DNA of 64,000 nucleotides from Solirubrobacteraceae bacterium (lineage in GTDB: Bacteria; Actinomycetota; Thermoleophilia; Solirubrobacterales; Solirubrobacteraceae): assembly GCA_025934395.1 (NCBI GenBank), contig JAICYC010000009.1, forward strand, positions 1 through 64,000. The letters run 5' to 3'. The translations under genes were made by a program, and so were the position numbers. The notes beneath the pieces are model-generated. The model ran no database searches. It was not told the origin of the DNA and saw only the letters and a program-made list of their open reading frames with translations. Positions 1 to 64,000 of this stretch are shown here, piece after piece; the first letter of the stretch is position 1; every line of letters begins with the position of its first letter.

Positions 1-448
1 AGTTCTTGGCGATCGACACCACGAGCCGCAGGTTCGACTCGACCATCTTCTGCTTCGCGTCGAGGTCGCCCCGCTCGATCCGCTTGGCGAGATCGACCTC
101 CTCCTGGGCGGTCAGCAGGCGAACCTTGCCGATGTCCTTGAGGAACAGCTGCAGCGAGTCGGTGGTCATGTCCGGCTTCAGGTCGAGCGCGGTTTTCGCT
201 TTGCGGCGCCCGCGTTTGTCGGGCGCGCGCTCGACCTGCGCGGACGCGGCGATCGCCGGATCGATGTCCTCGACGAGCTCGATCTCGGAGCGCTCGAGGA
301 AGCCGTTGAGCTCTTCGACGTCGGACTCGTCGAGGTCGAGCTCGGACACCGCCTTGGCGATCTCCGCATAGGACAGCACGCCGACCTGCTGCCCCTTGGC
401 GAGCAGTCCCTTTACCTCATCCAGCTCCTGCAGCTCGACTACTGACAT
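1..448 (-). CDS. rpoD: Primary RNA polymerase sigma factor, N-terminal part (truncated by window edge)
   Basis: Reverse-strand reading from an ATG at 448 gives MSVVELQELDEVKGLLAKGQ and continues off the left edge, so only about 149 N-terminal residues are present. The first 65 residues are acidic and helical, like sigma region 1.1. DSLQLFLKDIGKVRLLTAQEE is the region 1.2 signature of group 1 sigma factors, and NLRLVVSIAK begins region 2.1. The protein would direct RNA polymerase to housekeeping promoters. The catalogue ORFs here (6..371 and 178..369) are shadows. A group 2 sigma factor cannot be excluded without regions 2-4. Confidence 0.9.
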   Translation of the reverse strand, partial: MSVVELQELDEVKGLLAKGQQVGVLSYAEIAKAVSELDLDESDVEELNGFLERSEIELVEDIDPAIAASAQVERAPDKRGRRKAKTALDLKPDMTTDSLQLFLKDIGKVRLLTAQEEVDLAKRIERGDLDAKQKMVESNLRLVVSIAKN

Positions 449-665
449 CTGATTCCGTTTCTCCGTCGATCGACAACTTGGCGCGACCGCCGGGACTCGG
501 TGCCGCACCCTGACCTGCCCTCTGGTCACAGATACGGCCGCAGACCTCCCGACGTTACAACCGAACAACGATCCAGCCAGCTCCACTCTAACGCGTGATC
601 TTCGAGATCCGAGACCATGAACTCGCGCTGCCAGCGGCCTCGCGGGCGCCCGCGGGAACCGCGGT

Positions 666-1292
666 GTGGACGCCTTAAGCAATGATGTGCGGGTGAGCGC
701 CAAGCCCGACGACGACGCCCCCGCACCGGCTCCCCAGAACGGGGCGGGCGTCCTCTCGCAGCTCCCGCGAACTCGCCCGCAGCGTACGAGCGCGCGCCGC
801 GCTGCTGCGCGCGAGGGAGGGGGCGCTGCCCGTCGGGGCCCGGCGAGCGCGCCCGGACACGCCCCCGAGCCGGAACGGACCGCCCGGCCGAAAGCCACCG
901 GGAAACGCTCCGGCGCCGCAAAGCGGAGCGCCGGTGCCGGCGCCGGTGGGGGCACCCCGCGCAAACCGGCTGCTGCGCGGAAGCAGGCCTCCAAGCGCAA
1001 GCCCACCGGCGCGACCCGTTCGGGCACCGCGCGCAAGAGCGCGACGCAGAGCCGTGAACGCTCGAGCCGTGCGCGCAGCGCCCCCCGGGTGCGCGGGCGC
1101 GCGCCGGATGACACCGTCCCCAGCCAGGGCTTCGCGACCGAAGGCGAGCGCGTCACCGGGCCGGTGGCGCCTCCGGGTGGCGCCGAGCTGTTCGCTACGG
1201 CCGCCGAGATCGTCACCGAGCTCGCGCGCGCGAGCGTGTCGAGCGGGGAGCGCTTCGTGCGCGACCTGCTCTCCCGCCTGCCGCTCAACTAG
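666..1292 (+). CDS. Basic Ala/Arg/Lys-rich protein of unknown function
   Basis: About 208 residues, divergent from the sigma factor gene. The first 150 residues are low-complexity and strongly basic, with histone-H1-like stretches such as RKPAAARKQASKRKP. The last 45 residues look structured and amphipathic (GAELFATAAEIVTELARASV, then RFVRDLLSRLPLN), which suggests a short conserved helical domain on a disordered tail. I do not recognise a named family; nucleic-acid binding is only a guess from the charge. The start is uncertain: GTG at 666 is the longest choice and GTG at 693 is equally plausible. The opposite-strand ORF 675..1421 is judged a shadow. Confidence 0.6.
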   Translation: MDALSNDVRVSAKPDDDAPAPAPQNGAGVLSQLPRTRPQRTSARRAAAREGGGAARRGPASAPGHAPEPERTARPKATGKRSGAAKRSAGAGAGGGTPRKPAAARKQASKRKPTGATRSGTARKSATQSRERSSRARSAPRVRGRAPDDTVPSQGFATEGERVTGPVAPPGGAELFATAAEIVTELARASVSSGERFVRDLLSRLPLN

Positions 1293-1353
1293 CGGTTTTA
1301 CCCCGATCTGCAGGAGATCCGTGTCGCGCTCGCGCGCCCCGCGGGCGCTTATG

Positions 1354-1359
1354 TATACT
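1354..1359 (+). promoter_or_regulatory. -10 box TATACT before the riboswitch
   Basis: TATACT is a one-mismatch -10 hexamer in very GC-rich DNA. It lies about 20 nt before the riboswitch aptamer and would place the transcript start near 1366. No convincing -35 element is visible at 17 nt spacing. Confidence 0.55.
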
Positions 1360-1376
1360 GCCGCGCACGCCGAGCT

Positions 1377-1505
1377 GCCCTGACCCAGGTCATGGTGGAC
1401 GGGGGACCCAATGCGGGCCACATGGGCCCGCTGGGGCGAATCGGTCCAACGGACCGTAGCGCCGCTCTCAGCCGCGCGAGCCCGTCAGCTCACCCCGTAG
1501 GCGCC
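1377..1505 (+). promoter_or_regulatory. c-di-AMP riboswitch (ydaO/yuaA leader)
   Basis: The leader contains the conserved blocks of the ydaO-yuaA class in the right order: GACGGGGGACCCAA near 1399, GGGGCGAATCGGTCC near 1433, and GAGCCCGTCAGCTCACCCCG followed by TAGGC, ending near 1503. Variable hairpins lie between them (GCGGGCC/GGCCCGC and GGTCC/GGACC). Riboswitches of this class bind cyclic di-AMP and usually repress cell-wall and osmotic genes when ligand is high. The next gene encodes an RlpA-like wall protein, which fits actinobacterial practice. No classical intrinsic terminator or Shine-Dalgarno sequence is obvious before the ATG at 1518, so the switching mechanism is not visible. Confidence 0.9.
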
Positions 1506-1517
1506 ACAACCGTTTTG

Positions 1518-2012
1518 ATGCGTCTTCGACTGCTAACGACCATGCTCGCGCCTGCCGTGCTGGCAGCCGTGCCCGCCGCGGCGCCCGCCGCGAGCACAGG
1601 GGGTGCGGCAGCGCCAGCCGCCGGCAACGCCACCCGGGCGACGACAGCGCACCGGATCCACACGACGGGCGTTGCGACGTGGTTCGGCCCGGGCTTCTAC
1701 GGCCAGAAGACAGCGTGTGGCCAGACGCTCACGCCTGCGGTGGTCGGCGTGGCAAACCGCACCCTCCCGTGCGGCACGCTCGTCAAGGTGACCTACGGCG
1801 GGCATGCGCTCACGGTGCCCGTGCTGGATCGCGGCCCCTACAGCCACATCGCCGACTGGGACCTGACCGCCGGCGCCGCGCAGGCGCTCGGCGTCAACGA
1901 CACCGTCCGGATCGGGACGCGGATCGTGGGCAGCACCCCGAACGTCCCCACGCTGGGCCTCCCTGCGGTGCCGGAATCGACCGCCCTCGCGGGCGGCGCT
2001 CTGGCGGGCTGA
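1518..2012 (+). CDS. Secreted RlpA-like double-psi beta-barrel protein
   Basis: Translation from the ATG at 1518 gives a signal peptide (MRLRLLTTMLAPAVLAAVPA...), an Ala-rich linker, and a domain of about 90 residues starting at TTGVATWFGPGFYGQKTACG. TPAVVGVANRTLPCGTLVKV and VLDRGPY are hallmarks of the RlpA/expansin-like double-psi beta-barrel. The family acts on peptidoglycan in the envelope, as lytic transglycosylases or wall-binding proteins. The catalogue ORF begins at 1392 inside the riboswitch, so that start is rejected. Total length about 164 residues. Control by c-di-AMP ties it to turgor or wall homeostasis. Enzymatic activity is not proven by the sequence. Confidence 0.85.
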   Translation: MRLRLLTTMLAPAVLAAVPAAAPAASTGGAAAPAAGNATRATTAHRIHTTGVATWFGPGFYGQKTACGQTLTPAVVGVANRTLPCGTLVKVTYGGHALTVPVLDRGPYSHIADWDLTAGAAQALGVNDTVRIGTRIVGSTPNVPTLGLPAVPESTALAGGALAG

Positions 2013-2016
2013 GCCG

Positions 2017-3225
2017 CTAGGTCTGGCCCGCCTCGCGTGCGGCCGCTGTGCGCGCGGCGGCTCGGGCTGCATACAGGCCGACGTCGGCGTGCGCTGCGAG
2101 CTCCGCTGCGGTGCGTCCGTCCTGCGGGCACGAGGCGGTGCCCACAGCCACCTCGAGCGCCCAGAGGCGCGCTCGCGCGGCGGCTGCGGCGCCGCCCGTC
2201 AGTCGCTCGGCGAGCTCCTGCGCGCCCGCGCGATCGACCCCGGGTGCGAGCAGCCAGTAACGGCCGGCGTGCTCGCGCGTGAGCGCGCCCACGCCCCGTC
2301 CGGCCATGTCGGGCTCGGCCACCGCTCGCAGCACCCCCGCGAGCAGCGCCTCCACCTCGGCGATGCGTCCGCTCGCGAGCGTGCGACGCTCCTGGCCCGC
2401 TCGGACCTGGGGGTCGCTCGCCTGTACCAGCAGCACCGCGAACGGCACGCCGCCGTGCTCGTAGCGCTCCAGCGCGGCGCCGATCGACTCGATCCACACC
2501 GATGGCCCGCGCGCCGCACGCTGGTCGCGCACCGCGATCTCGCGCTCCTCGGTTCCCGCGCCGTCGCCGGCGGTGTCGCCCAGATCGGCTCGGCGCTCGG
2601 TGGCGACGCCAGCTGCAGCCGCGGGGCCGGTCGCGCTCGAGGCGCCCGGCTCACCGCGCTCGTCCACGATCCGCACCGCGCCGGTGCCGCCGGTGCCCTC
2701 GACGATCACCGGGGCGGGCCCGCCCGACTCGGGCGCTGGGACGTTCGGCTGCTCCCGCTTGACGCCACCGGCGGCGAGCGACTGGCCCGCGAGCAGCGCA
2801 CACACGTGCGCGAGCCGGTCGGCCGCACCCGCCACGACCGAGACCGGCGCTCCGAGCAACCGCGCGGCGAGCTCCTCCCACAGCACCCCCCGCAGCGCCT
2901 CGACCGACCGCGCCGCGGCGAGCGCGTCGCGACCGGCGCCCCGCGCCGCGAGCCGCGAGACCGCCGCGGCTCCGCCGGCGCCGTCGAGCAGCTGCGTGAG
3001 CGCCGCGTCGGACTGGAGCGCGAGCAGCACCCGCTCGCACACCTCCGGGCCGTGGTCGGCGAGCGCCTGCAGGGGAACCTCGCCGATCAGCTCGGGCGGC
3101 CGGTCCAGCACGAGCGCGACCGCCCAGCGCCGGGACAGCTCGCCGGCGTGCGCGGCGACGGCGGCCACGGGGAGGTCCGGCAGGGGGCGTGGGCGCGCCG
3201 CGGGCGTCTTGGGGGGCTCCGGCAT
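2017..3225 (-). CDS. Degenerate GGDEF-domain protein
   Basis: About 402 residues from the ATG at 3225 (MPEPPKTP). The N-terminal 170 residues are Ala/Leu-rich helices of unknown fold. A low-complexity linker follows, then a C-terminal region of about 160 residues that ends with the GGDEF-family signature VGTASCPQDGRTAAELAAHADVGLY. The active-site loop reads REHAGRYWLLAP where diguanylate cyclases have GGDEF, so catalysis of c-di-GMP synthesis is unlikely. It may serve as a nucleotide sensor or scaffold. The gene is convergent with the RlpA-like gene (4 bp gap). The longer catalogue start at 3246 adds MWCYSSW and is less likely. Confidence 0.65.
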   Translation of the reverse strand: MPEPPKTPAARPRPLPDLPVAAVAAHAGELSRRWAVALVLDRPPELIGEVPLQALADHGPEVCERVLLALQSDAALTQLLDGAGGAAAVSRLAARGAGRDALAAARSVEALRGVLWEELAARLLGAPVSVVAGAADRLAHVCALLAGQSLAAGGVKREQPNVPAPESGGPAPVIVEGTGGTGAVRIVDERGEPGASSATGPAAAAGVATERRADLGDTAGDGAGTEEREIAVRDQRAARGPSVWIESIGAALERYEHGGVPFAVLLVQASDPQVRAGQERRTLASGRIAEVEALLAGVLRAVAEPDMAGRGVGALTREHAGRYWLLAPGVDRAGAQELAERLTGGAAAAARARLWALEVAVGTASCPQDGRTAAELAAHADVGLYAARAAARTAAAREAGQT

Positions 3226-3277
3226 CCAGCTTGAATAGCACCACACGGGGACGGGTTGTGCGGCTTGCCCGCGCCGT

Positions 3278-3283
3278 TAGCCT
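3278..3283 (+). promoter_or_regulatory. -10 box TAGCCT, 7 nt before a start codon
   Basis: TAGCCT is followed by exactly 7 nt and the ATG at 3291. TTGTGC lies 16 nt upstream as a possible -35. This geometry puts the transcription start at or next to the A of ATG, a leaderless mRNA. Confidence 0.5.
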
Positions 3284-3290
3284 GCAGCAC

Positions 3291-3899
3291 ATGAGGCAGC
3301 GCCCGGCCGCGATCGAGACGCTTTCCGACGCGACCACCGTGGACGAGGACACCGGCGCGGTGCGCTCGGTGCAGCGCGCCGACCTGATGATCGACCGCGA
3401 CGCGCTCGAAGGGATCTGGAGCGCCACCTACCTCGAGCGGCTCGCGCGCAGCTACTGGCGCTTCCTGGCGCGCGTGACGCTCGGGTTGATCCGCGTGCGC
3501 TACGGAGAGGAGAGCCGCTCGGTGGTGCTGATCGCGCGGCCGCTGCGGCTGCTCACCTTTCACGCACCCGAATACGAGGTGGGCGCCGCGCGCGGGCTCG
3601 TGCGCTGGCGGATCGCCCGCGGCGTGCTCGTCGCCAAGCGCGGCCGGGGGCGCGGATACCTCCAGATCGAGGTCAGCCGCGGGCCCGACGACGGTGGCCC
3701 GCGCCTGCCCCTTCACGTGGAGGTCGAGGTGGCGAACTTCTACCCGGCGATCGCCTCGGGCCTCAGCCTGCGCCTGTACAACATCACGCAGTCGCGGATC
3801 CACGTGATCGTCACCTACGGGTTCCTGCGCTCGCTCGTGCGCCGCGATCTTCCGCGATCGCGCGTGGGCCGCTTCGCCGCCGCTCAGTCGCCCGACTGA
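3291..3899 (+). CDS. Conserved hypothetical protein, about 202 residues
   Basis: Reading from the ATG at 3291 gives MRQRPAAIETLSDATTVDED. The protein has no signal peptide or clear membrane helix. The region around residues 60-190 looks like a beta-rich globular domain (LIARPLRLLTFHAPEYEVGA, GRGYLQIEVSRG, IHVIVTYGFLRSLVRR). I do not recognise the family. A leaderless-type -10 box lies 7 nt upstream of this start, which favours it over the catalogue start at 3189. Its 3' end overlaps the convergent acyltransferase gene by 16 bp. Confidence 0.7.
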   Translation: MRQRPAAIETLSDATTVDEDTGAVRSVQRADLMIDRDALEGIWSATYLERLARSYWRFLARVTLGLIRVRYGEESRSVVLIARPLRLLTFHAPEYEVGAARGLVRWRIARGVLVAKRGRGRGYLQIEVSRGPDDGGPRLPLHVEVEVANFYPAIASGLSLRLYNITQSRIHVIVTYGFLRSLVRRDLPRSRVGRFAAAQSPD

Positions 3900-4351
3900 T
3901 CGGCCGCCGCGGCCTCATCGCCGATGATCACACGCGGCGGCGCGCAGATCACCGTCGCTCCTGCGGGCACGTCCTTCGCCACAACCGCGCCGGCGCCGAT
4001 CCGCGCGCCGCGCCCCACCAGCAGGCTGCCCTCCGCGGGGGAGATGATCACCGAGCTCGCGCCGATCACCACGTCGTCCTCGATCACGATCCGGTGCGGG
4101 GAGTCAGAGCGGGCTCGCACCGCGATCGTCACGTTCTGGTAGATCCGCACGCCTTTCCCGATCACCACGTTGCTGTGGATCACGGTGCCGAAGCCGTGGT
4201 GGACGAAGCGGACGTCCGGCGCGAACTCCGCCCCCGGGGCGAGCGAGTTGTGGTAGATCGCCGAGTTGAGTTTCTTGACGAGCAACGCCGGACGGAGGAG
4301 GCCGCGCCGGCGCAACCACGCCGACAGCCGCCACAGCCGCACGGGGGTCAC
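3884..4351 (-). CDS. Hexapeptide-repeat acyltransferase (serine O-acetyltransferase-like)
   Basis: About 155 residues from a GTG at 4351 that overlaps the glpX stop (GTGA). The left-handed beta-helix hexapeptide pattern is clear from residue 60 on: VIGKGVRIYQNVTIAVRA, IEDDVVIGASSVII, VGRGARIGAGAVVAKDVPAG. FVHHGFGTVIHSNVVIGKG resembles the catalytic His region of CysE-type enzymes. It probably acetylates a serine or sugar hydroxyl using acetyl-CoA. It lacks the long N-terminal domain of true CysE, so a polysaccharide or small-molecule acetyltransferase is as likely. Co-translated with glpX. Confidence 0.75.
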   Translation of the reverse strand: MTPVRLWRLSAWLRRRGLLRPALLVKKLNSAIYHNSLAPGAEFAPDVRFVHHGFGTVIHSNVVIGKGVRIYQNVTIAVRARSDSPHRIVIEDDVVIGASSVIISPAEGSLLVGRGARIGAGAVVAKDVPAGATVICAPPRVIIGDEAAAADQSGD

Positions 4352-5373
4352 GTCGACGAGCGGTCTGCGGTGTAGAAGCGCCCGCCCGCGACAGCGTGCA
4401 GCTTGGCGCGGTCGTGGGTGGCACGGACCCTCCGGATCGTGCCCGAGCGCGTCCGCATCACGAGCGATTCCGTGGTCGCACCGCCGGCGCTCGGGTAGCG
4501 CACGCCCTGCAGGACGTCGCCGTCGGTCACTCCCGTGGCGGAGAAGAACACGTCCTCGCCGGCGACGAGGTCGTCGCGGTCGAGCACGCGGTCCAGGTCG
4601 TACCCGGCCTCGACCGCCGCGGTGCGCTCGCTCTCGTCGCGCGGCCACAGGCGACCGAGCAGCTGGCCGCCGATGCACTTCACCGCCGCCGCCGAGATCA
4701 CGCCCTCGGGAGTCCCGCCGATACCCCACAGGAGGTCCACCGGCGAGCGCTCCGTCACCGCCAGCAGCGCAGCCGACACGTCGCCGTGGGCGATCAGGCG
4801 CACGCGCGCGCCGGCCTCCCGGATCGCCGCGATCCCCTCCTCGTGCCGGGGACGGTCGAGCACCACCACCATCACGTCGCTCACCGGGCAGCCCTTTCGC
4901 TGCGCGACGAGCCGCATCGTGTCGCCCAGCGGCCGGTCGAGGTCGAGCAGGTCTGCCACCTCGGGGGCGCCGGCCATCTTCTCCATGTACACGCACGGGC
5001 CCGGGTCGAACATCGTCCCGCGGGTCGACAGCGCTATCACCGACAGCGCGCTCGGCATGCCGTGCGCCGCGAGCGTGGTCCCCTCCAGGGGGTCGACCGC
5101 GATGTCGACCTCGGGCGGCGTCCCGTCGCCGATCTGCTCGCCGTTGTAGAGCATCGGCGCCTCGTCCTTCTCGCCCTCGCCGATGACCACCACGCCGTCC
5201 ATCGCGACCGAGTGCAGCATGTAGCGCATCCCGTCCACGGCGGCCTGGTCGGCCGCCTCCTTCTCGCCGCTGCCCACGAGCGGCGCCGCCGACATCGCCG
5301 CGGCCTCGGTCACGCGGACGAGCTCGAGCGCGAGATTTCGGTCGGGAAGCTGGTCGTTGGTCTCCTCGCTCAC
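4348..5373 (-). CDS. glpX: Class II fructose-1,6-bisphosphatase
   Basis: 341 residues from a GTG at 5373 (VSEETNDQLPDRNLALELV) with GGGGAGG upstream as ribosome binding site. Family signatures are GSGEKEAADQAAVDGMRYML, the metal site GEGEKDEAPM (about residues 65-74) and DPLEGTT (about 94-100), and LWGIGGTPEGVISAAA. It hydrolyses fructose-1,6-bisphosphate to fructose-6-phosphate in gluconeogenesis, which feeds hexose phosphates to the divergently transcribed pentose phosphate operon. The catalogue ORFs starting at 5461, 5610 or 5673 run through upstream non-coding DNA. Length is normal for the family. Confidence 0.93.
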   Translation of the reverse strand: MSEETNDQLPDRNLALELVRVTEAAAMSAAPLVGSGEKEAADQAAVDGMRYMLHSVAMDGVVVIGEGEKDEAPMLYNGEQIGDGTPPEVDIAVDPLEGTTLAAHGMPSALSVIALSTRGTMFDPGPCVYMEKMAGAPEVADLLDLDRPLGDTMRLVAQRKGCPVSDVMVVVLDRPRHEEGIAAIREAGARVRLIAHGDVSAALLAVTERSPVDLLWGIGGTPEGVISAAAVKCIGGQLLGRLWPRDESERTAAVEAGYDLDRVLDRDDLVAGEDVFFSATGVTDGDVLQGVRYPSAGGATTESLVMRTRSGTIRRVRATHDRAKLHAVAGGRFYTADRSST

Positions 5374-5535
5374 CGGCGGGCCTCCCCGCGGGCGGCAGCG
5401 GCTGCGCGTGGCGAGGTGCCCTCGGTGCCTGCGAGCATCGGCGCATCGTACCCAGCGCCACGCCCGGCCGCGGGCGCGGCGGGCGCCCCGCGCTGCGCTC
5501 TCTGCCGAGCGCGCGCCGGCCTCCGCGGCAGCCAT

Positions 5536-5541
5536 TACGAT
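5536..5541 (+). promoter_or_regulatory. -10 box TACGAT before the gnd leader ORF
   Basis: TACGAT lies 6 nt before the GTG at 5548. This is the only good -10 candidate between glpX and gnd and would make the small ORF leaderless. Confidence 0.4.
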
Positions 5542-5547
5542 CGTGGC

Positions 5548-5610
5548 GTGAGCGGCCCTACCACCGACATCCAAAGCAACGGGGCGGCCGCGCGGCGCCC
5601 GGGGAGATGA
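5548..5610 (+). CDS. Possible leaderless 20-residue leader peptide ORF before gnd
   Basis: GTG at 5548 opens VSGPTTDIQSNGAAARRPGR and stops at TGA 5608-5610, four bases before the gnd ATG at 5615. Its last codons (GGGGAGATGA) contain the purine-rich sequence gnd would use as ribosome binding site, so translating it could couple to or modulate gnd. The -10 box 6 nt upstream supports transcription starting at this GTG. No amino-acid run typical of attenuators is present. It could be chance; peptide conservation is untested. Confidence 0.35.
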   Translation: MSGPTTDIQSNGAAARRPGR

Positions 5611-5614
5611 CCGC

Positions 5615-6763
5615 ATGACGCAGATCGGCTTCGTCGGGCTCGGGAAGATGGGCGGCAACATGGTGCACCGCATCCGCCGCGACTCCGATCACGAGGTGGT
5701 GGCTTTCGACTTCGACGCCAAGGCGGTGCGCCAGGCGGTGCGACACGGCGCCTCCGGTGCCGCGTCGCTGCGCGAGCTCGTCAAGCAGCTCGAGCCGCCG
5801 CGGATGGTGTGGATCATGGTGCCTGCGGGCGCTCCCACCCAGGAAACCGTCGACAAGCTCGCCAAGCTGCTCGAGCGCGGCGACGCGATCGTCGACGGCG
5901 GCAACTCCAGGTGGACCGACGACAAGCGGCGCGCCTCCGAACTGCGCCGTGCGGGAATCGAATACGTCGACGTGGGCACCTCGGGCGGCGTGTGGGGCCT
6001 CGAGGTCGGCTACTGCATGATGGTCGGCGGGCCCGGCAAAGCCGTCAAACGGCTCGCGCCGATCCTCGACGTGCTCGCGCCCGAGACCACGGAGGAGAGC
6101 CGGGCTGCGATCGGCAGGCGCGGTTGGATGCACTTCGGCCCGGCCGGTGCCGGGCACTACGTGAAGATGGTGCACAACGGCGTGGAGTACGGCCTGATGC
6201 AGGCCTACGCGGAGGGCTTCGACGTGTTCGACAAGTGCGAGTACGAGCTCGACAACGCCAAGATCGCGCACCTCTGGGGACAGGGGTCGGTGGTGCGCTC
6301 GTGGCTGTGCGAACTCGCCGCCCGCGCGTTCGAAGCCGACGGCAACGAGCTCGCGGCGATCGAGGGTTACACCGAGGACTCCGGAGAGGGCCGCTGGACG
6401 ATCGCCGACGCGACCGCGCTCGACGTGCCGACGCCGGTGATCACCGCGTCGCTGTACGAGCGCTTCCGCTCCCGCGGCAACGGCGACTTCGCCGACCGTG
6501 TGCTCGCTGCGCTGCGCAACCAGTTCGGCGGGCACGCCGTCAAGAGCGCGCCCGCTGCCGCCGCCACCGGGCCCGCCGCCTCGCGCGCGTCCGCAAAGGC
6601 GGGCAAACCCGCCCGCGCGGGGAAACGCAAAGCCTCTGCGGCGGCCGCGAAACGCCAACCCGCCACCGCCGCGAAACGCAAACCGGCGGCCGCCGCGAAG
6701 CGCAGACGCCCGCCGGCGGCGAAACGCAAACCGGCCGCCACCTCCGGCCGCGGTAGCAGCTGA
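5615..6763 (+). CDS. gnd: 6-phosphogluconate dehydrogenase (decarboxylating) with a basic tail
   Basis: 382 residues. The N-terminal Rossmann site is GFVGLGKMGGNM (about residues 5-16). The substrate region has VDVGTSGGVWGLEVGYCMMV, and catalytic HYVKMVHNGVEYG follows around residue 190. It oxidises 6-phosphogluconate to ribulose-5-phosphate plus CO2. The folded core (about 307 residues) matches the short GntZ-like class. The last 75 residues are unusual: an Ala/Lys/Pro tail with repeated AAKRKPA units, encoded by imperfect repeats of CCGCGAAACGCAAACCGG. First gene of an operon with zwf, opcA, pgl and a phosphatase; zwf starts 3 nt after its stop. Confidence 0.93.
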   Translation: MTQIGFVGLGKMGGNMVHRIRRDSDHEVVAFDFDAKAVRQAVRHGASGAASLRELVKQLEPPRMVWIMVPAGAPTQETVDKLAKLLERGDAIVDGGNSRWTDDKRRASELRRAGIEYVDVGTSGGVWGLEVGYCMMVGGPGKAVKRLAPILDVLAPETTEESRAAIGRRGWMHFGPAGAGHYVKMVHNGVEYGLMQAYAEGFDVFDKCEYELDNAKIAHLWGQGSVVRSWLCELAARAFEADGNELAAIEGYTEDSGEGRWTIADATALDVPTPVITASLYERFRSRGNGDFADRVLAALRNQFGGHAVKSAPAAAATGPAASRASAKAGKPARAGKRKASAAAAKRQPATAAKRKPAAAAKRRRPPAAKRKPAATSGRGSS

Positions 6764-6766
6764 GCG

Positions 6767-8317
6767 ATGGCGATCTCCGCCGGCAGGCCGACCGAGCAGC
6801 AGGGACCGAGCAACCCGCTCGTGGCGGGGCTCGAGCGGCTCCCGGTGGCCCCCACCACGTTGGTCATCTTCGGCGCCACGGGCGACCTCGCGCGCCGCAA
6901 ACTGCTGCCGGCGCTCTACAACCTCGCGCACGAGGGGGCGCTCCCGGAGCGCTTTCACCTGGTGGGGATCGCGCGCAAAGAAAAGGCGCACGAGGACTAC
7001 CGCGCGGAGTGCGAGGAAGCGATCCTGCAGTTCTCCCGGCGCAAGCCCGACGACGACGTGCTCGCGGCGTTGCTGGCGAACGTCAAGTACATCCCCGGCA
7101 CGTTCGACGACGCGGCCGTCTACAGCTCGCTCGGCGACCAGCTCCAGGAGTTCGATCAGGATTCTGGCGAGCCTCTGAACCGGGCGTTCTACCTCTCCAC
7201 GGCGCCCGAGTTCTTCCCGCTGATCATCGACCGGCTCGGAACCGGCGGCCTCGCCCACCACGAGCGCGCGAAGGTGCGCCTGATCATCGAGAAGCCGTTC
7301 GGGACGAGCCTGCAGGAGGCGCGGGAGCTCAACCGCAAGGTGCTCGGGATCTTCGACGAGACCCAGGTGTTCCGCATCGACCACTACCTGGGCAAGGAGA
7401 CCGTGCAGAACATGATGGCGTTCCGGTTCGCCAACGGCATGTTCGAGCCGCTGTGGAACCGCAACTACATCGAGAGCGTGCAGATCACGGCCGCGGAGGA
7501 CATCGGGATCGGCACGCGCGCGGGCTACTACGACAAGGCCGGCGCGCTGCGCGACCTGATCCAGAACCACATGCTGCAGCTGCTCTGCCACGTGGCGATG
7601 GAGCCGCCCGTGAGCTTCACCGCGGAAGAGGTGCGCAACGAGAAGGTGAAGGTGCTCCAGGCGGTGCCCCACCCCACTCCCGCGCAGGTGCCCAACATCT
7701 CGGTGCACGCCCAGTACACCTCCGGGCACGCGGGCGGCGAAGACGTGCCCGGCTACAAGGAGGAGGAGGGCGTCGCGCACGACTCCACCACCGAGACATA
7801 CGCGGCGCTGCGCCTCGAGGTGGACAACTGGCGCTGGGCGGGCGTGCCCTTCTACCTGCGCACCGGCAAGCGGCTCGCCCGCAAGGTGACCGAGATCGCG
7901 GTCACGCTCAAGCCGGTCCCCCACCTCGCCTTCAGCCAGGAGGGCTCGCTCGGGGTCCAGCCCAACCAGCTCGTGCTGACGCTGCAGCCGAACGAGGGCG
8001 TCTCGCTCCGGCTCGGCGCGAAGATCCCCGGGACCCGCATGGTGATCCGCCCGGTGAACATGGAGTTCCTGTACGGCACCGCGTTCCTCTCGCAGTCTCC
8101 CGAGGCCTACGAGCGGCTGATCACGGACGCGATGCGCGGCGACGCGACGCTGTTCACCCGTAACGACGAGGTCGAGGCGCAGTGGCTGATCTGCGACCCG
8201 ATCCTCAAAGAGTGGGAGCAGAGCACCGACGGCCTGCCCACCTACGAGGCGGGCTCGCAGGGTCCGCCCGAGGCGGACCGCCTGATGCGCGTGGGCGACC
8301 ACTGGCGCGCGATCTGA
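6767..8317 (+). CDS. zwf: Glucose-6-phosphate 1-dehydrogenase
   Basis: 516 residues. VIFGATGDLARRKLLPALYN (about 29-48) is the dinucleotide site, and RIDHYLGKETVQNMMAFRFA holds the catalytic His/substrate motif. It catalyses the first oxidative pentose phosphate step, glucose-6-phosphate to 6-phosphogluconolactone with NADPH formation. It follows gnd directly. Its stop TGA overlaps the ATG of the opcA frame (TGATG), a translational coupling arrangement. Large opposite-strand ORFs (5558..8302) are shadows. Confidence 0.97.
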   Translation: MAISAGRPTEQQGPSNPLVAGLERLPVAPTTLVIFGATGDLARRKLLPALYNLAHEGALPERFHLVGIARKEKAHEDYRAECEEAILQFSRRKPDDDVLAALLANVKYIPGTFDDAAVYSSLGDQLQEFDQDSGEPLNRAFYLSTAPEFFPLIIDRLGTGGLAHHERAKVRLIIEKPFGTSLQEARELNRKVLGIFDETQVFRIDHYLGKETVQNMMAFRFANGMFEPLWNRNYIESVQITAAEDIGIGTRAGYYDKAGALRDLIQNHMLQLLCHVAMEPPVSFTAEEVRNEKVKVLQAVPHPTPAQVPNISVHAQYTSGHAGGEDVPGYKEEEGVAHDSTTETYAALRLEVDNWRWAGVPFYLRTGKRLARKVTEIAVTLKPVPHLAFSQEGSLGVQPNQLVLTLQPNEGVSLRLGAKIPGTRMVIRPVNMEFLYGTAFLSQSPEAYERLITDAMRGDATLFTRNDEVEAQWLICDPILKEWEQSTDGLPTYEAGSQGPPEADRLMRVGDHWRAI

Positions 8318-8424
8318 TGGCCGTCAACGAGGCCGTCTAGAGCGCGCAGGGGACCACCCCTGACGCGATCGAAGGTGCGCTGCGCGAACTGCTCGTCGAG
8401 CGCCACGTCGAAAGCGACAGCTAC
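8317..8424 (+). other. 5' end of opcA interrupted by an in-frame TAG
   Basis: The ATG at 8317 overlaps the zwf stop and reads M-A-V-N-E-A-V, then TAG at 8338-8340. The same frame continues without another stop as SAQGTTPDAIEGALRELLVE into the intact opcA ORF. The residues after the stop look like genuine OpcA N-terminal sequence, so the TAG appears to sit inside the gene. A TGG (Trp) to TAG change at codon 8 is the simplest explanation. Sequencing error, true nonsense mutation and internal restart are all possible. Confidence 0.75.
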
Positions 8425-9378
8425 GTGCCGGCGCGCGTGCTGAACATGATCGCGTTCGTGGATCTCGAGTGGATGGGGGAGATCGCCAACCGGCTGCGCG
8501 GCGTGGGGCGCTACAGCGCCTCGCGGCTGGTCGTGCTCGCCTACGAGCGCAGGCGCGAGCGCCTCGACGCACGCGTGATGATCTCCTCCGAGCGCGAGCC
8601 GACCCCCGGCGAGCTCGCGCTCCTGCGCGAGACCGTTGTGGTCGAACTCGGCGACCGCCACCTGGGCGACCTGACCACGATCGCCGACCCGCTCGTCGTG
8701 ACCGACATGCCGACGCTGCTGTGGTCCCCCCACGGCAACCACGAGATCGCTGCGCCGCTGCTCGGACTCTCGCAGTCGGTGCTGGTCGACTCGGTGGACG
8801 AACCCGACGCCACCGAGGCGGTGCAGCGCGCGGGGATGCTCTCCGAACAGGTGTACGTGGTGGACCTCGCGTGGCTGCGCACCACGCCGTGGCGCGAGCG
8901 GGTGGCGGCGTGGTTCGACCCGCCCGGCAAACGCCTCGAGCTCGCCCATCTCAGCTCGGTGACGGTGCGCCACCACCCCGAATCCACGGTCGCCGCGATG
9001 CTGTTCGTCGGCTGGCTGTCCTCACGCCTGGGCTGGAAGCCGAGCGCCTGGGTCGGTGACAACGGCGCGCTGCGGGGCAGCGCCCACACGAGCCGCCAGG
9101 ACGTCGCCCTGTGCCTGGAAGGCACCCCGGACCTGATGGTGCGGGGCCTCGAGGACGTCACGCTCGACACCGCCGAGGGCCAGTCGGTGACGCTCGCGCG
9201 CAACCGCGGCGGGCTGCGGGCGCGGGCTCGGTCCGCCGACGGCAGCGAACGCGAGTGGACGATCCCGGGCGCCTCGCGCGGCGAAGGCGGGGTGCTCGGC
9301 GAGGGCATCCGCCAGTCGCTGCTGCGCGACCCGACGTACCTGCCCGCGCTCGACGCCGCGCGCGCGATGCTGCCGTGA
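8425..9378 (+). CDS. opcA: Glucose-6-phosphate dehydrogenase assembly protein OpcA (intact part)
   Basis: The open frame from GTG 8425 gives 317 residues starting VPARVLNMIAFVDLEWMGEI. It carries OpcA features: RLRGVGRYSASRLVVLAYE, then VTDMPTLLWSPHG and the C-terminal Rossmann-like half. OpcA allosterically supports Zwf activity in cyanobacteria and actinobacteria. The gene lies where expected, between zwf and pgl. If translation must start at GTG 8425, about 36 N-terminal residues are lost. No ribosome binding site is visible before 8425, so functional expression is uncertain. The end overlaps the pgl start (GTGA). Confidence 0.85.
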   Translation: MPARVLNMIAFVDLEWMGEIANRLRGVGRYSASRLVVLAYERRRERLDARVMISSEREPTPGELALLRETVVVELGDRHLGDLTTIADPLVVTDMPTLLWSPHGNHEIAAPLLGLSQSVLVDSVDEPDATEAVQRAGMLSEQVYVVDLAWLRTTPWRERVAAWFDPPGKRLELAHLSSVTVRHHPESTVAAMLFVGWLSSRLGWKPSAWVGDNGALRGSAHTSRQDVALCLEGTPDLMVRGLEDVTLDTAEGQSVTLARNRGGLRARARSADGSEREWTIPGASRGEGGVLGEGIRQSLLRDPTYLPALDAARAMLP

Positions 9379-10082
9379 CGCGCCTCACCGCCTGCCCGGA
9401 TGCCGACACCGTCGCCGCACGCGCCGCCGCGTTGATCGCGCGCGAGCTGCAGCGTGCGCTCGCCGAGCGGGGCGAGGCGCACCTCGCGCTGAGCGGCGGC
9501 ACGACGCCCGGAGCGACCTACGCGCGGCTGGCGACGGAGATGCCCGACTGGGCCGGGGTGCAGCTGTGGTTCGCCGACGAGCGCTGTGTCGCGCCCGACG
9601 ACGAGGGGAGCAACTACCGGCTCGCGCGGGAGACGCTCCTCGACCGCGCTGGGATCGCCCCGGGCCAGGTGCACAGGATGGAGGGCGAGCGCGGGCCGCA
9701 GGACGGCGCTGCGGGCTACGCGGACGTCCTGCGCGAGCGCCTCGGCGAGCTGCCGGTGATCGACACGGTGGTGCTCGGGATCGGGCCCGACGGGCACGTC
9801 GCCTCGCTGTTCCCCGGAGCCGGCACGCTGGAGGCGGACCCCGCCGAGCTGTGCCTCGGGGTGACCGATTCTCCCAAGCCGCCGCCGGAGCGCCTCACGC
9901 TGACGCTAGAGGTGCTGCGCCGGGCGCGCAGCTGCGTGCTGCTGGCAACGGGCGCGAGCAAGGCCGACGCGGTCGCAGCGATGCTCGGCGAGCCGAGCAG
10001 CCACGTCCCGGCGAGCCTGCTGCGGCGCGAGCGGCTGAGCGTGATCGTGGACGACGCCGCAGCGCCAGCGCCCCACCCGTGA
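9375..10082 (+). CDS. pgl: 6-phosphogluconolactonase
   Basis: About 235 residues from a GTG at 9375 overlapping the opcA stop. Family motifs are LALSGGTTPGATYARL, LWFADERCVAPDDEGSNYRL and VLGIGPDGHVASLFPG. It hydrolyses 6-phosphogluconolactone to 6-phosphogluconate, the second step of the oxidative pentose phosphate pathway, completing the set with Zwf and Gnd. The catalogue start at 9111 lies inside opcA and is rejected. The C terminus (VDDAAAPAPHP) is followed by another GTGA overlap with the next gene. Confidence 0.95.
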   Translation: MTRLTACPDADTVAARAAALIARELQRALAERGEAHLALSGGTTPGATYARLATEMPDWAGVQLWFADERCVAPDDEGSNYRLARETLLDRAGIAPGQVHRMEGERGPQDGAAGYADVLRERLGELPVIDTVVLGIGPDGHVASLFPGAGTLEADPAELCLGVTDSPKPPPERLTLTLEVLRRARSCVLLATGASKADAVAAMLGEPSSHVPASLLRRERLSVIVDDAAAPAPHP

Positions 10083-10675
10083 GCGCGACGGGCGCAGCCC
10101 CCCTGCCCAGCGCTGTGCTCGTCCGCCACGCCGAGACCGCGTGGACCCTCACGGGGCAGCACACCGGTCGCACGGACGTCCCGCTCACCGACCACGGCCG
10201 CGACATCGCGCGCGCGCTCGCCCCGGCGCTCGCGGGACGCGCGCTCGACCTCGTGCTCGTCAGCCCCTCGTTGCGGGCGCGCGAAACCTGCGAGCTGTGC
10301 GGTCTCGCGGCGCGGGCCGAGCCGTGCGAGGACCTGTTGGAGTGGAACTACGGCGACTACGAGGGCCTGACGACGGCGCAGATCCTCGAGCGGCGCCCCG
10401 ACTGGAACATGTGGCGTGACGGCTGTCCGGGCGGCGAGTCACCCGCCGATGTCGGCAGCCGCGCCGACCGGGTGATCGCGAGCCTCGCGGGGGTGGGGCA
10501 CGCGGCGCTGTTCTCCCACGGGCATCTGCTGCGCGTGCTGGGCGCGCGTTGGATCGAGCTCGAGGCGGCCGCGGGCGCCCACCTCGGCCTCTCGCCCGGG
10601 GCGCTGTGCGTGCTCGGCCACGAGCGCGCCACGCCGGTGCTGGCCGGCTGGAACCAGACGCCCGCCTCCGCCTAG
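10079..10675 (+). CDS. Histidine phosphatase family protein (phosphoglycerate mutase-like)
   Basis: About 198 residues from a GTG at 10079 (VSATGAAPLPSAVLVRHAET). VLVRHAETAWTLTGQHTGRT is the RHG/RHE catalytic loop, and SHGHLLRVLGARW contains the second catalytic His. EWNYGDYEGLTT is typical of this branch. The family removes phosphate from sugars or small molecules; the substrate is not evident, but its place at the end of the pentose phosphate operon suggests sugar phosphate. Its stop shares a palindromic CTAG with the stop of the convergent glycosyltransferase gene. Confidence 0.88.
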   Translation: MSATGAAPLPSAVLVRHAETAWTLTGQHTGRTDVPLTDHGRDIARALAPALAGRALDLVLVSPSLRARETCELCGLAARAEPCEDLLEWNYGDYEGLTTAQILERRPDWNMWRDGCPGGESPADVGSRADRVIASLAGVGHAALFSHGHLLRVLGARWIELEAAAGAHLGLSPGALCVLGHERATPVLAGWNQTPASA

Positions 10676-11874
10676 CGGCGGACGCCGCCGCGCACGCGCC
10701 CCTCCGCCGCGAGGCGCACGTAGAGCTCGTGGTAGCGCCGCACCATGCGGGTGGAGTCGTAGCCGAGCGCCGCCTCTCGCGCCGCCGCGCCGAGCTGCGC
10801 GCGCAACCCGGCGTCGGCGGCGAGCCGGTTCAGCCGCTCGGCGATCACGGCAGCCTCGGGCGTGATCAGATAGCCGTTCTCGCCGTCGCGCACGAGCTCG
10901 CGCACGCCGCTCACGGGCGTCGCGAGCACGGGCAGGCCGCTCGCGGCCGCCTCGAACGTGACGATCGAGAACGTCTCATAGCTCGAGGGCAGCACGAACG
11001 CGTCTGCAAGCTCGTAGACCACCGCCACGTCCGAGCGGACGCCGAGGAACCGCACGCGCGCCGCCACACCCAGCTCGCGCGCGAGCCCGTCGTAGCGGTA
11101 GCGATCGCCGTTGCCCACAACCAGCAGCGTCCAGTCGGGGGCGTCCACGAGGGCCCTGAGGACGGGCTCGAGGCCCTTGCGTCCCCACTCGCTGCCGACG
11201 AACGCGACCGTGAGCGCGTCGGGCGCGATCTCGAGCTTCGCCCGTTCGGCGCGCGCGCGGCCGGCGTGCACGCCCGGCGCGAAGGCGGTCGTGTCGACGC
11301 CGTTGTGGATCGCCACCACGCGATCGGCGAAGCGCGGGTGGTGCTCGCGCATCTCCTCCGCCACGCCCTCGGAGACGCCCACGAAGACGGCCGGGTCGTT
11401 GAGGCGATAGGTGGGTCCCTCGCCACGGCGCTTGAGCACGCTGGCGAGCTTGGCGTGCGTGTGGAACAGGCGCGATGAGCGGCTCGGGTTGGCGGGGCCG
11501 ACCTGGTGGCAGTAGTGCACCGCTGCGATGTCCGCGCGGTTGAAGACCACAGCTCCGTTCGCCTGCAGGATGCCGCGCCGGCGGAATCGCGTGAGAAGCG
11601 TTCCGGCGAGCAGGAACCAGGTGTGCGCGAGCACGAACGGCCGGCCCGGGCCGAGCACGCGGTGGAAGTCGACGTCGACCCCCTCGGGGAGCTCGCACGT
11701 GCGCGCGATCACGGTCACTCGGTGGCCGAGCCCGCGCAGCCCCACGATCAGGTCGGTGAGCTGGCGCTCCATACCTCCCACCGGACCGATGTCGTTGGCC
11801 ACGATCGTCACATCCGGGAGGGCCGCCGCAGGCACCGCAGCGTGCGACGCTCCCGTCTGGATCTCTGCAGCCAT
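10672..11874 (-). CDS. Glycosyltransferase, GT4-like (GT-B fold)
   Basis: About 400 residues from the ATG at 11874 (MAAEIQTGASHAAVPAAALP). The N-terminal acceptor domain begins DVTIVANDIGPVGGMERQL. The C-terminal nucleotide-sugar domain has AFVGSEWGRKGLEPVLRAL and the E-x7-E-type motif SSYETFSIVTFEAAASGLPV. It transfers a sugar to a lipid, glycan or small-molecule acceptor in the cytoplasm; specificity is not readable. TACGCT, 11 nt before the ATG, is a possible -10. It is divergent from the next glycosyltransferase gene. Confidence 0.88.
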   Translation of the reverse strand: MAAEIQTGASHAAVPAAALPDVTIVANDIGPVGGMERQLTDLIVGLRGLGHRVTVIARTCELPEGVDVDFHRVLGPGRPFVLAHTWFLLAGTLLTRFRRRGILQANGAVVFNRADIAAVHYCHQVGPANPSRSSRLFHTHAKLASVLKRRGEGPTYRLNDPAVFVGVSEGVAEEMREHHPRFADRVVAIHNGVDTTAFAPGVHAGRARAERAKLEIAPDALTVAFVGSEWGRKGLEPVLRALVDAPDWTLLVVGNGDRYRYDGLARELGVAARVRFLGVRSDVAVVYELADAFVLPSSYETFSIVTFEAAASGLPVLATPVSGVRELVRDGENGYLITPEAAVIAERLNRLAADAGLRAQLGAAAREAALGYDSTRMVRRYHELYVRLAAEGRVRGGVRR

Positions 11875-11983
11875 CTCGCAGCGGCAGCGTAGCGGAGGGC
11901 CGCGCACCCGAGGGCACCCTCGGCCCTCGTCAAGCAAGGACAAGCAGGCAGGGGCGGGCAGGCGAGCGCCGCCGGCGGTCCGC

Positions 11984-11989
11984 TAGGGT
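11984..11989 (+). promoter_or_regulatory. -10 box TAGGGT, 7 nt before a start codon
   Basis: TAGGGT is followed by 7 nt and the ATG at 11997, the leaderless geometry seen repeatedly in this window. No good -35 is visible. Confidence 0.45.
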
Positions 11990-11996
11990 GCGCGCG

Positions 11997-13118
11997 ATGA
12001 GCGCCGCCCACGCCTCGCAGGGCGACGGGAGCGGAGCGGGCCGTGACCGCCGCCCGCAGGGCCCGATCGTGTGCTTCGCCACCCAGGGACAGGGCCACAT
12101 CGAGGGGCTGCGGATACGCCTCCTGCTCGCCGACCTGGACCCCCACGACTACCCCTTCGATCACGCGCACAAGCTGCGCTCGGCGATCGGACTGCTGCGC
12201 CTCGTCGCCGCGCGCCGGCCGCGGCTGCTCGTGATGGAGGGGACCGGCACCGGCGGCGGCCTGACGCTGCTGCTCGCGCGCGCCCTCTTCGGCACCCCGT
12301 ACGTCGTCTCCAGCGGCGACGCGGTCGGCCCCTATTTGCGGCTGCGCTCGCCGATCGCGGGCTGGGTGGGCGGTGTCTACGAGCGCCTCCTGTACCGCCG
12401 CTGTGCGGGGTTCATCGGCTGGACGCCCTACCTCGTGGGGCGCGCTCTCACCTACGGCGCGCCGCGCGGAATGACCGCAGCGGGCTGGACCCGGGCGGAG
12501 CCCGCGCCCGACGCGCGCGCGCGTGTGCGCGCCACCCTGGGAGTCGGTGATGAGGTGCTGCTGATCGGCCTCACCGGCTCGATCCACAAGCGCCGGGAGT
12601 ACGTCTACGGCTCGGAGCTCGTGCGCGCCGTCCGCCGCAGCGGGCGCCGCGACGTGGCCGTGCTGGTGATCGGCGACGGGTCGGGCCTGGAGCTGCTGCG
12701 CCAGGAGGCCGGCGAGGACCTCGGCACGCGCATCCTGCTCCCCGGCCGCGTGGCCCCCGATGACGTGCCGGACCACCTGGCCGCGTGCGACCTCGCGAGC
12801 CTGTCGCAGAGCACCGACGAGGTGGGCGCGTTCCGCTACACCACCAAACTCAGCGAGTACCTCGCCGTGGGGCTCCCGGTGATCACCGCCGAGACGCCGC
12901 TCGCGTACGACCTCGACGAGGGCTACCTGTGGCGGCTGCCGGGCTTCGCGCCGTGGGACCCTCGCTACATCGACGCGCTCGTCGCGCTGCTCGACGGCCT
13001 CACGCGCGAGGACGTGCGCACCCGTGCCGAGGCGGTGGCCCGCCGCCGCGCGGACCCGTTCGACCGCTCGCAGCAGCAGCGGCGCGCGGCGGCGTTCGTC
13101 AGCGACCTGCTCGCCTGA
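11997..13118 (+). CDS. Glycosyltransferase-like protein
   Basis: About 373 residues from the ATG at 11997 (MSAAHASQGDGSGAGRDRRP). IVCFATQGQGHIEGLRIRLL opens an N-terminal Rossmann-like domain. The C-terminal half has LLIGLTGSIHKRREY, AVLVIGDGSGLELLRQEAGE, a run GRVAPDDVPDHLAACDLASL and KLSEYLAVGLPVITAETP, typical of GT-B transferases. No signal peptide. Donor and acceptor are unknown. It lies in a small glycan group with a divergent GT4 gene and a convergent FkbM methyltransferase gene. Confidence 0.8.
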   Translation: MSAAHASQGDGSGAGRDRRPQGPIVCFATQGQGHIEGLRIRLLLADLDPHDYPFDHAHKLRSAIGLLRLVAARRPRLLVMEGTGTGGGLTLLLARALFGTPYVVSSGDAVGPYLRLRSPIAGWVGGVYERLLYRRCAGFIGWTPYLVGRALTYGAPRGMTAAGWTRAEPAPDARARVRATLGVGDEVLLIGLTGSIHKRREYVYGSELVRAVRRSGRRDVAVLVIGDGSGLELLRQEAGEDLGTRILLPGRVAPDDVPDHLAACDLASLSQSTDEVGAFRYTTKLSEYLAVGLPVITAETPLAYDLDEGYLWRLPGFAPWDPRYIDALVALLDGLTREDVRTRAEAVARRRADPFDRSQQQRRAAAFVSDLLA

Positions 13119-13124
13119 GCGGCC

Positions 13125-14102
13125 TCATCCGAGCCATTTGATCGCGGGCGGGCGCAGCGCGGGCCGCTCGGCCAGCCGCACGCGCTCGCGCACCGCGTCG
13201 AGCCGGTCCTCCGCGATCATCAGCATGTTGCCGCCGCCCTTGCGGACCCCCGGACGGATCTCGCCGAGGGCGCGGGCGGCGGGGTCGTAGGTGAACGGCC
13301 GGTAGCCGTAGCGCTCCAGCAGCGCCAGCGGGCCGGCGCCCCCCGTCCAGATCTCCACGAGGATCACGGGCAGCAGCCGCTCGATCGTCCGCAGCCCTCC
13401 GCGGAGCACGTCGAGATCGTGACCCTCGGCGTCGACCTTGAGCATCGCGATCCCCGGATCCGTGCCGGCGAGCTCGGCGTCGAGCGTCACGACCGGGACG
13501 TCGATCCCCGGCTCCTGGTCGCCGACGAGGTGGTTGCTGATGTCGAGGCCCGTGGTGAAGCGCGCCGTCCCCGCCTCGCTGCCGCACGCCGCGCGGTGCA
13601 CCTGCGCGAGCGAACCGACCGAGTTGAGCGCGATCCCGCGCTCGAGGACCACGCACGCCTCCGGCGTCGGCTCGAACGCCTCCACGCGCGCCCCCCGCCG
13701 CGCGGCGAGCATCGTGTAGAAGCCGACGTTCGCGCCCACGTCGACGAACAGGTCTCCGGCGCGCAGCAGGTCGATCGCGAACAGCGCGTCGTCGCGCTCG
13801 GTCAGCCCGGTGCCCGCGATCACCGCGGTGGCGCGGCTCCAGCTCGGCGACACCAGCAGCGAGCCCTCCGCGCAGCGGATCACGACCGTGCGGCGCACCG
13901 TGCGCCGCCACGCCTGCCACGCCCACAGCCGCAGCAGCACGCCCGCCGCACCGGTGCCCTCGACCCGCTTCTCGAGCACGAGCGCAGAGTGGTGCGTGAC
14001 CCGCCCGAGCGGGCTGCGGCGCGGCTTTTTGCGGGCCGCGCGCGCGGGCTGCGGCGGCGGCCCGCCCGTCGAGTCGGCTCCGTCCGCGGCGTCCGCCTGC
14101 AC
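13125..14102 (-). CDS. FkbM family methyltransferase
   Basis: About 325 residues. LFVDVGANVGFYTMLAARRG is motif I for S-adenosylmethionine, followed by VEAFEPTPEACVVLERGIAL and IAMLKVDAEGHDLDVLRGGL, all typical of FkbM O-methyltransferases. These methylate sugar hydroxyls of glycans or natural products. An ATG at 14111 overlaps a good -10 box (TAAGAT, 14115-14110) and could not be transcribed from it; a GTG 7 nt downstream of the box (14102) fits the leaderless pattern and is preferred. The first 35 residues are basic and probably disordered. Confidence 0.88.
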   Translation of the reverse strand: MQADAADGADSTGGPPPQPARAARKKPRRSPLGRVTHHSALVLEKRVEGTGAAGVLLRLWAWQAWRRTVRRTVVIRCAEGSLLVSPSWSRATAVIAGTGLTERDDALFAIDLLRAGDLFVDVGANVGFYTMLAARRGARVEAFEPTPEACVVLERGIALNSVGSLAQVHRAACGSEAGTARFTTGLDISNHLVGDQEPGIDVPVVTLDAELAGTDPGIAMLKVDAEGHDLDVLRGGLRTIERLLPVILVEIWTGGAGPLALLERYGYRPFTYDPAARALGEIRPGVRKGGGNMLMIAEDRLDAVRERVRLAERPALRPPAIKWLG

Positions 14103-14109
14103 CGCGCGC

Positions 14110-14115
14110 ATCTTA
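14110..14115 (-). promoter_or_regulatory. -10 box TAAGAT for the FkbM gene
   Basis: TAAGAT reads on the reverse strand, 7 nt before GTG 14102. It faces a possible egtB -10 box, TAGAGT at 14145-14150, in the divergent intergenic region. Confidence 0.45.
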
Positions 14116-14178
14116 GTGTCGACCCCCCGACGGCGCCGACGTTCTAGAGTGACGCCCTACGGCGGACTCGGTCCCGAC

Positions 14179-15288
14179 GTGAACGTCACCTCGCTCCCCC
14201 CCCAATCCGAGCAGGTCCTAGGCGCGATGGACGCAGCGCGCGAGGCGACTCTGAGCCTCGTCGCCGAGCTCGACGCGGAGCAGCTCGAGCGCGTCCACAG
14301 CCCGCTCATGAGCCCGCTCGTCTGGGATCTCGGTCACATCGCCGCCTACGAGGACCTCTGGATCGCCCACCGCCACGGAGGCCGACCGCTGCTGCGCGAG
14401 GATCTCGCCGGCCTCTACGACGCGTTCGAGACGCCGCGCGCGGTCCGCGGCGAGATCGAAGCGCTCGAGACCGGCCCTGCGCTCGCCTATCTCGAAGAGG
14501 TCCGGGAGCGCACGCGGGAGGTGCTTCGCGGGCGGGGCACCGGCGACGGCCTGGTCGTGGAGATGGTGCTCCGACACGAGATGCAGCACTGCGAGACGAT
14601 GCGCCAGACGATGGCGATCGCGGGTCTGCTGCCCGCGGGCGAGCCCGCGCTCGCGCCGTTGCGAGGTGAGGACGGCTGGCTGGAGGTGCCGGCCGGGTCG
14701 TTTGAGATGGGCGCCTCCGGCGAGGGCTTCGCCTACGACAACGAGCGCCCGCGCCACCACGTCCACGTGGCGGCCTTCAGGATCGCCCACCGGCCCGTGA
14801 CCAACGCGACGTGGATGCACTTCTGCGAGGGCGGCGGCTACGAACGGCGCGAGTGGTGGTCACGCGAGGGCTGGTCGTGGAAGCAGGAGTACGACATCAC
14901 CCATCACCTCTCGATCGCGGAGGGCCATCCGGAGGCGCCCGTGTGCCACGTCTCCTGGTTCGAGGCCGACGCCTTCGCCCGCGCGCACGACGCGCGCCTC
15001 CCGACGGAGGCCGAGTGGGAGAAGGCGGCGACCTCGGAGCAGGGGGAGCGGCTGGAGGCGGTGGGCAGCACGTGGGAGTGGACCGCAACCGAGTTCGCGG
15101 GCTACCCCGGCTTCCGCGCGTACCCGTACCGCGAGTACTCGGAGGTCTTCTTCCACGAGGGCTACCGCGTGCTCCGCGGCGGCTCGTGGGCGACCGATCC
15201 CCGCGTGCGCACGCTCACGTTCCGCAACTGGGACCTTCCCCAGAGGCGCCAGATCTTCTCGGGCCTGCGGCTCGCACGGGACGCGTAA
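14179..15288 (+). CDS. egtB: Ergothioneine biosynthesis sulfoxide synthase EgtB
   Basis: About 369 residues from GTG 14179. The N-terminal DinB-like domain has LGHIAAYEDLW (His near 53) and RHEMQHCETM (His near 133 and 137), matching the three-His iron site of EgtB. The C-terminal formylglycine-enzyme-like domain carries GSFEMGASGEGFAYDNERPR, HVSWFEADAFARAHDARLPT and RVLRGGSWATDP. EgtB joins trimethylhistidine to a thiol donor with O2. The segment between RLPTEAEWEKAA and STWEWTATEF is about 40 residues shorter than in EgtB proteins I recall. Starts at GTG 14149 or ATG 14227 are alternatives. Confidence 0.92.
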   Translation: MNVTSLPPQSEQVLGAMDAAREATLSLVAELDAEQLERVHSPLMSPLVWDLGHIAAYEDLWIAHRHGGRPLLREDLAGLYDAFETPRAVRGEIEALETGPALAYLEEVRERTREVLRGRGTGDGLVVEMVLRHEMQHCETMRQTMAIAGLLPAGEPALAPLRGEDGWLEVPAGSFEMGASGEGFAYDNERPRHHVHVAAFRIAHRPVTNATWMHFCEGGGYERREWWSREGWSWKQEYDITHHLSIAEGHPEAPVCHVSWFEADAFARAHDARLPTEAEWEKAATSEQGERLEAVGSTWEWTATEFAGYPGFRAYPYREYSEVFFHEGYRVLRGGSWATDPRVRTLTFRNWDLPQRRQIFSGLRLARDA

Positions 15289-16292
15289 TGGAGCCCACCG
15301 GCCTCCCCTCGGCCGTGCGCGGTTCGATCCACATCGAATCGCACCTCGACGGCACCAGCCAGCGCTCGCTGGCCGACGACGCCCTCGACGGCCTCACGAA
15401 GCCGTTCAAGGAGCTCCCGCCCAAGCATCTCTACGACGCCCGCGGCGCAGAGCTGTTCGATCGCATCTGCGAGCTGCCCGAGTACTACCCCACGCGCACG
15501 GAGCGCGCGATCCTTCAGGAGCGCGCGGAGGAGATCGCCGAGCTCACACGCGCCGTGGAGCTCGTCGAGCTCGGCTCCGGCACGGCGGCGAAGACGCGCG
15601 TGCTGCTCGACGCGATGCAGGCTGCGGGCACGCTCGCCCGGTACGTCCCCGTGGACGTCACCGAGAGCATGGTGCGCGAGACCGCAGAGGCGCTCGTGGA
15701 GGAGTACCCCGGCATGAGCGTGCACGGACTGATCGGCGACTTCGAGCGCCACCTCGTGCATCTGCCACCCGCGGTGGGCCCTCGGATCGTCGCGTTCCTC
15801 GGCGGGACGATCGGCAACTTCCCCCCCGGCAGCCGGCGCCGCTTCCTGCGCGGCATCGCCTCGCTTCTCGGCCCCTCCGACCACCTCCTGATGGGCACCG
15901 ACCTCGTCAAGGACCCCCGCGTGATCCAGGCCGCCTACGACGATGCGGAGGGCGTCACCGCGGAGTTCAACCGCAACATGCTCTCCGTCCTGAACCGCGA
16001 GCTGCAGGCCGATTTCCGGCCCGAGGACTTCGAGCACGTTGCGCTGTTCGACGAGGAACACGAGTGGATCGAGATGCGGCTGCGCGCGCGACGCGAGCAC
16101 ACCGCGTTCGTCGGCGAGCTCGACCTCGAGGTCCACTTCGCCGCGGGCGAGGAGATGCGCACCGAGATCAGCGCCAAGTTCACGCCGCGGCGGGTCGAGC
16201 GCGACCTCGCTGCCGCCGGCCTGGAGCTGGTGCGCTGGCTCACCGACAGCGACGACGTGTTCGCGCTGACGCTCTCACGCCCGGCCAGCTAG
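15288..16292 (+). CDS. egtD: L-histidine N-alpha-methyltransferase EgtD
   Basis: 334 residues. The ATG at 15288 overlaps the egtB stop (TAATG). It shows [35 protein letters not shown], the SAM site [19 protein letters not shown] and [18 protein letters not shown], all typical of EgtD. It trimethylates histidine to hercynine, the substrate for EgtB. No egtA, egtC or egtE is present in the window, so gamma-glutamylcysteine supply and later steps must be encoded elsewhere, or EgtB uses cysteine directly. Confidence 0.95.
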
Positions 16293-16305
16293 GCTCCCGC
16301 GCGCG

Positions 16306-17067
16306 ATGCAGATCGACGGCGCAAGCGCCCTCGTCGTAGGGGGTGCCTCGGGACTCGGCGAGGCCACCGCGCGCGCGTTGCACGAGCGCGGTGCAGTGGT
16401 CACGATCGCGGATGTCAACGCGGAGAAGGGCGGCACGCTCTCCCGGGAGCTCGGCGTCGAGTTCGCCGCGTGCGACGTGCGCGAGGAGGAGCAGGTGCAG
16501 GCCGCGGTCGATCTCGCCCAGCGCGCCGACGGCGGCCTGCGGATCGCCGTCTGCTGCGCCGGCACGGGCTGGGCGCAGAAGGTCGCCGGCTCCAAGGGTG
16601 CCCATCCGCTGCTCCCGTTCGAGACGATCATCTCGATCAACCTGATCGGGACGTTCAACGTGCTGCGTCTCGCCTCCGCCGCGATGGTGGGCAACGACGC
16701 GCTCGAGGACGGGGAGCGCGGCGTGTGCGTCAACACCGCTTCGATCGCAGCGTTCGACGGGCAGGTCGGCCAGATCGCCTACTCGGCGTCGAAGGGCGGC
16801 GTCGTGGGCATGACGCTCCCCGCCGCGCGCGACCTCTCCCAGTACGGGATCCGCGTCAACACGATCGCGCCGGGGCTGTTCGACACGCCGCTGCTCGCCG
16901 CGCTGCCCGAGGACGCGCGCCAGAAGCTCGGCGCAGGCGTGCCCTACCCCCAGCGCCTCGGCGCGCCCGCCGAGTACGCCCTGCTCGCCTGCCAGATCGT
17001 CGAGAACCGGATGCTCAACGGAGAGACGATCCGGCTCGACGGCGCGCTGCGGATGCCGCCGCGCTAG
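16306..17067 (+). CDS. Short-chain dehydrogenase (type II 3-hydroxyacyl-CoA dehydrogenase-like)
   Basis: 253 residues. [20 protein letters not shown] is the NAD(P) glycine motif, [14 protein letters not shown] carries the catalytic Ser region and [12 protein letters not shown] the Tyr-x3-Lys pair. The sequence resembles type II 3-hydroxyacyl-CoA dehydrogenases (HSD17B10-like), which oxidise 3-hydroxyacyl-CoA. The convergent thiolase and nearby acyl-CoA dehydrogenase support a role in beta-oxidation. TAGGCT, which includes the egtD stop, lies 10 nt before the start and may be a -10 box. Confidence 0.88.
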
Positions 17068-17103
17068 GCGCGGAGCCGCTGCCCGTCCACCGCCAAGCGC
17101 GCC

Positions 17104-18297
17104 TCAGGCGAGCCGTTCGACCAGCATCGCCATCCCCATGCCGCCCGCGGCGCACATCGACTCGATCCCGTAGGTCGCGTCGAGCGTGTCGAGGTCGTTG
17201 AGCAGGGTCGTCATGATCCGCGCGCCGGTCATGCCGAACGGGTGTCCGAGCGCGATCGCCCCGCCGAACGGGTTGAGCTTCTCGTCGGGGATCTTCAGGT
17301 CTTCCTTGCACGGGACGATCTGCGCGGCGAACGCCTCGTTGATCTCGACGACGTCGATGTCGTCGATCGTCATGCCCACCTGCTCGAGGAGTTTCTGGAT
17401 CGCCGGGATCGGGCCGAGCCCCATGATCTCGGGGCGCAGGCCGGCCACCGAGGAGGCGACGATCCGCGCGCGCGGTTTCATCCCGAGGGCTTTCGCCTTC
17501 TCGTCGGACATGATCAGGAGCGCCGCCGCGCCGTCGTTGAGCGGGCAGGCGTTGCCCGCTGTGACGGTGCCGTCCTCTTTGAACGCCGGCTTCAGCGCGG
17601 AGAGCTTCTCCATCGTCGTGCCCGGCCGGGGGCCGTCGTCACGTGCGACGACCGTCTCGGGCACCTCGACCGTGTTGCCCTCCTTGTCGGTCTCGGTGTG
17701 GGCGGGCACCGTCACGGGCACGATCTCCCTGTCGAAATGGCCCGACTCCACCGCCTCCACCGCGCGGTTCTGGGAGATCACCGCCCATTCGTCCTGCGAC
17801 TCGCGGCTGACGTTGCAGCGCACGGCGACGTTCTCCGCGGTCATGCCCATCGGGATGTAGACGTCGTACGCTGCGCCCTCGGAGCCGTCGACCGCATGGT
17901 TGAACTCGAACGACGCGCCGCCGCCGGCGCGCGAGACGGCCTCCACGCCCGCGGCGATGTACGTGTCCCCCTCGCCCGCTTTGATCGCGTGGGCCGCCAT
18001 CCGCGCCGTCTGCAGCGAGGAGGCGCAGAACCGGTTCACGGTGGTGGCCGGGACGTGGTGGTCGATGCCCGCCAGCAGCCCCGCGACGCGGCCCACGTTG
18101 TAGCCCTGCTCGCCCTCGCAGAAGCCGCAGCCCATCATGATGTCCCCGATCGAGCTCTGGTCGAGCTCGGGGTTGCGCTCGATCAGCGCCTTGAGGGGGA
18201 TCGCGGCGAGGTCGTCCGCGCGCAGCGAGCGCAGCGAGCCCTTGCCCGCGCGCCCGATCGGTGTCCTCACAGCGTCGACGATCACAGCTTCCGGCAT
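17104..18297 (-). CDS. Acetyl-CoA C-acyltransferase (thiolase)
   Basis: 397 residues. The nucleophile Cys is in TTVNRFCASSLQTARMAAHA (about residue 90), the His in AIALGHPFGMTGARI and the second Cys in SMCAAGGMGMAM at the C terminus. It cleaves 3-ketoacyl-CoA to acetyl-CoA and a shortened acyl-CoA, or runs in the synthetic direction. Length is normal. It belongs with the SDR dehydrogenase and acyl-CoA dehydrogenase nearby as a dispersed beta-oxidation set. The exact chain-length class (FadA/FadI or acetoacetyl-CoA thiolase) cannot be settled by reading. Confidence 0.95.
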   Translation of the reverse strand: MPEAVIVDAVRTPIGRAGKGSLRSLRADDLAAIPLKALIERNPELDQSSIGDIMMGCGFCEGEQGYNVGRVAGLLAGIDHHVPATTVNRFCASSLQTARMAAHAIKAGEGDTYIAAGVEAVSRAGGGASFEFNHAVDGSEGAAYDVYIPMGMTAENVAVRCNVSRESQDEWAVISQNRAVEAVESGHFDREIVPVTVPAHTETDKEGNTVEVPETVVARDDGPRPGTTMEKLSALKPAFKEDGTVTAGNACPLNDGAAALLIMSDEKAKALGMKPRARIVASSVAGLRPEIMGLGPIPAIQKLLEQVGMTIDDIDVVEINEAFAAQIVPCKEDLKIPDEKLNPFGGAIALGHPFGMTGARIMTTLLNDLDTLDATYGIESMCAAGGMGMAMLVERLA

Positions 18298-18386
18298 GCG
18301 AGCTCTCTCCTTGGTCGTGGAAGTCGCGTGCCGTTGACGTCGGGGCAGCGCGCAGTCGCAATGCTATGACAAACGCGCTCGCCGGA

Positions 18387-18392
18387 TAAGCT
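18387..18392 (+). promoter_or_regulatory. -10 box TAAGCT before the methyltransferase gene
   Basis: TAAGCT lies 10 nt before the ATG at 18403. ATGACA, 15 nt upstream of it, is a plausible -35, making this one of the better promoter candidates in the window. Confidence 0.5.
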
Positions 18393-18402
18393 TGCTCGCC
18401 GC

Positions 18403-19371
18403 ATGAGCGGCCCCGAGGACCAACCCACCGCCGGACGACCGCGCAGGCTCACGCGCGCGATCAGCATCCGCACGACCTACGCGGTCAAACGCCGGCGAGC
18501 GGGACTCGCGGAGGCGGCCTTCCACGCCCTGAACCCGGGCCCCAGGCGCACGCTGCTCACGATCCCGTGGCCGCCCTCGGCCCTGAACGCATCACGCTAC
18601 GGGCACGGCCGCCCGTCCCACACGCGTCTGAGGGAGCTGCTCGCCGAGCGGGACGAGAGGTACGGCGAGGTGCTCACCTCGTTCGAGACCTACCGCGAGG
18701 CGCTCGCGGAGATCTCGGTGGAGAAGGGCGACCCGCACCAGCCGCACTGGAGGAACACGCTCCTGTTCGGGCTCGACGGCATCTCGCTCTACTGCTTCCC
18801 CCGCGAGCGCCGGCCGCGGCGCTACATCGAGGTGGGCTCGGGCAACTCGACGCTGTTCGTCAACCGCGCGCGCCGCGACGGCGGGCTCGACATGGAGATC
18901 ACCTCGATCGATCCGCACCCGCGGCGCGAGATCGACGACATCTGCGACCGCGTGATCCGGAAGCCCTTCGAGACGGTCGGCCTCGAGCTGTTCGACGACC
19001 TCGTCGCGGGCGACATCGTGTTCTTCGACTGCAGCCACCGGGTGTTCATGAACTCCGACGTGACCGCGTTCTTCCTCGACGTGCTGCCCGAGCTCCCGCC
19101 GGGCATCCTCGTGGGGCTGCACGACATCTACCTCCCCGACGACTACCAGTCCGAGCACTACATGCGCTGGTGGTCCGAGCAGTACATGCTCGCCGTGCTG
19201 CTGCTCGGCGAACCGGGCTGGCTGCGCCCGCTGCTGCCCTGCTGGTACGTCTCCTCCCACCCTCGGCTCGGCGATCGCGCGCGAGCCCTGCACCCGCCCG
19301 CGCACTACTCGCACGAGAACCCGCACGGGCTGATCTTCTGGGCGGAGACCCTGCCCCGCAACCGCTCCTAG
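18403..19371 (+). CDS. Class I SAM-dependent methyltransferase-like protein
   Basis: 322 residues. RYIEVGSGNSTLFVNRARRD resembles motif I of class I methyltransferases, ITSIDPHPRREIDDICDRVI follows as motif II, and VFFDCSHRVFMNSDVTAFFL with GILVGLHDIYLPDDYQ fits the later motifs, with an HD in place of the usual catalytic pair. It resembles methyltransferases found in glycan and polysaccharide clusters. Its substrate is unknown. It is convergent with a sulfotransferase gene (3 bp gap), hinting at a shared glycan-modification role. Confidence 0.7.
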   Translation: MSGPEDQPTAGRPRRLTRAISIRTTYAVKRRRAGLAEAAFHALNPGPRRTLLTIPWPPSALNASRYGHGRPSHTRLRELLAERDERYGEVLTSFETYREALAEISVEKGDPHQPHWRNTLLFGLDGISLYCFPRERRPRRYIEVGSGNSTLFVNRARRDGGLDMEITSIDPHPRREIDDICDRVIRKPFETVGLELFDDLVAGDIVFFDCSHRVFMNSDVTAFFLDVLPELPPGILVGLHDIYLPDDYQSEHYMRWWSEQYMLAVLLLGEPGWLRPLLPCWYVSSHPRLGDRARALHPPAHYSHENPHGLIFWAETLPRNRS

Positions 19372-19374
19372 CCG

Positions 19375-20352
19375 CTACAGCTCGTCGTAGCGCCACAGCG
19401 ACACCATGTCCCGGCCCAGATACTCGCCGAGCGCTTCCACCTCGGGCTTGAAGCGCACGCGCAGCTCGGCCATCAACCGCTCGTCGACCTCGCCGCGCTC
19501 GGTGTAGACGAGCCGCCGCCATGCGCTGCCGAGCGGCCCGTTGCGCAGCGGCCCCGAGAGCAGCGCGTTCGCGCCTCGCGCGAGCGGCCCCGCGGCGGTT
19601 GGTGCCGCGCGTGCGGCGCGAAGCCGGTTCGTCGCGGCGTGCAACGGCGCGAAGCGCACAGCCGCCACCGACGGGGTCTCCACCTCCGCCTCCGGGCGGT
19701 AGGAGTCGTCGACGTCGAGGAACCGCAGCACCTGCGCGAGCGTCCCGTCGTTGTCGCGCTTGAACTCCTCGAACACGAGCACGAGCACCTGCTCGCGCGC
19801 GAACGCGTCGTGGTAGCGCCGCAGCTGCTCGGTGTAGCGGACGTGGTCGGAGTAGAGGAGCATCTCGGGACGGTGCGCCCCCTCGGGAACCCGCTCGCCG
19901 CGGCGCCGGTGCTCCTCCAGCGCGAGCGCGCGGCCGAAGTCGCGCTCGGTCTCCACGCCGCTGGAGATCATCTGCAGGTGGAACGTGCGCAGGAAGCTCG
20001 CCGGCTCGCGCAGGATCGCGATCACCCGCGCGTCGGGCTGGACCTCGGCGATCGCGCCCGCTGCTGCGCGCGAGATCAGATACGTCGCGGACGCCTCACC
20101 CGCGCGCTGATCGGCGCGCGCGGGCGCGAACAGCTCCAGATAGCCGTCGAGCGTGTGCAGGAAGTGCTGACCGGAGCCCATGCGCTGCTCGTAGTAGCGG
20201 GAGCGCAGATCGGTGGCGAAGTAGCGGGGCTCCTTGTTGTCGGGCATGAAGATCTGCGGGTGCCCGCGCAGCATCATGTACATCGCCGTGGTGCCGCACT
20301 TGGGGTGGCCCACGATGAAGAAGTCGGGCACCCTCGCGTTCGCGCTCGCCAT
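19375..20352 (-). CDS. Sulfotransferase (PAPS-dependent), paralog 1
   Basis: 325 residues. FFIVGHPKCGTTAMYMMLRG is the 5'-phosphosulfate binding loop and RVIAILREPASFLRTFHLQM the 3'-phosphate motif of the Sulfotransfer_1 fold. The start could be ATG 20352 or the in-frame GTG giving VPDFFIVG. The C terminus EYLGRDMVSLWRYDEL is shared by five paralogs in this window. It would transfer sulfate from PAPS to a glycan hydroxyl or amine. This copy is 24 kb from the four paralogs of the polysaccharide locus. Confidence 0.9.
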   Translation of the reverse strand: MASANARVPDFFIVGHPKCGTTAMYMMLRGHPQIFMPDNKEPRYFATDLRSRYYEQRMGSGQHFLHTLDGYLELFAPARADQRAGEASATYLISRAAAGAIAEVQPDARVIAILREPASFLRTFHLQMISSGVETERDFGRALALEEHRRRGERVPEGAHRPEMLLYSDHVRYTEQLRRYHDAFAREQVLVLVFEEFKRDNDGTLAQVLRFLDVDDSYRPEAEVETPSVAAVRFAPLHAATNRLRAARAAPTAAGPLARGANALLSGPLRNGPLGSAWRRLVYTERGEVDERLMAELRVRFKPEVEALGEYLGRDMVSLWRYDEL

Positions 20353-20374
20353 CGCCGGGTCTACCTGGCTGCGT

Positions 20375-21025
20375 CTAGAGGTCCAGGCGCGAGACGCCGA
20401 GCTCGTCGAAGCCCACGTGGTGGGCGAGCTCGTGCCGGACCGTGCGCGTGACCTGGTCGCGCAGCAGGTCGGGGTCGTGCCCGAAGTCGCGGCGCAGCGT
20501 GTCGCGGAAGATCACGATGCGGTCGTGCGCGTCGTGGCGGGTGGCGCCGTCGCCCTGGTAGAGCCCATAGGCGCCCTCGCGCCGGCCGCCGTCGGAGATC
20601 ACCACGGCGACGTGCGCGAGCGCGTTGCGGAGCAGATCGGGGAGGTCGTCGAGCGCGTCGCGCACGAGCTCCTCGAAGTCCTCGTCGTCGAGCGGGTCGA
20701 GCTCGAGGAACTCCGATTCTTCGGGCGCCACCACGAGGCCTTCGCGCGCGACGCGTTCGGAGTGGCGAACGATCTCGTCGAACTCGCGCTCGGACTCCGG
20801 GTCGCGCCAGCCCGCCATCCGCACCGCCACGAACGCCACGCTGCCCATCAGCGCGGCCGCGACGATCACGCCCAGCGCGACGTCCTCGAGCGCCCGCACC
20901 ACTCCCACCGAGCTGAAGCCCTGGCCGACGACGAGCACCACCAGCCCGAGCGACATCGCGATGATCGCCGCGACGCCCACGCGCCGGAACTGACTGCTGT
21001 CGCCGGGCGTCTTGGAGGAGCGCAT
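20375..21025 (-). CDS. Membrane-anchored metallopeptidase-family protein (zincin HExxH)
   Basis: 216 residues. Two hydrophobic segments near the N terminus (VAAIIAMSLGLVVLVVG and VALGVIVAAALMGSVAFVAV) are followed by a domain of about 130 residues ending in TVRHELAHHVGFDE, a zinc-binding HExxH motif. FLELDPLDDEDFEELVRDAL and VVISDGGR fit the small Zincin_1/DUF1025 metallopeptidase family. The family normally lacks membrane anchors, so this fusion is notable. Proteolysis is not demonstrated for the family. Its stop lies 22 bp upstream of the sulfotransferase start. Confidence 0.8.
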   Translation of the reverse strand: MRSSKTPGDSSQFRRVGVAAIIAMSLGLVVLVVGQGFSSVGVVRALEDVALGVIVAAALMGSVAFVAVRMAGWRDPESEREFDEIVRHSERVAREGLVVAPEESEFLELDPLDDEDFEELVRDALDDLPDLLRNALAHVAVVISDGGRREGAYGLYQGDGATRHDAHDRIVIFRDTLRRDFGHDPDLLRDQVTRTVRHELAHHVGFDELGVSRLDL

Positions 21026-21038
21026 GGTTCGCTTCGGC

Positions 21039-22184
21039 CTATCTCAGGGTGCGGGCGATCACGAGTCGCTGGATCTCGTTCGTGCCCTCGTAGATCTGGG
21101 TGATCTTCGCGTCGCGCATCATGCGCTCCACGGGATACTCCTTCACGTAGCCGTAGCCGCCGAGCACCTGCACGGCCTCGACCGTGACCGCCATCGCGGT
21201 GTCCGAGCAGAACACCTTCGCCATCGAGCTGTACTTGGCGCGCTCGGGATGCTGCTGGTCGGCCATCGCACACGCCTTGTAGAGCAGCTCGCGCGCCGCA
21301 GCGGTGCGCGTTTCCATGTCGGCGAGCTTGAACTGGATGCCCTGGAACTCGTTGATCGGGCGGCCGAACTGCTGGCGTTCGCGCGCGTATCCGACCGCGT
21401 AGTCGGTCGCCCCCTGCGCGATCCCGACGGCCTGCGCGGCGGCGCCGAGGCGTGTGCGCTCGAGCGTGCCGAGCGCCACCGACAGCCCGCGTCCCACCTC
21501 TCCGATCACGTTCTCCTGCGGGACCCGCACGTCCTCGAAGATCGGCTGGCCGGTCGGCGATGCCCGGATCCCCAGCTTGTGCTCGAGCTTGCCGACGCTG
21601 AAGCCGGGCCTGTCGGCCTCGACCACGAACGCCGTCATGCGACGGTTCTCGCGGTCGCTGACCGCGAAGCAGATGTAGAAGTCCGCAACCCCGAGGTTGG
21701 TGATCCAGTTCTTGGTGCCGTTGATCACCCAATCGTCGCCGTCGCGGACCGCGGTCGTCTTCATGCCGGCGGGGTCGGAGCCCGCCTCGGGCTCGGACAG
21801 CGCGAACGCCGGCGACCACTCCCCCGTGGCGCAGCGCGGCAGGAACCGATCCTTGAGCTCGTCGCTGCCGTAGAGCTGGATCGGGAGCGTGCCGAGCTCC
21901 TGGACCATCAGGATCAGCGCGCAGGCCGCATCGACCTTCGCGATCTCCTCCACCGCCATGTTGAGCATCAGCGTGCCGGTGCCGGTGCCGCCGTACTCGG
22001 TGGGAAACGGCAGGCCGAGGATGTCCTGCTCGGCGAGCAGCTTGCGCACGTCCCACGGGTACTCGGCGCGCTCGTCGATCTCCGCCGAGCGGGGCGCGAT
22101 CCGCTCGCGCGCGATCTGCCCGATCGTCGCGCAGAAGTCGAGGTGCTCCTGCGGGATCGTGTAGACGTCGCTCACTGCCTCCAT
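21039..22184 (-). CDS. Acyl-CoA dehydrogenase
   Basis: 381 residues from the ATG at 22184. FAFALSEPEAGSDP-like (here PAFALSEPEAGSDPAGM) and the ARERQQFGRPINEFQGIQFK region are family signatures. QVLGGYGYVKEYPVERMMRD is followed by ITQIYEGTNEIQRLV, which contains the usual catalytic Glu position. It oxidises acyl-CoA to trans-2-enoyl-CoA with FAD and electron-transferring flavoprotein. TAGGAT lies exactly 7 nt upstream of this ATG, supporting the start. The longer catalogue start at 22505 runs into the neighbouring gene. Confidence 0.95.
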   Translation of the reverse strand: MEAVSDVYTIPQEHLDFCATIGQIARERIAPRSAEIDERAEYPWDVRKLLAEQDILGLPFPTEYGGTGTGTLMLNMAVEEIAKVDAACALILMVQELGTLPIQLYGSDELKDRFLPRCATGEWSPAFALSEPEAGSDPAGMKTTAVRDGDDWVINGTKNWITNLGVADFYICFAVSDRENRRMTAFVVEADRPGFSVGKLEHKLGIRASPTGQPIFEDVRVPQENVIGEVGRGLSVALGTLERTRLGAAAQAVGIAQGATDYAVGYARERQQFGRPINEFQGIQFKLADMETRTAAARELLYKACAMADQQHPERAKYSSMAKVFCSDTAMAVTVEAVQVLGGYGYVKEYPVERMMRDAKITQIYEGTNEIQRLVIARTLR

Positions 22185-22191
22185 GCTCGTG

Positions 22192-22197
22192 ATCCTA
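22192..22197 (-). promoter_or_regulatory. -10 box TAGGAT, 7 nt before the acyl-CoA dehydrogenase start
   Basis: Reverse-strand TAGGAT, 7-nt spacer (CACGAGC), then ATG. This is one of the clearest leaderless-type arrangements here. Confidence 0.5.
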
Positions 22198-22212
22198 GAC
22201 GCGATCGACCGT

Positions 22213-23004
22213 TCAGCGTGGCACCGTCTCGGGGGCCGGGAACAGCGCTCGGCGCAGCACGTGCTCGAGCGCGCCGGAGTTGCGCATCTTGCGCACGACG
22301 AAGTGCTCGCCTTCCCCCATCCGGTAGAGGCGCATCCCGTCCACACCGGCAAGCCGCTCGGCGTGCGCGCGATCCAGGAGGTCGCCGTCGCCGAAGTAGA
22401 GCTCGTAGCGCGTGTCGGTGACGCGCGCCGGCCCGAGCGCGGTACGCAGGTCGGCCCACGTGCGGTCGAGCGCACGCGCCTGCAGCACCGCCTCGACCCG
22501 GTCATCCCAGCGGTGGTCTCCGATCGCCGCGAGCTCGTCGGGGTCGATCACGGTCTGGGGCGAGAAGCACAGGACCCGCTCCGCACCGAGCAGCGTCCCG
22601 AACACGAGCGCGGCGTAGCCGCCCGCCGAGTTGCCCGCGACGATCAGGCGCTCGGGCTGCTGGGCGTCGACGAGCCGGCGCAGCGCTGCGGCGACGTCCA
22701 GCAGCGAGTCGCCGTGCCCCGGCATGCCGCGGTGGTACCAGGCCTGGCGCAGATCGCGCAGGAACAGCCGTTTGACCTGGAAGTTCTCCGTGAGGGTGGA
22801 GAACTCGAAGAAGGGCATGCCGAATTCGCCGCGCATGCCGCCGAACGCGACCAGCAGCGTCGTGGAGGAGTCGTTCTCGACGAGCTTGATCGGGTCGCGC
22901 GAGCGCAGCCGTTCGCGGAGCGACCCTGTTGCGTTCTCACGCCAGTTGTCGCTGCCGCCGTAGCTGCGCTTGAGGTCGCGCAGGCGCTCGCCCAGACGTC
23001 CCAT
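22213..23004 (-). CDS. Alpha/beta-hydrolase-like protein
   Basis: 263 residues. LIVAGNSAGGYAALVFGTLL contains a G-x-S-x-G nucleophile elbow, and a late GEGEHFVVRKM supplies a candidate catalytic His. STTLLVAFGGMRGEFGMPFF forms the first strand and oxyanion region. No signal peptide. Similar hydrolases often occur near surface-glycan genes, but the substrate is unknown. It lies 28 bp upstream of the acyl-CoA dehydrogenase gene and is divergent from the rhodanese gene. Confidence 0.7.
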   Translation of the reverse strand: MGRLGERLRDLKRSYGGSDNWRENATGSLRERLRSRDPIKLVENDSSTTLLVAFGGMRGEFGMPFFEFSTLTENFQVKRLFLRDLRQAWYHRGMPGHGDSLLDVAAALRRLVDAQQPERLIVAGNSAGGYAALVFGTLLGAERVLCFSPQTVIDPDELAAIGDHRWDDRVEAVLQARALDRTWADLRTALGPARVTDTRYELYFGDGDLLDRAHAERLAGVDGMRLYRMGEGEHFVVRKMRNSGALEHVLRRALFPAPETVPR

Positions 23005-23157
23005 CAGCGGCTCTGCATGCCGTTCACTCGGTTGTCCTCGCCGCGCGCGACCACGTGGTCAGCCCCTCATCTGCTTGCCCGGAAAGCTCGGGCCCCTCGC
23101 CCGGCCCGCACAGCTAAGCACGGGGCGCGATTTGCCGTCAAGCTGCGCTCGCGGCGC

Positions 23158-23163
23158 TACGCT
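23158..23163 (+). promoter_or_regulatory. -10 box TACGCT, 7 nt before the rhodanese start
   Basis: TACGCT, 7-nt spacer CAGGCGC, then the ATG at 23171. TTGCCG lies about 20 nt upstream, which is long for a -35. Confidence 0.45.
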
Positions 23164-23170
23164 CAGGCGC

Positions 23171-23524
23171 ATGAGCAGCGCACAGGCCGAGCAGCTCGAG
23201 CTCGATCCCGAGCGCGTCGCGGAGATGCTCGCCGAGCCCTCGCCGCCGCAGCTGATCGACGTCCGCGAGCCCTACGAGCGGGAGGCGGGCCACATCGCCG
23301 GGAGCGAGCACATCGCGCTGACGCAGCTCACCGGCGCGGCGGCGAGCATCGACCGGGACCGTCCGGTGGTGTTCTACTGCCGCGTCGGGGCGCGCTCGCT
23401 GATGGCCGCCCAGGCGCTCAGGGCGGCGGGCTTCCAGGCATACTCGATGGAAGGCGGGCTCGCGCGCTGGGCGCGCGAGGGAAGGGCGCTCTCGCCCGAG
23501 GGCGGCTACGTGGCGGACCACTAG
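23171..23524 (+). CDS. Rhodanese-like domain protein
   Basis: 117 residues, a single rhodanese domain. PQLIDVREPYEREAGHIAGS is the first signature, and VVFYCRVGARSLMAAQAL carries the catalytic Cys in a CRVGARS loop. Such proteins move sulfane sulfur, for example from thiosulfate to a thiol. The ATG at 23171 is chosen because of the -10 box 7 nt upstream; the catalogue start at 22970 overlaps the divergent gene. It is followed after 15 bp by a cupin gene with a strong AAGGAGG ribosome binding site, so the two are probably co-transcribed. Confidence 0.9.
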   Translation: MSSAQAEQLELDPERVAEMLAEPSPPQLIDVREPYEREAGHIAGSEHIALTQLTGAAASIDRDRPVVFYCRVGARSLMAAQALRAAGFQAYSMEGGLARWAREGRALSPEGGYVADH

Positions 23525-23539
23525 AAGGAGGCAGCGCAG

Positions 23540-23986
23540 ATGGAGGCTTCCACCGACTACCCCGGTGTGACCCACGGCGAGGGCTACGCCGTCGGACACC
23601 TCGACGATCTCGGCGAGGGCCCGGGCTTCCGCAAGGTGCGCAAGGGGCTCGACGTCACCGCGTTCGGCGTCAACGCGATCGTGCTGCCCGCGGGGATCGA
23701 GACCGGCCCCCACTTCCACGACGAGCAGGAGGAGCTGTACTTCGTGCATCGTGGCGCGATCGAGATGGAGTTCGGCGACGGGACCGTGCACACGCTGCGC
23801 GAGGGCGCGCTCGCGCGTGTGGACGCGGCGACGGTGCGCGCGATCCGCAACGGCGGCGACGTCGACGCGGTGTACCTGATCGCGGGCGGCAAGGACGGCT
23901 ACGTCGGTCGCGACGGCCGCGTGCCGGAGGGCGAGGAGGAGCGTGTCCGGGCCCTTCACGACCTCCGTGGAGGCGGTGGCGCGTGA
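23540..23986 (+). CDS. Cupin-domain protein
   Basis: 148 residues. LPAGIETGPHFHDEQEELYF is the first cupin motif (G-x5-H-x-H-x3-4-E), with VHRGAIEMEFGDG after it and a second motif around ARVDAATVRAIRNGG. It is a single-domain cupin that probably binds a metal; its enzyme or sensor function cannot be read. It has an AAGGAGG ribosome binding site about 10 nt before the ATG and lies downstream of the rhodanese gene. Confidence 0.85.
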   Translation: MEASTDYPGVTHGEGYAVGHLDDLGEGPGFRKVRKGLDVTAFGVNAIVLPAGIETGPHFHDEQEELYFVHRGAIEMEFGDGTVHTLREGALARVDAATVRAIRNGGDVDAVYLIAGGKDGYVGRDGRVPEGEEERVRALHDLRGGGGA

Positions 23987-24004
23987 GCCGGCGCGCACGC
24001 TCGG

Positions 24005-24436
24005 GTGCCCGGCGCTGACGCAGCGGGGCCGCTCCGCGTCAACGACCGTGTGAGCGTGCCGCTCAGCGAGGTTACGCTGCGCACGAGCCGCTCCTCGGGC
24101 CCCGGCGGGCAGCACGCCAACGTCACCGCCTCGCGCGTGGAAGCGGTGTTCGAGGTGGACCGCTCGACCGCGCTCAGCGACGCGCAGCGAGCGCGGGTGC
24201 ACGCGCGCCTCGGCCCCCGCGTCGTCGCGGTCGCCCAGGACGCCCGCTCGCAGGCGCGCAACCGCGAGCTCGCGCTGCAGCGCCTCGCCGAGCGCCTGGC
24301 GATCGCGCTGCGAACGCCGCGCCCGCGCCACGCGACGCGGCCCACCGTGGCTTCGCGGGAGCGGCGCCTCGAGGCGAAGCGCAGGGCGGGCGAGCGCAAG
24401 CGGGCGCGGCGGCCGCCCGCGGGCGAGCAGGACTAG
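24005..24436 (+). CDS. arfB: ArfB/YaeJ-like peptidyl-tRNA hydrolase (ribosome rescue)
   Basis: About 143 residues. SRSSGPGGQHANVTASRVEA contains the GGQ motif that hydrolyses peptidyl-tRNA. The protein lacks the codon-recognition domains of RF1/RF2 and ends in a basic tail (RRLEAKRRAGERKRARRPPA), which in ArfB enters the mRNA channel of stalled ribosomes. GTG 24005 or GTG 24050 (VSVPLSEVTLRTS) could be the start; the latter fits the family better. The stop shares a CTAG palindrome with the convergent mannosyltransferase gene. Confidence 0.88.
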   Translation: MPGADAAGPLRVNDRVSVPLSEVTLRTSRSSGPGGQHANVTASRVEAVFEVDRSTALSDAQRARVHARLGPRVVAVAQDARSQARNRELALQRLAERLAIALRTPRPRHATRPTVASRERRLEAKRRAGERKRARRPPAGEQD

Positions 24437-25983
24437 TTCAGAAGCTCGCGGACGTAGCGCTGGTGGAGCCGGCCGAGCGGCGTCTTCTCCGGATGGAAGC
24501 CGATCGCCTGCCACACCAATCCAGCCGCGGGCACCCACACGATGATCAGATAGGTTCCCACGACCGCCACCGCCGTTCGCAGGCGCCGCGAGGAGGACAG
24601 CGCGGCCAGCGGCAGCACCCACAGCACGTACCAGGGCAGCACCCAGCTGAGGGTCACGAGGAGCGTCACGCTGGCCCAGCCGCTCGAGGCGATCGCGTCG
24701 CCGTGGCGGTACGCCGCGCGCATGCACGCGAGCAGCGAGCACGCGAGCAGCAGCGTCATGATCGTGCGCAGCGCCGCGGTCTCGCCGCCCGCCCCGATCG
24801 CGAAGCCGATCAGGTTGGGCACGCTCTCCTGCGCCACCACCTGGCTCTGGGTCGAGAGGTCCGGGATGTGCAGGCCGAACGCAACCAGGCTCGCGAGGCC
24901 GAGCGCCGCGCCCGCGGCGAGCATGCCGATCACCATCTGCGCGAGCCCGCGGCGCGAGCGCAGCATCCCTGCGAGCACGATCGGGATCAGGATCCCGCCG
25001 GACGCCTTGAACGCCGCAGCCGTCACGAACGCTGCGCCGGCGCCGATCTCGACCCACGACAGCGGCAGCAGCCAGTCGCGCACCCCGCCCAGCACCTTCG
25101 GCGCCGCCCGCGCGCGCACCCGCCCCAGCAGCAGCAGGTAGAAGCCGAGCACGATGCAGAACATCATCAGGAAGTCGTTGTGGTCGCCGCCGAGGCCCCA
25201 CACGAGCACGATCGGGTTCAAGCCGACGAACGCCACGGCGCTCACCGGGTCCCGGCCGAGCAGTCGCGCGCAGCGCCACACGAGCGCGATCGTCGCGAGG
25301 CTGACGAGCGCGATCAGGCACTTCAGCGCCCAGAACGAGCCTGCGACGCCGAGCGGCACCACGGCGAACGTCAGCAGCGTGAACAGCGGACCGTACGGGC
25401 TGAGCAGCTGGTGCCAGTTGCTCAACAGGAACGCGGGATCTCGGTGCGGCTCGACGATCGGGATCGACGTGTACGGGTTGAGGTGGTAGAGCACCTCCAT
25501 GCGGCCGTAGTTGATGTAGTTGAACACGTCCGTGAGCGCCATCGGTGGGGCGAGCACGAAGATCGCGTGCACCGCCACGATCGCGCCCACCACCCAGCGC
25601 GCGGACAGGTGCGTGACGTTGCGCAGGAGCACGAGGTAGCCCACGAACATCGCCACGACGATCGCCGAGAACAGGTACCGCAGCGTCGTGGGGTTGCTCG
25701 TCAGCCCCGGCCACAGCCCGCCGAGCGGGCCCGCCATCCAGTCCGGGAAGTAGTTCGCGTGCGACGTCGGCGCGAGCCCGCTCGGACGGTCGGCCGCCAC
25801 GATCACGATCAGCAGGCTGAGCGCGACTACGACCGAGAGGCCAACCGCACCCGCCGCGCGGGCGGTGTCGATGCCGGCCACCGCCCCGGCGGACGGTCGC
25901 AGCGAGCCGCGACGGGAGGGACGGCTCTCGAGCGCGGGCGCAGGTGAGCCGGGTAGTGGAACGGTTGTGGCCTGGCCCGCCAT
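24433..25983 (-). CDS. Polytopic GT-C mannosyltransferase-like protein (MptB-like)
   Basis: 516 residues with roughly a dozen hydrophobic segments, for example VGLSVVVALSLLIVIVAA near residue 50. The motif region MALTDVFNYINYGRMEVLYH followed by LNPYTS and LLSPYGPLFTLLTF matches polyprenol-phosphomannose-dependent alpha-1,6-mannosyltransferases of the MptB type, which extend mannan or lipoglycan cores outside the membrane. WVLPWYVLWVLPLAALSSSR near the C terminus is also typical. Specificity for mannose is inferred. A cold-shock gene lies upstream on the same strand, separated by a strong hairpin. Confidence 0.75.
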   Translation of the reverse strand: MAGQATTVPLPGSPAPALESRPSRRGSLRPSAGAVAGIDTARAAGAVGLSVVVALSLLIVIVAADRPSGLAPTSHANYFPDWMAGPLGGLWPGLTSNPTTLRYLFSAIVVAMFVGYLVLLRNVTHLSARWVVGAIVAVHAIFVLAPPMALTDVFNYINYGRMEVLYHLNPYTSIPIVEPHRDPAFLLSNWHQLLSPYGPLFTLLTFAVVPLGVAGSFWALKCLIALVSLATIALVWRCARLLGRDPVSAVAFVGLNPIVLVWGLGGDHNDFLMMFCIVLGFYLLLLGRVRARAAPKVLGGVRDWLLPLSWVEIGAGAAFVTAAAFKASGGILIPIVLAGMLRSRRGLAQMVIGMLAAGAALGLASLVAFGLHIPDLSTQSQVVAQESVPNLIGFAIGAGGETAALRTIMTLLLACSLLACMRAAYRHGDAIASSGWASVTLLVTLSWVLPWYVLWVLPLAALSSSRRLRTAVAVVGTYLIIVWVPAAGLVWQAIGFHPEKTPLGRLHQRYVRELLN

Positions 25984-26018
25984 CTAGCCCCGGGGACGAT
26001 ACCCGCCCCGCATACAAG

Positions 26019-26045
26019 GAGGGCCCGCGATCATCGCGGGCCCTC
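26019..26045 (-). terminator. Intrinsic terminator-like hairpin downstream of the cold-shock gene
   Basis: A perfect 12-bp stem, GAGGGCCCGCGA and TCGCGGGCCCTC, with a 3-nt TCA/TGA loop, begins 26 nt after the csp stop. No long U-run follows, which is common in high-GC actinobacteria. It would separate csp from the downstream mannosyltransferase gene. Confidence 0.75.
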
Positions 26046-26070
26046 GGCAAGCTTGCTGTGGCCCTGAGGC

Positions 26071-26274
26071 CTAGATCGTGGTGACGTTGACCGCCTTCGG
26101 GCCCTTGTCGCCCTGCTCCGGGTCGTAGGAGACCTTGGCCCCCTCCTGCAGCGAGCGGTACCCCTCGCCGTTGATCCCGGTGTGATGGACGAAGAGGTCC
26201 TTGTCACCGTCGTCAGGGGTGATGAAACCGAACCCCTTGTCGTCGCTGAACCACTTAACGGTGCCGGTGGGCAT
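26071..26274 (-). CDS. Cold-shock protein, CspA family
   Basis: 67 residues: [20 protein letters not shown] with RNP1-like KGFGFI and RNP2-like LFVHHT. It is a single cold-shock domain that binds single-stranded nucleic acid and acts as an RNA chaperone or antiterminator. The ribosome binding site GGAGGAG lies about 10 nt before the ATG and sits in a potential 9-bp hairpin with the upstream leader, so translation may be controlled by RNA structure. Length and sequence are typical. Confidence 0.97.
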
Positions 26275-26284
26275 GTGTAGTTAC

Positions 26285-26319
26285 TCCTCCACGGGTTTGT
26301 GCGTGCTGCACGCGGAGGA
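26285..26319 (-). promoter_or_regulatory. RBS-sequestering hairpin in the cold-shock gene leader
   Basis: In the reverse-strand leader, UCCUCCGCG (26319-26311) can pair with CGUGGAGGA (26293-26285): nine consecutive pairs including one G-U, with a 17-nt loop. The 3' arm is the Shine-Dalgarno sequence. An alternative short hairpin GCGUG/CACGC (26313-26301) competes with the 5' arm. This is a plausible temperature- or protein-sensitive switch. Confidence 0.5.
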
Positions 26320-26480
26320 TGCTGCTAGAGCTTCGACCTGCGAGCGCTTGCACTGCTTTTCGCCGGATCATCAGCCGGCCAGACAGCACGACCGTAGCAC
26401 GTAGACGGGCGGCGATGTTGTCCGGATGTTGCGAGCTCCCGAGCGGGTTTCGCGCGATCGCACCTGCGACCCGGAGCATC

Positions 26481-26486
26481 TAGGGT
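26481..26486 (+). promoter_or_regulatory. -10 box TAGGGT, 7 nt before the reductase start
   Basis: TAGGGT, spacer GGCTCGC (7 nt), then GTG 26494. This decides between the two candidate GTG starts of the next gene. Confidence 0.45.
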
Positions 26487-26493
26487 GGCTCGC

Positions 26494-27312
26494 GTGAGCA
26501 TCAGACCGTTGCTGCCACCGGGCGCGCCGGCGAGCGCCGCGGAGCTCGTCACCGGCTTCGGGCTGTGGGAACGCGGCAGCGACGACGGTCCGCGTCCGCG
26601 CGTGCTGCTGAACATGGTCAGCAGCCTCGACGGCCGCGGCTCGCTGGAGGGGCGCTCGGCCGGCCTCAGCGGGCCCGCCGACCGAGAGCTGTTCCACGCC
26701 CTGCGCACCGCGGCCGACGCGGTGCTCGTCGGCGCGGGCACGTTGCGCACGGAGCGCTACGGGCTGCTGATCCGCGACTCCGCGCGGGTCCGAGCGCGAG
26801 AGGAGCACGGCTTTCCGGCGCAGCCGCTCGCGGCGATCGCAACGACGAGCGTCGCCCTCGACCCGGACCTGCCGCTGCTCGCCTCCCCGGAAGCTCGCGT
26901 GGCGATCCTCACCGCCTCGACGGCGTCGCTGGAGGGTGCCCGCGCGAGCGTCGAGTACATCCGCGCGGGCACCGCGGGCACGCTCGACCTGCACGCCGCG
27001 CTGGTGCAGCTGCGCGAAACGTTCGGCGTGGAGCTCGTGCTGTGCGAGGGCGGGCCGCACCTCGCCGGCCAGCTCGCTGCGGACGGGCTGCTCGACGAGC
27101 TCTACCTGTCGCTCTCCCCCGGTCTCGCGGGCGCCGATCCGCACGCGGAGGAGACGCTGCGGATCATCGCGGGCGTGGACCTCGACCCGCCGGTGACGCT
27201 GGAGCTGCTCGGCGTGCTGACGAGCGACTCCCACCTGTTCCTGCGCTACCGCGTCGTCTCTGCCGAGCGCGTCTCGCGCGAGACGATCGAGAGCAGCTCG
27301 CTGGCGAGCTGA
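26494..27312 (+). CDS. RibD C-terminal/dihydrofolate reductase-like pyrimidine reductase
   Basis: About 272 residues from GTG 26494 (VSIRPLLPPGAP). PRVLLNMVSSLDGRGSLEGR, then ADAVLVGAGTLRTERYG and VELVLCEGGPHLAGQLAADG, are signatures of the RibD reductase domain. Stand-alone members may reduce the riboflavin pathway intermediate 5-amino-6-ribosylamino-uracil phosphate or another NADPH-linked substrate. No deaminase domain is present. The last 67 bp overlap the convergent MscS gene, so both C termini share DNA. Confidence 0.82.
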   Translation: MSIRPLLPPGAPASAAELVTGFGLWERGSDDGPRPRVLLNMVSSLDGRGSLEGRSAGLSGPADRELFHALRTAADAVLVGAGTLRTERYGLLIRDSARVRAREEHGFPAQPLAAIATTSVALDPDLPLLASPEARVAILTASTASLEGARASVEYIRAGTAGTLDLHAALVQLRETFGVELVLCEGGPHLAGQLAADGLLDELYLSLSPGLAGADPHAEETLRIIAGVDLDPPVTLELLGVLTSDSHLFLRYRVVSAERVSRETIESSSLAS

Positions 27313-28217
27313 CGGCCCTGGGAGGCGACGAGCGGCGTGGCAGCGATGCGCACGACCACCTCCTCGCCGTCCAGCTCCTCGAGCGTGATCCGCGGCGCGT
27401 CGCGCAGCGGTGTCTGCAGCGACTTCTCGAGGATCTCCTGCAGGTCGCTCGGCGTCATGCCCGAGCGCAGGCGCGCCCGCAGCTTGACCGCCTCGGGCTC
27501 GCGCAGCGGCAGCACCGCCACGTTGAGCACCACGCTGTTGGGGACCATGATCGAGTCGTCACCCGTTGCGAAGGTGGTGTAGAGAAGGCCCAGCGAGCTG
27601 ACCGTTCCCTCGACCTGGCCCGCCAGCTGGCCGCCCTGCAGGCGCACGCGCTCACCCACACGGAACGGGCGCGCGCTGAGCAGCACCGTCCCCGCGATCA
27701 TGTTGCCGAGCGTCTGCTGGGCCGCCAACCCCAGGACCACCGCCGTGAACGCGCCGCCAAGCGCGAGCGTGCGCGCTTCCACCCCGGCGACACGCAGCGC
27801 CACGAAGAACGCCACCACGACCGTCACGAGACGGATCACGAAGCCCACGGTGCCCGCCGTGGCGGGGTCCAGGCGGCGGAACAGCGCCGGCCCCAGCCCT
27901 CGCCCCATGTCGCGGGCGATCGCCCACCCGAGGATCAGCAGCGCGATCACCGTCGCCACGCGGATCGGCGTGTCGATCGCCGTTTCGAGCGTCGCGGGCC
28001 CGGGCCTGCCGTGGACGCGCGGGCCGGGCGAGCCGAACCACTCCACGCGGTGGTCGAACAGCACGACCACAGCCACGAACAGCGGCACCAGCACCACGGC
28101 CTCCAGCCGCGCGCGCTTGACCACACGAGGGTTGATCTGCCTCAGCAGCCCGACCTCCTTCCAGGACTGGCTGCGGGTTTCGAACATCCGCTGGGGCGCT
28201 TTGGGGCGCTCGGGCAT
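27246..28217 (-). CDS. MscS family mechanosensitive channel
   Basis: 323 residues. Three hydrophobic helices lie in the N-terminal half (AVVLVPLFVAVVVLF, VATVIALLILGWAIA, LVTVVVAFFVALRVAG). The pore-lining segment ALGGAFTAVVLGLAAQQTLG is followed by the conserved ARPFRVGERVRL beta domain entry and TTFATGDDSIMVPNSVVLN. It would open under membrane tension to release solutes on osmotic downshock. The C-terminal codons overlap the convergent reductase gene by 67 bp. Confidence 0.92.
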   Translation of the reverse strand: MPERPKAPQRMFETRSQSWKEVGLLRQINPRVVKRARLEAVVLVPLFVAVVVLFDHRVEWFGSPGPRVHGRPGPATLETAIDTPIRVATVIALLILGWAIARDMGRGLGPALFRRLDPATAGTVGFVIRLVTVVVAFFVALRVAGVEARTLALGGAFTAVVLGLAAQQTLGNMIAGTVLLSARPFRVGERVRLQGGQLAGQVEGTVSSLGLLYTTFATGDDSIMVPNSVVLNVAVLPLREPEAVKLRARLRSGMTPSDLQEILEKSLQTPLRDAPRITLEELDGEEVVVRIAATPLVASQGRQLASELLSIVSRETRSAETTR

Positions 28218-28254
28218 CGGTCAATGATGGCGCACGTGCAGCGCCGGCTCCGGC

Positions 28255-29169
28255 CTAGGACTGCGTGTAGATCACCATCGCGCCGCCGAACACCAGGCAG
28301 TAGATCGCGAACGGGATCAGGGTACGGGTCTTGAAGTAGCGCATCAGGAAGCGCACCGTGAACACGGCGGTGATGGCCGCGGTGATGCATGCGACGAGCG
28401 CCTGGCCGCGGATGCCGTCACCGAGGTGGCCGAACAGGTCGGGGCTCTTGAAGAGCCCCGCCGCGAGGATGATCGGCGTCGCCAGCAGGAACGCGAAGCG
28501 CGCCGCGTCGCGGTGGTCGAGGCCACGCGCGAGACCGGCGCCCATCGTCACGCCGTCGCGGCTGATCCCGGCGACGAGCGCGGTGGACTGGGCGAAGCCC
28601 ACCACCACCGCCTCGCGGTAGTCGAGCGTGGCGAGCTCGCGGGCGCCGTCGGGCTTCGCGCCCTCGCGGATCGCGAGTTCGCGCACCTCCGCACGCTTGC
28701 GGTAGCGCTCGGCGGCGAACAGCACCAGCCCGTTGACCATCAGGAAGATCGCCGCCACTTCGGGCTTCGCAGTGAGCGTGCGCAGCGGGTGCTCCAGCGC
28801 GAGCCCGATCAGGCCCGCCGGGATGCTCGCGATCACGATCAGCCACGCCAGGCGCTCGTCGCTGTCCTCGGCTCGACGCTTCGCGAGGGTGCGGAAGAAC
28901 GCTTTCACGATCACCACGTAGTCGTTCCAGAAGTAGATCAGCAGCCCGATCGCGCTGCCCAGGTGCAGCGTCACCACGAACGCCAGCCAGAACGACTCCG
29001 ACTGGGACTGGACGTCGACCAGGTTGTTCCATCCGAACAGCGTGGGGAACAGCACCGTGTGCCCGAGGCTCGAGATCGGAAACAGCTCGGTGACCCCCTG
29101 CAGGACGCCCAGCACGACGGCTTCGAAGTAGTTGAGCGCGGCCGCGAGCGGCAAGACGATCGTGTACAT
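28255..29169 (-). CDS. uppP: Undecaprenyl-diphosphatase
   Basis: 304 residues, multi-spanning. FEAVVLGVLQGVTELFPISS is the E-x3-E and serine-containing active-site region, and LVAGISRDGVTMGAGLARGL the second motif (G-x-S-R family). It dephosphorylates undecaprenyl diphosphate so the lipid carrier can be reused by peptidoglycan and polysaccharide assembly, which links it to the glycan locus downstream. TAGGCT, 9 nt upstream of the ATG, is a leaderless-type -10 candidate. Confidence 0.95.
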   Translation of the reverse strand: MYTIVLPLAAALNYFEAVVLGVLQGVTELFPISSLGHTVLFPTLFGWNNLVDVQSQSESFWLAFVVTLHLGSAIGLLIYFWNDYVVIVKAFFRTLAKRRAEDSDERLAWLIVIASIPAGLIGLALEHPLRTLTAKPEVAAIFLMVNGLVLFAAERYRKRAEVRELAIREGAKPDGARELATLDYREAVVVGFAQSTALVAGISRDGVTMGAGLARGLDHRDAARFAFLLATPIILAAGLFKSPDLFGHLGDGIRGQALVACITAAITAVFTVRFLMRYFKTRTLIPFAIYCLVFGGAMVIYTQS

Positions 29170-29178
29170 GGCCGCGAG

Positions 29179-29184
29179 AGCCTA
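29179..29184 (-). promoter_or_regulatory. -10 box TAGGCT before uppP
   Basis: Reverse-strand TAGGCT, 9-nt spacer, ATG 29169. TTGCGC lies 15 nt upstream as a weak -35. Confidence 0.4.
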
Positions 29185-29431
29185 GAGGACGGGGGTTGGG
29201 CGCAACGTTACGGGCGTTGCACGTGAACGAACCCTCATCCAGGCCGCACGGCCGGCCCACCCGCGCCCCGGAGGCGTGACGATCTCGCGAAAGAGGCCTT
29301 CGGGGAACAGCGATGCCCCACCGCAACCAACCGCGCGGCGGCGGGTTGGAACAATTGGGCGCGGGACGCGTGGCGCCCGCGCGCCTGTGCCTGTGGCACG
29401 AACACGCAAGCGAACACGGAGGAACCGTCAG

Positions 29432-30451
29432 ATGACGAGCAGGATGCGACGCTTCACCACGACGGCTGCACTGGCCGCGTGTGCCGTGCTCGCGCTGCCC
29501 GCGCTCGCCGGCGCCCGCGAAATCCGCCCGCGCGCGACGACCGGCGCGGCGACGCACATCCTCGGCTCCTCGGCGCTGCTGACCGCCTCGATCGACCCGG
29601 AGGGCGTGGAAACCTCCTACTACTTCCAATACGGCACGACCGCTGCCTACGGCGTGCAGACGCCCACGCTGAGCGCCGGCGCGGGCACCGCCAAGCTCAA
29701 AGTCGGCCAGGCGATCGGGGGTCTGCAGCCCGGCGCCACCTACCACTTCCGCGTCGTCGCGGTGAACGTCAACGGCGCCGCGGTGGCGGGCAAAGACCAC
29801 CTGTTCAAAGCGAAGGGCGCTGCGCTTTCGTTCGTGATCAAACACCTGCAGCAGGACGTGTACGGCACGCCGTTCGTGCTGTCCGGTGCGCTGACGGGGT
29901 TCGGCAACGGCGGCCACCGGGTGGCGCTGCAGGCGAGCCCCTTCCCGTTCCTGGAACCGTTCACCGAGATCGGCATCCCGGGGATCACCAACGCGGCCGG
30001 CGCGTTCTCCTTCCGGGTGGCGAACCTGGTCTCGGACACGCAGTTCCGGGTGAGCACGCTCGATCCCCTTCCCGTGTACAGCCCCGTGGTGACCGTGTCG
30101 GTCATCCCCCGCGTGAGCCTGCACGTGCACACCAGCTCGCAGCGCGGCGTGGTGCGGCTCTACGGCACGATCACGCCCGCGGTCAACGGCGCCAAGGTGA
30201 GCTTCCAGGTGCTCAAAGCGGTCCGCCCCGGCAAGAACGAAATCACCGAACGCTGGACCGGGCAGTTCTCGACCGTCGCGAAGCGCAACACGGGCAACAC
30301 CTCGCGCTTCAGCGTCGTCGCGACCGTCCGCCACGGCGGGCGCTACCGCGCCTACGTCAAGCCGCCCGCCGGCAACAGGCTCTCGGCCGGGCCCGGCACG
30401 ACCACGGTCGTGCTCCACTCGGTCCGGCGCGGAACCACCCACGGGAAATAG
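29432..30451 (+). CDS. Secreted protein with a fibronectin type III-like domain
   Basis: About 339 residues from the ATG at 29432, preceded by GGAGGA. It has a Sec signal peptide (RFTTTAALAACAVLALPALAGA). Residues 45-120 read like a fibronectin type III domain (VETSYYFQYGTTAAYG, GLQPGATYHFRVVAVNVNG). Two further beta-rich repeats follow. No anchor or catalytic motif is seen, so an extracellular adhesive or structural role is guessed. Glu codons are mainly GAA, unlike most neighbours. The catalogue start at 29276 is in the untranslated leader. Confidence 0.78.
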   Translation: MTSRMRRFTTTAALAACAVLALPALAGAREIRPRATTGAATHILGSSALLTASIDPEGVETSYYFQYGTTAAYGVQTPTLSAGAGTAKLKVGQAIGGLQPGATYHFRVVAVNVNGAAVAGKDHLFKAKGAALSFVIKHLQQDVYGTPFVLSGALTGFGNGGHRVALQASPFPFLEPFTEIGIPGITNAAGAFSFRVANLVSDTQFRVSTLDPLPVYSPVVTVSVIPRVSLHVHTSSQRGVVRLYGTITPAVNGAKVSFQVLKAVRPGKNEITERWTGQFSTVAKRNTGNTSRFSVVATVRHGGRYRAYVKPPAGNRLSAGPGTTTVVLHSVRRGTTHGK

Positions 30452-30505
30452 CCGCGCCCGCGCGGAACCGCCCGCGCCGCGGTGCGCTGGGGCGCCCGCG
30501 CGCGG

Positions 30506-32509
30506 CTAGAGCAGGCCTCGCGCGCGCAGCAGCTCCAGCACGCGCTCGACCTCGTCGTCGACCGTTTCGCGGTGGCTGCCGAGCACGAGGTCCGGCTCGG
30601 CGGGGCGCTCGTACGGCGCGCCCACGCCCGTCATCCCCTCGAGCTCGCCGGCGCGCGCCCGCGCGTACAGGCCCTTGGGGTCGCGCTCCTCGCACAGCTC
30701 CAGCGGTGCGTCGACGAAGATCTCCAGGAACTGCAGGCCGTCGAGGTCGTGCAGCCCCGAGGCGGCTTCGCGATCGGCGGCGTAGGGGCTCACCAGGCTC
30801 ACCAGCGCGATCGTGCCGGACTCGGCGAGCAGGCGTGCGACGTGCGCGGTGCGCCGCACGTTCTCCGTGCGCGCGCGCTCGTCGAAGCCGAGGTCGCCGT
30901 TGAGCCCGTGGCGCAGGTTGTCGCCGTCGAGCAGGAACGCGGGGTGCCCCGCTTCGATCAGGCGCTCCTCGACAGCGGCGGCGACGGTCGACTTGCCCGC
31001 ACCGGGCAGGCCCGTGAACCACAGGGTCGCGCCGCTGTGCCCGAGTGAGCTCCAGCGGCGCTCCCGCGTCATGCGCGTGCCCTGCCAGCGCACGTTGGGG
31101 CTGCGCTCGGTCCTCGCCTCCGCCTCTTCCTCGACCTCGGTGTCGAGGATCACGCCCGCCCCGACCGTTTCGTTGGTTGCCTCGTCGATCACGATCAGGC
31201 TGCCCGTGACGCGGTTGCGGCGGTAGGAGTCGAACACGATCGGCGCGCTCAGCTGCAGGTGCACGCGCGCGAGGTCGTTCATCTCGAGGGTGGTGGCGCC
31301 GTCGTCGCGGCGCAGGCTTTCCACGTCGATCCGGTAGCGCACGTCGACGCCCCCCACGAGCGCCGTGCGCGTGGTGTGCTTGACCAGGTAGCGCCGTCCG
31401 CTGCTCAGCGGCCGCTCGGACATCCAGCAGAGCATGCACTCGAAGCTGTTGCTGACCGTGGGCTGGTTCTGCGGACGCACGATCGTCGAGCCGCGGCTGA
31501 TGTCGATGTCGTCCTCCAGGCGCAGCGCCACCGACATCGGCGGGAACGCCTCGTCGATCGTCCCCGAGAAGGTGTCGATCCCGGCCACGCGCGTGTGGTG
31601 GCCGCCCGGGAGCACGACCACTTCGTCACCCGCACGCAGCACGCCGCCCGCCATCTGGCCGCCGTAGGCGCGGTAGTCGGCGAGCGTGCTCGCCGGCGGC
31701 CGGATCACGTACTGGACCGGGAAGCGCACGTCGATCAGGTTCCGGTCGGAGGCGATGTGGACGTGCTCGAGGTGGTACAGCAGCGGCGGCCCCTGGTACC
31801 AGGACATGTTCTCCGAGCGCTCCACCACGTTGTCGCCGAGCAGCGCCGAGATCGGGATGAACGTGACGTCGGGCATCTCCAGGCGCGCGGCGAACGCGTC
31901 GAACTCCTCGACGATGCCTTCGAAGATCCCCTCGTCGAAGTCGACGAGGTCCATCTTGTTGACGCACACGACCACGTGCGGGATCCCGAGCATCGAGCTG
32001 ATGAACGCGTGCCGCTTGGACTGCGCCACGACCCCCTTGCGCGCGTCGACGAGCACGATCGCCAGGTCGGCGGTAGAGGCGCCGGTGACCATGTTGCGCG
32101 TGTACTGCTCGTGCCCGGGGGTGTCGGCGATGATGAAGCGCCGCTGCGCGGTCGCGAAGTAGCGGTAGGCGACGTCGATCGTGATCCCCTGCTCGCGCTC
32201 CGCCCGCAGCCCGTCGGTCAGGAGCGAGAGGTCCAGGAAGTCGTGGCCCATCCGCTCGCTGGTCTGCTCGACGTGGGCGAGCTGGTCGGTGAGCACCTGC
32301 TTGGAGTCGTAGAGCAGGCGCCCGATCAGCGTGCTCTTGCCATCGTCGACCGAGCCCGCGGTGGCGAACCGCAGGAGGTCGGCGGGCCGCTCGGTGAGGC
32401 GGCGGAAGATCTGCTCGGCGCTCTCGCCGTCGTGCGGAGGCTGGTGGGGGGCGACGTGGCTGTTCCCGTTCTCCAGGGCGCTCGTGAGGCGCTGCTCGCG
32501 GGCGTCCAT
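30506..32509 (-). CDS. cysNC: Bifunctional sulfate adenylyltransferase subunit 1 / APS kinase
   Basis: 667 residues. The N-terminal CysN GTPase has TAGSVDDGKSTLIGRLLYDS (G1), DTPGHEQYTRNM (G3) and VNKMDL (G4). The C-terminal APS kinase domain starts around residue 480 with LWFTGLPGAGKSTVAAAVEE and contains FLLDGDNLRHGLNGDLGF. It activates sulfate to APS with CysD, then phosphorylates APS to PAPS, the donor for sulfotransferases. It begins immediately after the cysD stop. No PAPS or sulfite reductase gene is present in the window, so a sulfation role is plausible. Confidence 0.97.
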   Translation of the reverse strand: MDAREQRLTSALENGNSHVAPHQPPHDGESAEQIFRRLTERPADLLRFATAGSVDDGKSTLIGRLLYDSKQVLTDQLAHVEQTSERMGHDFLDLSLLTDGLRAEREQGITIDVAYRYFATAQRRFIIADTPGHEQYTRNMVTGASTADLAIVLVDARKGVVAQSKRHAFISSMLGIPHVVVCVNKMDLVDFDEGIFEGIVEEFDAFAARLEMPDVTFIPISALLGDNVVERSENMSWYQGPPLLYHLEHVHIASDRNLIDVRFPVQYVIRPPASTLADYRAYGGQMAGGVLRAGDEVVVLPGGHHTRVAGIDTFSGTIDEAFPPMSVALRLEDDIDISRGSTIVRPQNQPTVSNSFECMLCWMSERPLSSGRRYLVKHTTRTALVGGVDVRYRIDVESLRRDDGATTLEMNDLARVHLQLSAPIVFDSYRRNRVTGSLIVIDEATNETVGAGVILDTEVEEEAEARTERSPNVRWQGTRMTRERRWSSLGHSGATLWFTGLPGAGKSTVAAAVEERLIEAGHPAFLLDGDNLRHGLNGDLGFDERARTENVRRTAHVARLLAESGTIALVSLVSPYAADREAASGLHDLDGLQFLEIFVDAPLELCEERDPKGLYARARAGELEGMTGVGAPYERPAEPDLVLGSHRETVDDEVERVLELLRARGLL

Positions 32510-33424
32510 CTAGAAGTACCCCTGCCGCTTTCGATCCTCCATCGCAGCCTCGGTGACCCGATCGTCTGCGCGCGTCTGCCCCCGCTCGGTCACCTCGGTT
32601 GCGGCGATCTCCGCGACCACCTGCTCGAGCGTGGCCGCGTCGGACTCGACCGCCCCGGTACAGCTCATGTCGCCGACGGTCCGGTAGCGCACGCGCGCCT
32701 GGAAGGGCGCCTCGTCCTCCATCATCTCCATGAACGGGCTGACCGCGTACAGCATCCCGTCGCGCGCGAACACCTCGCGGTCGTGGGCGAAGTAGATCGA
32801 GGGCACCTCGAGCTGCTCCTCGGCGATGTACTGCCACACGTCGAGCTCGGTCCAGTTGGAGATCGGGAACACCCGCGCGTGCTCGCCCTTGTGCAGGCGC
32901 CCGTTGTAGAGGCTCCACAGCTCCGGGCGCTGGTTCTGGGGCTCCCACTGGCCGAACTCGTTGCGGAACGAGAGGATCCGCTCCTTCGCGCGGGCGCGCT
33001 CCTCGTCACGACGGGCGCCGCCGAAGGCGGAGTCGAAGTCGTGCTCGGCGATCGCGTCGAGCAGCGTGACCGTCTGCAGCCCGTTGCGGGACGCGCGCGG
33101 GCCCGTCTGCTCGACGACGCGGCCGGCGGCGATCGAGTCCTCCACCGACGCGACGATCAGGCGCTCGCCGATCTCTTCGATCCGCCTGTCGCGGAACTCG
33201 ATCGCCTCGGGGAAGTTGTGGCCCGTGTCCACGTGCATGATCGGGAACGGGAACGGCGCGGGCCGGAACGCCTTCTCGGCGAGGCGCAGGAGCACGATCG
33301 AGTCCTTGCCGCCGCTGAAGAGCAGCACGGGTCGCTCGAACTCGGCGGCGACCTCACGCATAACGTGGACCGCCTCCGCCTCGAGAGTCCTCAGGTGCGG
33401 TAGGTGGTAAGTCTGCTGTTGCAT
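32510..33424 (-). CDS. cysD: Sulfate adenylyltransferase subunit 2
   Basis: 304 residues. PVLLFSGGKDSIVLLRLAEK is the PP-loop, with MHVDTGHNFPEAIEFRD and RRDEERARAKERILSFRNEF as family blocks; ISNWTELDVWQYIAEEQLEV lies in the C-terminal half. With CysN it makes APS from ATP and sulfate. Its TAG stop abuts the cysNC ATG, so the pair is an operon. TAGCCT lies about 16 nt before the ATG and could be a -10 box. Confidence 0.97.
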   Translation of the reverse strand: MQQQTYHLPHLRTLEAEAVHVMREVAAEFERPVLLFSGGKDSIVLLRLAEKAFRPAPFPFPIMHVDTGHNFPEAIEFRDRRIEEIGERLIVASVEDSIAAGRVVEQTGPRASRNGLQTVTLLDAIAEHDFDSAFGGARRDEERARAKERILSFRNEFGQWEPQNQRPELWSLYNGRLHKGEHARVFPISNWTELDVWQYIAEEQLEVPSIYFAHDREVFARDGMLYAVSPFMEMMEDEAPFQARVRYRTVGDMSCTGAVESDAATLEQVVAEIAATEVTERGQTRADDRVTEAAMEDRKRQGYF

Positions 33425-33496
33425 CCGTGCCTCGCTGGGGAGGCTACCCCTCGTGGAGCCAGTGAGGTGTGAACTTTAGGGTGCGCCGGGCCGCTG

Positions 33497-34672
33497 TCAA
33501 GCCGCCAGCCGCCCGTAGAGATCCAGCAAAGCGGCCGCGTGGCGCTCGGCGCCGAACTCCGCGAGCGCTCGCTGCCGGCCCGCGGAGCCCATCGCAACAG
33601 CCCGCTCGGGGTGCTCGCCGATCTCGGCGATCGCAGCGGCCCACGCGGCCGCGTCGCCGGGCGCGAGCAGGCGACCCTCGACCCCGTCGCGCACGATCTC
33701 CGGCGGCCCGCCCACGTTGGTGGCGAGCACGGGCACCCCCAGCGCCATCGCCTCGATCAGCGCGCGACCGAACGGCTCCTCGACCGACGGCAGCAGCAGC
33801 ACGTCGAGCGCCCGCATGATCTCCGGGACATCGCGGCGCTCGCCCAGGAAGGACACGCGGGCCTCCAGGCCCGCGCCCGCGATCGACGCGCGCAGACCCG
33901 CCACGTAGGCTTCGTTGTCGAAGCGGGTGGAGCGGGCCACGAACTTCGCCGAGCCGACCAGCAGCAGATGCGCGTCGAGGCCCGCGGCACACACGATCTC
34001 GAGCGCTCGCACGGCGGTGTCCTGGCCCTTCCACGGCGTCAGCTGCGCGACCACCCCGAGCAGCATGCGCCGCGTGCCGGCGAGCCCCAGCGCCGCTCGC
34101 GCGCCGGCGCGGTCGATCCGGGCCGGGTCGAACCGCGCGAGGTCGACCGGGTTGTGGACGACCTCGACCCGCGCGCGCGGAGCTGCCGCGAGCACCGCCC
34201 CGGCCGTGTAGCGGGAGTTCGCCACCACCACCCTCGCCGCCGCGGCGACCGTGCGCATCGTCGCCGTCGTCAGGAGTCCCGGCGGCAGCACGTCCCGCAC
34301 GTGGGTCACGCCCGCCCACGGGGCCGACGCCGGCGTCCCGAGCCGCGCGGCCGCCGCCACGATCCCCGCCCTGATCGAGTTCGCGTGCACCACCTGCGCG
34401 CCGTGGCGGCGCGCAGCGCGGCGAACCTGGCTGCCGGCAAGGGCCATCTCGGCGAGCGCCTGGGGCGTGTGCAGCGGGTGCAGGCGCAGGCTGCCCGCGG
34501 TCCCGCGGATCTCCGTCGTCGGAACGCCCGCCTCGTGCGCCGCGTCGAGCAGCTCGCCGCGCGGGGTGGCGAGCAGCGGCTCCACCTCGTCCGGAAGCGC
34601 GCGCAGCAGGCTCAGCAGCGAGCGCTCGCCGCCGCTCACCTCGGCGGTGTGGTTGACATACAGGACCCTCAC
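33497..34672 (-). CDS. Glycosyltransferase, GT4-like
   Basis: About 391 residues from GTG 34672 (VRVLYVNHTAEVSGGERSLL), which overlaps the upstream stop (GTGA). AQVVHANSIRAGIVAAAARL lies in the acceptor domain. The donor domain shows LLGVVAQLTPWKGQDTAVRA, HLLLVGSAKF and LLPSVEEPFGRALIEAMALG, a GT4 E-x7-E motif. It transfers a sugar from a nucleotide donor to a growing glycan. It sits downstream of another GT4 gene and upstream of cysD-cysNC, the polysaccharide sulfation context. Confidence 0.92.
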   Translation of the reverse strand: MRVLYVNHTAEVSGGERSLLSLLRALPDEVEPLLATPRGELLDAAHEAGVPTTEIRGTAGSLRLHPLHTPQALAEMALAGSQVRRAARRHGAQVVHANSIRAGIVAAAARLGTPASAPWAGVTHVRDVLPPGLLTTATMRTVAAAARVVVANSRYTAGAVLAAAPRARVEVVHNPVDLARFDPARIDRAGARAALGLAGTRRMLLGVVAQLTPWKGQDTAVRALEIVCAAGLDAHLLLVGSAKFVARSTRFDNEAYVAGLRASIAGAGLEARVSFLGERRDVPEIMRALDVLLLPSVEEPFGRALIEAMALGVPVLATNVGGPPEIVRDGVEGRLLAPGDAAAWAAAIAEIGEHPERAVAMGSAGRQRALAEFGAERHAAALLDLYGRLAA

Positions 34673-35796
34673 GCGCCGCCTCGCCCGGGGCGCGCCGCGA
34701 TCAGGTCGAGCAGCACGTCCTCCACGCGTGCGGCGACCGCCGGCCACGCGAAGGAGCGCGCCCGGGCGGCGCCCGCCTCCCCCAGCGAGCGCGCGCGCCC
34801 GGGGTCCAGAAGCAGCGAGCAGATCGCCTCGGCGAGCGCCGCCGCGTCGGTGGGATCGACGAGCAGGCCCGTCTCGCCGGCGCTGACCGCGTCGACCGCG
34901 CCCCCGACGTCGCCCGCGACCACCGGCAGCCCGTGGGCGGCGGCCTCGAGGAACACGATCCCGAACCCCTCGCCCGCCAGCCCCGCGCCGGGCAGGCGGC
35001 TCGGCATCGCGAACACGCTCGCGCGGTCGAGCCAGGCGTCACGCTCCTCGTCGCCGACGGCGCCCAGGAAGCTCACCGCGTCGGTCAGGCCCGCCGCGCG
35101 CGCGTGCGCTTCCAGCGAAGGGCGCAACGGCCCGTCGCCGACGATCACCCAGCGGACATCCGGAACGCGCGCGCGGATCGCCGGCAGCGCTTCCAGCAGG
35201 ACGTCGTGACCCTTGTAGGCGTCTGCGAGCCGCGCGATCGTGAGGATCGTGGGGCGCTCGCCTCCCGCCCGCCGCACGGTGTCGGGCAACGTCACCCCGG
35301 GCGAGATGCGGTGCAGCCGCTCGCTCGTACCCCCCGCCTCCAGGAGCAGGCGCTCGGTGTAGCCGCTGACCGCCATCGTCGCGCCCGCGCGGCGGGATGC
35401 GAACGCTGCCAGCCGGGGTTTGCCGACGATCTCGTTGGCGTGGTAGATGACCATGTGCGGTGCGCCGAGCAGCCGCGTCGTCGCGATCGCCGCGGGGCTC
35501 GTGACGATGTGGGCGTGCAACGCCACGTCTGCTCGGAAGCGGACGGCCGCCGCGAGCGCCGCGGCGTTCAGCGCGAGGTTGCGCGCGGGGCCGAGACGCG
35601 CATGGGTGGGCACGCGCAGCACCCTCCAGCCGGCATCACGGTCGTGATCGCGGGCGCCGGGGGAGTCGAGCGCGACCACACGCACCGCGAAGCGCTCGAT
35701 CGCGCCGAGCAGGCCGCCCATCAGCGCCTGGATGCCGCCGCGCGCGGGCGGAAGGTCGGGCGTGACGAGGAGCAGGCGGGGCGGACCCGCGCTCAT
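34669..35796 (-). CDS. Glycosyltransferase, GT4-like
   Basis: About 375 residues from ATG 35796 (MSAGPPRLLLVTPDLPPARG). PDLPPARGGIQALMGGLLGA is the N-terminal glycine-rich loop. The donor domain has TILTIARLADAYKGHDVLLE, WVIVGDGPLRPSLEAHARAA and GEGFGIVFLEAAAHGLPVVA. Its ATG overlaps the stop of a 14-residue leader ORF. It forms an operon with the following GT4 gene. Acceptor and linkage are unknown. Confidence 0.92.
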   Translation of the reverse strand: MSAGPPRLLLVTPDLPPARGGIQALMGGLLGAIERFAVRVVALDSPGARDHDRDAGWRVLRVPTHARLGPARNLALNAAALAAAVRFRADVALHAHIVTSPAAIATTRLLGAPHMVIYHANEIVGKPRLAAFASRRAGATMAVSGYTERLLLEAGGTSERLHRISPGVTLPDTVRRAGGERPTILTIARLADAYKGHDVLLEALPAIRARVPDVRWVIVGDGPLRPSLEAHARAAGLTDAVSFLGAVGDEERDAWLDRASVFAMPSRLPGAGLAGEGFGIVFLEAAAHGLPVVAGDVGGAVDAVSAGETGLLVDPTDAAALAEAICSLLLDPGRARSLGEAGAARARSFAWPAVAARVEDVLLDLIAARPGRGGA

Positions 35797-35837
35797 CTCG
35801 CAATGCCCCGGCCGGCGGCTGCGGCGCCCTCGCGCAT
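35793..35837 (-). CDS. Possible leaderless 14-residue leader peptide ORF
   Basis: ATG 35837 opens MREGAAAAGRGIAR, and its TGA overlaps the ATG of the glycosyltransferase (ATGA). TATGTT lies 6 nt upstream, so the mRNA would begin at this ATG. The ending AGATGA matches that of the gnd leader ORF. Termination here could deliver ribosomes directly to the glycosyltransferase start. Conservation is untested. Confidence 0.35.
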   Translation of the reverse strand: MREGAAAAGRGIAR

Positions 35838-35843
35838 CGGCGC

Positions 35844-35849
35844 AACATA
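35844..35849 (-). promoter_or_regulatory. -10 box TATGTT upstream of the leader ORF
   Basis: Reverse-strand TATGTT, 6 nt before ATG 35837. The same hexamer and spacing recur before the methyltransferase at 57179. Confidence 0.45.
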
Positions 35850-35998
35850 GATCACGCCCGCCGCCTGAGAGCGTCGGGCGTTGCTTTTCGTCCAAGCACG
35901 TGGGCGAGCATCAAGACCTGCTCGGGGGAGGTCGATCGAAACGTGCTTCACGAGATCCTGCCGCGCACGCCCTGCCACCCCCAGAACCGAGGACCGCG

Positions 35999-38875
35999 AT
36001 GCCCCCGCGCGACGGAACGCGCCGCGCCCTGCTCTGTCTCCTTGCCGCGTGCGTGTTGATGCTGTGCCTGGCGGCAAGCTCTCCGGCTCGGCGGGCCGCT
36101 GCCAGGGTGACGGTGAACGGCCGCTGCACCTCGCAGGCAGCACGCGCCCACGGGCGCCGCGCGCCGCGGAGCGGCTGTCGCGGGCACGCGCGCCGGACCC
36201 GCTCGCGCCACACCCGCGCGACCCCCCACCTCGCGCCGCGCGGGCTCGAAGCGACGCCCCTGGGCGCCGGCGAACCGGCGCCGGGCGAACCCTCGTCGAC
36301 CATGACCGAAGGCGAACCCGTCCTCGCCCCTGCGACGCCCGAAGCCGCGCTGGAAGCACCCGCCGCGACGCCTCCGGTCCGGACCCCCCGCGTCCGCGCC
36401 CCGCGCCGTGCGCCCACCGCGCCCCGCGTCCCGCGCGCGAAACGCGTTCGCGCCGTCGAAACCACATCCCCCCCGGCGGTCGAAACCCACGCCAGCGGCG
36501 AATCGACGCCGCCCCCGGCCCCCGTCTTGCTGCCCGCCACGCCGCCTGCAGCGTGCGAACCGCCCGTCGGAGCCACGACGGAAACGCCCGTGTGCGCGCA
36601 GGCGGAGACGTTCGGCGGCGCACCCGCGGACGTGCTGCTGACCTACTCCCGTGCGGTCTCTGCGACGCTCGCCTCGGGCTGCCAGGCGGTCAGCGCCGCC
36701 GGCGCGCACGAAGCCTTCGGCGGGATCGAACAGGGCCCGGGCGCCGCCACCGTCCGCCTCCAGCTCAACCCCGGCGCGCCGATGCCGGCCGGCGTCGAAT
36801 GTCCTCGCGAACCGGGTGTAGCGGGCGCAGGCTCCGGCGCCACCGCCACGATCGTCGTGTCTGCCGGGGCGGCGACCGAAGGCGGCGTGGTGAGCGACCC
36901 GATCGACCCGAAGTACCTGCTGCGGGTGCCGTTCGGGAAGACGTCCTTCTGGTTGCAGCCCTGGCGCGCCTACCTCGACACGTGGTCGAGCTCGCAGCTG
37001 CTGAACGCGCTCGGCATCAACTTCAACGCGCCGCCCGCAGACATGGAACCGGTCGCCCAGCTGCTGCAGGAAAGCGGCTTCAAGCTCGCACGCTTCGAGA
37101 TCGGGTTCAACGCGATCTCCTACACCGAACCGAACAGCCTCCGCGCGGGCAACGACGAAATCATCCGCGCCCGCCTGCGCGCGCTGCACAACCACGGCCT
37201 GCGTCCGCTGATCGTGCTGAACGCGAACAGCGAGGATCCGGCACCGAGCAAGGGCGCGCGCCTGGAAACGCTCGCGCCGGCGCCCCGCGGCGCCAACACC
37301 GTGCGGCTCAGCGCGGCGAGCGCCGCGCAGGTGGTGCCTGGCCTGACGGGCTTCGACAACATCACGTGGAAGGGCGGCCCGGACGTCCTGATCACCTCGG
37401 TCACGAGCGGCGGCGTCGCGACGCTGTCGCGACGCCTCTCCAAGGTGCTGCCGGCGGGCAGGCACGAAGGGACGACGCTGCGCTACGGCCCGTTCCAGTC
37501 GCCCACGCGCCTGAACGGGACGCCCAACCCCGCGTTCGGAGCGACGCTCGCCGGATGGCTCGACTACGTGCGCGTCGTGTGCCGCGAAGCCGAAGCGATC
37601 GCCGGGCCCGGAGGCTACGACCTCGAGATCTGGAACGAGCTGTCGTTCGGGTCGAAGTTCCTGAACGCCTCCAACTACGGCGCGCCCGTCGGCAACGGCA
37701 CGACGGCCGCGCGCAACAAGGCGCGCGTGACCAAAGCGGTGATGAAGGCGCTGCTGGACGAAACCACCTACTGGGTGCACGCACACGACCCCGGGGTCGG
37801 GATCAGCGACGGCTTCGCGAGCGAGTCGCCGTTCCCCAGCGGGCTCGGCGCGCCGATCGGCCTGACGGCGCTCAGCAAGCATCCCTACGCAGGCGGGCGC
37901 ACCTACCCTGCCGCCTACAAAGTCGGGTTCGACGTGCCGGTGAACGCGCTCGGAGTGCAGGACCTCACCCCGAAGCCGAAGCCGCCCTACAAACCGCTGT
38001 TCGTCCCCTCCTACTCGATGCTCCTGCCCGAGTACATGCTCACGGCGAGCTCGACGGAAACGCTGATCCGCGACATCGCGCCGATCACCACCGAAATCTA
38101 CGGCCTCGTCCACGGTCGCGAAGTCGGACCCAGAGGCGGTGCGCCCGTGCAGAAGTGGATCACCGAGTACAACCTCAGCCCGCCGATGGGCATCACCGGG
38201 CTGTCGCCCGCCGACGTGGCGCACTTCCGCGCGAAGGCGCTGCTGCGGAGCCTCGTCGCGATGTCCGCGAAGGGCATCGCACGCGACTACTTCTTCGGCG
38301 CCGCGCCCGGCGCGCTCAGCCTGATCGACCCGGGCTTCTACAAGGCGCTCGAAGCCGACCCCGGCTCCTACCCCGGCGCGGCGGCCGGCGGCGAAGTGCT
38401 GCAGACGTTCCGCAACCTCACCACCGCGATGCGGGGCCCCGGCCCCGCGGGCGCACCGCGCCGGCTCTCGCTCACGTCGATCGTGCAGGAAGGCAACCAC
38501 GCGCAGTGGGCGGGCGACGGCACGGCCGCCCACCCCAGCCTGTACGACCGCGAAGTGCTCGCGGTGTTCCCGTTCCAGACCGCGCCGAGCGAATTCGTCG
38601 TCCCCGTGTACGTGATGACGAGCAACCTGCTGACGCTGTACGACCCCGCCGCACCGCCCGCCGACGAGCAGCGCTGGGATCTCCCCGACGAGCCGTTCCG
38701 GATCACGCTCGGCGGGCTGCCCGAAGGCGGTCCGCCACCCATGGTGAGCGCATACGACCCGTTGCGGGGCGCCGCGAGCCCCGCGCGCCTGGTCTCACGC
38801 CAGGGCGCCACGGCGGTGTTCGAAGTCGCCGCCAGCGACTACCCGCGCCTGCTGCGCCTGACCTTCGGCAGCTGA
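35999..38875 (+). CDS. Secreted clan GH-A-like glycoside hydrolase
   Basis: 958 residues from ATG 35999. A signal peptide (RRALLCLLAACVLMLCLAASS) is followed by about 200 low-complexity Pro/Ala/Arg/Thr residues, a small domain with two Cys, then a catalytic-size domain from about residue 305. DLEIWNELSFG puts a Glu near 547 and WITEYNLSPP a Glu near 723, matching the acid/base and nucleophile positions of clan GH-A barrels (GH39- or GH5-like). It may trim or degrade the polysaccharide made by this locus. Glu codons are biased to GAA. The catalogue start at 35732 is upstream of the signal peptide and overlaps the divergent gene. Confidence 0.75.
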   Translation: MPPRDGTRRALLCLLAACVLMLCLAASSPARRAAARVTVNGRCTSQAARAHGRRAPRSGCRGHARRTRSRHTRATPHLAPRGLEATPLGAGEPAPGEPSSTMTEGEPVLAPATPEAALEAPAATPPVRTPRVRAPRRAPTAPRVPRAKRVRAVETTSPPAVETHASGESTPPPAPVLLPATPPAACEPPVGATTETPVCAQAETFGGAPADVLLTYSRAVSATLASGCQAVSAAGAHEAFGGIEQGPGAATVRLQLNPGAPMPAGVECPREPGVAGAGSGATATIVVSAGAATEGGVVSDPIDPKYLLRVPFGKTSFWLQPWRAYLDTWSSSQLLNALGINFNAPPADMEPVAQLLQESGFKLARFEIGFNAISYTEPNSLRAGNDEIIRARLRALHNHGLRPLIVLNANSEDPAPSKGARLETLAPAPRGANTVRLSAASAAQVVPGLTGFDNITWKGGPDVLITSVTSGGVATLSRRLSKVLPAGRHEGTTLRYGPFQSPTRLNGTPNPAFGATLAGWLDYVRVVCREAEAIAGPGGYDLEIWNELSFGSKFLNASNYGAPVGNGTTAARNKARVTKAVMKALLDETTYWVHAHDPGVGISDGFASESPFPSGLGAPIGLTALSKHPYAGGRTYPAAYKVGFDVPVNALGVQDLTPKPKPPYKPLFVPSYSMLLPEYMLTASSTETLIRDIAPITTEIYGLVHGREVGPRGGAPVQKWITEYNLSPPMGITGLSPADVAHFRAKALLRSLVAMSAKGIARDYFFGAAPGALSLIDPGFYKALEADPGSYPGAAAGGEVLQTFRNLTTAMRGPGPAGAPRRLSLTSIVQEGNHAQWAGDGTAAHPSLYDREVLAVFPFQTAPSEFVVPVYVMTSNLLTLYDPAAPPADEQRWDLPDEPFRITLGGLPEGGPPPMVSAYDPLRGAASPARLVSRQGATAVFEVAASDYPRLLRLTFGS

Positions 38876-38940
38876 CCGCGACGGCGCGGAACCGGGGACG
38901 GGGCGCCACCGAACCAGGGCTGGGCGGGCGGGGGCGCCCA

Positions 38941-38946
38941 TACAAT
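38941..38946 (+). promoter_or_regulatory. -10 box TACAAT, 8 nt before the lipoprotein start
   Basis: TACAAT, 8-nt spacer, GTG 38955. It is the best -10 match among the short-spacer promoters apart from TATAAT at 45920. Confidence 0.5.
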
Positions 38947-38954
38947 TTCCGGGA

Positions 38955-39431
38955 GTGCTCCGGGACCGCATACCCAACCCACGCAGCCGCCCGCGCGCCG
39001 GCGTTCCGGCGAGCGTGTGCCTGTTCGCCGTCACCGCGCTGCTCGCGGGCTGCGGCGAATCCAAGATCGAAGGCGGGAGCGGCGAAGGCGGCGGCTCGCC
39101 GCAGACCGAAGAAGCCACCGAACACGCCGAAGAAGCGGCGCAGAAACGGGAAGAAACGGCTGAAATCGCCAGAGATCGCGAAGTGCTCTCCGAGATCGAA
39201 TCCAAAAAGCGCGAAGAAACCGCCGAAGCGACGGCCAAACGCCGCGAACACGAAGCCTCGGTGAAGGCGAAACACCTGCAGGAAGCCTCCACGAAGGCCG
39301 CCAAGGCACTCGAAGAACACGCTCGCAAGCAGGCGACGACGCGCGAACACCAGGCCACCTCCAAAGCGCCCCCGCCCTCCAAAGCGCCCGCGCCCGCCAA
39401 GCCCGAACGCCCGGTCGCCCATGCCGAATAG
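38955..39431 (+). CDS. Small Lys/Glu-rich lipoprotein with coiled coil
   Basis: 158 residues from GTG 38955. The signal peptide ends at lipobox LLAGC (Cys about residue 33). The mature part is almost entirely charged helix (EEATEHAEEAAQKREETAEI, KKREETAEATAKRREHEASV), likely a coiled coil, ending in a Pro/Ala/Lys tail. No family recognised. Of 25 Glu codons, 24 are GAA, a striking difference from genes such as egtD. It overlaps the next lipoprotein gene by 11 bp. Confidence 0.65.
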   Translation: MLRDRIPNPRSRPRAGVPASVCLFAVTALLAGCGESKIEGGSGEGGGSPQTEEATEHAEEAAQKREETAEIARDREVLSEIESKKREETAEATAKRREHEASVKAKHLQEASTKAAKALEEHARKQATTREHQATSKAPPPSKAPAPAKPERPVAHAE

Positions 39432-39915
39432 AGGCCGCAGCCTTGCGCCGGCGCTCCTCGCCGCGGCCGCGCTCGCGCTCGGTGCGGGCGGCTGCGGGAG
39501 CGGCGGCGGGGGCGGCGGCGGCGGCTCCGAACCGGAAGCCGGGGCCGGCGCAGCCGCCAAGAGCACCCCCGCCGCAGGCGAAGAAGGCAGCGCCACCAAG
39601 CACCAGGAAGCCCTCGAAAAGGCACAGGAAGCGAAATCCAAGGCCGAAGCGCAGACGCGCGCGAGCGCGATCGCCGGCGAACCCTCCGTCGGCAAGAAGC
39701 GTCGACGCGCCCGCCACGGCAAGGGAACCGGCAGGCACGCAAGCGGCGCCCGCGGCAAAGGGACGAAGGGCGCCGCGGGCAAGAAGGGCGAATCGGGCCC
39801 CGAGCAGGCAGCGCGCGCAGCGCTCGAACACGAAGAAGCGCAGGAAGCGGCCGCGGTGAAGCGCCGCCTGCGCAGCGAGAACCCGGAAGAAGGCGAAGAA
39901 CTCGAAACGCAGTAG
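39421..39915 (+). CDS. Second small charged lipoprotein-like protein
   Basis: 164 residues. A hydrophobic N terminus (SLAPALLAAAALALGAGG) is followed by GCGSGGGGGGGGS, a weak lipobox (AGGC) and a Gly linker. Residues 50-164 are charged helices (HQEALEKAQEAKSKAEAQTR) and a basic KKRRRARHGKGTGRHASGAR stretch. It resembles its upstream neighbour in composition, so the two may be partners or an old duplication. The ATG overlaps the upstream gene by 11 bp. Glu codons are again nearly all GAA. Function unknown. Confidence 0.55.
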   Translation: MPNRGRSLAPALLAAAALALGAGGCGSGGGGGGGGSEPEAGAGAAAKSTPAAGEEGSATKHQEALEKAQEAKSKAEAQTRASAIAGEPSVGKKRRRARHGKGTGRHASGARGKGTKGAAGKKGESGPEQAARAALEHEEAQEAAAVKRRLRSENPEEGEELETQ

Positions 39916-39947
39916 CGGGCGCGAACGCGGCGTGGCCGCGGGGCCCG

Positions 39948-40679
39948 CTATCGGCGCGGCGTGGCGAGCCAGTTGACGATGCGCGGATCCCGCGCGAAGT
40001 GCTCGCGGGCGACGGGCCCCTCGCCGACCACGGAGTAGACCCTGTAGCCGAGGCCGTCGAGCACGTCCCAGAGCGACCGCGAGCCGTAGCCGTACAGCTC
40101 CGCGGCGCCTGCCACGTGCTCGAAGATCACGGTGGGCCGGGCACGCTCGAGCAGCGTCGTGCCGCCCTCGAGCACCGCGAGCTCGTTGCCCTCGACGTCG
40201 ATCTTGAGCACGGTGACCGGGACGTCGGGCAGCTCCGCGTCGAGCGTTGACACCTCCACCGAGATGTACTCCGGGTCGCCGCGGCTGTCGCTGATCTCCG
40301 GGCTGCGGCGCAGGCCGCTCCAGCCGTCGAGCTTGCGGAAGTGGCAGAACTCGGCGGTCTCCGCACGCGCGCCGACGGCCTTCTGCCTGCAGTCCACGCC
40401 GGGGAAGCGGCGCTCCACCTCGCGCGCGAGGTCCGGGATCGGCTCGAAGGCGATCAGCCGCGCGCCCGGCGCCACACGCGCCGCCTCCGCGAGCACCTGG
40501 CCGCGGTTGGTGCCCACGTCCACGTAGATCCCTCCGTCGCGCAGCACCGCGGCGAGCACCGCCTCGATCCCGATCGCCTCCCGCTGCGCGATCCGCGCGG
40601 TCTCGTCGACCGCTGCGAGCAGCTCGGGGCGCCCGAGCCGCCGCGAGACGCCGCCGACGACCCTATTCACCGCCCGCAC
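39948..40679 (-). CDS. FkbM family methyltransferase
   Basis: 243 residues from GTG 40679 (GTG 40670 also possible). GIYVDVGTNRGQVLAEAARV is SAM motif I, then LIAFEPIPDLAREVERRFPG and VTVLKIDVEGNELAVLEGGT complete the FkbM pattern. It probably O-methylates a sugar of the surface polysaccharide. It overlaps the end of the upstream sulfotransferase gene by 17 bp, an operon, which links methylation and sulfation of the same product. Confidence 0.9.
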   Translation of the reverse strand: MRAVNRVVGGVSRRLGRPELLAAVDETARIAQREAIGIEAVLAAVLRDGGIYVDVGTNRGQVLAEAARVAPGARLIAFEPIPDLAREVERRFPGVDCRQKAVGARAETAEFCHFRKLDGWSGLRRSPEISDSRGDPEYISVEVSTLDAELPDVPVTVLKIDVEGNELAVLEGGTTLLERARPTVIFEHVAGAAELYGYGSRSLWDVLDGLGYRVYSVVGEGPVAREHFARDPRIVNWLATPRR

Positions 40680-41601
40680 GTGGCACCTCCTCCGGCGGCG
40701 AGGTGCGCGGCTGAAGGCGCGCGAGCACGATCCGCCACGGCAGCTGCAGCACCGCGGTCACGAGCGATCGCCGCGAGGGACGCTCCGTGCCCGCGCGCAG
40801 GCCCACCTGGGGCGAGCGGATCACGCGGTTGCCCTGGAAGGGGATCCCCGTGGCGAGCGCGCCGAGGTCCGGTGCGATCGCCACCGGCGCCCCGCTCGCG
40901 CGCGGCTCCAGGATCCGCCGCAGCACGGCCGGCGGATCGGCGATGAAGTCCTCGTAGCGCACGAGGAGACGGCGCTCGCGCGGGTGGCGGATGAACACCA
41001 GCACGGCGAGCAGGTTCGTCAGCCACAGGTACACGTTCGTCGTGAGCACCGACTTCGAGTACTGGGCGACCTCACGGTTCTCGAACGACGCGACGACGCT
41101 CTGGGGGTCGCGCGCGAGGTACAGGAGGTGCAGGTCGATCCCGTCGAGTGCCTGCAGCTCTCGCGCCCGCAGCGGGTAGTGCGAGCTGTCGACGATCACT
41201 GTCTCGCCCGCCTGCCTTGCGATCGCCACATACAGCTCCTCGGCCACCCGCCGGTAGGCGGGTCGCATCCTCCGGCGCGCGCGCCACTTGTGCACGCGCA
41301 GCAGCGAGATCGAGCGCTCGATCGCGCGCTGGGGCTCGAGCCCGTAGAGCGGCGCCGCATCGGGCACGCTCGCACGCACCGCGCTCCAGAACTCCTCGCG
41401 CTCGGGGTCGGACAGCTGCGGCTCGCCCGACCGCGCGAGCCAGGCGTCGAGCTCGCCGGCGTAGAACACGCCGGGGCAGTTCCCGAGCGTCACGCCGAGG
41501 ATCGTGCTGCCGCTGCGCCCGGCCCCCATCACGTAGAGCACCCGCGGTCGGACCGTCGTCGACGGCAACCCCGACTGCGCGGCTGTGGCACTGTCCGGCA
41601 T
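40663..41601 (-). CDS. Sulfotransferase family protein (divergent type), paralog 6
   Basis: 312 residues from ATG 41601. RVLYVMGAGRSGSTILGVTL is the 5'-phosphosulfate loop, and HLLYLARDPQSVVASFENRE the 3'-phosphate motif. It lacks the C-terminal YLGRD motif of the other five copies and is a separate subfamily. RLLVRYEDFIADPPAVLRRI is typical of bacterial sulfotransferases acting on glycans or lipids. The catalogue ORF starting at 42021 is upstream noise. Operon with the FkbM methyltransferase. Confidence 0.85.
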   Translation of the reverse strand: MPDSATAAQSGLPSTTVRPRVLYVMGAGRSGSTILGVTLGNCPGVFYAGELDAWLARSGEPQLSDPEREEFWSAVRASVPDAAPLYGLEPQRAIERSISLLRVHKWRARRRMRPAYRRVAEELYVAIARQAGETVIVDSSHYPLRARELQALDGIDLHLLYLARDPQSVVASFENREVAQYSKSVLTTNVYLWLTNLLAVLVFIRHPRERRLLVRYEDFIADPPAVLRRILEPRASGAPVAIAPDLGALATGIPFQGNRVIRSPQVGLRAGTERPSRRSLVTAVLQLPWRIVLARLQPRTSPPEEVPRAGGE

Positions 41602-41699
41602 CGGCTGGGCAGTGTCGCAGACGCAGGTGAACCGGCCTCGCCGCGGAGACTCGTTGCTATCCTCGCCAGCCTGTCCTTGTTCGACGAGGGCCCGCGCCG

Positions 41700-42944
41700 A
41701 TGGACTCCTCAGCCCGCCCGATGCAAGGTCCCGTGCTGCTGGCCACCGCGCGCTGGAGCAGGGACGGCGGCGTCGGCGCCCACGTGCAGGTGAGCGCCGC
41801 TGCGCTCGCCGAGCGCGGCGTGGAGGTGCGCGTGCTCGCGGCGCAGCTCGACCCCGACGAGCCGCCGCCGGGCGTCGCGCTGATCGAGGCGCCGCGGCTG
41901 TTCGAGCGCCGGGCGCCGATGGCCGAGCGGCTGGCGGGCGTCCTGCGCGACCCCCCCGCGGTCGCGCACCTGCACCAGGTCGACGACCCCCAGATCGCCT
42001 CCGCGCTGCGGCGCGTCGCACCGGTGGTCGTGAGCGCGCACGGCTACACCGGCTGCACCTCGGGCGTGCACTACTTCGAGCCGGGGAACGAGTGCTCCCG
42101 GCCGCACGGCCCCGGGTGCATCCCGAACCTCGCCTTTCGCGGATGCGCCCACACGAACTACCCGAAAACGCTGCCGCGAAAGTACCTCAACACCTCCCGC
42201 GGGCGCGCGGCGCTGCGACGCGCCGACCTGGCCGTGTCCTACTCGACCGCGGTGGACCGCCACCTCGCGGACAACGGGCTCCCACGCCGCCTGATCGTGC
42301 CGTACTTCCCCACGATGCCCGCGACTGCCGGGTCCGGGCACGAGTCGCGCAGGCGCGTCGTGTTCGCCGGCCGGATCGTACGGCCCAAGGGCGTGGGGGT
42401 GCTGATCGAAGCCGCCGCCGAGGTGCCCGACACCGAGTTCGTGCTGTGCGGAGACGGGCGCGAACTCGACTCGATGCGGGGACTGGCCGAGCAGCGCGGC
42501 CTCGGCGAGCGGATCCGCTTCACGGGTTGGCTGGACGCGGGCGGGCTCGCCCGCGAGCTCGCCGACGCGTCGGTCGTGGTCGTGCCGTCGCTATGGCCGG
42601 AGCCGTTCGGCCTCGTCGGCATCGAGGGCTTCGCCGCGGGGCGCCCCGCGGTCGCGAGCGCGACGGGCGGGATCCCCGACTGGCTCGAGCACGGGACGAG
42701 CGGGCTCGCGGTCGCGCCCGGGGATCCGCACGCGCTCGCCGCGGCGCTCACCGAGCTGCTCGCCGACGCGAGCCGCCAGCGCGAGATGGGTCTCGCCGGG
42801 CGCGCGCACGTCGAACGCCTCTACACGCCTGCCCGACACGTGCAGATCCTGCTCGGCGGCTACGAGACCGCGCGCGCCCGCTGGAGCGAGAGCAGCTCCA
42901 GGGCACGCTCGGCCGTGAGGCCGAGGCTCATCTCGCGCTCGTAG
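41700..42944 (+). CDS. Glycosyltransferase, GT4-like
   Basis: 414 residues from ATG 41700. RWSRDGGVGAHVQVSAAALA is the N-terminal loop. A Cys-containing region (GYTGCTSGVHYFEPGNECSR, GCIPNLAFRGCAHTNY) looks like the metal or disulfide-like insert seen in some GT4 proteins that accept polysaccharide precursors. The donor domain has VVFAGRIVRPKGVGVLIEAA and PSLWPEPFGLVGIEGFAAGR. TATCCT near 41666 is a possible -10. Its 3' end overlaps the convergent glycosyltransferase gene by 85 bp. Confidence 0.9.
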   Translation: MDSSARPMQGPVLLATARWSRDGGVGAHVQVSAAALAERGVEVRVLAAQLDPDEPPPGVALIEAPRLFERRAPMAERLAGVLRDPPAVAHLHQVDDPQIASALRRVAPVVVSAHGYTGCTSGVHYFEPGNECSRPHGPGCIPNLAFRGCAHTNYPKTLPRKYLNTSRGRAALRRADLAVSYSTAVDRHLADNGLPRRLIVPYFPTMPATAGSGHESRRRVVFAGRIVRPKGVGVLIEAAAEVPDTEFVLCGDGRELDSMRGLAEQRGLGERIRFTGWLDAGGLARELADASVVVVPSLWPEPFGLVGIEGFAAGRPAVASATGGIPDWLEHGTSGLAVAPGDPHALAAALTELLADASRQREMGLAGRAHVERLYTPARHVQILLGGYETARARWSESSSRARSAVRPRLISRS

Positions 42945-43987
42945 AAGTCCAGGCCGCGCGCGCCCTGGGCCTCGAGCGCACCGCGGTCGGCGAGCAGCGT
43001 CGCCAGCTCGTCCCTCAGCGCAGCGGCGTTCGGCGCCACGACGCGCAGGGCGCCCGCGCGCCGGAACGCGTCCCACGTCATCGGGCCGTCGATCGCCACG
43101 ATCGGCCGCCCCGACGCGAGCGACCCGGCCAGCGAGCCCTTGCGCGAGGACGGCCCGGCGCGATCTGCGAACAGCAGCACCTCGCACGCTGCGATCTGGT
43201 CGGAGAGCTCCTGGGCGGGCAGCGGGCCCGTGAAGGACAGCGCATGGGCGACCCCACGCGCGCCCGCAAGCCGCAGCCACTCGGCGCCGCCGGGGGCATC
43301 GGGGCCGGGCCAGCCGAGCAGCCGCAGCTCGACGTCGCCGCGCTGCTCGCGCAGGCTTGCGAGCGCGTCGAGGACGAGCTCGCTCGCGGCGCCCTGATAG
43401 GCATAGCCGAACAGCCCGATCACATCGGCGGCCGCCGCCTCCCGGGCCGGCGTGCGCGGCGCCGGCAGGTTCGAGAACACCGGTGCGTTGGCGACCGGAC
43501 GCGACGGCAGCCAGCGCCGCGTGCGCAGCCAGCGCTCGCGCTGCTCGGCCGTCACGATCGCGCCGTCGAGCGAGCGCATCACGGCAGGCATCACGGCGCG
43601 CTGCGAGATGGCCCAGACGGCGCCGCGCCAGCCCCCGTACCTCCACGGGTAGGCGTACTCGTGCAGCACCCCCACGACCGGCACCCCGACGCGCCGCAGG
43701 GTCGCGAACATCGCCGGCACGCCGACGGGGAGGCCTTTGAGCGAGTAGGCGAAGACCGAGTAGTGGACGAGGATCGCGTCGGGACGCTCGTCTGCGAGCT
43801 CGCGCTCCAGACGCCTGCGGAACCGTGACAGCTCGGCGACGCTCGCCCGCGCTCCGCGCGCCTCACGCGTGATCCAGTGCATCGAGCAGGTCAGGCCGCG
43901 GCGCTCGAGCGCGCCCGCGAGCAGCGTGGCGTGGTCGCGCACCCCGCACGCCTGCTTCTCGGAGATCCCGACGACCGCGACCCTCAT
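42860..43987 (-). CDS. Glycosyltransferase (GT-B-like)
   Basis: 375 residues. ATG 43987 overlaps the stop of the upstream sulfotransferase gene (TGATG) and gives MRVAVVGISEKQACGVRDHA. PVVGVLHEYAYPWRYGGWRG lies in the acceptor domain, while DVIGLFGYAYQGAASELVLD and ELRLLGWPGPDAPGGAEWLR lie in the donor domain. GSLAGSLASGRPIVAIDGPM replaces the classical E-x7-E motif, so the subfamily is uncertain. Last gene of a sulfotransferase-sulfotransferase-glycosyltransferase operon. Confidence 0.82.
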   Translation of the reverse strand: MRVAVVGISEKQACGVRDHATLLAGALERRGLTCSMHWITREARGARASVAELSRFRRRLERELADERPDAILVHYSVFAYSLKGLPVGVPAMFATLRRVGVPVVGVLHEYAYPWRYGGWRGAVWAISQRAVMPAVMRSLDGAIVTAEQRERWLRTRRWLPSRPVANAPVFSNLPAPRTPAREAAAADVIGLFGYAYQGAASELVLDALASLREQRGDVELRLLGWPGPDAPGGAEWLRLAGARGVAHALSFTGPLPAQELSDQIAACEVLLFADRAGPSSRKGSLAGSLASGRPIVAIDGPMTWDAFRRAGALRVVAPNAAALRDELATLLADRGALEAQGARGLDFYEREMSLGLTAERALELLSLQRARAVS

Positions 43988-44910
43988 CAGCGGTAGCCCC
44001 ACAGGCTCTCCAGGTCGCGGCCGAGGTACTCGCTGAGCGCGTGCACCTCGCCGCTGAAGCGCTCGCGGAGCCGCGCCTCGAGCTCGGGGTCGAACGGCTC
44101 CTGCTCGCGGTAGACGAGCCGCCGCCGCAGCGCGGGAAGGAAACGGGTCCGCAGCCGCTCGGGAGCGAGCGCGCGCACGGCGTTGCGAGCTGCGCGGCTC
44201 CCCGCCCCGCTCGGGCCGTAGGCGCGGCGCACCAGCCGGTCGAGCCGCGGCGAGCGCAGGGCAACGCTGCGGTTCGCCTCGCGCGCCTCGATCCGCGCGT
44301 CCTCGTCGACGCCGAGGAAGCGCAGCACCCGGCGCACCGTCGCGTCGTTGTCGGAGCGGAAGTCGTCGTAGATCAGCACCAGCAGCTGCTCGCGCGGGAA
44401 CGCGTCCTCGAAGCGCCGCAGCTGTTCCACGTAGTGGACGTGGTCGGAGTAGCGGTTGACGGTCTGCCCGCCCCGCTCGCGCCGCTCGCCGGCGAACGCG
44501 CGCGCGAGATCGAGCTCGGTCTCGACGTGTTCCTGGACGAGCTGCGAGTGCAGCGAGCGCACGAAGCTCGCCGGCTCGCGCAGGATCGCGATGCAGCGCG
44601 CCCGGGGCGCCATCTCGGCGATCGCGCTCGCGGCGACGCGGGAGCGCAGGTACGACGGCGATGCCTCGCCGAGCCGCTGCCCTGGCGCGGCGCCGTCGAA
44701 CAGCGCGAGGTACTCCGAGAGCGTGCGTTGCGGCCTGCCCGTCGCGCCGAGCGCGTGCAGGTCGTGGTCGAAGAACCGAGGCTCCTTGACCGACGGCATG
44801 AAGATCTGCGGATGCGCGCGCAGCATCTCGTACAGCGCGGTGGTGCCGCTCTTGTGATGACCCACGATGAAGAAGTCCGGCATGCGCGACTGCTCAGGTG
44901 AGCCGGTCAT
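43987..44910 (-). CDS. Sulfotransferase (PAPS-dependent), paralog 2
   Basis: 307 residues. FFIVGHHKSGTTALYEMLRA is the 5'-phosphosulfate loop, CIAILREPASFVRSLHSQLV the 3'-phosphate motif. C-terminal EYLGRDLESLWGYR is the paralog family motif. The start may be ATG 44910 (17-bp overlap with the upstream gene) or ATG 44883 (MPDFFIVG). It is very similar to the gene just upstream even at DNA level around the first 60 codons, indicating tandem duplication. Confidence 0.92.
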   Translation of the reverse strand: MTGSPEQSRMPDFFIVGHHKSGTTALYEMLRAHPQIFMPSVKEPRFFDHDLHALGATGRPQRTLSEYLALFDGAAPGQRLGEASPSYLRSRVAASAIAEMAPRARCIAILREPASFVRSLHSQLVQEHVETELDLARAFAGERRERGGQTVNRYSDHVHYVEQLRRFEDAFPREQLLVLIYDDFRSDNDATVRRVLRFLGVDEDARIEAREANRSVALRSPRLDRLVRRAYGPSGAGSRAARNAVRALAPERLRTRFLPALRRRLVYREQEPFDPELEARLRERFSGEVHALSEYLGRDLESLWGYR

Positions 44911-45904
44911 AGCCCCACAGCGACACCAGGTCGCGACCGAGGTAGTCGCTGAGCGCGGCCACCTCGCCGGCGAAGCGGCGCCGCAGCTCGGCGATCACGG
45001 CGGGGTCCGGGCCACGCGCCTCGCCGTACAGCAGCCGGCGCCGCAGCGGGTAGAGCACCGCGGCGCGGATCCGCTCGCTCGTCAGCGAGCGCACCCCGGC
45101 GCGCAGCGCGCGGCTCGCCGCGGTGCGCCCCTCGCGCGCGTCGCGCACGACCGTGTTCAGGCGCGTGGAGCGCACGCGCACGCTCGGGTTCGCCTCGACC
45201 ACACGCAGCGGCACCGTGTCGTCGACCTCGAGGAAGCGCAGCACGCGACGCACGGTCGCCTCGTTCTCGGAGCGGAAGTCGTCGTAGATCAGCACCAGCA
45301 CCCGCTCCTTGCCGAACGCGGCGTGGTAGCGCTGCAGCTGCTCGGTGTAGCGGACGCGCTCGGTGTACATCAACGCCTCCGGCCAGTACGCGTGCGGGGG
45401 GATGTCGCGGCCCTCGCGCCGGCTCGGCTCCAGCGCGATCGCGCGCAGCAGGTCGCGCTCGGACTCTGCGTGGTTCTGGAGCATCTGCATGTGCAGCGAG
45501 TGCACGAAGCTCGCCGGCTCGCGCAGGATCGCGATGATCCGCGCGTCGGGCTGCGCGGCGGCGATCCGCGCGGGCGCGAGCTGCGACCAGAGGTAGAAGG
45601 TCGAGGCCTCGCCCACGCGCTGATCCGCCCCGGCGGGCGCGAACAGCGCCAGGTAGTCATCGCGCGTTTCGGCGCGGCGGCCGGTCTGCTCGAAGCGGCG
45701 CGGCTCGCCGGGTGCGGCCGGGGGCGCGTCCCAGTTGCGCGCGAAGTACATCGGCTCCTTGAAGTCCGGCATGAAGATCTGTGGGTGCGCGCGCAGCATC
45801 TCGTACAGCGCGGTGGTGCCGCACTTCGCGTGTCCGACGATGAAGAAGTCAGGCATCCTGCCCCGTGGCGCCCGCTCCACCGCTACCGACCCAGGCGACG
45901 CCAT
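44894..45904 (-). CDS. Sulfotransferase (PAPS-dependent), paralog 3
   Basis: 336 residues from ATG 45904. FFIVGHAKCGTTALYEMLRA is the 5'-phosphosulfate loop and RIIAILREPASFVHSLHMQM the 3'-phosphate motif. DYLGRDLVSLWGYDRLT closes the protein. A perfect TATAAT -10 lies 10 nt upstream, so this is the first gene of the three-gene sulfotransferase-sulfotransferase-glycosyltransferase operon. The target is probably a hydroxyl or amine of the local polysaccharide. Confidence 0.93.
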   Translation of the reverse strand: MASPGSVAVERAPRGRMPDFFIVGHAKCGTTALYEMLRAHPQIFMPDFKEPMYFARNWDAPPAAPGEPRRFEQTGRRAETRDDYLALFAPAGADQRVGEASTFYLWSQLAPARIAAAQPDARIIAILREPASFVHSLHMQMLQNHAESERDLLRAIALEPSRREGRDIPPHAYWPEALMYTERVRYTEQLQRYHAAFGKERVLVLIYDDFRSENEATVRRVLRFLEVDDTVPLRVVEANPSVRVRSTRLNTVVRDAREGRTAASRALRAGVRSLTSERIRAAVLYPLRRRLLYGEARGPDPAVIAELRRRFAGEVAALSDYLGRDLVSLWGYDRLT

Positions 45905-45914
45905 GACCGGCCCG

Positions 45915-45920
45915 ATTATA
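45915..45920 (-). promoter_or_regulatory. Consensus -10 box TATAAT for the sulfotransferase operon
   Basis: Exact TATAAT on the reverse strand, 10 nt before ATG 45904, in DNA that is otherwise over 70 percent GC. No good -35 is visible. The 5' leader would be only a few nt. Confidence 0.65.
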
Positions 45921-45981
45921 CGGCGGCCGGCAGCCCGGATCGGAGAGCCTCAGGGCCCCTGCGGGCGCGGTTCCAGATGCC

Positions 45982-45987
45982 TATACT
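45982..45987 (+). promoter_or_regulatory. -10 box TATACT for the PIG-L gene
   Basis: TATACT, 15 nt before ATG 46003. It is divergent from the TATAAT promoter 62 bp away, so the two genes could share regulation. Confidence 0.5.
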
Positions 45988-46002
45988 GCCCCGGCCCGAG
46001 CC

Positions 46003-46839
46003 ATGCCAGCCCGTCCACAGAGCATCCCGCGCCGGCTGTATCGCTACGCGCGCGACCGCCGAGCCGCGCGCGAAGAGGGCGGCCTGCGCCCGCAGCTGCG
46101 CTTCGAGCAGGGCGCATGCGCGCTGATCCTCTCGCCGCACTTCGACGACGCGGTGCTCGACTGCTGGGGCGTGCTGGCCGGGCCGGGGGAGGTCGAGGTC
46201 GTCAACGTGTGCGCCGCCGCGCCGGGAGCCGGCACCCTGGCGCTGTGGGACTCGATCACGGGCGCCGGCGACTCGGCGCAGCGCGTGGGCGAGCGGGTCG
46301 CCGAGGACGAAGCGGCGCTGGCGGTTGCGAAGCGCACCCCGCACAACCTGACGTTCCTGGACGCGCAGTACCGCAGGCCGCCCGCGCCGACGCTCGCGGG
46401 CCTCGACGCGCAGGTCAGCGCCGCGGTGCCGGCTGCCTCGCGCGTGTACGCGCCGGCGGGGATCGGCTCGCACCCCGACCACCAGCTCGTCCGCCGCTAC
46501 GCGCGCCAGCTGCTGCGGTCGGGGATGCCGGTGGTGCTGTACGCGGAGCTGCCCTACTGCGTGAACCACGGCTGGCCCACCTGGGTCGACGGACGCCCCG
46601 AGGATCCCCACCGCAACGTGGACGCGTTCTGGAGCTCGTTCCTCGGGGACGTCCCCGAGCTGCGCGACCTGCGGACCGCCGAGGTGGTGCGCCTGGACGA
46701 CGCGCTCGCCGCGAGCAAGCTCGAGGCGATGCGCTGCTACCGCACGCAGCTCAGCGCGCTCAGCTACGGCGCCCGCGGGCTGCTCGAGGACCCGGAGATC
46801 TACCGCTACGAGGTGCGATGGGAGCTCGCACGTCCGTGA
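46003..46839 (+). CDS. PIG-L family de-N-acetylase
   Basis: 278 residues. ALILSPHFDDAVLDCWGVLA holds the first zinc and catalytic motif (P-H-x-D-D), and YAPAGIGSHPDHQLVRRYAR supplies the second His pair. The family removes N-acetyl groups from GlcNAc-containing lipids, mycothiol precursors or antibiotics. No signal peptide, so it acts in the cytoplasm on a precursor. It sits between two sulfotransferase operons, which suggests that it exposes an amine on the sugar that is later sulfated; this is inference. It may instead serve mycothiol/bacillithiol-like chemistry. Confidence 0.85.
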   Translation: MPARPQSIPRRLYRYARDRRAAREEGGLRPQLRFEQGACALILSPHFDDAVLDCWGVLAGPGEVEVVNVCAAAPGAGTLALWDSITGAGDSAQRVGERVAEDEAALAVAKRTPHNLTFLDAQYRRPPAPTLAGLDAQVSAAVPAASRVYAPAGIGSHPDHQLVRRYARQLLRSGMPVVLYAELPYCVNHGWPTWVDGRPEDPHRNVDAFWSSFLGDVPELRDLRTAEVVRLDDALAASKLEAMRCYRTQLSALSYGARGLLEDPEIYRYEVRWELARP

Positions 46840-46861
46840 GGGCCGCTCGCCGCGAGCGCCC

Positions 46862-48001
46862 TCACGCGGCGAGCATCTCGCCCCGATAGCACGCCGCGAT
46901 CGCCTCGGCGAGCGCGTCGAGGTCGCCTGTGGCGAGCACCGCTCCGCGGCCGCCGTCCTCGATCAGGTCCTTCATGCCGGTGTCCTCGCTGACCAGCACG
47001 GGCACGCCGCACGCCATCGCCTCGGCGGGCGCGTACCCGAACCCGTCGCTGTAGGTCGGGTGCACGTACAGCGACGCGCCGCGCAGGCGTTCGAGCGGGT
47101 CGCCGGGAGCGATGCTGACGCGTGGGTCGCGCGCGCAGGCCCGCGTCACGAACGCGCGCATCCCGCGCGTTTTCCAGCCGCCCACGAGCAGCAGGCGCAG
47201 GTCCTCGAACGGGACCTTCGCGACCGCGTCGATCAGCAGCGGCACTCCCTTGTCGACCGACAGGCCGCCCACGTAGACGAGGTCGTACGTGGAGGAGCGC
47301 CGCTCGGCGGCAGGCGCGCTGAAGCGGGGGTCGGGTGTGAGCGGGAACATCGCGAGCCGCTCCTCGGCGAACCCCTCCGCGAGAAACGACTCCCACACGT
47401 AGCGCGAGGAGACGTGGATCCGCTCCGCGCGCTCGTACTCGGCGAGGTTGCGAGCCAGCACGCGCGTCGCCCACGGTGGTTCGAGCGGGTAGCGGCGGTG
47501 CGCGCGGCGGTGCTGCTCGACGACGCGGCGCATGTGCGCCGTGGCGGACACGAGCGAGACGGGGCACGAGGCCGCCCGGAACTGGCGCAGCGAGGTGCCG
47601 TTGAAGCCGATCAGGTGGTCGGCGGGGCGCAGCGCACGCGCGGCCGCGCGATCGAAGCCGACGCTGGCGCTCCACAGGCGCCACGCGGGCGAGCGCCGCG
47701 TCAGCGGCGCGAGCGCGACCTTGCGGCGCACGACGACCTCATGCGCGGGATCGGCCGCCTGCCCCGCCCGCGCTTCGCAGATGTAGTCGCTCTCGGCGCC
47801 GCGGCGGTCGAGCGCCCCGACGATCTCGGCGAGGTGGCGTCCGAGGCCTCCGCCGCCGAACGGCGCCGAGCACGTGACGAGCACGCGCCCGCCGGGCAGC
47901 TCGGGCTCCTGGCGCGCGAGCGCCGCCGCGCGCCAGGGCTCCGCGCCGACGGCGACCGCAGGGCTCACGCCCGTCGGCCCCGCGCTCCGGTCAGGGGACA
48001 T
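46862..48001 (-). CDS. Glycosyltransferase, GT4-like
   Basis: 379 residues. GRVLVTCSAPFGGGGLGRHL is the N-terminal glycine-rich loop, LVYVGGLSVDKGVPLLIDAV the donor domain, and HPTYSDGFGYAPAEAMACGV the GT4 motif region. The first 35 residues are variable and probably not folded. It overlaps the upstream sulfotransferase gene by 11 bp and is the last gene of the six-gene polysaccharide operon. Specificity unknown. Confidence 0.9.
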   Translation of the reverse strand: MSPDRSAGPTGVSPAVAVGAEPWRAAALARQEPELPGGRVLVTCSAPFGGGGLGRHLAEIVGALDRRGAESDYICEARAGQAADPAHEVVVRRKVALAPLTRRSPAWRLWSASVGFDRAAARALRPADHLIGFNGTSLRQFRAASCPVSLVSATAHMRRVVEQHRRAHRRYPLEPPWATRVLARNLAEYERAERIHVSSRYVWESFLAEGFAEERLAMFPLTPDPRFSAPAAERRSSTYDLVYVGGLSVDKGVPLLIDAVAKVPFEDLRLLLVGGWKTRGMRAFVTRACARDPRVSIAPGDPLERLRGASLYVHPTYSDGFGYAPAEAMACGVPVLVSEDTGMKDLIEDGGRGAVLATGDLDALAEAIAACYRGEMLAA

Positions 48002-48962
48002 CGTCGTAGCCCCACAGCCCGACGAGGTCGCGCCCGAGGTACTCGCCGGCGGCGAGGACCTCCGGCTTGAAGCGCACGCGCAGCTCGCGCATGAACTCCT
48101 CGTCCGCCTCGGGAGGCGGGCCGTGGACGATACGGGTGCGCGTGAGCCCGAGCGCGCCGCGGCGCGCCCTGCGCGGGAGCGCGGCCTTGATCGTCGCGCG
48201 CGCGGCGCGCGTGACGGGACCGCCCTTGCCGACCGACACCGCGTAGACGAGGTCGTCCAGGCGCTGCGAGCGCATCATGATCGACGGGTTCACGTCGAGC
48301 ACCTCGACCGGGCCGTCGGCGTCGACGTCGATGAAGCGCATCACCTCGCGCACCGCGGCCTCGTTGTCGGCGCGGAAGTCGTCGTAGATCAGCACGAGCA
48401 CCTGCTCCTTCGGAAAATGCTCGTGGTAGCGCTTCAGCTGCTCCGCGTACCGGACGTGGTCGGCGTACTGCAGCAGCTGCGGGCGGTGCGAGGTGCGCGG
48501 CACCTCACGGCCCTCACGGCGGGCCGCTTCCAGCCCGATCGCGCGCTTGAAGTCCTTCTCGACCTCCACGTGGCTCTGGAGGAGCTGCAGGTGCAGGGAG
48601 CGCAGGAAGCTCGCGGGCTCGCGCAGGATCGCGATGATCCGCGCGTCGTCCTTCACCTGCGCGATCGCCCCCGCGGCCGTGCGCGACCACAGGTAGGAGG
48701 AGGACGCCTCGCCGACGCGCTGCCCCGGCGCGGCGCCGGCGAACAGGCGGACGTACTCCTCCAGCGTCTGCGGCGGTTTCCCGCTGCGCAGCGGCTGGAA
48801 GCGCGGCTTCATGTCGCTCGCGAAGAACCACGGCTCCTTCAGCTCGGGCATGAAGATCTGGGGATGCCCCTTGAGCATCTCGTACAGCGCCGTGGTCCCG
48901 CTCTTGGCGTGCCCGACGATGAAGAAGTCGGGCACGCGGCCGCCGGCGCCGTCAGCGCTCAT
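47991..48962 (-). CDS. Sulfotransferase (PAPS-dependent), paralog 4
   Basis: 323 residues. FFIVGHAKSGTTALYEMLKG is the 5'-phosphosulfate loop and RIIAILREPASFLRSLHLQL the 3'-phosphate motif, with C-terminal EYLGRDLVGLWGYDDVP. It overlaps the upstream sulfotransferase gene by 11 bp, a tandem pair mirroring the pair at 44-46 kb. ATG 48962 or a GTG at VPDFFIVG could start it. Confidence 0.92.
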   Translation of the reverse strand: MSADGAGGRVPDFFIVGHAKSGTTALYEMLKGHPQIFMPELKEPWFFASDMKPRFQPLRSGKPPQTLEEYVRLFAGAAPGQRVGEASSSYLWSRTAAGAIAQVKDDARIIAILREPASFLRSLHLQLLQSHVEVEKDFKRAIGLEAARREGREVPRTSHRPQLLQYADHVRYAEQLKRYHEHFPKEQVLVLIYDDFRADNEAAVREVMRFIDVDADGPVEVLDVNPSIMMRSQRLDDLVYAVSVGKGGPVTRAARATIKAALPRRARRGALGLTRTRIVHGPPPEADEEFMRELRVRFKPEVLAAGEYLGRDLVGLWGYDDVP

Positions 48963-49980
48963 CGCCGTACCCCCACAGGCTCAGCAGGTCGCGCCCGAGG
49001 TGCTCGCCGAGCGCGACGACCTCGTGGTGGTAGCGCGCGCGCAGGTCGCGCGCGAGCTGCTCGTCGGTCCCGCCGGGCGGGGCATAGACGACGCGGTCCT
49101 TCGCGGCGCGCAGCGCGCCGCGCCGCAGCCGCGCGGGTGTGACCGCCTTGATCGAGGTCTTCGCGGCACGCGAAAGCGGGCCGTGCCCGACCGACACCGC
49201 GTGGAGCAGGGCGTGCAGCCGGCCGGAGCGGACCTCGACGCTCGGGTTGGCGTAGCGCGGCGCGATCCGCACGGCGTCGTCGACGTCGAGGAAGCGCAGC
49301 ACCCGGCGCACGGTGCGCTCGTTGTCGGCGCGGAAGTCGTCGTAGATCAGCACGAGCATGCGCTCTGGTCCGAACAGCTCCTCGTAGCGGCGCAGCTGGG
49401 TCACGTAGGCGACGTGCTCGGAGTAGAGCAGCGTCCTGGGCCAGTAGGTGTGCCGCGGCACCTCGCGCCCTTCGCGGCGCGCCGGCTCCAGCTCGAGCGC
49501 GCGTCGCAGGTCGGTCTCGGTCTCGACGTAGGTCTCGATGAACTGAAGGTGCAGGGACCGGAGCAGCCCGACGGGCTCGCGCAGGATCGCGACGATGCGC
49601 GCATCGGGAGCGACCTCGGCGATGCGTGCGGCGGCGGTGGGCGACCACAGGTACAGCGCGGAGGCCTCCCCCACGCGCTGTCCCGGCTCGGCCCCGGCGA
49701 ACAGCGCCGCGTACTCGGCGAGGGTGCTCGCGGTGCCTTCCGGCCGCGGCGGCGTGCGGTCGAGCAGCTCCTCGGCCAGGTACCACGGCTCCTTGCCCGG
49801 GGGCATGTAGATGTCGGGGTGCTCCCGCAGCATCTCGTACAGCGCGGTGGTGCCGCTCTTGGGCTGCCCCACGAGGAAGAAGTCGGGCATCCGTCCCTCG
49901 GGCACCCCCCCACCCTCCCTCGCGCGGCCATCGGTCTGGGCGCCGGCGAGGGGCCGGCTGCGCAGCCCGCCCGCGCTCAC
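48952..49980 (-). CDS. Sulfotransferase (PAPS-dependent), paralog 5
   Basis: 342 residues from GTG 49980, which overlaps the ABC exporter stop (GTGA). FFLVGQPKSGTTALYEMLRE is the 5'-phosphosulfate loop, RIVAILREPVGLLRSLHLQF the 3'-phosphate motif and EHLGRDLLSLWGYGDER the C terminus. An internal ATG (MPDFFLVG, at 49890) is a possible shorter start. Being co-translated with exporter and polymerase is the strongest evidence that its substrate is the exported polysaccharide. Confidence 0.93.
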   Translation of the reverse strand: MSAGGLRSRPLAGAQTDGRAREGGGVPEGRMPDFFLVGQPKSGTTALYEMLREHPDIYMPPGKEPWYLAEELLDRTPPRPEGTASTLAEYAALFAGAEPGQRVGEASALYLWSPTAAARIAEVAPDARIVAILREPVGLLRSLHLQFIETYVETETDLRRALELEPARREGREVPRHTYWPRTLLYSEHVAYVTQLRRYEELFGPERMLVLIYDDFRADNERTVRRVLRFLDVDDAVRIAPRYANPSVEVRSGRLHALLHAVSVGHGPLSRAAKTSIKAVTPARLRRGALRAAKDRVVYAPPGGTDEQLARDLRARYHHEVVALGEHLGRDLLSLWGYGDER

Positions 49981-51848
49981 GGCAGCTGTCCCTCCGTCGC
50001 GCCCGCGGCGAGCAGCGAGGCGGTGCGGTAGTAGTCGCTGTTCTGCTGGAGCAGCTCGATCGTGTCGAACGCGGCGAGCCGCCCGTCGACGACGACCATC
50101 ACGCGATCGCAGATGTCGAGCGTCGACATCCGGTGGGCGATGATGAACAGCGTCATTTCGTGGCGCAGCGCCTGCAACGAGGCCTGGATCAGGCGCTCGG
50201 AGTGCGGGTCGAGCGCGCTCGTCGGCTCGTCGAGCACTAGCACCTCGGGTTTCGCTGCAAGCGCCCGCGCGAGGCAGATGCGCTGCTGCTGGCCGCCGGA
50301 GACCGCGTCCACACGCGGGCCGACGAGCGTGTCGTACCCGTCTGCCCAGCTCATCACGTCGTCGTGGATGCGCGCGAGCTCGGCCGCGCGGCGCACGGCG
50401 TCATCGTCGATGTCGCGCATGAAGCGGATGTTCTCGGCCACGGTGGCGTGCAGCAGCCGCGGCTGCTGTGGCACGTAGGAGACGCGCCGGAACCAGTCCT
50501 CGCGGAGGAAGTCCTGCACCGCCATGCCGTTGATCACGTAGCGCCCGTCCTGCGGGCCGCGCAGCTGCAGCAGGATCTGGATCATCGTCGACTTGCCCGC
50601 GCCCGAGGGCCCGATGATCCCCACCGCTTCGCCGGATCGGACCTGGAAGCTCATGTCCTTGAGCACCGGTCGCTCCGGGGTGTAGCCGAACGTGACGTGC
50701 TCGAACGCGATCGTCTCGACCAGGTCGAGGCGTTCGGAGCCGGGCACGGGAATGCTGTCGGCGTAGCGCCGGGCGTTCTCCTGCAGGCGCTCGATGAACG
50801 GCAGGGCGGTGCGCAGGCCCTGGTAGGAGGACTGGACCTGCTGACCGTAGATGCCCGCGCGGAAGACGATCAGCACGACCCCGCCGAGCGAGGCGAAGTT
50901 GCCGGACCCCTCCTTGTAGATCGCGTACAGCCCGCCGACGAGAATCAGGATCACGGCGCTCTGATAGAGGCTCGGCGAGAGGCGGTTGACCAGCGAGGAG
51001 CGGTAGAACAGCGACTGGGCCCTGGCGATCAGCTCGTCGATCCGCAGGCGCTGCGCGCCGGCGGTGCCGAACACCTGCGTCTCCTCGGCGACCCGCCCGG
51101 CCTCGCTCACGCCCTGCGCGTAGTTGAACTGGGCCTGGGAGAGTTCTTTCGAGAGCCGGCCCGCCAGCACGTTGAACGGCCGCAGGAGCCCGAACAGCAG
51201 CAACGAGCCCACGAGGATCACGACGGCCGCGACGACGTTCAGCGCGATCGCCGTCGACATCAGGATGATGAACGTGAACGCGGCGATCACCAGCGCGGTG
51301 GTCTGCAGCGCACCGCCCGTCGCCTGCGCGACCTGACCGGTGAGCATCTCCTGCAGGTAGCCCTCGCGGTCACGCGACTGGACGTCCCACGAGGCACGGG
51401 AGAAGACGCCGAACAGGTCCCGGCGCAGGCGCGACTGGACGTCGGCGGCGATTTTCGCGGGCAGCAGCGCCAGCGGCGCCTGCAGCACGATCCGTGCCAG
51501 CGTCAGCGCGAACACGATCAGGAACAGCGTGCCGGGCTTCGCGTGGATGTCGATCAGGTTCAGGCGCGTGCTCGACGCGCCTTTCGCCGTCGTGGTGACG
51601 ATCTCGACGAGTAGCAGGAGCAGCGCCGATTCGCAGATCGCGGACACCGCCGAGCAGAACCCGAGCGCGGCGACGATCCAGCGGTTGTTGCCGATCAGCA
51701 TGCTCAGGATGCGGTCGCTCGTGACCAGCTCCGGGAGGTCGGGCACGCCCTCGTAGCGGTCGTGCGGCACGGCCCCGTTCGCGCTCGGGCGTGGCGCCAG
51801 CGGCGGCGGCGTGGAGCTCTCGGCGCGCGATGTGGCGCGCGCGCTCAT
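49977..51848 (-). CDS. ABC transporter, fused permease and ATPase (flippase/exporter)
   Basis: 623 residues. The N-terminal half has about six membrane helices (for example LFLIVFALTLARIVLQAPLA, AFTFIILMSTAIALNVVAAV). The C-terminal ATPase has Walker A GPSGAGKSTM, signature VSGGQQQR, Walker B EVLVLDEP and switch FIIAHRMS. It resembles MsbA/PglK-type half-transporters that work as dimers. No Wzx-type flippase gene is seen in the window, so this protein probably flips lipid-linked repeat units. It overlaps its neighbours by 4 bp on both sides. Confidence 0.93.
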   Translation of the reverse strand: MSARATSRAESSTPPPLAPRPSANGAVPHDRYEGVPDLPELVTSDRILSMLIGNNRWIVAALGFCSAVSAICESALLLLLVEIVTTTAKGASSTRLNLIDIHAKPGTLFLIVFALTLARIVLQAPLALLPAKIAADVQSRLRRDLFGVFSRASWDVQSRDREGYLQEMLTGQVAQATGGALQTTALVIAAFTFIILMSTAIALNVVAAVVILVGSLLLFGLLRPFNVLAGRLSKELSQAQFNYAQGVSEAGRVAEETQVFGTAGAQRLRIDELIARAQSLFYRSSLVNRLSPSLYQSAVILILVGGLYAIYKEGSGNFASLGGVVLIVFRAGIYGQQVQSSYQGLRTALPFIERLQENARRYADSIPVPGSERLDLVETIAFEHVTFGYTPERPVLKDMSFQVRSGEAVGIIGPSGAGKSTMIQILLQLRGPQDGRYVINGMAVQDFLREDWFRRVSYVPQQPRLLHATVAENIRFMRDIDDDAVRRAAELARIHDDVMSWADGYDTLVGPRVDAVSGGQQQRICLARALAAKPEVLVLDEPTSALDPHSERLIQASLQALRHEMTLFIIAHRMSTLDICDRVMVVVDGRLAAFDTIELLQQNSDYYRTASLLAAGATEGQLP

Positions 51849-53437
51849 GCGGGGACCGCCGCCATCGGCAGGCGGCCCTCCTCAGGGGCGTGATGGCGCC
51901 GAGTGATGAACCAGTAGGCGAAGATCCCGGCGGTCGACCAGAAGAACGGGCCCCACGCGGCGCTCGACATCGTCGGCCCAGAGAACCCGATGATCGTGAA
52001 CCCGAGCAGCGTCGCCAGCAGCGCTGCGAGGTCGAGGCGCAGCTCGATGTCGGCGATTCGTCGCAGGCGCGTGAGCCCGAGCATCAGCAGCCTGATCGTG
52101 AGCGCGGCCCACAGCAGCAGGCCCGGCAGCCCGAGTTCGGCGACGACGAAGTTGTACTGCGTCTCCGCGCTCACGCTGTGCGAGCCGATCCCTTCGTGTT
52201 CGGCCACCCCGCCGAAGCCGGTCGATGCGCCCACGGTGCCCAGCCCGACCCCGAACGGCGACTGCGAGATCACATTCGGTATCTGCTTGAGGCTGGACGT
52301 CTTGGTGTCCTTCGTTTCGGTTGAGATGTTGGAAGGTGCGATGCTCGAGTAACGCGCGAAGGTGTTGCTCCCGAACGCGGAGACGAACACCGCGCCGACC
52401 GGCAGCGCGAGCACGGCGACCCCGAGTATGGCGGCGAGCGGCCGCGTCACCCGCCGTCCCGCGCTGAGCGACAGGCCGGTATAGAGAAGCACGATCAGAA
52501 CAGCGCCGACGACCTGCAATCGGCCCTGGCCGGTGGCCACGCCGGCGAGCGCCCCGAACACCATCAGCAGGTAGGGCCATCGTCGTCGCAAACCGATCGC
52601 CGAGAGGAGCGCCAGGCACGAGGCGATCGCGCGAGCCCCCCAGCCCGCCCCGCCGCCCGCGTCGCTGCCGAGCCCCGGCGGGCGCACGCGCGTTTCCCCT
52701 TCCACGCGCGTGAGGCGCCCGTGCAGGCCGCCCTTCTGCCCGGGCTGCACGCTCCCGTAGACGAATTCGCGGTATCCGGGACCCCAGGAGGCGAGCTGCC
52801 CGGGGCTGAGCGTCGTCTGATAGCTGCCGACGATCCCGTTCGCCAGGGCGATCACGCCCACCACGATGAAGTACTGGCGGAAGCGCCGCTTCGTGCGGAT
52901 CAGCGCGTAACCGAAGAAGAAGAACGGGACCCACTCGAGGTGCTGGCGGAAGCCGCCCAGCGACTTGGTGAGGCCGATCGTCCGCGGGTTCAGCGCCTCC
53001 ACGAGGACGAGCGTCCCCCAGGCGAACACCCAACCCGAGAGCGGCGGGAGCTTGATCGTCTGCTTGCGCACCACCAGCCGCAGCAGCGCGCCGAGCGCGA
53101 CGGCGTAGATCACCACGTCGCGGACCACCGCCGCGGCTTCGTGGCCGCCCGAGCCGAGCTTGACCGGGCCCTCGAGCAGCCCCAGGTACAGGAGCACGAC
53201 CATCGCCGAGATCTCCAGGCGCGGATACGTGATCAGCACGAGCGTGCCGACCACGCCGATGATCAGCGCCACCCACAGCGACAGGCTCGCGTTCGCCTGC
53301 GAGAGGCTGATCGCCAGCGCGACGAGCAGCGGGACGATCGCGCTCGCCGCGAGCATCGCCCTGCTCCGGCGACGCCTGCTGGCCACCACCGGATGGGTCC
53401 CGGCGGGACCTGCGAAGCGTCCCTGCAGCACGCTCAT
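51845..53437 (-). CDS. O-antigen ligase/polymerase-like (Wzy-type) membrane protein
   Basis: 530 residues with about 11-12 hydrophobic helices (LAASAIVPLLVALAISLSQA, GVVGTLVLITYPRLEISAMV). A large extracellular loop around residues 215-260 and a second around 365-420 (GIGSHSVSAETQYNFVVAEL) fit the Wzy_C/O-antigen ligase pattern, where an outward His acts in glycan transfer. It would polymerise repeat units at the outer face of the membrane. It overlaps wzc and the ABC gene by 4 bp each. Confidence 0.85.
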   Translation of the reverse strand: MSVLQGRFAGPAGTHPVVASRRRRSRAMLAASAIVPLLVALAISLSQANASLSLWVALIIGVVGTLVLITYPRLEISAMVVLLYLGLLEGPVKLGSGGHEAAAVVRDVVIYAVALGALLRLVVRKQTIKLPPLSGWVFAWGTLVLVEALNPRTIGLTKSLGGFRQHLEWVPFFFFGYALIRTKRRFRQYFIVVGVIALANGIVGSYQTTLSPGQLASWGPGYREFVYGSVQPGQKGGLHGRLTRVEGETRVRPPGLGSDAGGGAGWGARAIASCLALLSAIGLRRRWPYLLMVFGALAGVATGQGRLQVVGAVLIVLLYTGLSLSAGRRVTRPLAAILGVAVLALPVGAVFVSAFGSNTFARYSSIAPSNISTETKDTKTSSLKQIPNVISQSPFGVGLGTVGASTGFGGVAEHEGIGSHSVSAETQYNFVVAELGLPGLLLWAALTIRLLMLGLTRLRRIADIELRLDLAALLATLLGFTIIGFSGPTMSSAAWGPFFWSTAGIFAYWFITRRHHAPEEGRLPMAAVPA

Positions 53438-55050
53438 CTCCGGGACAGCTTGCGCCCGCGCCGGGGCGCGGGGGCGGGCGAGAACCCGTAACGCTCGAGG
53501 TCCTTCGGCGCCACGCAGTTCGCGACCACGCCGAGCAGCGGCGCCGAGGCCGTGCGACCGAGCACCTGCACGAGGCGCTGCGCGGCCTGCGTTCCGGTGT
53601 GGCCCACGCGGGCGACGACGATCACGCCGTCAACGAGCGAGAGCAACGGCATCACGTCGCTGACCGACAGCGGCGGCGGCGCGTCGACGAGGACGAACTC
53701 GTAGACGTCGGAGACCGCGCGCAGCAGGTCGGCCATCTGCACGCTCGCGAGCAGCGCGGGGGGGTTGTCGATCGACTCGCCGGCGAGCAGCGCCGAGAGC
53801 GAGCCGGTGCCGCGCTGGGCGACGACCGTGGAAAGCCCGCCCGCTCGGGCGGTGTCGGTGCCGCCCACGGTCTCAGGGCCGGGGGCCGCGACGTCGCGCA
53901 TCGCCTCGTCGAGCGCTGCGCGGCCCATCAGGACGTCGCCGAGGCCGTGCGGGCTCTCGACGTCGAGCAGGCGGCCGAGCACCGGGCGGCGCATGTCCGC
54001 CTCGATCACCGCTACGCGGGCGCCCGCGTCGCGCTGGACGCGCGCGAGGTTCGCGATCAGCGTCGAGCGGCCGTCGCCAGGGTCGGCGCTGACGAACACG
54101 ATCGAGCGCGGATGCCCGTTGCGCGGGAGGCCGTCACCCAGCTGCAGCGTCGTGTGCAGGCGGCGCAACGGCTCCAGGAGCGGCCGCGCGGGCGCGCGTT
54201 CGCCGTTGGGGCGCCGCGTGGGCGAGCGGACTTTCGGCAGCGCGGTGAGCACCTGCGCCTGGAACATGCCTTCGACGTCGGAGAGCGAGCCGAGCCGGCG
54301 GTCGAACAGGCTGAACACGTACGCGCCGACCGCCGCCAGCAGCAGCCCGAGCACGAACCCGAAGATCGCGCTTTTTTTCGGCTTGGGCGACAGCGGCAGC
54401 GGGTTGGCTTTGGCGGGGCTGACCTGTTGCACGCCCACGAAGTTCGCGAGCTGCGATTCGAGCTGGTTGATCTTGCTCGCGAGCGTGGCCTGCTGGATCG
54501 CGCTGGAGGCGCTCTGGCCTTTCTTGCTGTTGGCCGTGGGCACTTCGAGCCGCCGCAGCTGCTGGCGCGTGTTGGCGAGCTGGGCCCTGACGTTGCGGAG
54601 GTAGTTCGACTTCTGCCGCGCGGTGTACACCAGCGCGTAGGTGTTCGCGAGGTCCTGGGCCGCCCGCGGCGTTCGCGCTTCGGTGGTGATGATGATGAAG
54701 CTCGCCGTGGGGCTCGCGGTCGCCTTCGCCCTCGCTTTGACAGCTTGCAGGTTGCCTTCGGCGCGCAGTTTCCGGTGGACCGGGCCGCCGACGATGCTCG
54801 AGTTGATCAGTTCCACCTGGTTGGCGATTTCGCGCCCGCTGAGCGCCTTGGACGGGTTCGCCCCGGTGCCCTGCCCCTGTTCGCTCGTCCCCCCCAGGTA
54901 GAGGGACGTCTTGGCGAGGTACGACGGCGGCTGGTGCTTGTAATAGAAATACGTCGCGACGCCGACGGCGATGCCGACCGCCAGGATGATCCACTTGCGC
55001 TTCCACAGCGGAGCGAAAACGCGTGCTGTGTCGGGGGTCGTATCGTTCAT
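53434..55050 (-). CDS. Wzc-like polysaccharide co-polymerase with degenerate kinase domain
   Basis: 538 residues. Wzz-like N-terminal region: helix 1 at about 20-36 (WIILAVGIAVGVATYFY), coiled periplasmic-type region with LESQLANF, helix 2 at about 229-248. The cytoplasmic BY-kinase domain has Walker A SADPGDGRSTL (323-331), where the invariant Lys is Arg328, Walker A' VIEADMRRP (348-356; usual Asp is Glu) and Walker B FVLVDAPPP (452-460). The Tyr cluster expected at the C terminus is missing. It should control chain length; kinase activity is doubtful. First gene of the six-gene operon. Confidence 0.88.
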   Translation of the reverse strand: MNDTTPDTARVFAPLWKRKWIILAVGIAVGVATYFYYKHQPPSYLAKTSLYLGGTSEQGQGTGANPSKALSGREIANQVELINSSIVGGPVHRKLRAEGNLQAVKARAKATASPTASFIIITTEARTPRAAQDLANTYALVYTARQKSNYLRNVRAQLANTRQQLRRLEVPTANSKKGQSASSAIQQATLASKINQLESQLANFVGVQQVSPAKANPLPLSPKPKKSAIFGFVLGLLLAAVGAYVFSLFDRRLGSLSDVEGMFQAQVLTALPKVRSPTRRPNGERAPARPLLEPLRRLHTTLQLGDGLPRNGHPRSIVFVSADPGDGRSTLIANLARVQRDAGARVAVIEADMRRPVLGRLLDVESPHGLGDVLMGRAALDEAMRDVAAPGPETVGGTDTARAGGLSTVVAQRGTGSLSALLAGESIDNPPALLASVQMADLLRAVSDVYEFVLVDAPPPLSVSDVMPLLSLVDGVIVVARVGHTGTQAAQRLVQVLGRTASAPLLGVVANCVAPKDLERYGFSPAPAPRRGRKLSRR

Positions 55051-55085
55051 TGGGCTTGCGGATCCGTCGCTGGCCGTAACCAGCC

Positions 55086-55091
55086 ATCATA
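55086..55091 (-). promoter_or_regulatory. -10 box TATGAT for the wzc operon
   Basis: Reverse-strand TATGAT, 35 nt upstream of ATG 55050. The context CTATGATGG resembles CTATGATGC at the glycosylphosphotransferase promoter. No good -35 is visible. Confidence 0.55.
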
Positions 55092-55162
55092 GGGTCGTAA
55101 TGCCGAAAAGGCTACCGGTCGGCCTGCCTCCCAGCGCAACGGCGAATGCAGCAAATCCGGCC

Positions 55163-55189
55163 GGCGTGACGGGCATTTCAGGTCACGCC
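55163..55189. repeat. 8-bp inverted repeat in the wzc upstream region
   Basis: GGCGTGAC (55163-55170) and GTCACGCC (55182-55189) are perfect inverse copies separated by 11 bp. It could be an operator upstream of the wzc promoter or a terminator for the glycosyltransferase gene ending at 55302 on the same strand. Apart from this and the TATGAT box, nothing else was recognised in the 251-bp gap 55051-55301. Confidence 0.45.
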
Positions 55190-55301
55190 GCCCCCCGGTT
55201 CGAAGGCCTCTCGTGCGCCCGGTCCGCACCTCTTCCGGATGGGCGCGGCCTCCGGAAACGAGTGTAGCGAGCGGCGCTCGCGAGACGGGCTCTCGGCCTC
55301 C

Positions 55302-56411
55302 TCAGCCGCCGGCGCGCGCGGCGATCTCCCCCATGCGGTCGAAGAAGCGCCTGCGCATCGCGGCGGTTGTGTAGTCGGCGAGATAGCTCTCCCGTCCCGC
55401 CGCCGCGATCTCGGCGCGCCGCTGCGGCGACTCCAGCAGCCGCTGCAGCGCATCGGCGAGGTCGCTGGGGTCGCCCGAGCGCGCGAGCACGCCGGTTGCG
55501 CCGTCCTGCACGAACTCCGCCGGCCCGCCGGAGTTGACCGCCATCACGGCCACGCCGCGCGCCATCCCCTCCAGGATCACGATCCCGAACGGCTCGGGGT
55601 CGGAGGCGTTCACGAGCACGTCCATGCGCTGGATGTAAGGCCCCGCGTCGGGCACCTCGCCCGTCATTGTGACGTCGTCGATCACGCCGAGCTCGCGCGC
55701 GAGCGGCTCGAGCGAGGAGGCGTACTCCGGAGAGAGCCCGTAGGAATCGCCGCCGACGATCAGCAGGTGGATGCGATGGCCGCGGTCGCGCAGGATCCGC
55801 TGGGCCCGCAGCAGCCGGTCCTGGTTCTTCCACGGCTGCAGGCGTCCGACGAGCCCCACGATCGGAACGTCGTCGGGCAGGGTGATCGCAGCCGGCGGCT
55901 GGCCCTCCGGAGGCGGCGGCGAGCCGGCGGCGATCGCGAACGTACGCCGCCTGGGGAACAGATGGGCCTGGGCGCGCTGCGATGCGCCCGAGTAGCACGC
56001 GATCGCGACGGCGGGCAGCAGCGTCGCGGTGACGTCGACCCACGCTCGGGCGGGGATCGCCTGCTGCCACCAGACGACGCGGTCGCTCTGGCCGGCGAGC
56101 ACCGCGGCCGGTGAGCCGTACAGGTGCGTTTTGGCCGACCAGTTCAGGATCACGTCGGGCCGGCGCTGACGCATCAGGCGGGTGAGCCGGGCGACCGTCG
56201 TGGCCCAGCGATGCGCCTCACGCAGCCGGCCGGCCTCGATCACCTCGACGCGCAGACCGGCGGAGCACAGCTCCTGCGGCCACGGCCCATCCTGGAAGAA
56301 GACGGGCTCGATCTCGTGGCCGCTGTCGGCCGCTCCCTCGAACACCCCCTGGAGCATCGCCTCCGCGCCCCCCAGCCGCTCCCCCCACGGGGCCGTTATG
56401 AGAATCCGCAT
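55302..56411 (-). CDS. Glycosyltransferase, GT4-like
   Basis: 369 residues. MRILITAPWGERLGGAEAML opens the acceptor domain. VPIVGLVGRLQPWKNQDRLL, LLIVGGDSYGLSPEYASSLE and ASDPEPFGIVILEGMARGVA are GT4 donor-domain signatures. It follows the methyltransferase gene by 9 bp, likely co-transcribed from the TATGTT promoter at 57191. Sugar specificity unknown. Confidence 0.93.
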   Translation of the reverse strand: MRILITAPWGERLGGAEAMLQGVFEGAADSGHEIEPVFFQDGPWPQELCSAGLRVEVIEAGRLREAHRWATTVARLTRLMRQRRPDVILNWSAKTHLYGSPAAVLAGQSDRVVWWQQAIPARAWVDVTATLLPAVAIACYSGASQRAQAHLFPRRRTFAIAAGSPPPPEGQPPAAITLPDDVPIVGLVGRLQPWKNQDRLLRAQRILRDRGHRIHLLIVGGDSYGLSPEYASSLEPLARELGVIDDVTMTGEVPDAGPYIQRMDVLVNASDPEPFGIVILEGMARGVAVMAVNSGGPAEFVQDGATGVLARSGDPSDLADALQRLLESPQRRAEIAAAGRESYLADYTTAAMRRRFFDRMGEIAARAGG

Positions 56412-56420
56412 GGGCGGCGG

Positions 56421-57179
56421 TCACCTCGGCTTCACGCCGGTCATCGCGACGCTCAGATGGGGGTAGCCGAGGACGCGCGTCAGCGGGCGGTCGAGCAGCA
56501 CCAGCGGGCGCAGGGGCAGCACGAGCCCCCATCCCGCCACCCGGCCCAGTCGCGCGGTCAGGCGGCGCATGAGGTTGGTGAGCTTCTGCGAGACGACGCC
56601 GCTGACGAAGTCCTCGCTCTCCACCTCGAGGCCCACCTCCCGGGCGATCTCCCGCAACCGCTCCGGCGAGTAGCCGAAGCGCACGTGGGAGCCGTCCTCG
56701 ACGCCGCTCGGCTCGCGCTCCTCGGTGTGGAGCGGGTGGTGGGCGTCGTAGGGCGTGCTCAGCAGCAGGCGGCCACCCGGCTCGAGCATCGCCGCGAGCG
56801 AGCGCACGAGACCGACGTCGTCGCTGAGATGCTCGATCGTCTCCAGGCAGATGATCTGGTCGAAGCGCCCCAGCTGATCGCGGTGCTGCTCGATCTCGCG
56901 CAGATCGATCAGGCGGAAGTCGATCCCGGAGACACCCAGCTGCTCGGCGCGCCGTCGCGCGTCGTCCTGCTCGCGCGGTGAGAAGGAGCCCGCGACCACG
57001 GAGTTGCCCTCTCGCGCCGCGTAGATGCTGAACGCGCCGTTGCCGCACCCGGCGTCGAACGTGCGCAGCGGCCCGCCCCGCAGGTGCCGCCGCAGCCACA
57101 GCCAGCGGTCGAGCACGCAGGGGTCGCCATGAATCAGGAGCGGGGTCCAGCCGAAGGCCCGCAGCATCGTGTCCGGCAT
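56421..57179 (-). CDS. Class I SAM-dependent methyltransferase
   Basis: 252 residues from ATG 57179. TFDAGCGNGAFSIYAAREGN is motif I, QIICLETIEHLSDDVGLVRS motif II/post-I, and LEPGGRLLLSTPYDAHHPLH motif III. These match UbiE/COQ5- or capsule-type methyltransferases. A substrate in the glycan or its lipid carrier is inferred from context. TATGTT, 6 nt before the ATG, suggests a leaderless transcript. Confidence 0.88.
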   Translation of the reverse strand: MPDTMLRAFGWTPLLIHGDPCVLDRWLWLRRHLRGGPLRTFDAGCGNGAFSIYAAREGNSVVAGSFSPREQDDARRRAEQLGVSGIDFRLIDLREIEQHRDQLGRFDQIICLETIEHLSDDVGLVRSLAAMLEPGGRLLLSTPYDAHHPLHTEEREPSGVEDGSHVRFGYSPERLREIAREVGLEVESEDFVSGVVSQKLTNLMRRLTARLGRVAGWGLVLPLRPLVLLDRPLTRVLGYPHLSVAMTGVKPR

Positions 57180-57185
57180 CCCGGG

Positions 57186-57191
57186 AACATA
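57186..57191 (-). promoter_or_regulatory. -10 box TATGTT before the methyltransferase-GT operon
   Basis: Reverse-strand TATGTT, 6-nt spacer CCCGGG, ATG 57179. Its position makes the start codon the likely transcript start. Confidence 0.5.
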
Positions 57192-57286
57192 TATCGGACG
57201 CTCTGCCGCGGAATCGACGCTCTGCCGCGGGGATCGGGGCCCTGGCCGGCGTTCCGCGGGGTTCGAGCGCGACGGTGCGGCGCGGA

Positions 57287-57292
57287 TAGTGT
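57287..57292 (+). promoter_or_regulatory. -10 box TAGTGT, 8 nt before a glycosyltransferase start
   Basis: TAGTGT, spacer of 8 nt, ATG 57301. It is divergent from the methyltransferase promoter about 100 bp away. Confidence 0.4.
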
Positions 57293-57300
57293 TCTGGCGG

Positions 57301-58431
57301 ATGAGCGACGCGCCCTCCAGCCCCGAGCGCGTTGCGATCGCGCACGACTACCTGCTCGTGATGCGGGGCGCGGAGCGCACGTTCGCTGCGATCGCGCAGC
57401 TGTACGAGCGCGCGCCGATCTACACCCTGCTCTACGACGAGGCGGGAACCGCGGGGCGGTTCGCGGGCCGCTCCATCACCACCTCCCCGCTGCAGCGTCT
57501 CGGCGTGGGCCAGAACGGCTTCCGCAGGCTGCTCCCGCTGTACCCGTTCGCCGTGCGGCGCCTGGCCCCCGAGCCGTGCGACGCGGTGGTGAGCAGCAGC
57601 AGCGCGTTCGCGCACGGGCTGACGGTGCCCGCCGGCGCCGTGCACGTCTGCTACTGCCACGCCCCGTTCCGCTACGCGTGGTACGAGCAGGAGCGCGCCC
57701 TCGCCGAGACGCCCGCGCCGCTGCGCGCGCCGCTGCGCGCACAGCTGGCGTGGATGCGCCGGTGGGACCGCGCGGCGAGTGAGCGCGTGGACCACTACGT
57801 CGCCAACTCGCAGCTCACGCGCGAGCGGATCCGGCGCTTCTACGGGCGCGACGCGCCGATCGTGCACCCGCCGGTGGAAACCGAGCGCTTCGCACCGGGC
57901 ACGCCCGGCGACTCGCTGCTGGTGGTCTCCGAGCTCGTGCACCACAAGCGGGTGCACGTGGCGCTCGAGGCGGCGCGGCGCGCGCACGCGGCGATCCGGA
58001 TCGTGGGGCGCGGTCCCGAGCACGACGCGCTGCGCGCCGCCTACCCCGAGGCGGAGTTCCTGGGGCGGGCCGACGACAGCGAGATCGCGTCGCTGTACGC
58101 GCAGGCCCGCGCAGTGATCGTCCCCAGCCGCGAGGAGTTCGGGATCACCGCGGTGGAGGCCCAGGCCGCCGGCCGCCCAGTGATCGCGGCGGCCGAGGGC
58201 GGGGCGCTCGAGACGGTGATCGACGGCGAGACGGGAACGCACGTGCCGCTCGACGACGTCGACGCGTTCGCACGTGCGATCGCGGAGATCGACGAGCTGC
58301 ACTTCGACCCCGCGCGCGCGGTGGCCAACGCGGCGAGGTTCTCGGTGGCGTCGTTCCGAGGCCGGCTCGCCGAGCAGGTCGCGGCGGCCCTCGCCGCCGG
58401 GCCGCGCTCGGTCCGCGCGCGGATAGGGTGA
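57301..58431 (+). CDS. Glycosyltransferase, GT4-like (WbdA/WbaZ-type)
   Basis: 376 residues from ATG 57301. VAIAHDYLLVMRGAERTFAA, HVCYCHAPFRYAWYEQE and VDHYVANSQLTRERIRRFYG are typical of mannosyl- or rhamnosyl-type GT4 enzymes of O-antigen and capsule clusters. VVSELVHHKRVHVALEAARR and PSREEFGITAVEAQAAGRPV form the donor domain. The catalogue start at 57169 is too far upstream. It is followed 7 bp later by another glycosyltransferase gene. Confidence 0.92.
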   Translation: MSDAPSSPERVAIAHDYLLVMRGAERTFAAIAQLYERAPIYTLLYDEAGTAGRFAGRSITTSPLQRLGVGQNGFRRLLPLYPFAVRRLAPEPCDAVVSSSSAFAHGLTVPAGAVHVCYCHAPFRYAWYEQERALAETPAPLRAPLRAQLAWMRRWDRAASERVDHYVANSQLTRERIRRFYGRDAPIVHPPVETERFAPGTPGDSLLVVSELVHHKRVHVALEAARRAHAAIRIVGRGPEHDALRAAYPEAEFLGRADDSEIASLYAQARAVIVPSREEFGITAVEAQAAGRPVIAAAEGGALETVIDGETGTHVPLDDVDAFARAIAEIDELHFDPARAVANAARFSVASFRGRLAEQVAAALAAGPRSVRARIG

Positions 58432-58438
58432 GCCGCCG

Positions 58439-59680
58439 ATGGCCGAGGCGTCTCTTCACATCGCGTGGCTGGGCCCGGCACCGGGGGAGGACGGCGGTGT
58501 GGCGGGGGTCGCCACCGAGCTGATGGGCGGCCTCGCCGCACGGGGGCACCGGATCGACGCGTTCTTTCCCTCCTCGGGCCAGGTGATCCCGGAGCGCCTG
58601 CGCGACCGCCCCGATGTGGTCTTCCACTGGGGGACGAGCGAATGGAAGTGGGATCGCTGGTACAGCCGCTCGCGGATCGGCGCGTTCCTCAGCGGGATGG
58701 TCGCCCGCGGGCTCGCGTCGGTGCGCCTGCGGCGCGAGATCGTCGCGCGACACGCCGAGGATCCCTTCGACCTCGTCTACCAGTTCTCCAGCATCGAGAG
58801 CTTCGCGCTGCCCGGCGCGCTGCGCCGGAGCGTGCCGTTGGTGCTCCACCCGGAGACCCACGCCGCCGGCGAGCTGCGGGCCCTGATCGGCGAGCGCAGG
58901 CTGGGCCTGCGCTGCCACCCCACCGGCCGCTACCTAACCGTCGTGGCGACGATGCTGCTGCGCTCGGCCCTCCAGCTGTACATGATCCGGCGAGCCGCGC
59001 TGCTCGTGTGCATCAGCGGCGTCTTCCGCGATCACATGGTGGCCGACTACCGCTTCCCCCGCGCGCGCACGGTGGTGGCGCCGAACCCGGTGCGCCTCGA
59101 GCGTTTCGAGCCCGCGGACGCCCCCGTGGGCGATCCGCCGCAGGTGCTCGTGCTCGGACGGATCGCGGTGCGCAAGGGGGTGCAGGACGTGGTCTGCGCA
59201 GCACGGGAGCTGGCCGCGCGCGGCGAGCGCGTGCGCTTCCGGATCGTGGGGGGTCCGAGCCTGTGGTCGGACTACACGCCGCTGCTGGAGGATCTGCCGG
59301 ACGGGGCCGAGTACGCGGGGCGGGTGTCCGCAGCGGACATCGGCGCGGAGCTGGCCGCGAGCGACGTGCTGCTGCAGCCGAGCCACTACGAGCCGTTCGC
59401 GCTGACCGTCGCGGAGGCGCTCGCCGCCGGCGTTCCGGTCGTAGGCACGAGCGAGGTGGGCGCGATCGAGCGGGTCGACCGGGTGGTGGCGGCGTGCGTG
59501 CCGCCGGGGTCTCCCACGGCGATCGCCGACGCGATCCTGGCGATGATCGAGCGGGTGCGCGCCGACCCGGGCGCGGTGAGCGCGCTCGCTCGCAGCGAGG
59601 CGCAGCGCCTGTACGCGCCCGAGGTGGTGTGCGCGACCGTCGCCGACGCGCTCGCGGCCCTCGCCGCTAGTCGCGCCTGA
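58439..59680 (+). CDS. Glycosyltransferase, GT4-like
   Basis: 413 residues. HIAWLGPAPGEDGGVAGVAT is the N-terminal loop, VLVLGRIAVRKGVQDVVCAA the donor-domain start, and QPSHYEPFALTVAEALAAGV the E-x7-E region. It is co-oriented with the previous gene. TAGGGT, 9 nt before the ATG and inside the previous gene's end, could add an internal promoter. Its end overlaps the convergent methyltransferase gene by 14 bp. Confidence 0.92.
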   Translation: MAEASLHIAWLGPAPGEDGGVAGVATELMGGLAARGHRIDAFFPSSGQVIPERLRDRPDVVFHWGTSEWKWDRWYSRSRIGAFLSGMVARGLASVRLRREIVARHAEDPFDLVYQFSSIESFALPGALRRSVPLVLHPETHAAGELRALIGERRLGLRCHPTGRYLTVVATMLLRSALQLYMIRRAALLVCISGVFRDHMVADYRFPRARTVVAPNPVRLERFEPADAPVGDPPQVLVLGRIAVRKGVQDVVCAARELAARGERVRFRIVGGPSLWSDYTPLLEDLPDGAEYAGRVSAADIGAELAASDVLLQPSHYEPFALTVAEALAAGVPVVGTSEVGAIERVDRVVAACVPPGSPTAIADAILAMIERVRADPGAVSALARSEAQRLYAPEVVCATVADALAALAASRA

Positions 59681-60404
59681 CCTCGTAGCGGCGCAGCAGC
59701 GCGTCCCGGCGATGGCGCAGCGGGGCGAGCGCGCCCCGCCGACCACCGGCGCCCGCGCCGGCCGAGCGGGCGGCGCGAGCGGCCTCGGTCTCGCGTGCGA
59801 CCTCCGGGTACTGGGTGCGGGCGCGCTTGAGCTCCACGATCCGGCGCTCGAGCTCGCGGGCACGCTCCGGGCCGGTCTCGACGGGCCGCGCGGGGTCCTT
59901 GATCGCCACGAGCGCGATGTCGAACTGCCGCACGACGTTCAGGAGATGCCGGCGCGACCAGCGCCGCAGCGGCCGCGGGAGGATGCCGAAGGCGCCCATG
60001 TAGGTGAAGCGCACGAGCACGCGGCGGAAGCTGAGCTCGCCGTCCTCGGCGGCAGACCCCTGCAGCGCGTCGGGGTCGAAGAAGTCGAACGAGTGCTCGT
60101 TGAAGTTGTGGTGGTGGTAGGGGTTCACCATGTGGTGTTCGGTCAGCGTGGCGTACGGCAGCGAGAGCAGCAGCACCCCGTCGTGCTCGAGCACCCTGTG
60201 GATCTCCGACAGCGCGAAGAGGTAGTCGGGGACGTGCTCCAGCGTGTGGTGGGAGACCACGGTGCTGACGCTGTCGCTGTCGAACGGCAGTCGCTCGGTG
60301 CCGAGGTCGAGGCTGACCTCGGCGCGCTCGTGGATGTCGATGTTGACGAAGCCCGGGATGAACGTCTTCGCGGCGCCGAGGTTGAGCTGGACGGGATCGG
60401 CCAC
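59667..60404 (-). CDS. Class I SAM-dependent methyltransferase (Methyltransf_11-like)
   Basis: 245 residues. VQLNLGAAKTFIPGFVNIDI is a short form of motif I, followed by LPFDSDSVSTVVSHHTLEHV and HDGVLLLSLPYATL. Proteins with this NLGAGxxxxxGxxNxD-like start are common in lipopolysaccharide and capsule clusters. The C-terminal 60 residues are helical and basic (AREL ERRIVELKRARTQYP region). It lies 1 bp after the glycosyltransferase-like gene 60406..61221, an operon. Confidence 0.85.
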   Translation of the reverse strand: MADPVQLNLGAAKTFIPGFVNIDIHERAEVSLDLGTERLPFDSDSVSTVVSHHTLEHVPDYLFALSEIHRVLEHDGVLLLSLPYATLTEHHMVNPYHHHNFNEHSFDFFDPDALQGSAAEDGELSFRRVLVRFTYMGAFGILPRPLRRWSRRHLLNVVRQFDIALVAIKDPARPVETGPERARELERRIVELKRARTQYPEVARETEAARAARSAGAGAGGRRGALAPLRHRRDALLRRYEVRRD

Positions 60405-60405
60405 C

Positions 60406-61221
60406 TCAGATCAGCTCCGAGAGCCACGTCTCGTCGCCCGCGTAGATGCGGTCGTAGAGCGACTGGGAGAGCGCCAGGCGCCTGCCCTGCGTGCGCTCCT
60501 CCCAGGCGCGCCAGCGGCGCCTGTCGATCGCCCGGCCGATCCGCCCTGCGCCGGGCACCGGGGGCAGCTTCACCGGCGCGGGCGCGCCTTCGCTCTTGTG
60601 GATCCCGCTCGGGCCCCCCTTGCGAAAGCCGGAGCCGTGGTGGTAGACGATGTCGCCGTACACGCCGAAGAAGATCGGGTCGAGGTCGTGCCGGTTGCTG
60701 CGCAGCAGCGCCTCCCACGGCGTGCCGGTCAGCTCGAGCCGGCGCATCAGCGCGCCGCCCACGTCGGTCCGCAAGCGCCCGCGCGGCCCCCGCCACGCCG
60801 GGCCCGCCGACCAGTCGCCGGGGAGCGAGCGCCAGGTGCGCACGCTCGTCACGCAGAAGCACGGGTGCGGCTGCGGTTCGTCGAGGTTCTCAGCCCGCCG
60901 GACCGCCACGAGCGCGGCCCGCGACAGGGCCGCTTCCAGCCTCGGCATCGGGTCCGCGATCGGGAACGCATCGCCGTCCAGGAACATGATCAGGTCGTCC
61001 GGGTCGGCGACCTCGGAGATCTCCATCGCGAGGTGGTTGAGCTTGCCGGCGTGCGGCCCGAGCTGCTCGATCACGTGGTCGAAGTGGGTGCCGTAGGAGG
61101 GGTCGATGTCCTCGAGCGACGTCCACGTCTGAAACGGCACCGCGAGGTGCCTGCGCAGGTAGCGGGTCTGGATCTCGACCCAGCGCGGAGAGCGGTAGTG
61201 AACCGTTGCGATGTGGAGCAT
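60406..61221 (-). CDS. GT-A-like glycosyltransferase of unknown specificity
   Basis: 271 residues. MLHIATVHYRSPRWVEIQTR starts a Rossmann-like nucleotide-sugar domain, and DDLIMFLDGDAFPIADPMPR contains a D-x-D motif typical of metal-dependent GT-A enzymes. CFCVTSVRTWRSLPGDW and DPIFFGVYGDIVYHHGSGFR follow. I do not recognise a named family. Co-transcribed with the methyltransferase gene downstream; no clear -10 box is seen before its ATG. Confidence 0.7.
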   Translation of the reverse strand: MLHIATVHYRSPRWVEIQTRYLRRHLAVPFQTWTSLEDIDPSYGTHFDHVIEQLGPHAGKLNHLAMEISEVADPDDLIMFLDGDAFPIADPMPRLEAALSRAALVAVRRAENLDEPQPHPCFCVTSVRTWRSLPGDWSAGPAWRGPRGRLRTDVGGALMRRLELTGTPWEALLRSNRHDLDPIFFGVYGDIVYHHGSGFRKGGPSGIHKSEGAPAPVKLPPVPGAGRIGRAIDRRRWRAWEERTQGRRLALSQSLYDRIYAGDETWLSELI

Positions 61222-61350
61222 GGGGTCGTGGATCCGTTCAGGGCGGCGGCGTGCATCCCGACCGGCCGCTGGGCGCGCAGCGCGCCCAGGCCCCTTCGAC
61301 CAGCGCGATCATAGCTGCGGCCCGCGTGCGCCCCGAGCGCGGCGGAGGGC

Positions 61351-62853
61351 CTAGAGGCCGCGGCGTCCGAGCACGTGCGGGACGGTCCGCAGGAGGATCT
61401 TCACGTCGGTCCAGAGAGACCAGTTGGCCACGTACAGGTAGTCGATCGCGACCATCTCCTTCAGCGGCACCCGCGAGGGCCCGAGGATCTGCCACGGGCC
61501 GGTCATCCCCGGCATCAGCTCCAGTCGGCGGCGGTGCCACCCCTCCACGCGCTGGTCCTCCTCGACGACCAGCGGACGAGGCCCGACGAGGCTCATCTCG
61601 CCTTTGAAGACGTTCATGAGCTGCGGCAGCTCGTCGAGCGCCGTGCTGCGCAGCAGGCGCCCGACGCGCGTCACGCGCGGGTCCTCGGCGATCTTGAACA
61701 GCCCCTCCTTGGCCTCGTTGCGGTGGCGCAGCGAGTCCTTCATCGCGTCGGCCCCGTCGACCATCGTGCGGAACTTGAGCATGTGGAAGCGGTGGCCGTG
61801 GCGGCCCACGCGCAGCTGGCGGAAGAACACGGGCCCGCGCGAGTCGAGCTTGATCGCGATCGCGATCGCGAGCAGGATCGGCGAGATCGCGATCAGCCCC
61901 AGCGATGCGCCGAGCAGGTCGAAGGCGCGTTTGAAGGCCGCCGAGGAGCGCGTCAGGTCGAAGCGGCGCACGCCCATCACGGTGACGCCGTGCAGGTCGT
62001 CGAACTCGACCGAGGAGCCCACGACCTCGAGCAGTCGCGGTAGCACGCTCACGCGCACCCCGACCGCCTTGAGCGTCCTGACGAGGTTGAGCATCTCGCC
62101 CGCGTCCACGCTGCGGGGCGCGATTATCGCGCGGTGGACGTCGAGGGTCTGGGCGAGGTCGCGGATCTCCGCCAGCCGCGGCTCGGAGAAGGAGTCGGTT
62201 GACCACGGCTCGACCTTGTCGAGGTCCAGGTGCGCGACCACCTTGGCGTTGACACCGCCGTGGCCGACGAGCTTCGCGCGGATCGTCTCGGCGGAGATCT
62301 CGTCGCCGATGAACAGACAACGCTCGATCGGCGAGACGCGCAGGGCGATCATGCGCGCCACCGACCGGCCGAGGATCAGCAGCGCAGCCAGCGACACCCA
62401 CAGGAACAGCGCCTCGTGGCGGTCGAGCGCGCCGCGCACGAGCAGGCCTTCGGTCAGCCAGGCGATCAGCGCACAGAGCGTCGCGAGCTGGAACAGCCGC
62501 GGCGCCTCGTCGAGCGTTGTCTTGCGCAGAAGCGTCTCGTCACGGTCGTAGAGGCCGGTGAGCTTCGCGCACACGACCAGGATCGGGACCGCCGCGAGCA
62601 CCGCCCAGGTGAGCTGCAGCGAGCGGCGTGAGAGCTCGACCGTGAGCACGAAGGCGGTCACGATCGCGATCACGTCGGCGGTGACGAGCAGGCGCCTGAA
62701 AACCGAGTCGCGGCGCATGCAGGCAGCCGGACCGCGCACCTCTGCGATGCCGGTCGTGAGCAGCCTGCGCCGACCCAGCTTCCCGCGTGTTACGGGAAGC
62801 GGCCGACCCCAACCTACGCCTGTCTCGGCGCTGCCGCCGGTCTCGACGCTCAT
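61351..62853 (-). CDS. Exopolysaccharide polyprenyl glycosylphosphotransferase (WbaP/WcaJ-type)
   Basis: 500 residues from ATG 62853, with AAGGAGG about 12 nt upstream. Four or five N-terminal membrane helices, a CoA-binding-like Rossmann segment (CLFIGDEISAETIRAKLV), then the bacterial sugar transferase domain: KRAFDLLGASLGLIAISPIL, GPVFFRQLRVGRHGHRFHML, LKFRTM, DELPQLMNVFKGEMSLVGPR and PGMTGPWQI. It starts each repeat unit by moving sugar-phosphate onto undecaprenyl phosphate. The promoter has a direct repeat over its -35. Confidence 0.95.
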   Translation of the reverse strand: MSVETGGSAETGVGWGRPLPVTRGKLGRRRLLTTGIAEVRGPAACMRRDSVFRRLLVTADVIAIVTAFVLTVELSRRSLQLTWAVLAAVPILVVCAKLTGLYDRDETLLRKTTLDEAPRLFQLATLCALIAWLTEGLLVRGALDRHEALFLWVSLAALLILGRSVARMIALRVSPIERCLFIGDEISAETIRAKLVGHGGVNAKVVAHLDLDKVEPWSTDSFSEPRLAEIRDLAQTLDVHRAIIAPRSVDAGEMLNLVRTLKAVGVRVSVLPRLLEVVGSSVEFDDLHGVTVMGVRRFDLTRSSAAFKRAFDLLGASLGLIAISPILLAIAIAIKLDSRGPVFFRQLRVGRHGHRFHMLKFRTMVDGADAMKDSLRHRNEAKEGLFKIAEDPRVTRVGRLLRSTALDELPQLMNVFKGEMSLVGPRPLVVEEDQRVEGWHRRRLELMPGMTGPWQILGPSRVPLKEMVAIDYLYVANWSLWTDVKILLRTVPHVLGRRGL

Positions 62854-62950
62854 CGTCCCTGCCGCCTCCTTGCTCGCCACAACGTCCCCATACTCCAAGC
62901 ACCAGCCCGAACAAATGTCGAGATCCTGTGACCCCCGTGAAGCCTCCGGC

Positions 62951-62979
62951 ATCATAGACAGAGGCCGCAACTAGCGCAA
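62951..62979 (-). promoter_or_regulatory. Sigma-70-type promoter of the glycosylphosphotransferase gene
   Basis: On the reverse strand TTGCGC (62979-62974) and TATGAT (62956-62951) are separated by exactly 17 bp. It is the best two-box promoter found in the window. The transcript would start near 62944, about 90 nt before the ATG. Confidence 0.7.
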
Positions 62980-62992
62980 GGCAACTAGCGCA
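62967..62992. repeat. Direct repeat GCAACTAGCGCA x2 over the -35 box
   Basis: GCAACTAGCGCA occurs at 62967-62978 and again at 62981-62992, a 14-bp period. The first copy contains the -35 hexamer. Two in-phase copies over a promoter suggest an operator for a DNA-binding regulator. Confidence 0.6.
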
Positions 62993-63220
62993 CGACTTGC
63001 CGGGCTAACGGTCGCGGCCACCGTCCCCTTCACGCCCCACCACGCGAGCCGGTGTCCCCGCTCGCGGGCCCCTCGGGGCGCCGCCGGAGCATAGCGCGCC
63101 CGCGAATGCGGCGTGCATGCAGGTGGTCCGGAAAAGCTGTCCCGATAAGTTCGACCCGATCGGTGAACATCAGCTACCATCGCTCGCTCGGAGACGACAG
63201 ACCAGGGGGCTTGGCAGGAG

Positions 63221-64000
63221 ATGCACATCGATCCGTACATCGTTCTCGGCAGCGCAGTCGTGGGCTTCCTCGTCGGGATGACCGGCGCGGGCGGGGGCGC
63301 GCTGATGACGCCGATGCTGATCCTGCTGTTCAGCGTGAAGCCCTCCTCCGCGATCTCGAGCGACCTCGTCGCGGCGGTGCTGATGCGACCCGTGGGAGCC
63401 GCCGTGCACCTGCGCAAGGGCACCGTGAACAAAACGCTCGTGAAGTGGATGGTGCTCGGCTCGGTGCCGATGGCGTTCCTCGGCTCCTACTTACTCCATC
63501 TCATGGGCAACGAGAAGTCGGCGCAGACGAACATCGAGAAAGCGCTGGGGGCGGCGCTCCTGGTGGGCGCCGCCGCGATGGTGCTGCGCTACGTGCTCGA
63601 CCAGCGCACCGGCGGCAAGCGCACGGGCACGATCAGGGAGATCGTGGCCAAGCCCCTGCCGACCGTGCTGATCGGGATGCTCGGAGGGATCGTCGTGGGG
63701 TTGACGTCGGTCGGCTCGGGATCGCTGATGATCATCCTGCTGCTGTTCCTCTACCCGACGATCGGCGCCAACCAGCTCGTGGGGACCGACCTCACCCAGG
63801 CGGTCCCGCTGACCGCCGCTGCCGCAGTGGGCGCGCTCGTCTTCGGCCACGTGGAATTCGGGGTGACGACGTCGCTGATCCTCGGGAGCGTTCCGGCGGT
63901 GCTGGTGGGCTCGATGCTCTCCTCGAGCGCGCCCGACCGGTACGTGCGCCCCGTGATCACGTTCGTGATCTTCGCCTCCGGCCTGAAGTACGCGGGCCTC
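63221..64000 (+). CDS. TauE/SafE family anion exporter (truncated by window edge)
   Basis: The ATG at 63221, preceded by GGCAGGAG, opens a frame that runs off the right edge (260 codons seen), which is why the ORF track omits it. Residues 1-40 read MHIDPYIVLGSAVVGFLVGM then TGAGGGALMTPMLILLF; a second half repeats the pattern as GIVVGLTSVGSGSLMIILLL. The two-fold repeat of membrane helices is typical of TauE/SafE proteins, which export sulfite, sulfoacetate or other organic anions. Next to a sulfation locus a sulfur-anion role is tempting but unproven. Confidence 0.85.
   Translation, partial: MHIDPYIVLGSAVVGFLVGMTGAGGGALMTPMLILLFSVKPSSAISSDLVAAVLMRPVGAAVHLRKGTVNKTLVKWMVLGSVPMAFLGSYLLHLMGNEKSAQTNIEKALGAALLVGAAAMVLRYVLDQRTGGKRTGTIREIVAKPLPTVLIGMLGGIVVGLTSVGSGSLMIILLLFLYPTIGANQLVGTDLTQAVPLTAAAAVGALVFGHVEFGVTTSLILGSVPAVLVGSMLSSSAPDRYVRPVITFVIFASGLKYAGL

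What the first reader, a model, noticed from the sequence alone, without database searches (positions are those of the whole stretch)
1377..1518. c-di-AMP riboswitch controlling an RlpA-like wall protein
The leader has all major conserved blocks of the ydaO class. It links c-di-AMP, an osmotic and wall-stress messenger, to a double-psi beta-barrel wall protein. The expression platform is unclear: no terminator or Shine-Dalgarno is obvious, so the switch may act on initiation in an unusual way.
Basis: partly seen in the sequence, partly recalled or inferred. Interest (0 to 1): 0.55.

Follow-up and report, generated by a model that had tools for sequence, protein, structure and literature searches.

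The report
Pared-down c-di-AMP riboswitch beside start codon
A soil actinobacterium carries a genuine RNA sensor for the stress messenger c-di-AMP in front of a cell-wall protein gene, and in this bacterial group the sensor has lost its usual knot and the usual ribosome-landing site, so it probably switches the gene by sitting directly on the ribosome's landing spot.

Summary
Rfam's c-di-AMP (ydaO/yuaA) model RF00379 matches at 56 bits (cut-off 38, E 2.7e-10), and it is the only Rfam hit in the window. Comparison with 17 orthologs corrects the limits. The aptamer runs about 1368-1503 and starts roughly at the predicted transcription start. The start codon of a secreted RlpA-like (DPBB_1) protein follows at 1518.

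That c-di-AMP riboswitches sit before wall genes in Actinobacteria is known. The leader itself is unusual. Most relatives form a pseudoknot in which an aptamer loop pairs with the sequence just after P1. In most relatives of this order that sequence is the Shine-Dalgarno (SD), and compensatory changes support the pairing. In the window's family, 18 of 24 species of the genus, both the pseudoknot signal (at chance level) and the SD are missing, and AUG lies usually 7-11 nt after P1 (14 in the window). Similar leaders occur in other genera of the order.

Best reading: a translational OFF switch. Ligand-bound P1 and core occupy the 30S landing site. The riboswitch identity is firm; the mechanism is inferred. 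I rate it a new variant of a known kind.

The parts
1352..1359 (+). Putative promoter -10 element TGTATACT; predicted transcription start about 1366-1367
   Evidence: TATACT in 16 of 18 orthologs (15 as TGTATACT) at near-constant distance from the aptamer; no canonical -35 found. Inferred.
1368..1371 (+). P1, 5' strand (CGCC)
   Evidence: Pairs with 1500-1503; pair kept in 18 of 18 orthologs, one with a compensatory CG-to-UA change
1375..1398 (+). First aptamer hairpin (P2-type)
   Evidence: Strong covariation in the RNAalifold consensus, e.g. columns 35/59 and 36/58 with 6 and 10 compensatory sequences
1368..1503 (+). c-di-AMP (ydaO/yuaA) riboswitch aptamer
   Evidence: RF00379 56 bits at 1380-1501; limits extended from the 18-ortholog alignment
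1459..1477 (+). Hairpin whose loop (1463-1473) normally carries the pseudoknot strand; here no partner downstream
   Evidence: Loop/downstream complementarity at chance in the 18 orthologs
1478..1503 (+). Conserved 3' core GAGCCCGUCAGCUCACCCCGUAGGCG including P1 3' strand 1500-1503
   Evidence: All but two columns invariant in 18 orthologs
1504..1517 (+). 14-nt spacer between P1 and AUG, no Shine-Dalgarno
   Evidence: Anti-SD duplex +1.2 kcal/mol; ortholog spacers usually 7-11 nt, sequence not conserved
1518..2012 (+). Secreted RlpA-like (DPBB_1) protein, 164 aa, with signal peptide
   Evidence: PF03330 1.8e-11; 54-71% identical orthologs in the genus; closest solved relative PA4485, PDB 4avr

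Best explanation
This is a c-di-AMP riboswitch of the ydaO/yuaA class that most likely works as a translational OFF switch on a secreted RlpA-like wall protein. The transcript begins about one base before the aptamer (inferred), so the 5' leader is little more than the aptamer plus 14 nt. The start codon has no Shine-Dalgarno and lies close to the base of P1. When c-di-AMP is low, P1 and the core are loose and a 30S subunit can load on the AUG. When c-di-AMP is high, the folded aptamer and its P1 occupy the stretch that must lie in the 30S exit channel (about -15 to -18 here; about -8 to -13 in most relatives), and initiation is blocked. The usual knot that locks the SD in sister riboswitches is absent in this family. 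Shown: the riboswitch, the ortholog-wide architecture, absence of SD and pseudoknot, no terminator. Inferred: transcription start, ligand binding of this member, OFF direction, occlusion.
For: RF00379 match. Ortholog consensus of 40 pairs, 17 with compensatory changes, with the ligand-core columns invariant. 18 of 24 genus genomes have the core followed by AUG within a few nt of P1; spacing is mostly 7-11 nt although the spacer sequence is free. No terminator. Family median anti-SD energy -2.4 kcal/mol against -6.5 for other c-di-AMP riboswitches. Sister riboswitches pair an aptamer loop with the SD or the bases next to or overlapping AUG, with partner changes (CUCUUUC/GAAAGAG, CUCCUUU/GAAGGAG, UUCUUUCU/AGAAAGAA, CGUUGA/UCAACG, GUUCGUUC/GAACGAAU overlapping AUG), so initiation is the controlled step in the clade. 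Real partners beat swapped partners: 5.71 against at most 5.18 over 162 aptamers; the window's family 4.56 against 4.45, i.e. chance. The C. glutamicum nlpC c-di-AMP riboswitch is a translational OFF switch (PMC9960051). The genome encodes a DisA-type c-di-AMP synthase.
Against: No conserved structure sequesters the AUG itself. The window has the longest spacer of its family (14 nt, or 11 if TTG 1515 is used), so occlusion would be weakest there. SD-less genes look common in this genome: only 58% of 52 window ORFs have a best SD of -5 or stronger, against 44% at internal control starts, so missing SD is not in itself a special signal. A Streptomyces c-di-AMP riboswitch has been reported to affect transcript level (cited in PMC9960051). 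Nothing here measures ligand binding or expression.
Confidence: 0.62

Rival explanations
1. Transcriptional control: ligand-bound aptamer stops or pauses RNA polymerase without a canonical hairpin, as suggested for the Streptomyces rpfA switch, and translation is not the regulated step.
For: In S. coelicolor, removing the riboswitch raises transcript level and no terminator is visible (cited in PMC9960051).
Against: No terminator-like site between aptamer and AUG; only 14 nt lie between P1 and AUG; in sister loci the loop pairs with SD or AUG, which points to initiation; the C. glutamicum switch leaves transcript level unchanged.
Confidence: 0.2
2. P1 itself hides a weak Shine-Dalgarno: the AGG of the conserved UAGGCG is the ribosome-binding element, exposed when P1 opens and paired when c-di-AMP binds. 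(A variant of the translational OFF reading, not exclusive of it.)
For: UAGGCG is conserved in 16 of 18 orthologs (UAGGCA and CAGGCG in the others) and AGG is usually 9-13 nt before AUG, roughly SD position.
Against: Anti-SD energy only -2.4 kcal/mol; AGG is 16 nt from AUG in the window; the same bases are conserved in riboswitches that have a separate SD, so conservation is explained by P1.
Confidence: 0.25
3. The switch works in the ON direction: the ligand-folded P1 beside the AUG helps an SD-less start, by keeping the start region open or by taking the place of the SD/anti-SD helix on the 30S.
For: P1 to AUG spacing (mostly 7-11 nt) resembles normal SD to AUG spacing.
Against: The tested members discussed in PMC9960051 are OFF switches; sister loci sequester SD or AUG.
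Confidence: 0.07
4. A decayed aptamer that no longer binds c-di-AMP after losing the pseudoknot; the remaining structure is a constitutive leader.
For: The pseudoknot is part of the canonical structure (PMC5393176) and is missing here.
Against: Core columns are invariant across 18 species while helices keep changing with compensation.
Confidence: 0.07

Closest known systems
c-di-AMP (ydaO/yuaA) riboswitch, Rfam RF00379, e.g. the Thermoanaerobacter tengcongensis ydaO aptamer (PDB 4QLM/4QLN)
   Same: Core sequence blocks and helices, 56 bits, P1 plus the three-way-junction architecture
   Different: Lacks the loop/3'-tail pseudoknot (T. tengcongensis CUCCUUCG/CGAAGGAG); has CUCACC where the consensus has CUAACC, a change also seen in pseudoknotted relatives; no terminator
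Corynebacterium glutamicum nlpC c-di-AMP riboswitch (PMC9960051)
   Same: Actinobacterial, controls a wall protein, no terminator, proposed to act on translation (OFF, shown by reporters)
   Different: Has a GGAG ribosome-binding site for which CTCC pairing was proposed; the window has neither an SD nor a pairing loop
Streptomyces coelicolor rpfA c-di-AMP riboswitch (as cited in PMC9960051)
   Same: Actinobacterial, controls a muralytic enzyme, no canonical terminator
   Different: Reported effect on transcript level; expression platform unresolved
RlpA / DPBB_1 lytic transglycosylase family (PF03330; P. aeruginosa RlpA, PA4485)
   Same: DPBB domain with the DRGP Asp invariant in 12 orthologs
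   Different: 164 aa, single domain, no SPOR domain; the position of His in AHRTLP is Asn, His or Ser; enzymatic activity unknown

Membership tests
c-di-AMP riboswitch (RF00379) | Covariance-model score above the curated cut-off | tested here: met
   56.0 bits against GA 38, E 2.7e-10
c-di-AMP riboswitch (RF00379) | P1 and internal helices supported by covariation in close relatives | tested here: met
   40 consensus pairs, 17 with compensatory changes in 18 orthologs
c-di-AMP riboswitch (RF00379) | Conserved ligand-core blocks (GGGGGA.CC, GGGGCGAAU, GUAGCGC, GAGCCCGUCAGCU.ACC.CG) | tested here: met
   Invariant in 18 orthologs
c-di-AMP riboswitch (RF00379) | Pseudoknot between hairpin loop and the stretch 3' of P1 (canonical in the crystal structure; usual, but not a pairing scored by the Rfam model) | tested here: not met
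   Complementarity at chance: 4.56 observed, swapped partners 4.45; other aptamers 5.71 against at most 5.18. Hence filed as a variant, not a typical member
c-di-AMP riboswitch (RF00379) | Binds c-di-AMP and changes structure | not testable with these tools
   Needs in-line probing or ITC
Translational riboswitch | No terminator; ligand state changes access to the initiation site | tested here: inconclusive
   No terminator, AUG 14 nt from P1; access change not measured
c-di-AMP riboswitch regulon of Actinobacteria | Located before cell-wall genes, c-di-AMP synthase in the genome | tested here: met
   Five riboswitches: two DPBB genes, an M23 peptidase, a PG-binding protein with an NlpC-like end, an NlpC-like secreted protein without Pfam hit; DisA DAC and linker domains
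RlpA-like DPBB protein | DPBB_1 domain above the gathering score | tested here: met
   PF03330 44.6 bits against 28.8
RlpA-like DPBB protein | Lytic transglycosylase activity | not testable with these tools
   DRGP Asp invariant, His position not conserved

The most novel reading that the evidence does not exclude
In Solirubrobacterales a natural class of c-di-AMP riboswitch has dropped the canonical pseudoknot and the Shine-Dalgarno together and controls SD-less initiation purely by placing the aptamer's P1 a fixed short distance before AUG: a riboswitch whose expression platform is the spacing of the aptamer itself.
Probability: 0.45. Interest if true: 0.55.

Novelty: new variant of a known kind. 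Interest (0 to 1): 0.42.

Why it matters
How actinobacterial c-di-AMP riboswitches switch genes without terminators is an open question (PMC9960051 could only speculate). The comparison gives a concrete answer for most of this clade: an aptamer loop pairs with the SD, or with bases touching the AUG, with compensatory changes across species. It also shows a natural experiment in which that lock is gone and the start codon simply sits against the aptamer. Both are directly testable with reporters. It also suggests that a ligand-binding aptamer may be kept without its pseudoknot, which bears on how much of the ydaO fold is needed for binding, and it extends c-di-AMP control of wall remodelling to RlpA-like proteins, which are reported to support NlpC/P60 hydrolases in B. 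subtilis (PMC10653849).

Tried and rejected
Intrinsic terminator between aptamer and gene: none; the only terminator-like stem, 1326-1348, lies before the promoter. Conserved hairpin over the AUG or an anti-P1 stem in the coding start: RNAalifold and single-sequence folds show none in common. In-frame ATG 1392 inside the aptamer as the real start: rejected because orthologs have only short open extension upstream of the AUG (e.g. 173 aa open frame for a 169-aa match in G002) and the start at 1518 gives the signal peptide conserved in relatives. CUAACC-to-CUCACC change as the mark of the pseudoknot-less type: correlated, but also seen in pseudoknotted relatives, so not diagnostic. SD loss as remarkable on its own: rejected, SD-less starts look common in this genome. 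The papers by Nelson 2013, St-Onge 2015 and the ydaO crystal-structure reports were not read (Nelson 2013 is not held); their content is taken from PMC9960051 and PMC5393176.

Full report
What is there. A whole-window Rfam scan returns a single hit, RF00379 (c-di-AMP, ydaO/yuaA leader), at 1380-1501 on the plus strand with 56 bits against a gathering score of 38, E 2.7e-10. The downstream ORF 1518-2012 starts MRLRLLTTMLAPAVLAAVPAAAPAAS (signal peptide) and carries DPBB_1 (PF03330, 44.6 bits), the RlpA-like fold; the closest solved relative is P. aeruginosa PA4485. The window lies in a Solirubrobacterales-type genome (3.0 Mb, 151 contigs, unnamed); named relatives of the protein are mostly Solirubrobacterales, Solirubrobacteraceae or unclassified Actinobacteria MAGs.

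Exact limits. Orthologs of the gene in 17 further species of the same genus have the same leader. Their alignment places P1 at 1368-1371/1500-1503 (CGCC/GGCG), with one species changing a C-G to a U-A. The consensus has 40 pairs, 17 of them with compensatory changes, while the core columns are invariant. The finding's start at 1377 and Rfam's local start at 1380 both cut off P1. A putative -10 (TATACT in 16 of 18 species, TGTATACT in 15) sits at a near-constant distance before the aptamer, so transcription should begin within a base or two of P1 (inferred; no canonical -35).

Genome context. The genome has five RF00379 hits. Besides the window gene, the others precede a second DPBB protein, an M23 peptidase, a peptidoglycan-binding protein with an NlpC-like C-terminus and a secreted protein with an NlpC-like look but no Pfam hit. 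A DisA-type diadenylate cyclase (DAC plus DisA linker) is encoded at G000:C144, and two DHH proteins, possible phosphodiesterases, at C57 and C80. This is the wall-centred c-di-AMP regulon already described for Actinobacteria (PMC9960051).

The expression platform in relatives. Most c-di-AMP riboswitches in the order show a clear rule: the loop of the last hairpin is complementary to the stretch just after P1, and in most cases that stretch is the SD. Examples are CUCUUUC/GAAAGAG, CUCCUUU/GAAGGAG (L018), CUUCUUC/GAAGAAG (L142), UUCUUUCU/AGAAAGAA (L165) and UUCGGU/ACCGAA (L024). The Rfam consensus carries the same pairing (loop cUcUuu, tail aaaGaG), and the pseudoknot is present in the crystallised T. 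tengcongensis RNA (loop ACUCCUUCG, tail CGAAGGAG; PMC5393176). Across 162 distinct non-window-type aptamers the mean best loop/tail helix scores 5.71, against at most 5.18 in 300 random partner swaps and 4.68 in loop shuffles. In a phylum-wide sample, 21 of 24 readable loci had a helix score of 6 or more. In several SD-less leaders of other genera the pairing moved onto the start itself: GUUCGUUC/GAACGAAU overlapping AUG (L223, L225, L226), CGUUGA/UCAACG ending 0-1 nt before AUG (L205-L207), GUCCUUCG/UGAAGGAU overlapping AUG (L157/L230).

The window's family departs from this. Its loop is variable in length and sequence and its complementarity to the downstream stretch is at chance (4.56, swaps 4.45). 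There is no SD: family median anti-SD energy -2.4 kcal/mol against -6.5 for the rest, the -2.4 coming from the AGG inside P1. The AUG follows P1 by 7-11 nt in most of the 18 species and by 14 nt in the window. A pattern search found this core plus near AUG in 18 of 24 genomes of the genus and 68 of 399 of the class. All class hits but one lie in the window's order, and the exception has only a 15-aa ORF. In a phylum sample it was 7 of 397, all in the order. These hits include SD-bearing leaders. Among near-AUG leaders with an ORF of at least 100 aa, 29 of 50 had neither pseudoknot nor SD by the thresholds used. In other genera such leaders stand before DPBB, peptidoglycan-binding and transglycosylase-like proteins.

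Mechanism. Without a terminator, with the AUG against the aptamer and with sister loci locking SD or AUG, initiation is the likely controlled step, OFF with ligand as in C. glutamicum nlpC (PMC9960051). In this family the lock would be P1 and the folded core occupying the 30S exit-channel stretch. No conserved hairpin covers the AUG, so direct occlusion is the simplest reading; a weak SD in the P1 strand is the nearest rival. Cautions: the window has the longest spacer of the family; SD-less genes appear common in this genome; all named relatives are MAGs; nothing tests ligand binding or direction.

Verdict. The riboswitch is confirmed with corrected limits. The gene link is known in kind. The pseudoknot-less, SD-less, AUG-abutting leader is a new variant worth a reporter test.

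Noticed in passing
L067, L069, L072, L073, L079, L083, L087 (PG-binding/NlpC-like gene leaders of the same genus): A second pseudoknot-less arrangement: SD (GAAAGGA) lies 15-30 nt after P1 and is often followed directly by CGCCU, which could pair with the P1 strand AGGCG and form an alternative stem.
   Followed up: partly
L223, L225, L226, L205-L207, L230: SD-less c-di-AMP riboswitch leaders in other genera where the aptamer loop pairs with bases overlapping or touching the AUG (e.g. GUUCGUUC with GAACGAAU of GAACGAAUG).
   Followed up: partly
window 666-1292 (+): Ala/Lys/Arg-rich ORF with no Pfam hit upstream of the riboswitch; a similar C-terminus (TAAEIV.ELA.A..S.GER..RD.LSRL) lies before the riboswitch in ortholog L041, so the neighbourhood looks conserved.
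   Followed up: partly
window 5615-6763 (+): 6-phosphogluconate dehydrogenase-like protein (PF03446, PF00393) with a long Lys/Arg/Ala/Pro-rich histone H1-like tail.
   Followed up: no
window 1326-1348 (+): Terminator-like GC stem running into the putative -10 of the riboswitch promoter; probably the end of the upstream gene, or chance.
   Followed up: no
window 1518-2012 protein and orthologs (alignment A2): The DRGP Asp is invariant but the AHRTLP His position is Asn, His or Ser, so enzymatic activity is uncertain.
   Followed up: partly

What the first reader, a model, noticed from the sequence alone, without database searches (positions are those of the whole stretch)
30506..62853. Candidate sulfated exopolysaccharide system in a soil-type actinobacterium
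Seen: PAPS synthesis (cysD-cysNC), five sulfotransferases in this interval (six with 19.4 kb), at least seven glycosyltransferases, a Wzy-like polymerase, a Wzc-like protein, an ABC flippase, a glycosylphosphotransferase, a de-N-acetylase, methyltransferases and a secreted glycoside hydrolase. Known: sulfotransferases use PAPS, and the assembly genes are hallmarks of polyprenyl-linked polysaccharides. Inferred: the product is a multiply sulfated surface polysaccharide. Such polymers are well known in animals and algae and rarely described in this bacterial group.
Basis: partly seen in the sequence, partly recalled or inferred. Interest (0 to 1): 0.88.

Follow-up and report, generated by a model that had tools for sequence, protein, structure and literature searches.

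The report
Sulfated surface-sugar gene cluster, soil actinobacteria
A soil actinobacterium of the order Solirubrobacterales carries a conserved gene cluster that most likely builds a surface polysaccharide and decorates it with several sulfate groups, chemistry best known from animals, algae and cyanobacteria and only predicted once before in actinobacteria; the polymer itself has not been seen.

Summary
The interval encodes CysD, a fused CysNC (PAPS synthesis), five sulfotransferases (STs; six with 19.4 kb), seven GT4 glycosyltransferases, a priming transferase, Wzc-like, Wzy-like and ABC-exporter proteins, methyltransferases and a PIG-L protein. The 'secreted glycoside hydrolase' is only weakly supported. 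Four STs are tightly packed with ABC, Wzy and Wzc. In 24 genomes of the genus the ST array, ABC orthologue, Wzy orthologue and fused CysNC occur together (12/13/10/12 genomes) with conserved gene order. A separate assimilatory cysH-cysD-cysN operon lies elsewhere; the only APS kinase found in the genome is the one in this cluster, so PAPS appears dedicated to sulfation. STs fall into old, cross-species orthologous groups, implying distinct acceptor sites. Nearest characterised relatives are heparan-sulfate STs and synechan XssA. Sister genera carry related Wzy/Wzc/GT clusters without STs or CysNC, suggesting sulfation was added later. Precedents: synechan, Vibrio and Cobetia capsules (chemically proven), Actinoplanes missouriensis wps-1 (predicted, June 2026). 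So this is a new variant of a known kind, in a new bacterial class, with unusually many STs and an ABC exporter where Wzx would be. Sulfate in the product is inferred, not shown.

The parts
30506..32509 (-). CysNC: ATP-sulfurylase GTPase subunit fused to APS kinase (PAPS synthesis)
   Evidence: Pfam PF01583 3e-59, NCBIfam NF004035 above cut-off; only APS kinase found in the genome
32510..33424 (-). CysD: ATP sulfurylase small subunit, second copy in the genome
   Evidence: NCBIfam CysD above cut-off; the other cysD lies beside cysH at G000:C128, 79% identical
33497..34747 (-). GT4 glycosyltransferase
   Evidence: Pfam; 63-67% orthologues near cysNC/cysD in G096, G092, G105, G095, G103
35999..38875 (+). 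secreted protein, possibly a clan GH-A glycoside hydrolase (tentative)
   Evidence: hydrophobic N-terminus; WNE and TEYN motifs in alignment; no family hit, structure inconclusive; orthologues in the cluster of G098, G105, G103
39948..40679 (-). FkbM-type methyltransferase
   Evidence: Pfam PF05050 3e-17; syntenic orthologues 60-65%
40663..41601 (-). sulfotransferase of a second family (ST_B)
   Evidence: Pfam PF13469 3e-10; 1-3 orthologues in the cluster of G092, G095, G096, G098, G104, G105
41700..42944 (+). GT4 glycosyltransferase
   Evidence: Pfam
42860..44002 (-). GT4 glycosyltransferase
   Evidence: Pfam
43987..44910 (-). sulfotransferase ST_C
   Evidence: Pfam PF13469 7e-21; PDB 3rnl and HS 3-OST matches
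44894..45904 (-). sulfotransferase ST_D
   Evidence: Pfam PF13469 8e-17; cross-species clade 99/97
46003..46839 (+). PIG-L/LmbE-type de-N-acetylase (accessory; in the cluster of 3 species)
   Evidence: Pfam PF02585 1.7e-6, just above cut-off; distribution
46862..48001 (-). GT4 glycosyltransferase
   Evidence: Pfam
47991..48962 (-). sulfotransferase ST_E
   Evidence: Pfam PF13469 3e-16; hits XssA of the synechan cluster, 8e-13
48952..49980 (-). sulfotransferase ST_F, beside the ABC gene in most species
   Evidence: Pfam PF13469 2e-17; orthologous clade of 13 rows, 99/90
49977..51848 (-). ABCB/MsbA/PglK-type ABC exporter, proposed flippase
   Evidence: Pfam, NCBIfam; >50% orthologue in all 12 ST+ genomes and one other
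51845..53437 (-). polytopic Wzy-like polymerase
   Evidence: multiple predicted TM segments; 3/10 orthologues hit PF04932; weak, non-significant fold match to WaaL
53434..55050 (-). Wzc-like chain-length/BY-kinase-like protein
   Evidence: Pfam PF02706, AAA_31; NCBIfam eps_fam 7e-24, below cut-off
55302..56411 (-). GT4 glycosyltransferase
   Evidence: Pfam
56421..57179 (-). SAM-dependent methyltransferase
   Evidence: Pfam
57169..58431 (+). GT4 glycosyltransferase
   Evidence: Pfam
58439..59680 (+). GT4 glycosyltransferase
   Evidence: Pfam
59667..60404 (-). SAM-dependent methyltransferase
   Evidence: Pfam
60406..61221 (-). unassigned protein with a glycosyltransferase-like FLDGDAF motif
   Evidence: no family hit; 61% orthologue in the cluster of G092
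61351..62970 (-). polyprenyl glycosylphosphotransferase (priming enzyme)
   Evidence: TIGR03025 1e-102, above cut-off
19375..20352 (-). sulfotransferase ST_A, left of the main cluster
   Evidence: Pfam; clade of 8 rows, 100/98; ST of the same clade at the same site in G092

Best explanation
The region is a Wzy-dependent surface-polysaccharide locus with its own sulfation module. CysD and CysNC convert sulfate to PAPS. The priming transferase puts the first sugar on undecaprenyl phosphate, and seven or more glycosyltransferases build the repeat unit in the cytosol. Cytosolic STs (no membrane segments predicted in the array STs) add sulfate at several distinct positions, and methyltransferases and, in some species, a deacetylase modify it further. 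The ABC exporter flips the unit, the Wzy-like protein polymerises it, and the Wzc-like protein controls chain length or export. Shown: gene content, tight gene packing, conserved order and co-occurrence, a separate assimilatory route, ST motifs. Inferred: that sulfate ends up on the polysaccharide, the cytosolic timing, the flippase role of the ABC protein, the number of sulfates and the biological role.
For: Gene families. Gene ends overlap by 4-17 bp along Wzc-Wzy-ABC-ST_F-ST_E-GT and along ST_D-ST_C-GT. Presence in 24 genomes of the genus: ST array in 12, ABC orthologue in those 12 plus one, Wzy in 10 of them, fused CysNC in 11 of them plus one (Fisher p 1e-5, 7e-5, 1e-4). Synteny in about ten species. 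A second, assimilatory cysH-cysD-cysN operon with unfused CysN and a CysH bearing the CC...CxxC pattern of 4Fe-4S APS reductases, and one APS kinase found in the genome, so the cluster's PAPS is probably not needed for cysteine synthesis. PAPS-site residues kept in the ST family: GxxKxGTT, E43, R111, S119. Nearest characterised matches are polysaccharide STs. Orthologous ST groups kept across species. A homologous ST-less cluster in sister genera. PAPS genes plus STs in a polysaccharide cluster are the stated hallmark in the chemically proven Vibrio capsule (PMC11641403).
Against: No chemistry; the genomes are MAGs. ST identity to XssA is 29% over 62% of the query, and to HS-STs is low, so substrate class cannot be read from sequence. 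The Wzy and GH assignments are weak. Most ST+ genomes form one clade in the CysH tree, so the Fisher values overstate independence; informative exceptions are few (G093 keeps cysDNC without STs, G112 lies outside the clade). ST-lacking genomes of the genus also have a stand-alone APS kinase, unexplained. Clusters are split over contigs in several MAGs.
Confidence: 0.8

Rival explanations
1. The STs sulfate a glycolipid, short cell-wall glycan or secreted small molecule made by the GTs and exported by the ABC transporter; there is no long sulfated polymer.
For: ABCB-type exporters also move lipids and small molecules; some bacterial STs act on lipo-oligosaccharides in rhizobia and mycobacteria (PMC8205485); Wzy is only weakly assigned.
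Against: A Wzc/Wzz-like chain-length protein and the Wzy-like protein are tightly packed with the STs and occur together with them; a priming PGT lies in the same cluster; nearest solved relatives act on a polysaccharide, with glycopeptide STs Teg12/Teg14 far weaker.
Confidence: 0.1
2. The STs act on a different acceptor, such as a surface-protein glycan or a teichoic-acid-like polymer, using the same lipid-linked pathway.
For: PglK-type ABC flippases are known from protein glycosylation (own knowledge; the NCBIfam PglK model matches below its cut-off).
Against: A Wzc-like chain-length protein and a Wzy-like protein point to a long polymer; no oligosaccharyltransferase was noticed in the interval.
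Confidence: 0.07
3. CysD-CysNC serves ordinary sulfate assimilation and lies beside a polysaccharide cluster by accident; any PAPS for the STs is a by-product.
For: CysD/CysNC are common assimilation genes; G093 has cysDNC at the same site without STs.
Against: A separate cysH-cysD-cysN operon exists in the same genome and a cysH-cysD pair across the genus, with a CysH whose cysteine pattern suggests it need not use PAPS; the fused second copy follows the ST array.
Confidence: 0.03

Closest known systems
Actinoplanes missouriensis wps-1 cluster (PMC13390465, 2026)
   Same: Actinomycete; Wzy/Wzz-type polysaccharide cluster with two STs (one heparan-ST-like), a GH, a methyltransferase and a nearby ATP-sulfurylase/APS-kinase gene (AMIS_7390) needed for normal sporangia
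   Different: Different class, Wzx-type flippase, two STs instead of five or six, GT2/GT26 glycosyltransferases; sulfation there also unverified
Synechan xss cluster, Synechocystis PCC 6803 pSYSM (PMC8205485)
   Same: Wzy pathway, eight GTs, a PCP protein, STs; window ST_E matches XssA at 8e-13
   Different: Two STs, oligosaccharide-flippase-family Wzx, no PAPS genes listed in the cluster, cyanobacterium; product chemically shown to be sulfated
Sulfated capsules of Vibrio sp. KMM 8419 and Cobetia marina KMM 1449 (PMC11641403, PMC11766843)
   Same: cysD/N/C copies (second copies in Vibrio, fused cysN/cysC in Cobetia) together with STs in a polysaccharide cluster; sulfated structure established chemically
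   Different: Kps-type ABC export, nucleotide-sugar genes in the cluster, marine gammaproteobacteria
Heparan sulfate 3-O- and N-sulfotransferases (animals)
   Same: Sequence similarity over the PAPS-binding parts
   Different: Golgi enzymes acting on polymer; low identity; no evidence for a heparan-like backbone here

Membership tests
PAPS-dependent sulfotransferase (PF00685/PF13469) | Family model above curated cut-off | tested here: met
   All six STs above the PF13469 cut-off, five also above PF00685
PAPS-dependent sulfotransferase (PF00685/PF13469) | 5'-phosphosulfate loop, 3'-phosphate Arg/Ser and catalytic Glu position | tested here: met
   K20, T23, T24, E43, R111, S119 at least 95% conserved in 64 STs; alignment to HS 3-OST; residue roles from knowledge of the family. 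Main family only; ST_B not aligned
PAPS-dependent sulfotransferase (PF00685/PF13469) | Sulfuryl transfer to a sugar | not testable with these tools
   needs enzyme assay
Bacterial sulfated-polysaccharide cluster | PAPS synthesis genes plus STs inside a polysaccharide cluster | tested here: met
   hallmark as stated in PMC11641403
Bacterial sulfated-polysaccharide cluster | cysD/N/C copy distinct from the assimilatory one | tested here: met
Bacterial sulfated-polysaccharide cluster | Sulfate in the polymer | not testable with these tools
   no culture, no chemistry
Wzx/Wzy-dependent pathway | Polyprenyl-phosphate priming transferase | tested here: met
   TIGR03025 above cut-off
Wzx/Wzy-dependent pathway | MOP-superfamily Wzx flippase in the cluster | tested here: not met
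   none among the cluster's Pfam hits; an ABC exporter sits there. Polysacc_synt-family proteins occur elsewhere in the genome
Wzx/Wzy-dependent pathway | Wzy polymerase | tested here: inconclusive
   3/10 orthologues hit Wzy_C, best 1e-4; fold match to WaaL not significant
Wzx/Wzy-dependent pathway | Wzz/Wzc chain-length protein | tested here: met
   PF02706 above cut-off; kinase part below NCBIfam cut-offs

The most novel reading that the evidence does not exclude
The cluster makes a heparan-like, multiply sulfated polymer with N-sulfated amino sugars: the PIG-L protein de-N-acetylates a residue and an adjacent NDST/3-OST-like ST sulfates the amine, one ST per position, so that the array encodes a position-specific sulfation pattern that evolved independently of animals.
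Probability: 0.08. Interest if true: 0.9.

Novelty: new variant of a known kind. Interest (0 to 1): 0.58.

Why it matters
It extends genome-predicted sulfated surface polysaccharides to a soil lineage of Solirubrobacterales, where no such system was found in the literature searched, and to non-marine settings. The array of old ST paralogues, kept as orthologous groups across species, makes the question of how many sulfates are added and at which positions directly testable, and the ST-less homologous clusters of sister genera are a natural control. It also offers a set of bacterial STs related in sequence to the heparan enzymes.

Tried and rejected
Assimilation role for cysD-cysNC: rejected, separate operon found. 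Recent tandem duplication of STs: not favoured, orthologous groups cross species, though deep branching is poorly resolved and the bootstrap had not settled. GH family by structure: model mean pLDDT 51, matches not meaningful. Wzy by structure: pLDDT 56, best match WaaL with E 0.43. PDB search of the GH and Wzy by sequence: no useful hit. S. meliloti and Jannaschia plasmid ST contexts: the first unannotated, the second a polysaccharide-type neighbourhood. PIG-L as a fixed partner of the STs: not supported; orthologues above 55% in five genomes, in the cluster region of only three including this one. Papers on STs in Solirubrobacter or Thermoleophilia: none in the library. CysQ-type PAP phosphatase beside the cluster: the one PF00459 protein lies on another contig and its substrate is unknown.
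Full report
Observation. The interval holds cysD and a fused cysNC, five sulfotransferases (a sixth at 19.4 kb), seven GT4 glycosyltransferases, an exopolysaccharide-type priming transferase above its curated cut-off, a Wzz/Wzc-like protein, an ABC exporter, three methyltransferases and a PIG-L protein. Two items are weaker: the Wzy assignment rests on topology and weak hits of orthologues, and the glycoside hydrolase on motifs alone. The ST at 40663 most likely starts at 41601, which removes its overlap with the GT at 41700.

Gene packing. On the minus strand Wzc, Wzy, ABC, ST_F, ST_E and a GT follow each other with overlaps of 4 to 11 bases, and ST_D, ST_C and a GT do the same with overlaps of 16-17 bases (coordinates). 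This ties the STs to the polymer-assembly genes as probable co-translated units.

Where it comes from. The genome is a 3.0 Mb assembly in 151 contigs, 91% complete. The nearest named relatives are Solirubrobacterales and Solirubrobacteraceae MAGs.

Co-occurrence. In the 24 genomes of the genus the close ST family is in 12, the ABC orthologue in the same 12 plus G091, the Wzy orthologue in 10 of them, and fused CysNC in 11 of them plus G093. Fisher p values are 1e-5, 7e-5 and 1e-4. They overstate independence, because most ST+ genomes form one clade in the CysH tree. Nine of the twelve ST-lacking genomes have no PF13469 protein at all. Gene order is conserved from cysNC to the priming transferase in the species with good contigs, and several left-flank genes are 78-91% identical.

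A dedicated PAPS supply. A second cysD lies beside cysH and an unfused cysN on another contig. That CysH has the CC...CxxC cysteine pattern of 4Fe-4S APS reductases, as do the CysH proteins of the 21 other genomes examined, so assimilation probably runs from APS; this last step rests on knowledge of the family. One APS kinase was found in the genome, the one in the cluster. The assembly is incomplete, so absence elsewhere is not proven. In the CysD tree the cluster copies separate from the assimilatory copies (support 96/64).

The sulfotransferases. The main family keeps the PAPS-binding loop, the catalytic-glutamate position of heparan STs and the 3'-phosphate Arg/Ser in at least 95% of 64 sequences. 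The nearest solved structures are 3rnl and heparan 3-O-/N-STs. Among plasmid records the query also finds XssA, the ST needed for synechan, at 29% identity over 62% of the query. In the tree ST_F, the gene beside ABC, forms a clade of 13 rows from 11 species at 99/90, and ST_A, ST_C, ST_D and ST_E also group across species with varying support. This suggests several old specificities rather than recent copies. A second ST family, ST_B, is also kept in the cluster.

Origin. A class-wide sample finds the close ST family only in this genus (a sample in which few candidates per genome were scored); one further MAG, MAS3.bin140, of unknown placement, has an ABC-ST pair at 47% and 52% identity. The Wzy has relatives in four genomes of other genera of the family. 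Their neighbourhoods hold Wzc and GT homologues, in one case the priming transferase and the ABC homologue too, but no ST and no full CysNC. The simplest reading is that a plain polysaccharide cluster gained a sulfation module in this genus; loss elsewhere is not excluded.

Comparison. PAPS genes plus STs in a polysaccharide cluster are described as the hallmark of sulfated polysaccharide synthesis in Vibrio sp. KMM 8419, and Cobetia marina shows the same, both with chemical proof of sulfate. Synechan is the proven Wzy-type case. In actinomycetes the A. missouriensis wps-1 cluster with its neighbouring APS-kinase gene is the published precedent, with sulfation unverified. The present cluster differs by class, by five or six STs, and by an ABC exporter where Wzx is expected.

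Verdict. The product's sulfate, its structure and its role remain to be shown.

Noticed in passing
window 1380-1501 (+): c-di-AMP riboswitch (ydaO/yuaA), 56 bits, at the start of a DPBB_1 lytic-transglycosylase-like ORF (1392-2012), whose real start is probably downstream of the riboswitch.
   Followed up: no
genus genomes G099, G100, G102, G108, G109 and others: Genomes lacking the close ST family still carry an APS kinase not fused to CysN, mostly with no PF13469 sulfotransferase anywhere. Its use is unexplained.
   Followed up: partly
L109 (G101:C3:30001-50000), with L177-L179: G101, which lacks the close ST family, has an APS kinase near a Wzc homologue, with other PF13469 STs on the same and other contigs: perhaps a second, independent sulfation cluster.
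   Followed up: partly
L033 (Ascidiaceihabitans AH-578-E10): CysD, CysNC and three sulfotransferases within about 9 kb in an alphaproteobacterium.
   Followed up: no
L029 (MAS3.bin140), 5360-10963: Wzc homologue (30%), ABC (47%) and a ST (52%) in a row; no Wzy of this family found there.
   Followed up: partly
G112:C171 (L080): G112 carries the ST/ABC cluster although its CysH groups with ST-lacking G111; horizontal transfer or a binning error are both possible.
   Followed up: no
window 63221-63997 (+): TauE/SafE-type permease beside the priming transferase; 83% orthologue near a PGT fragment in G097. A role in sulfur transport is possible but untested.
   Followed up: no
L084 (G000:C108), 964-1905: A further ST of the same family on another contig, 53% identical to ST_E.
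   Followed up: no
window 14811-16292 (+): EgtD-like histidine-specific methyltransferase (PF10017, 3e-112), suggesting ergothioneine synthesis.
   Followed up: no
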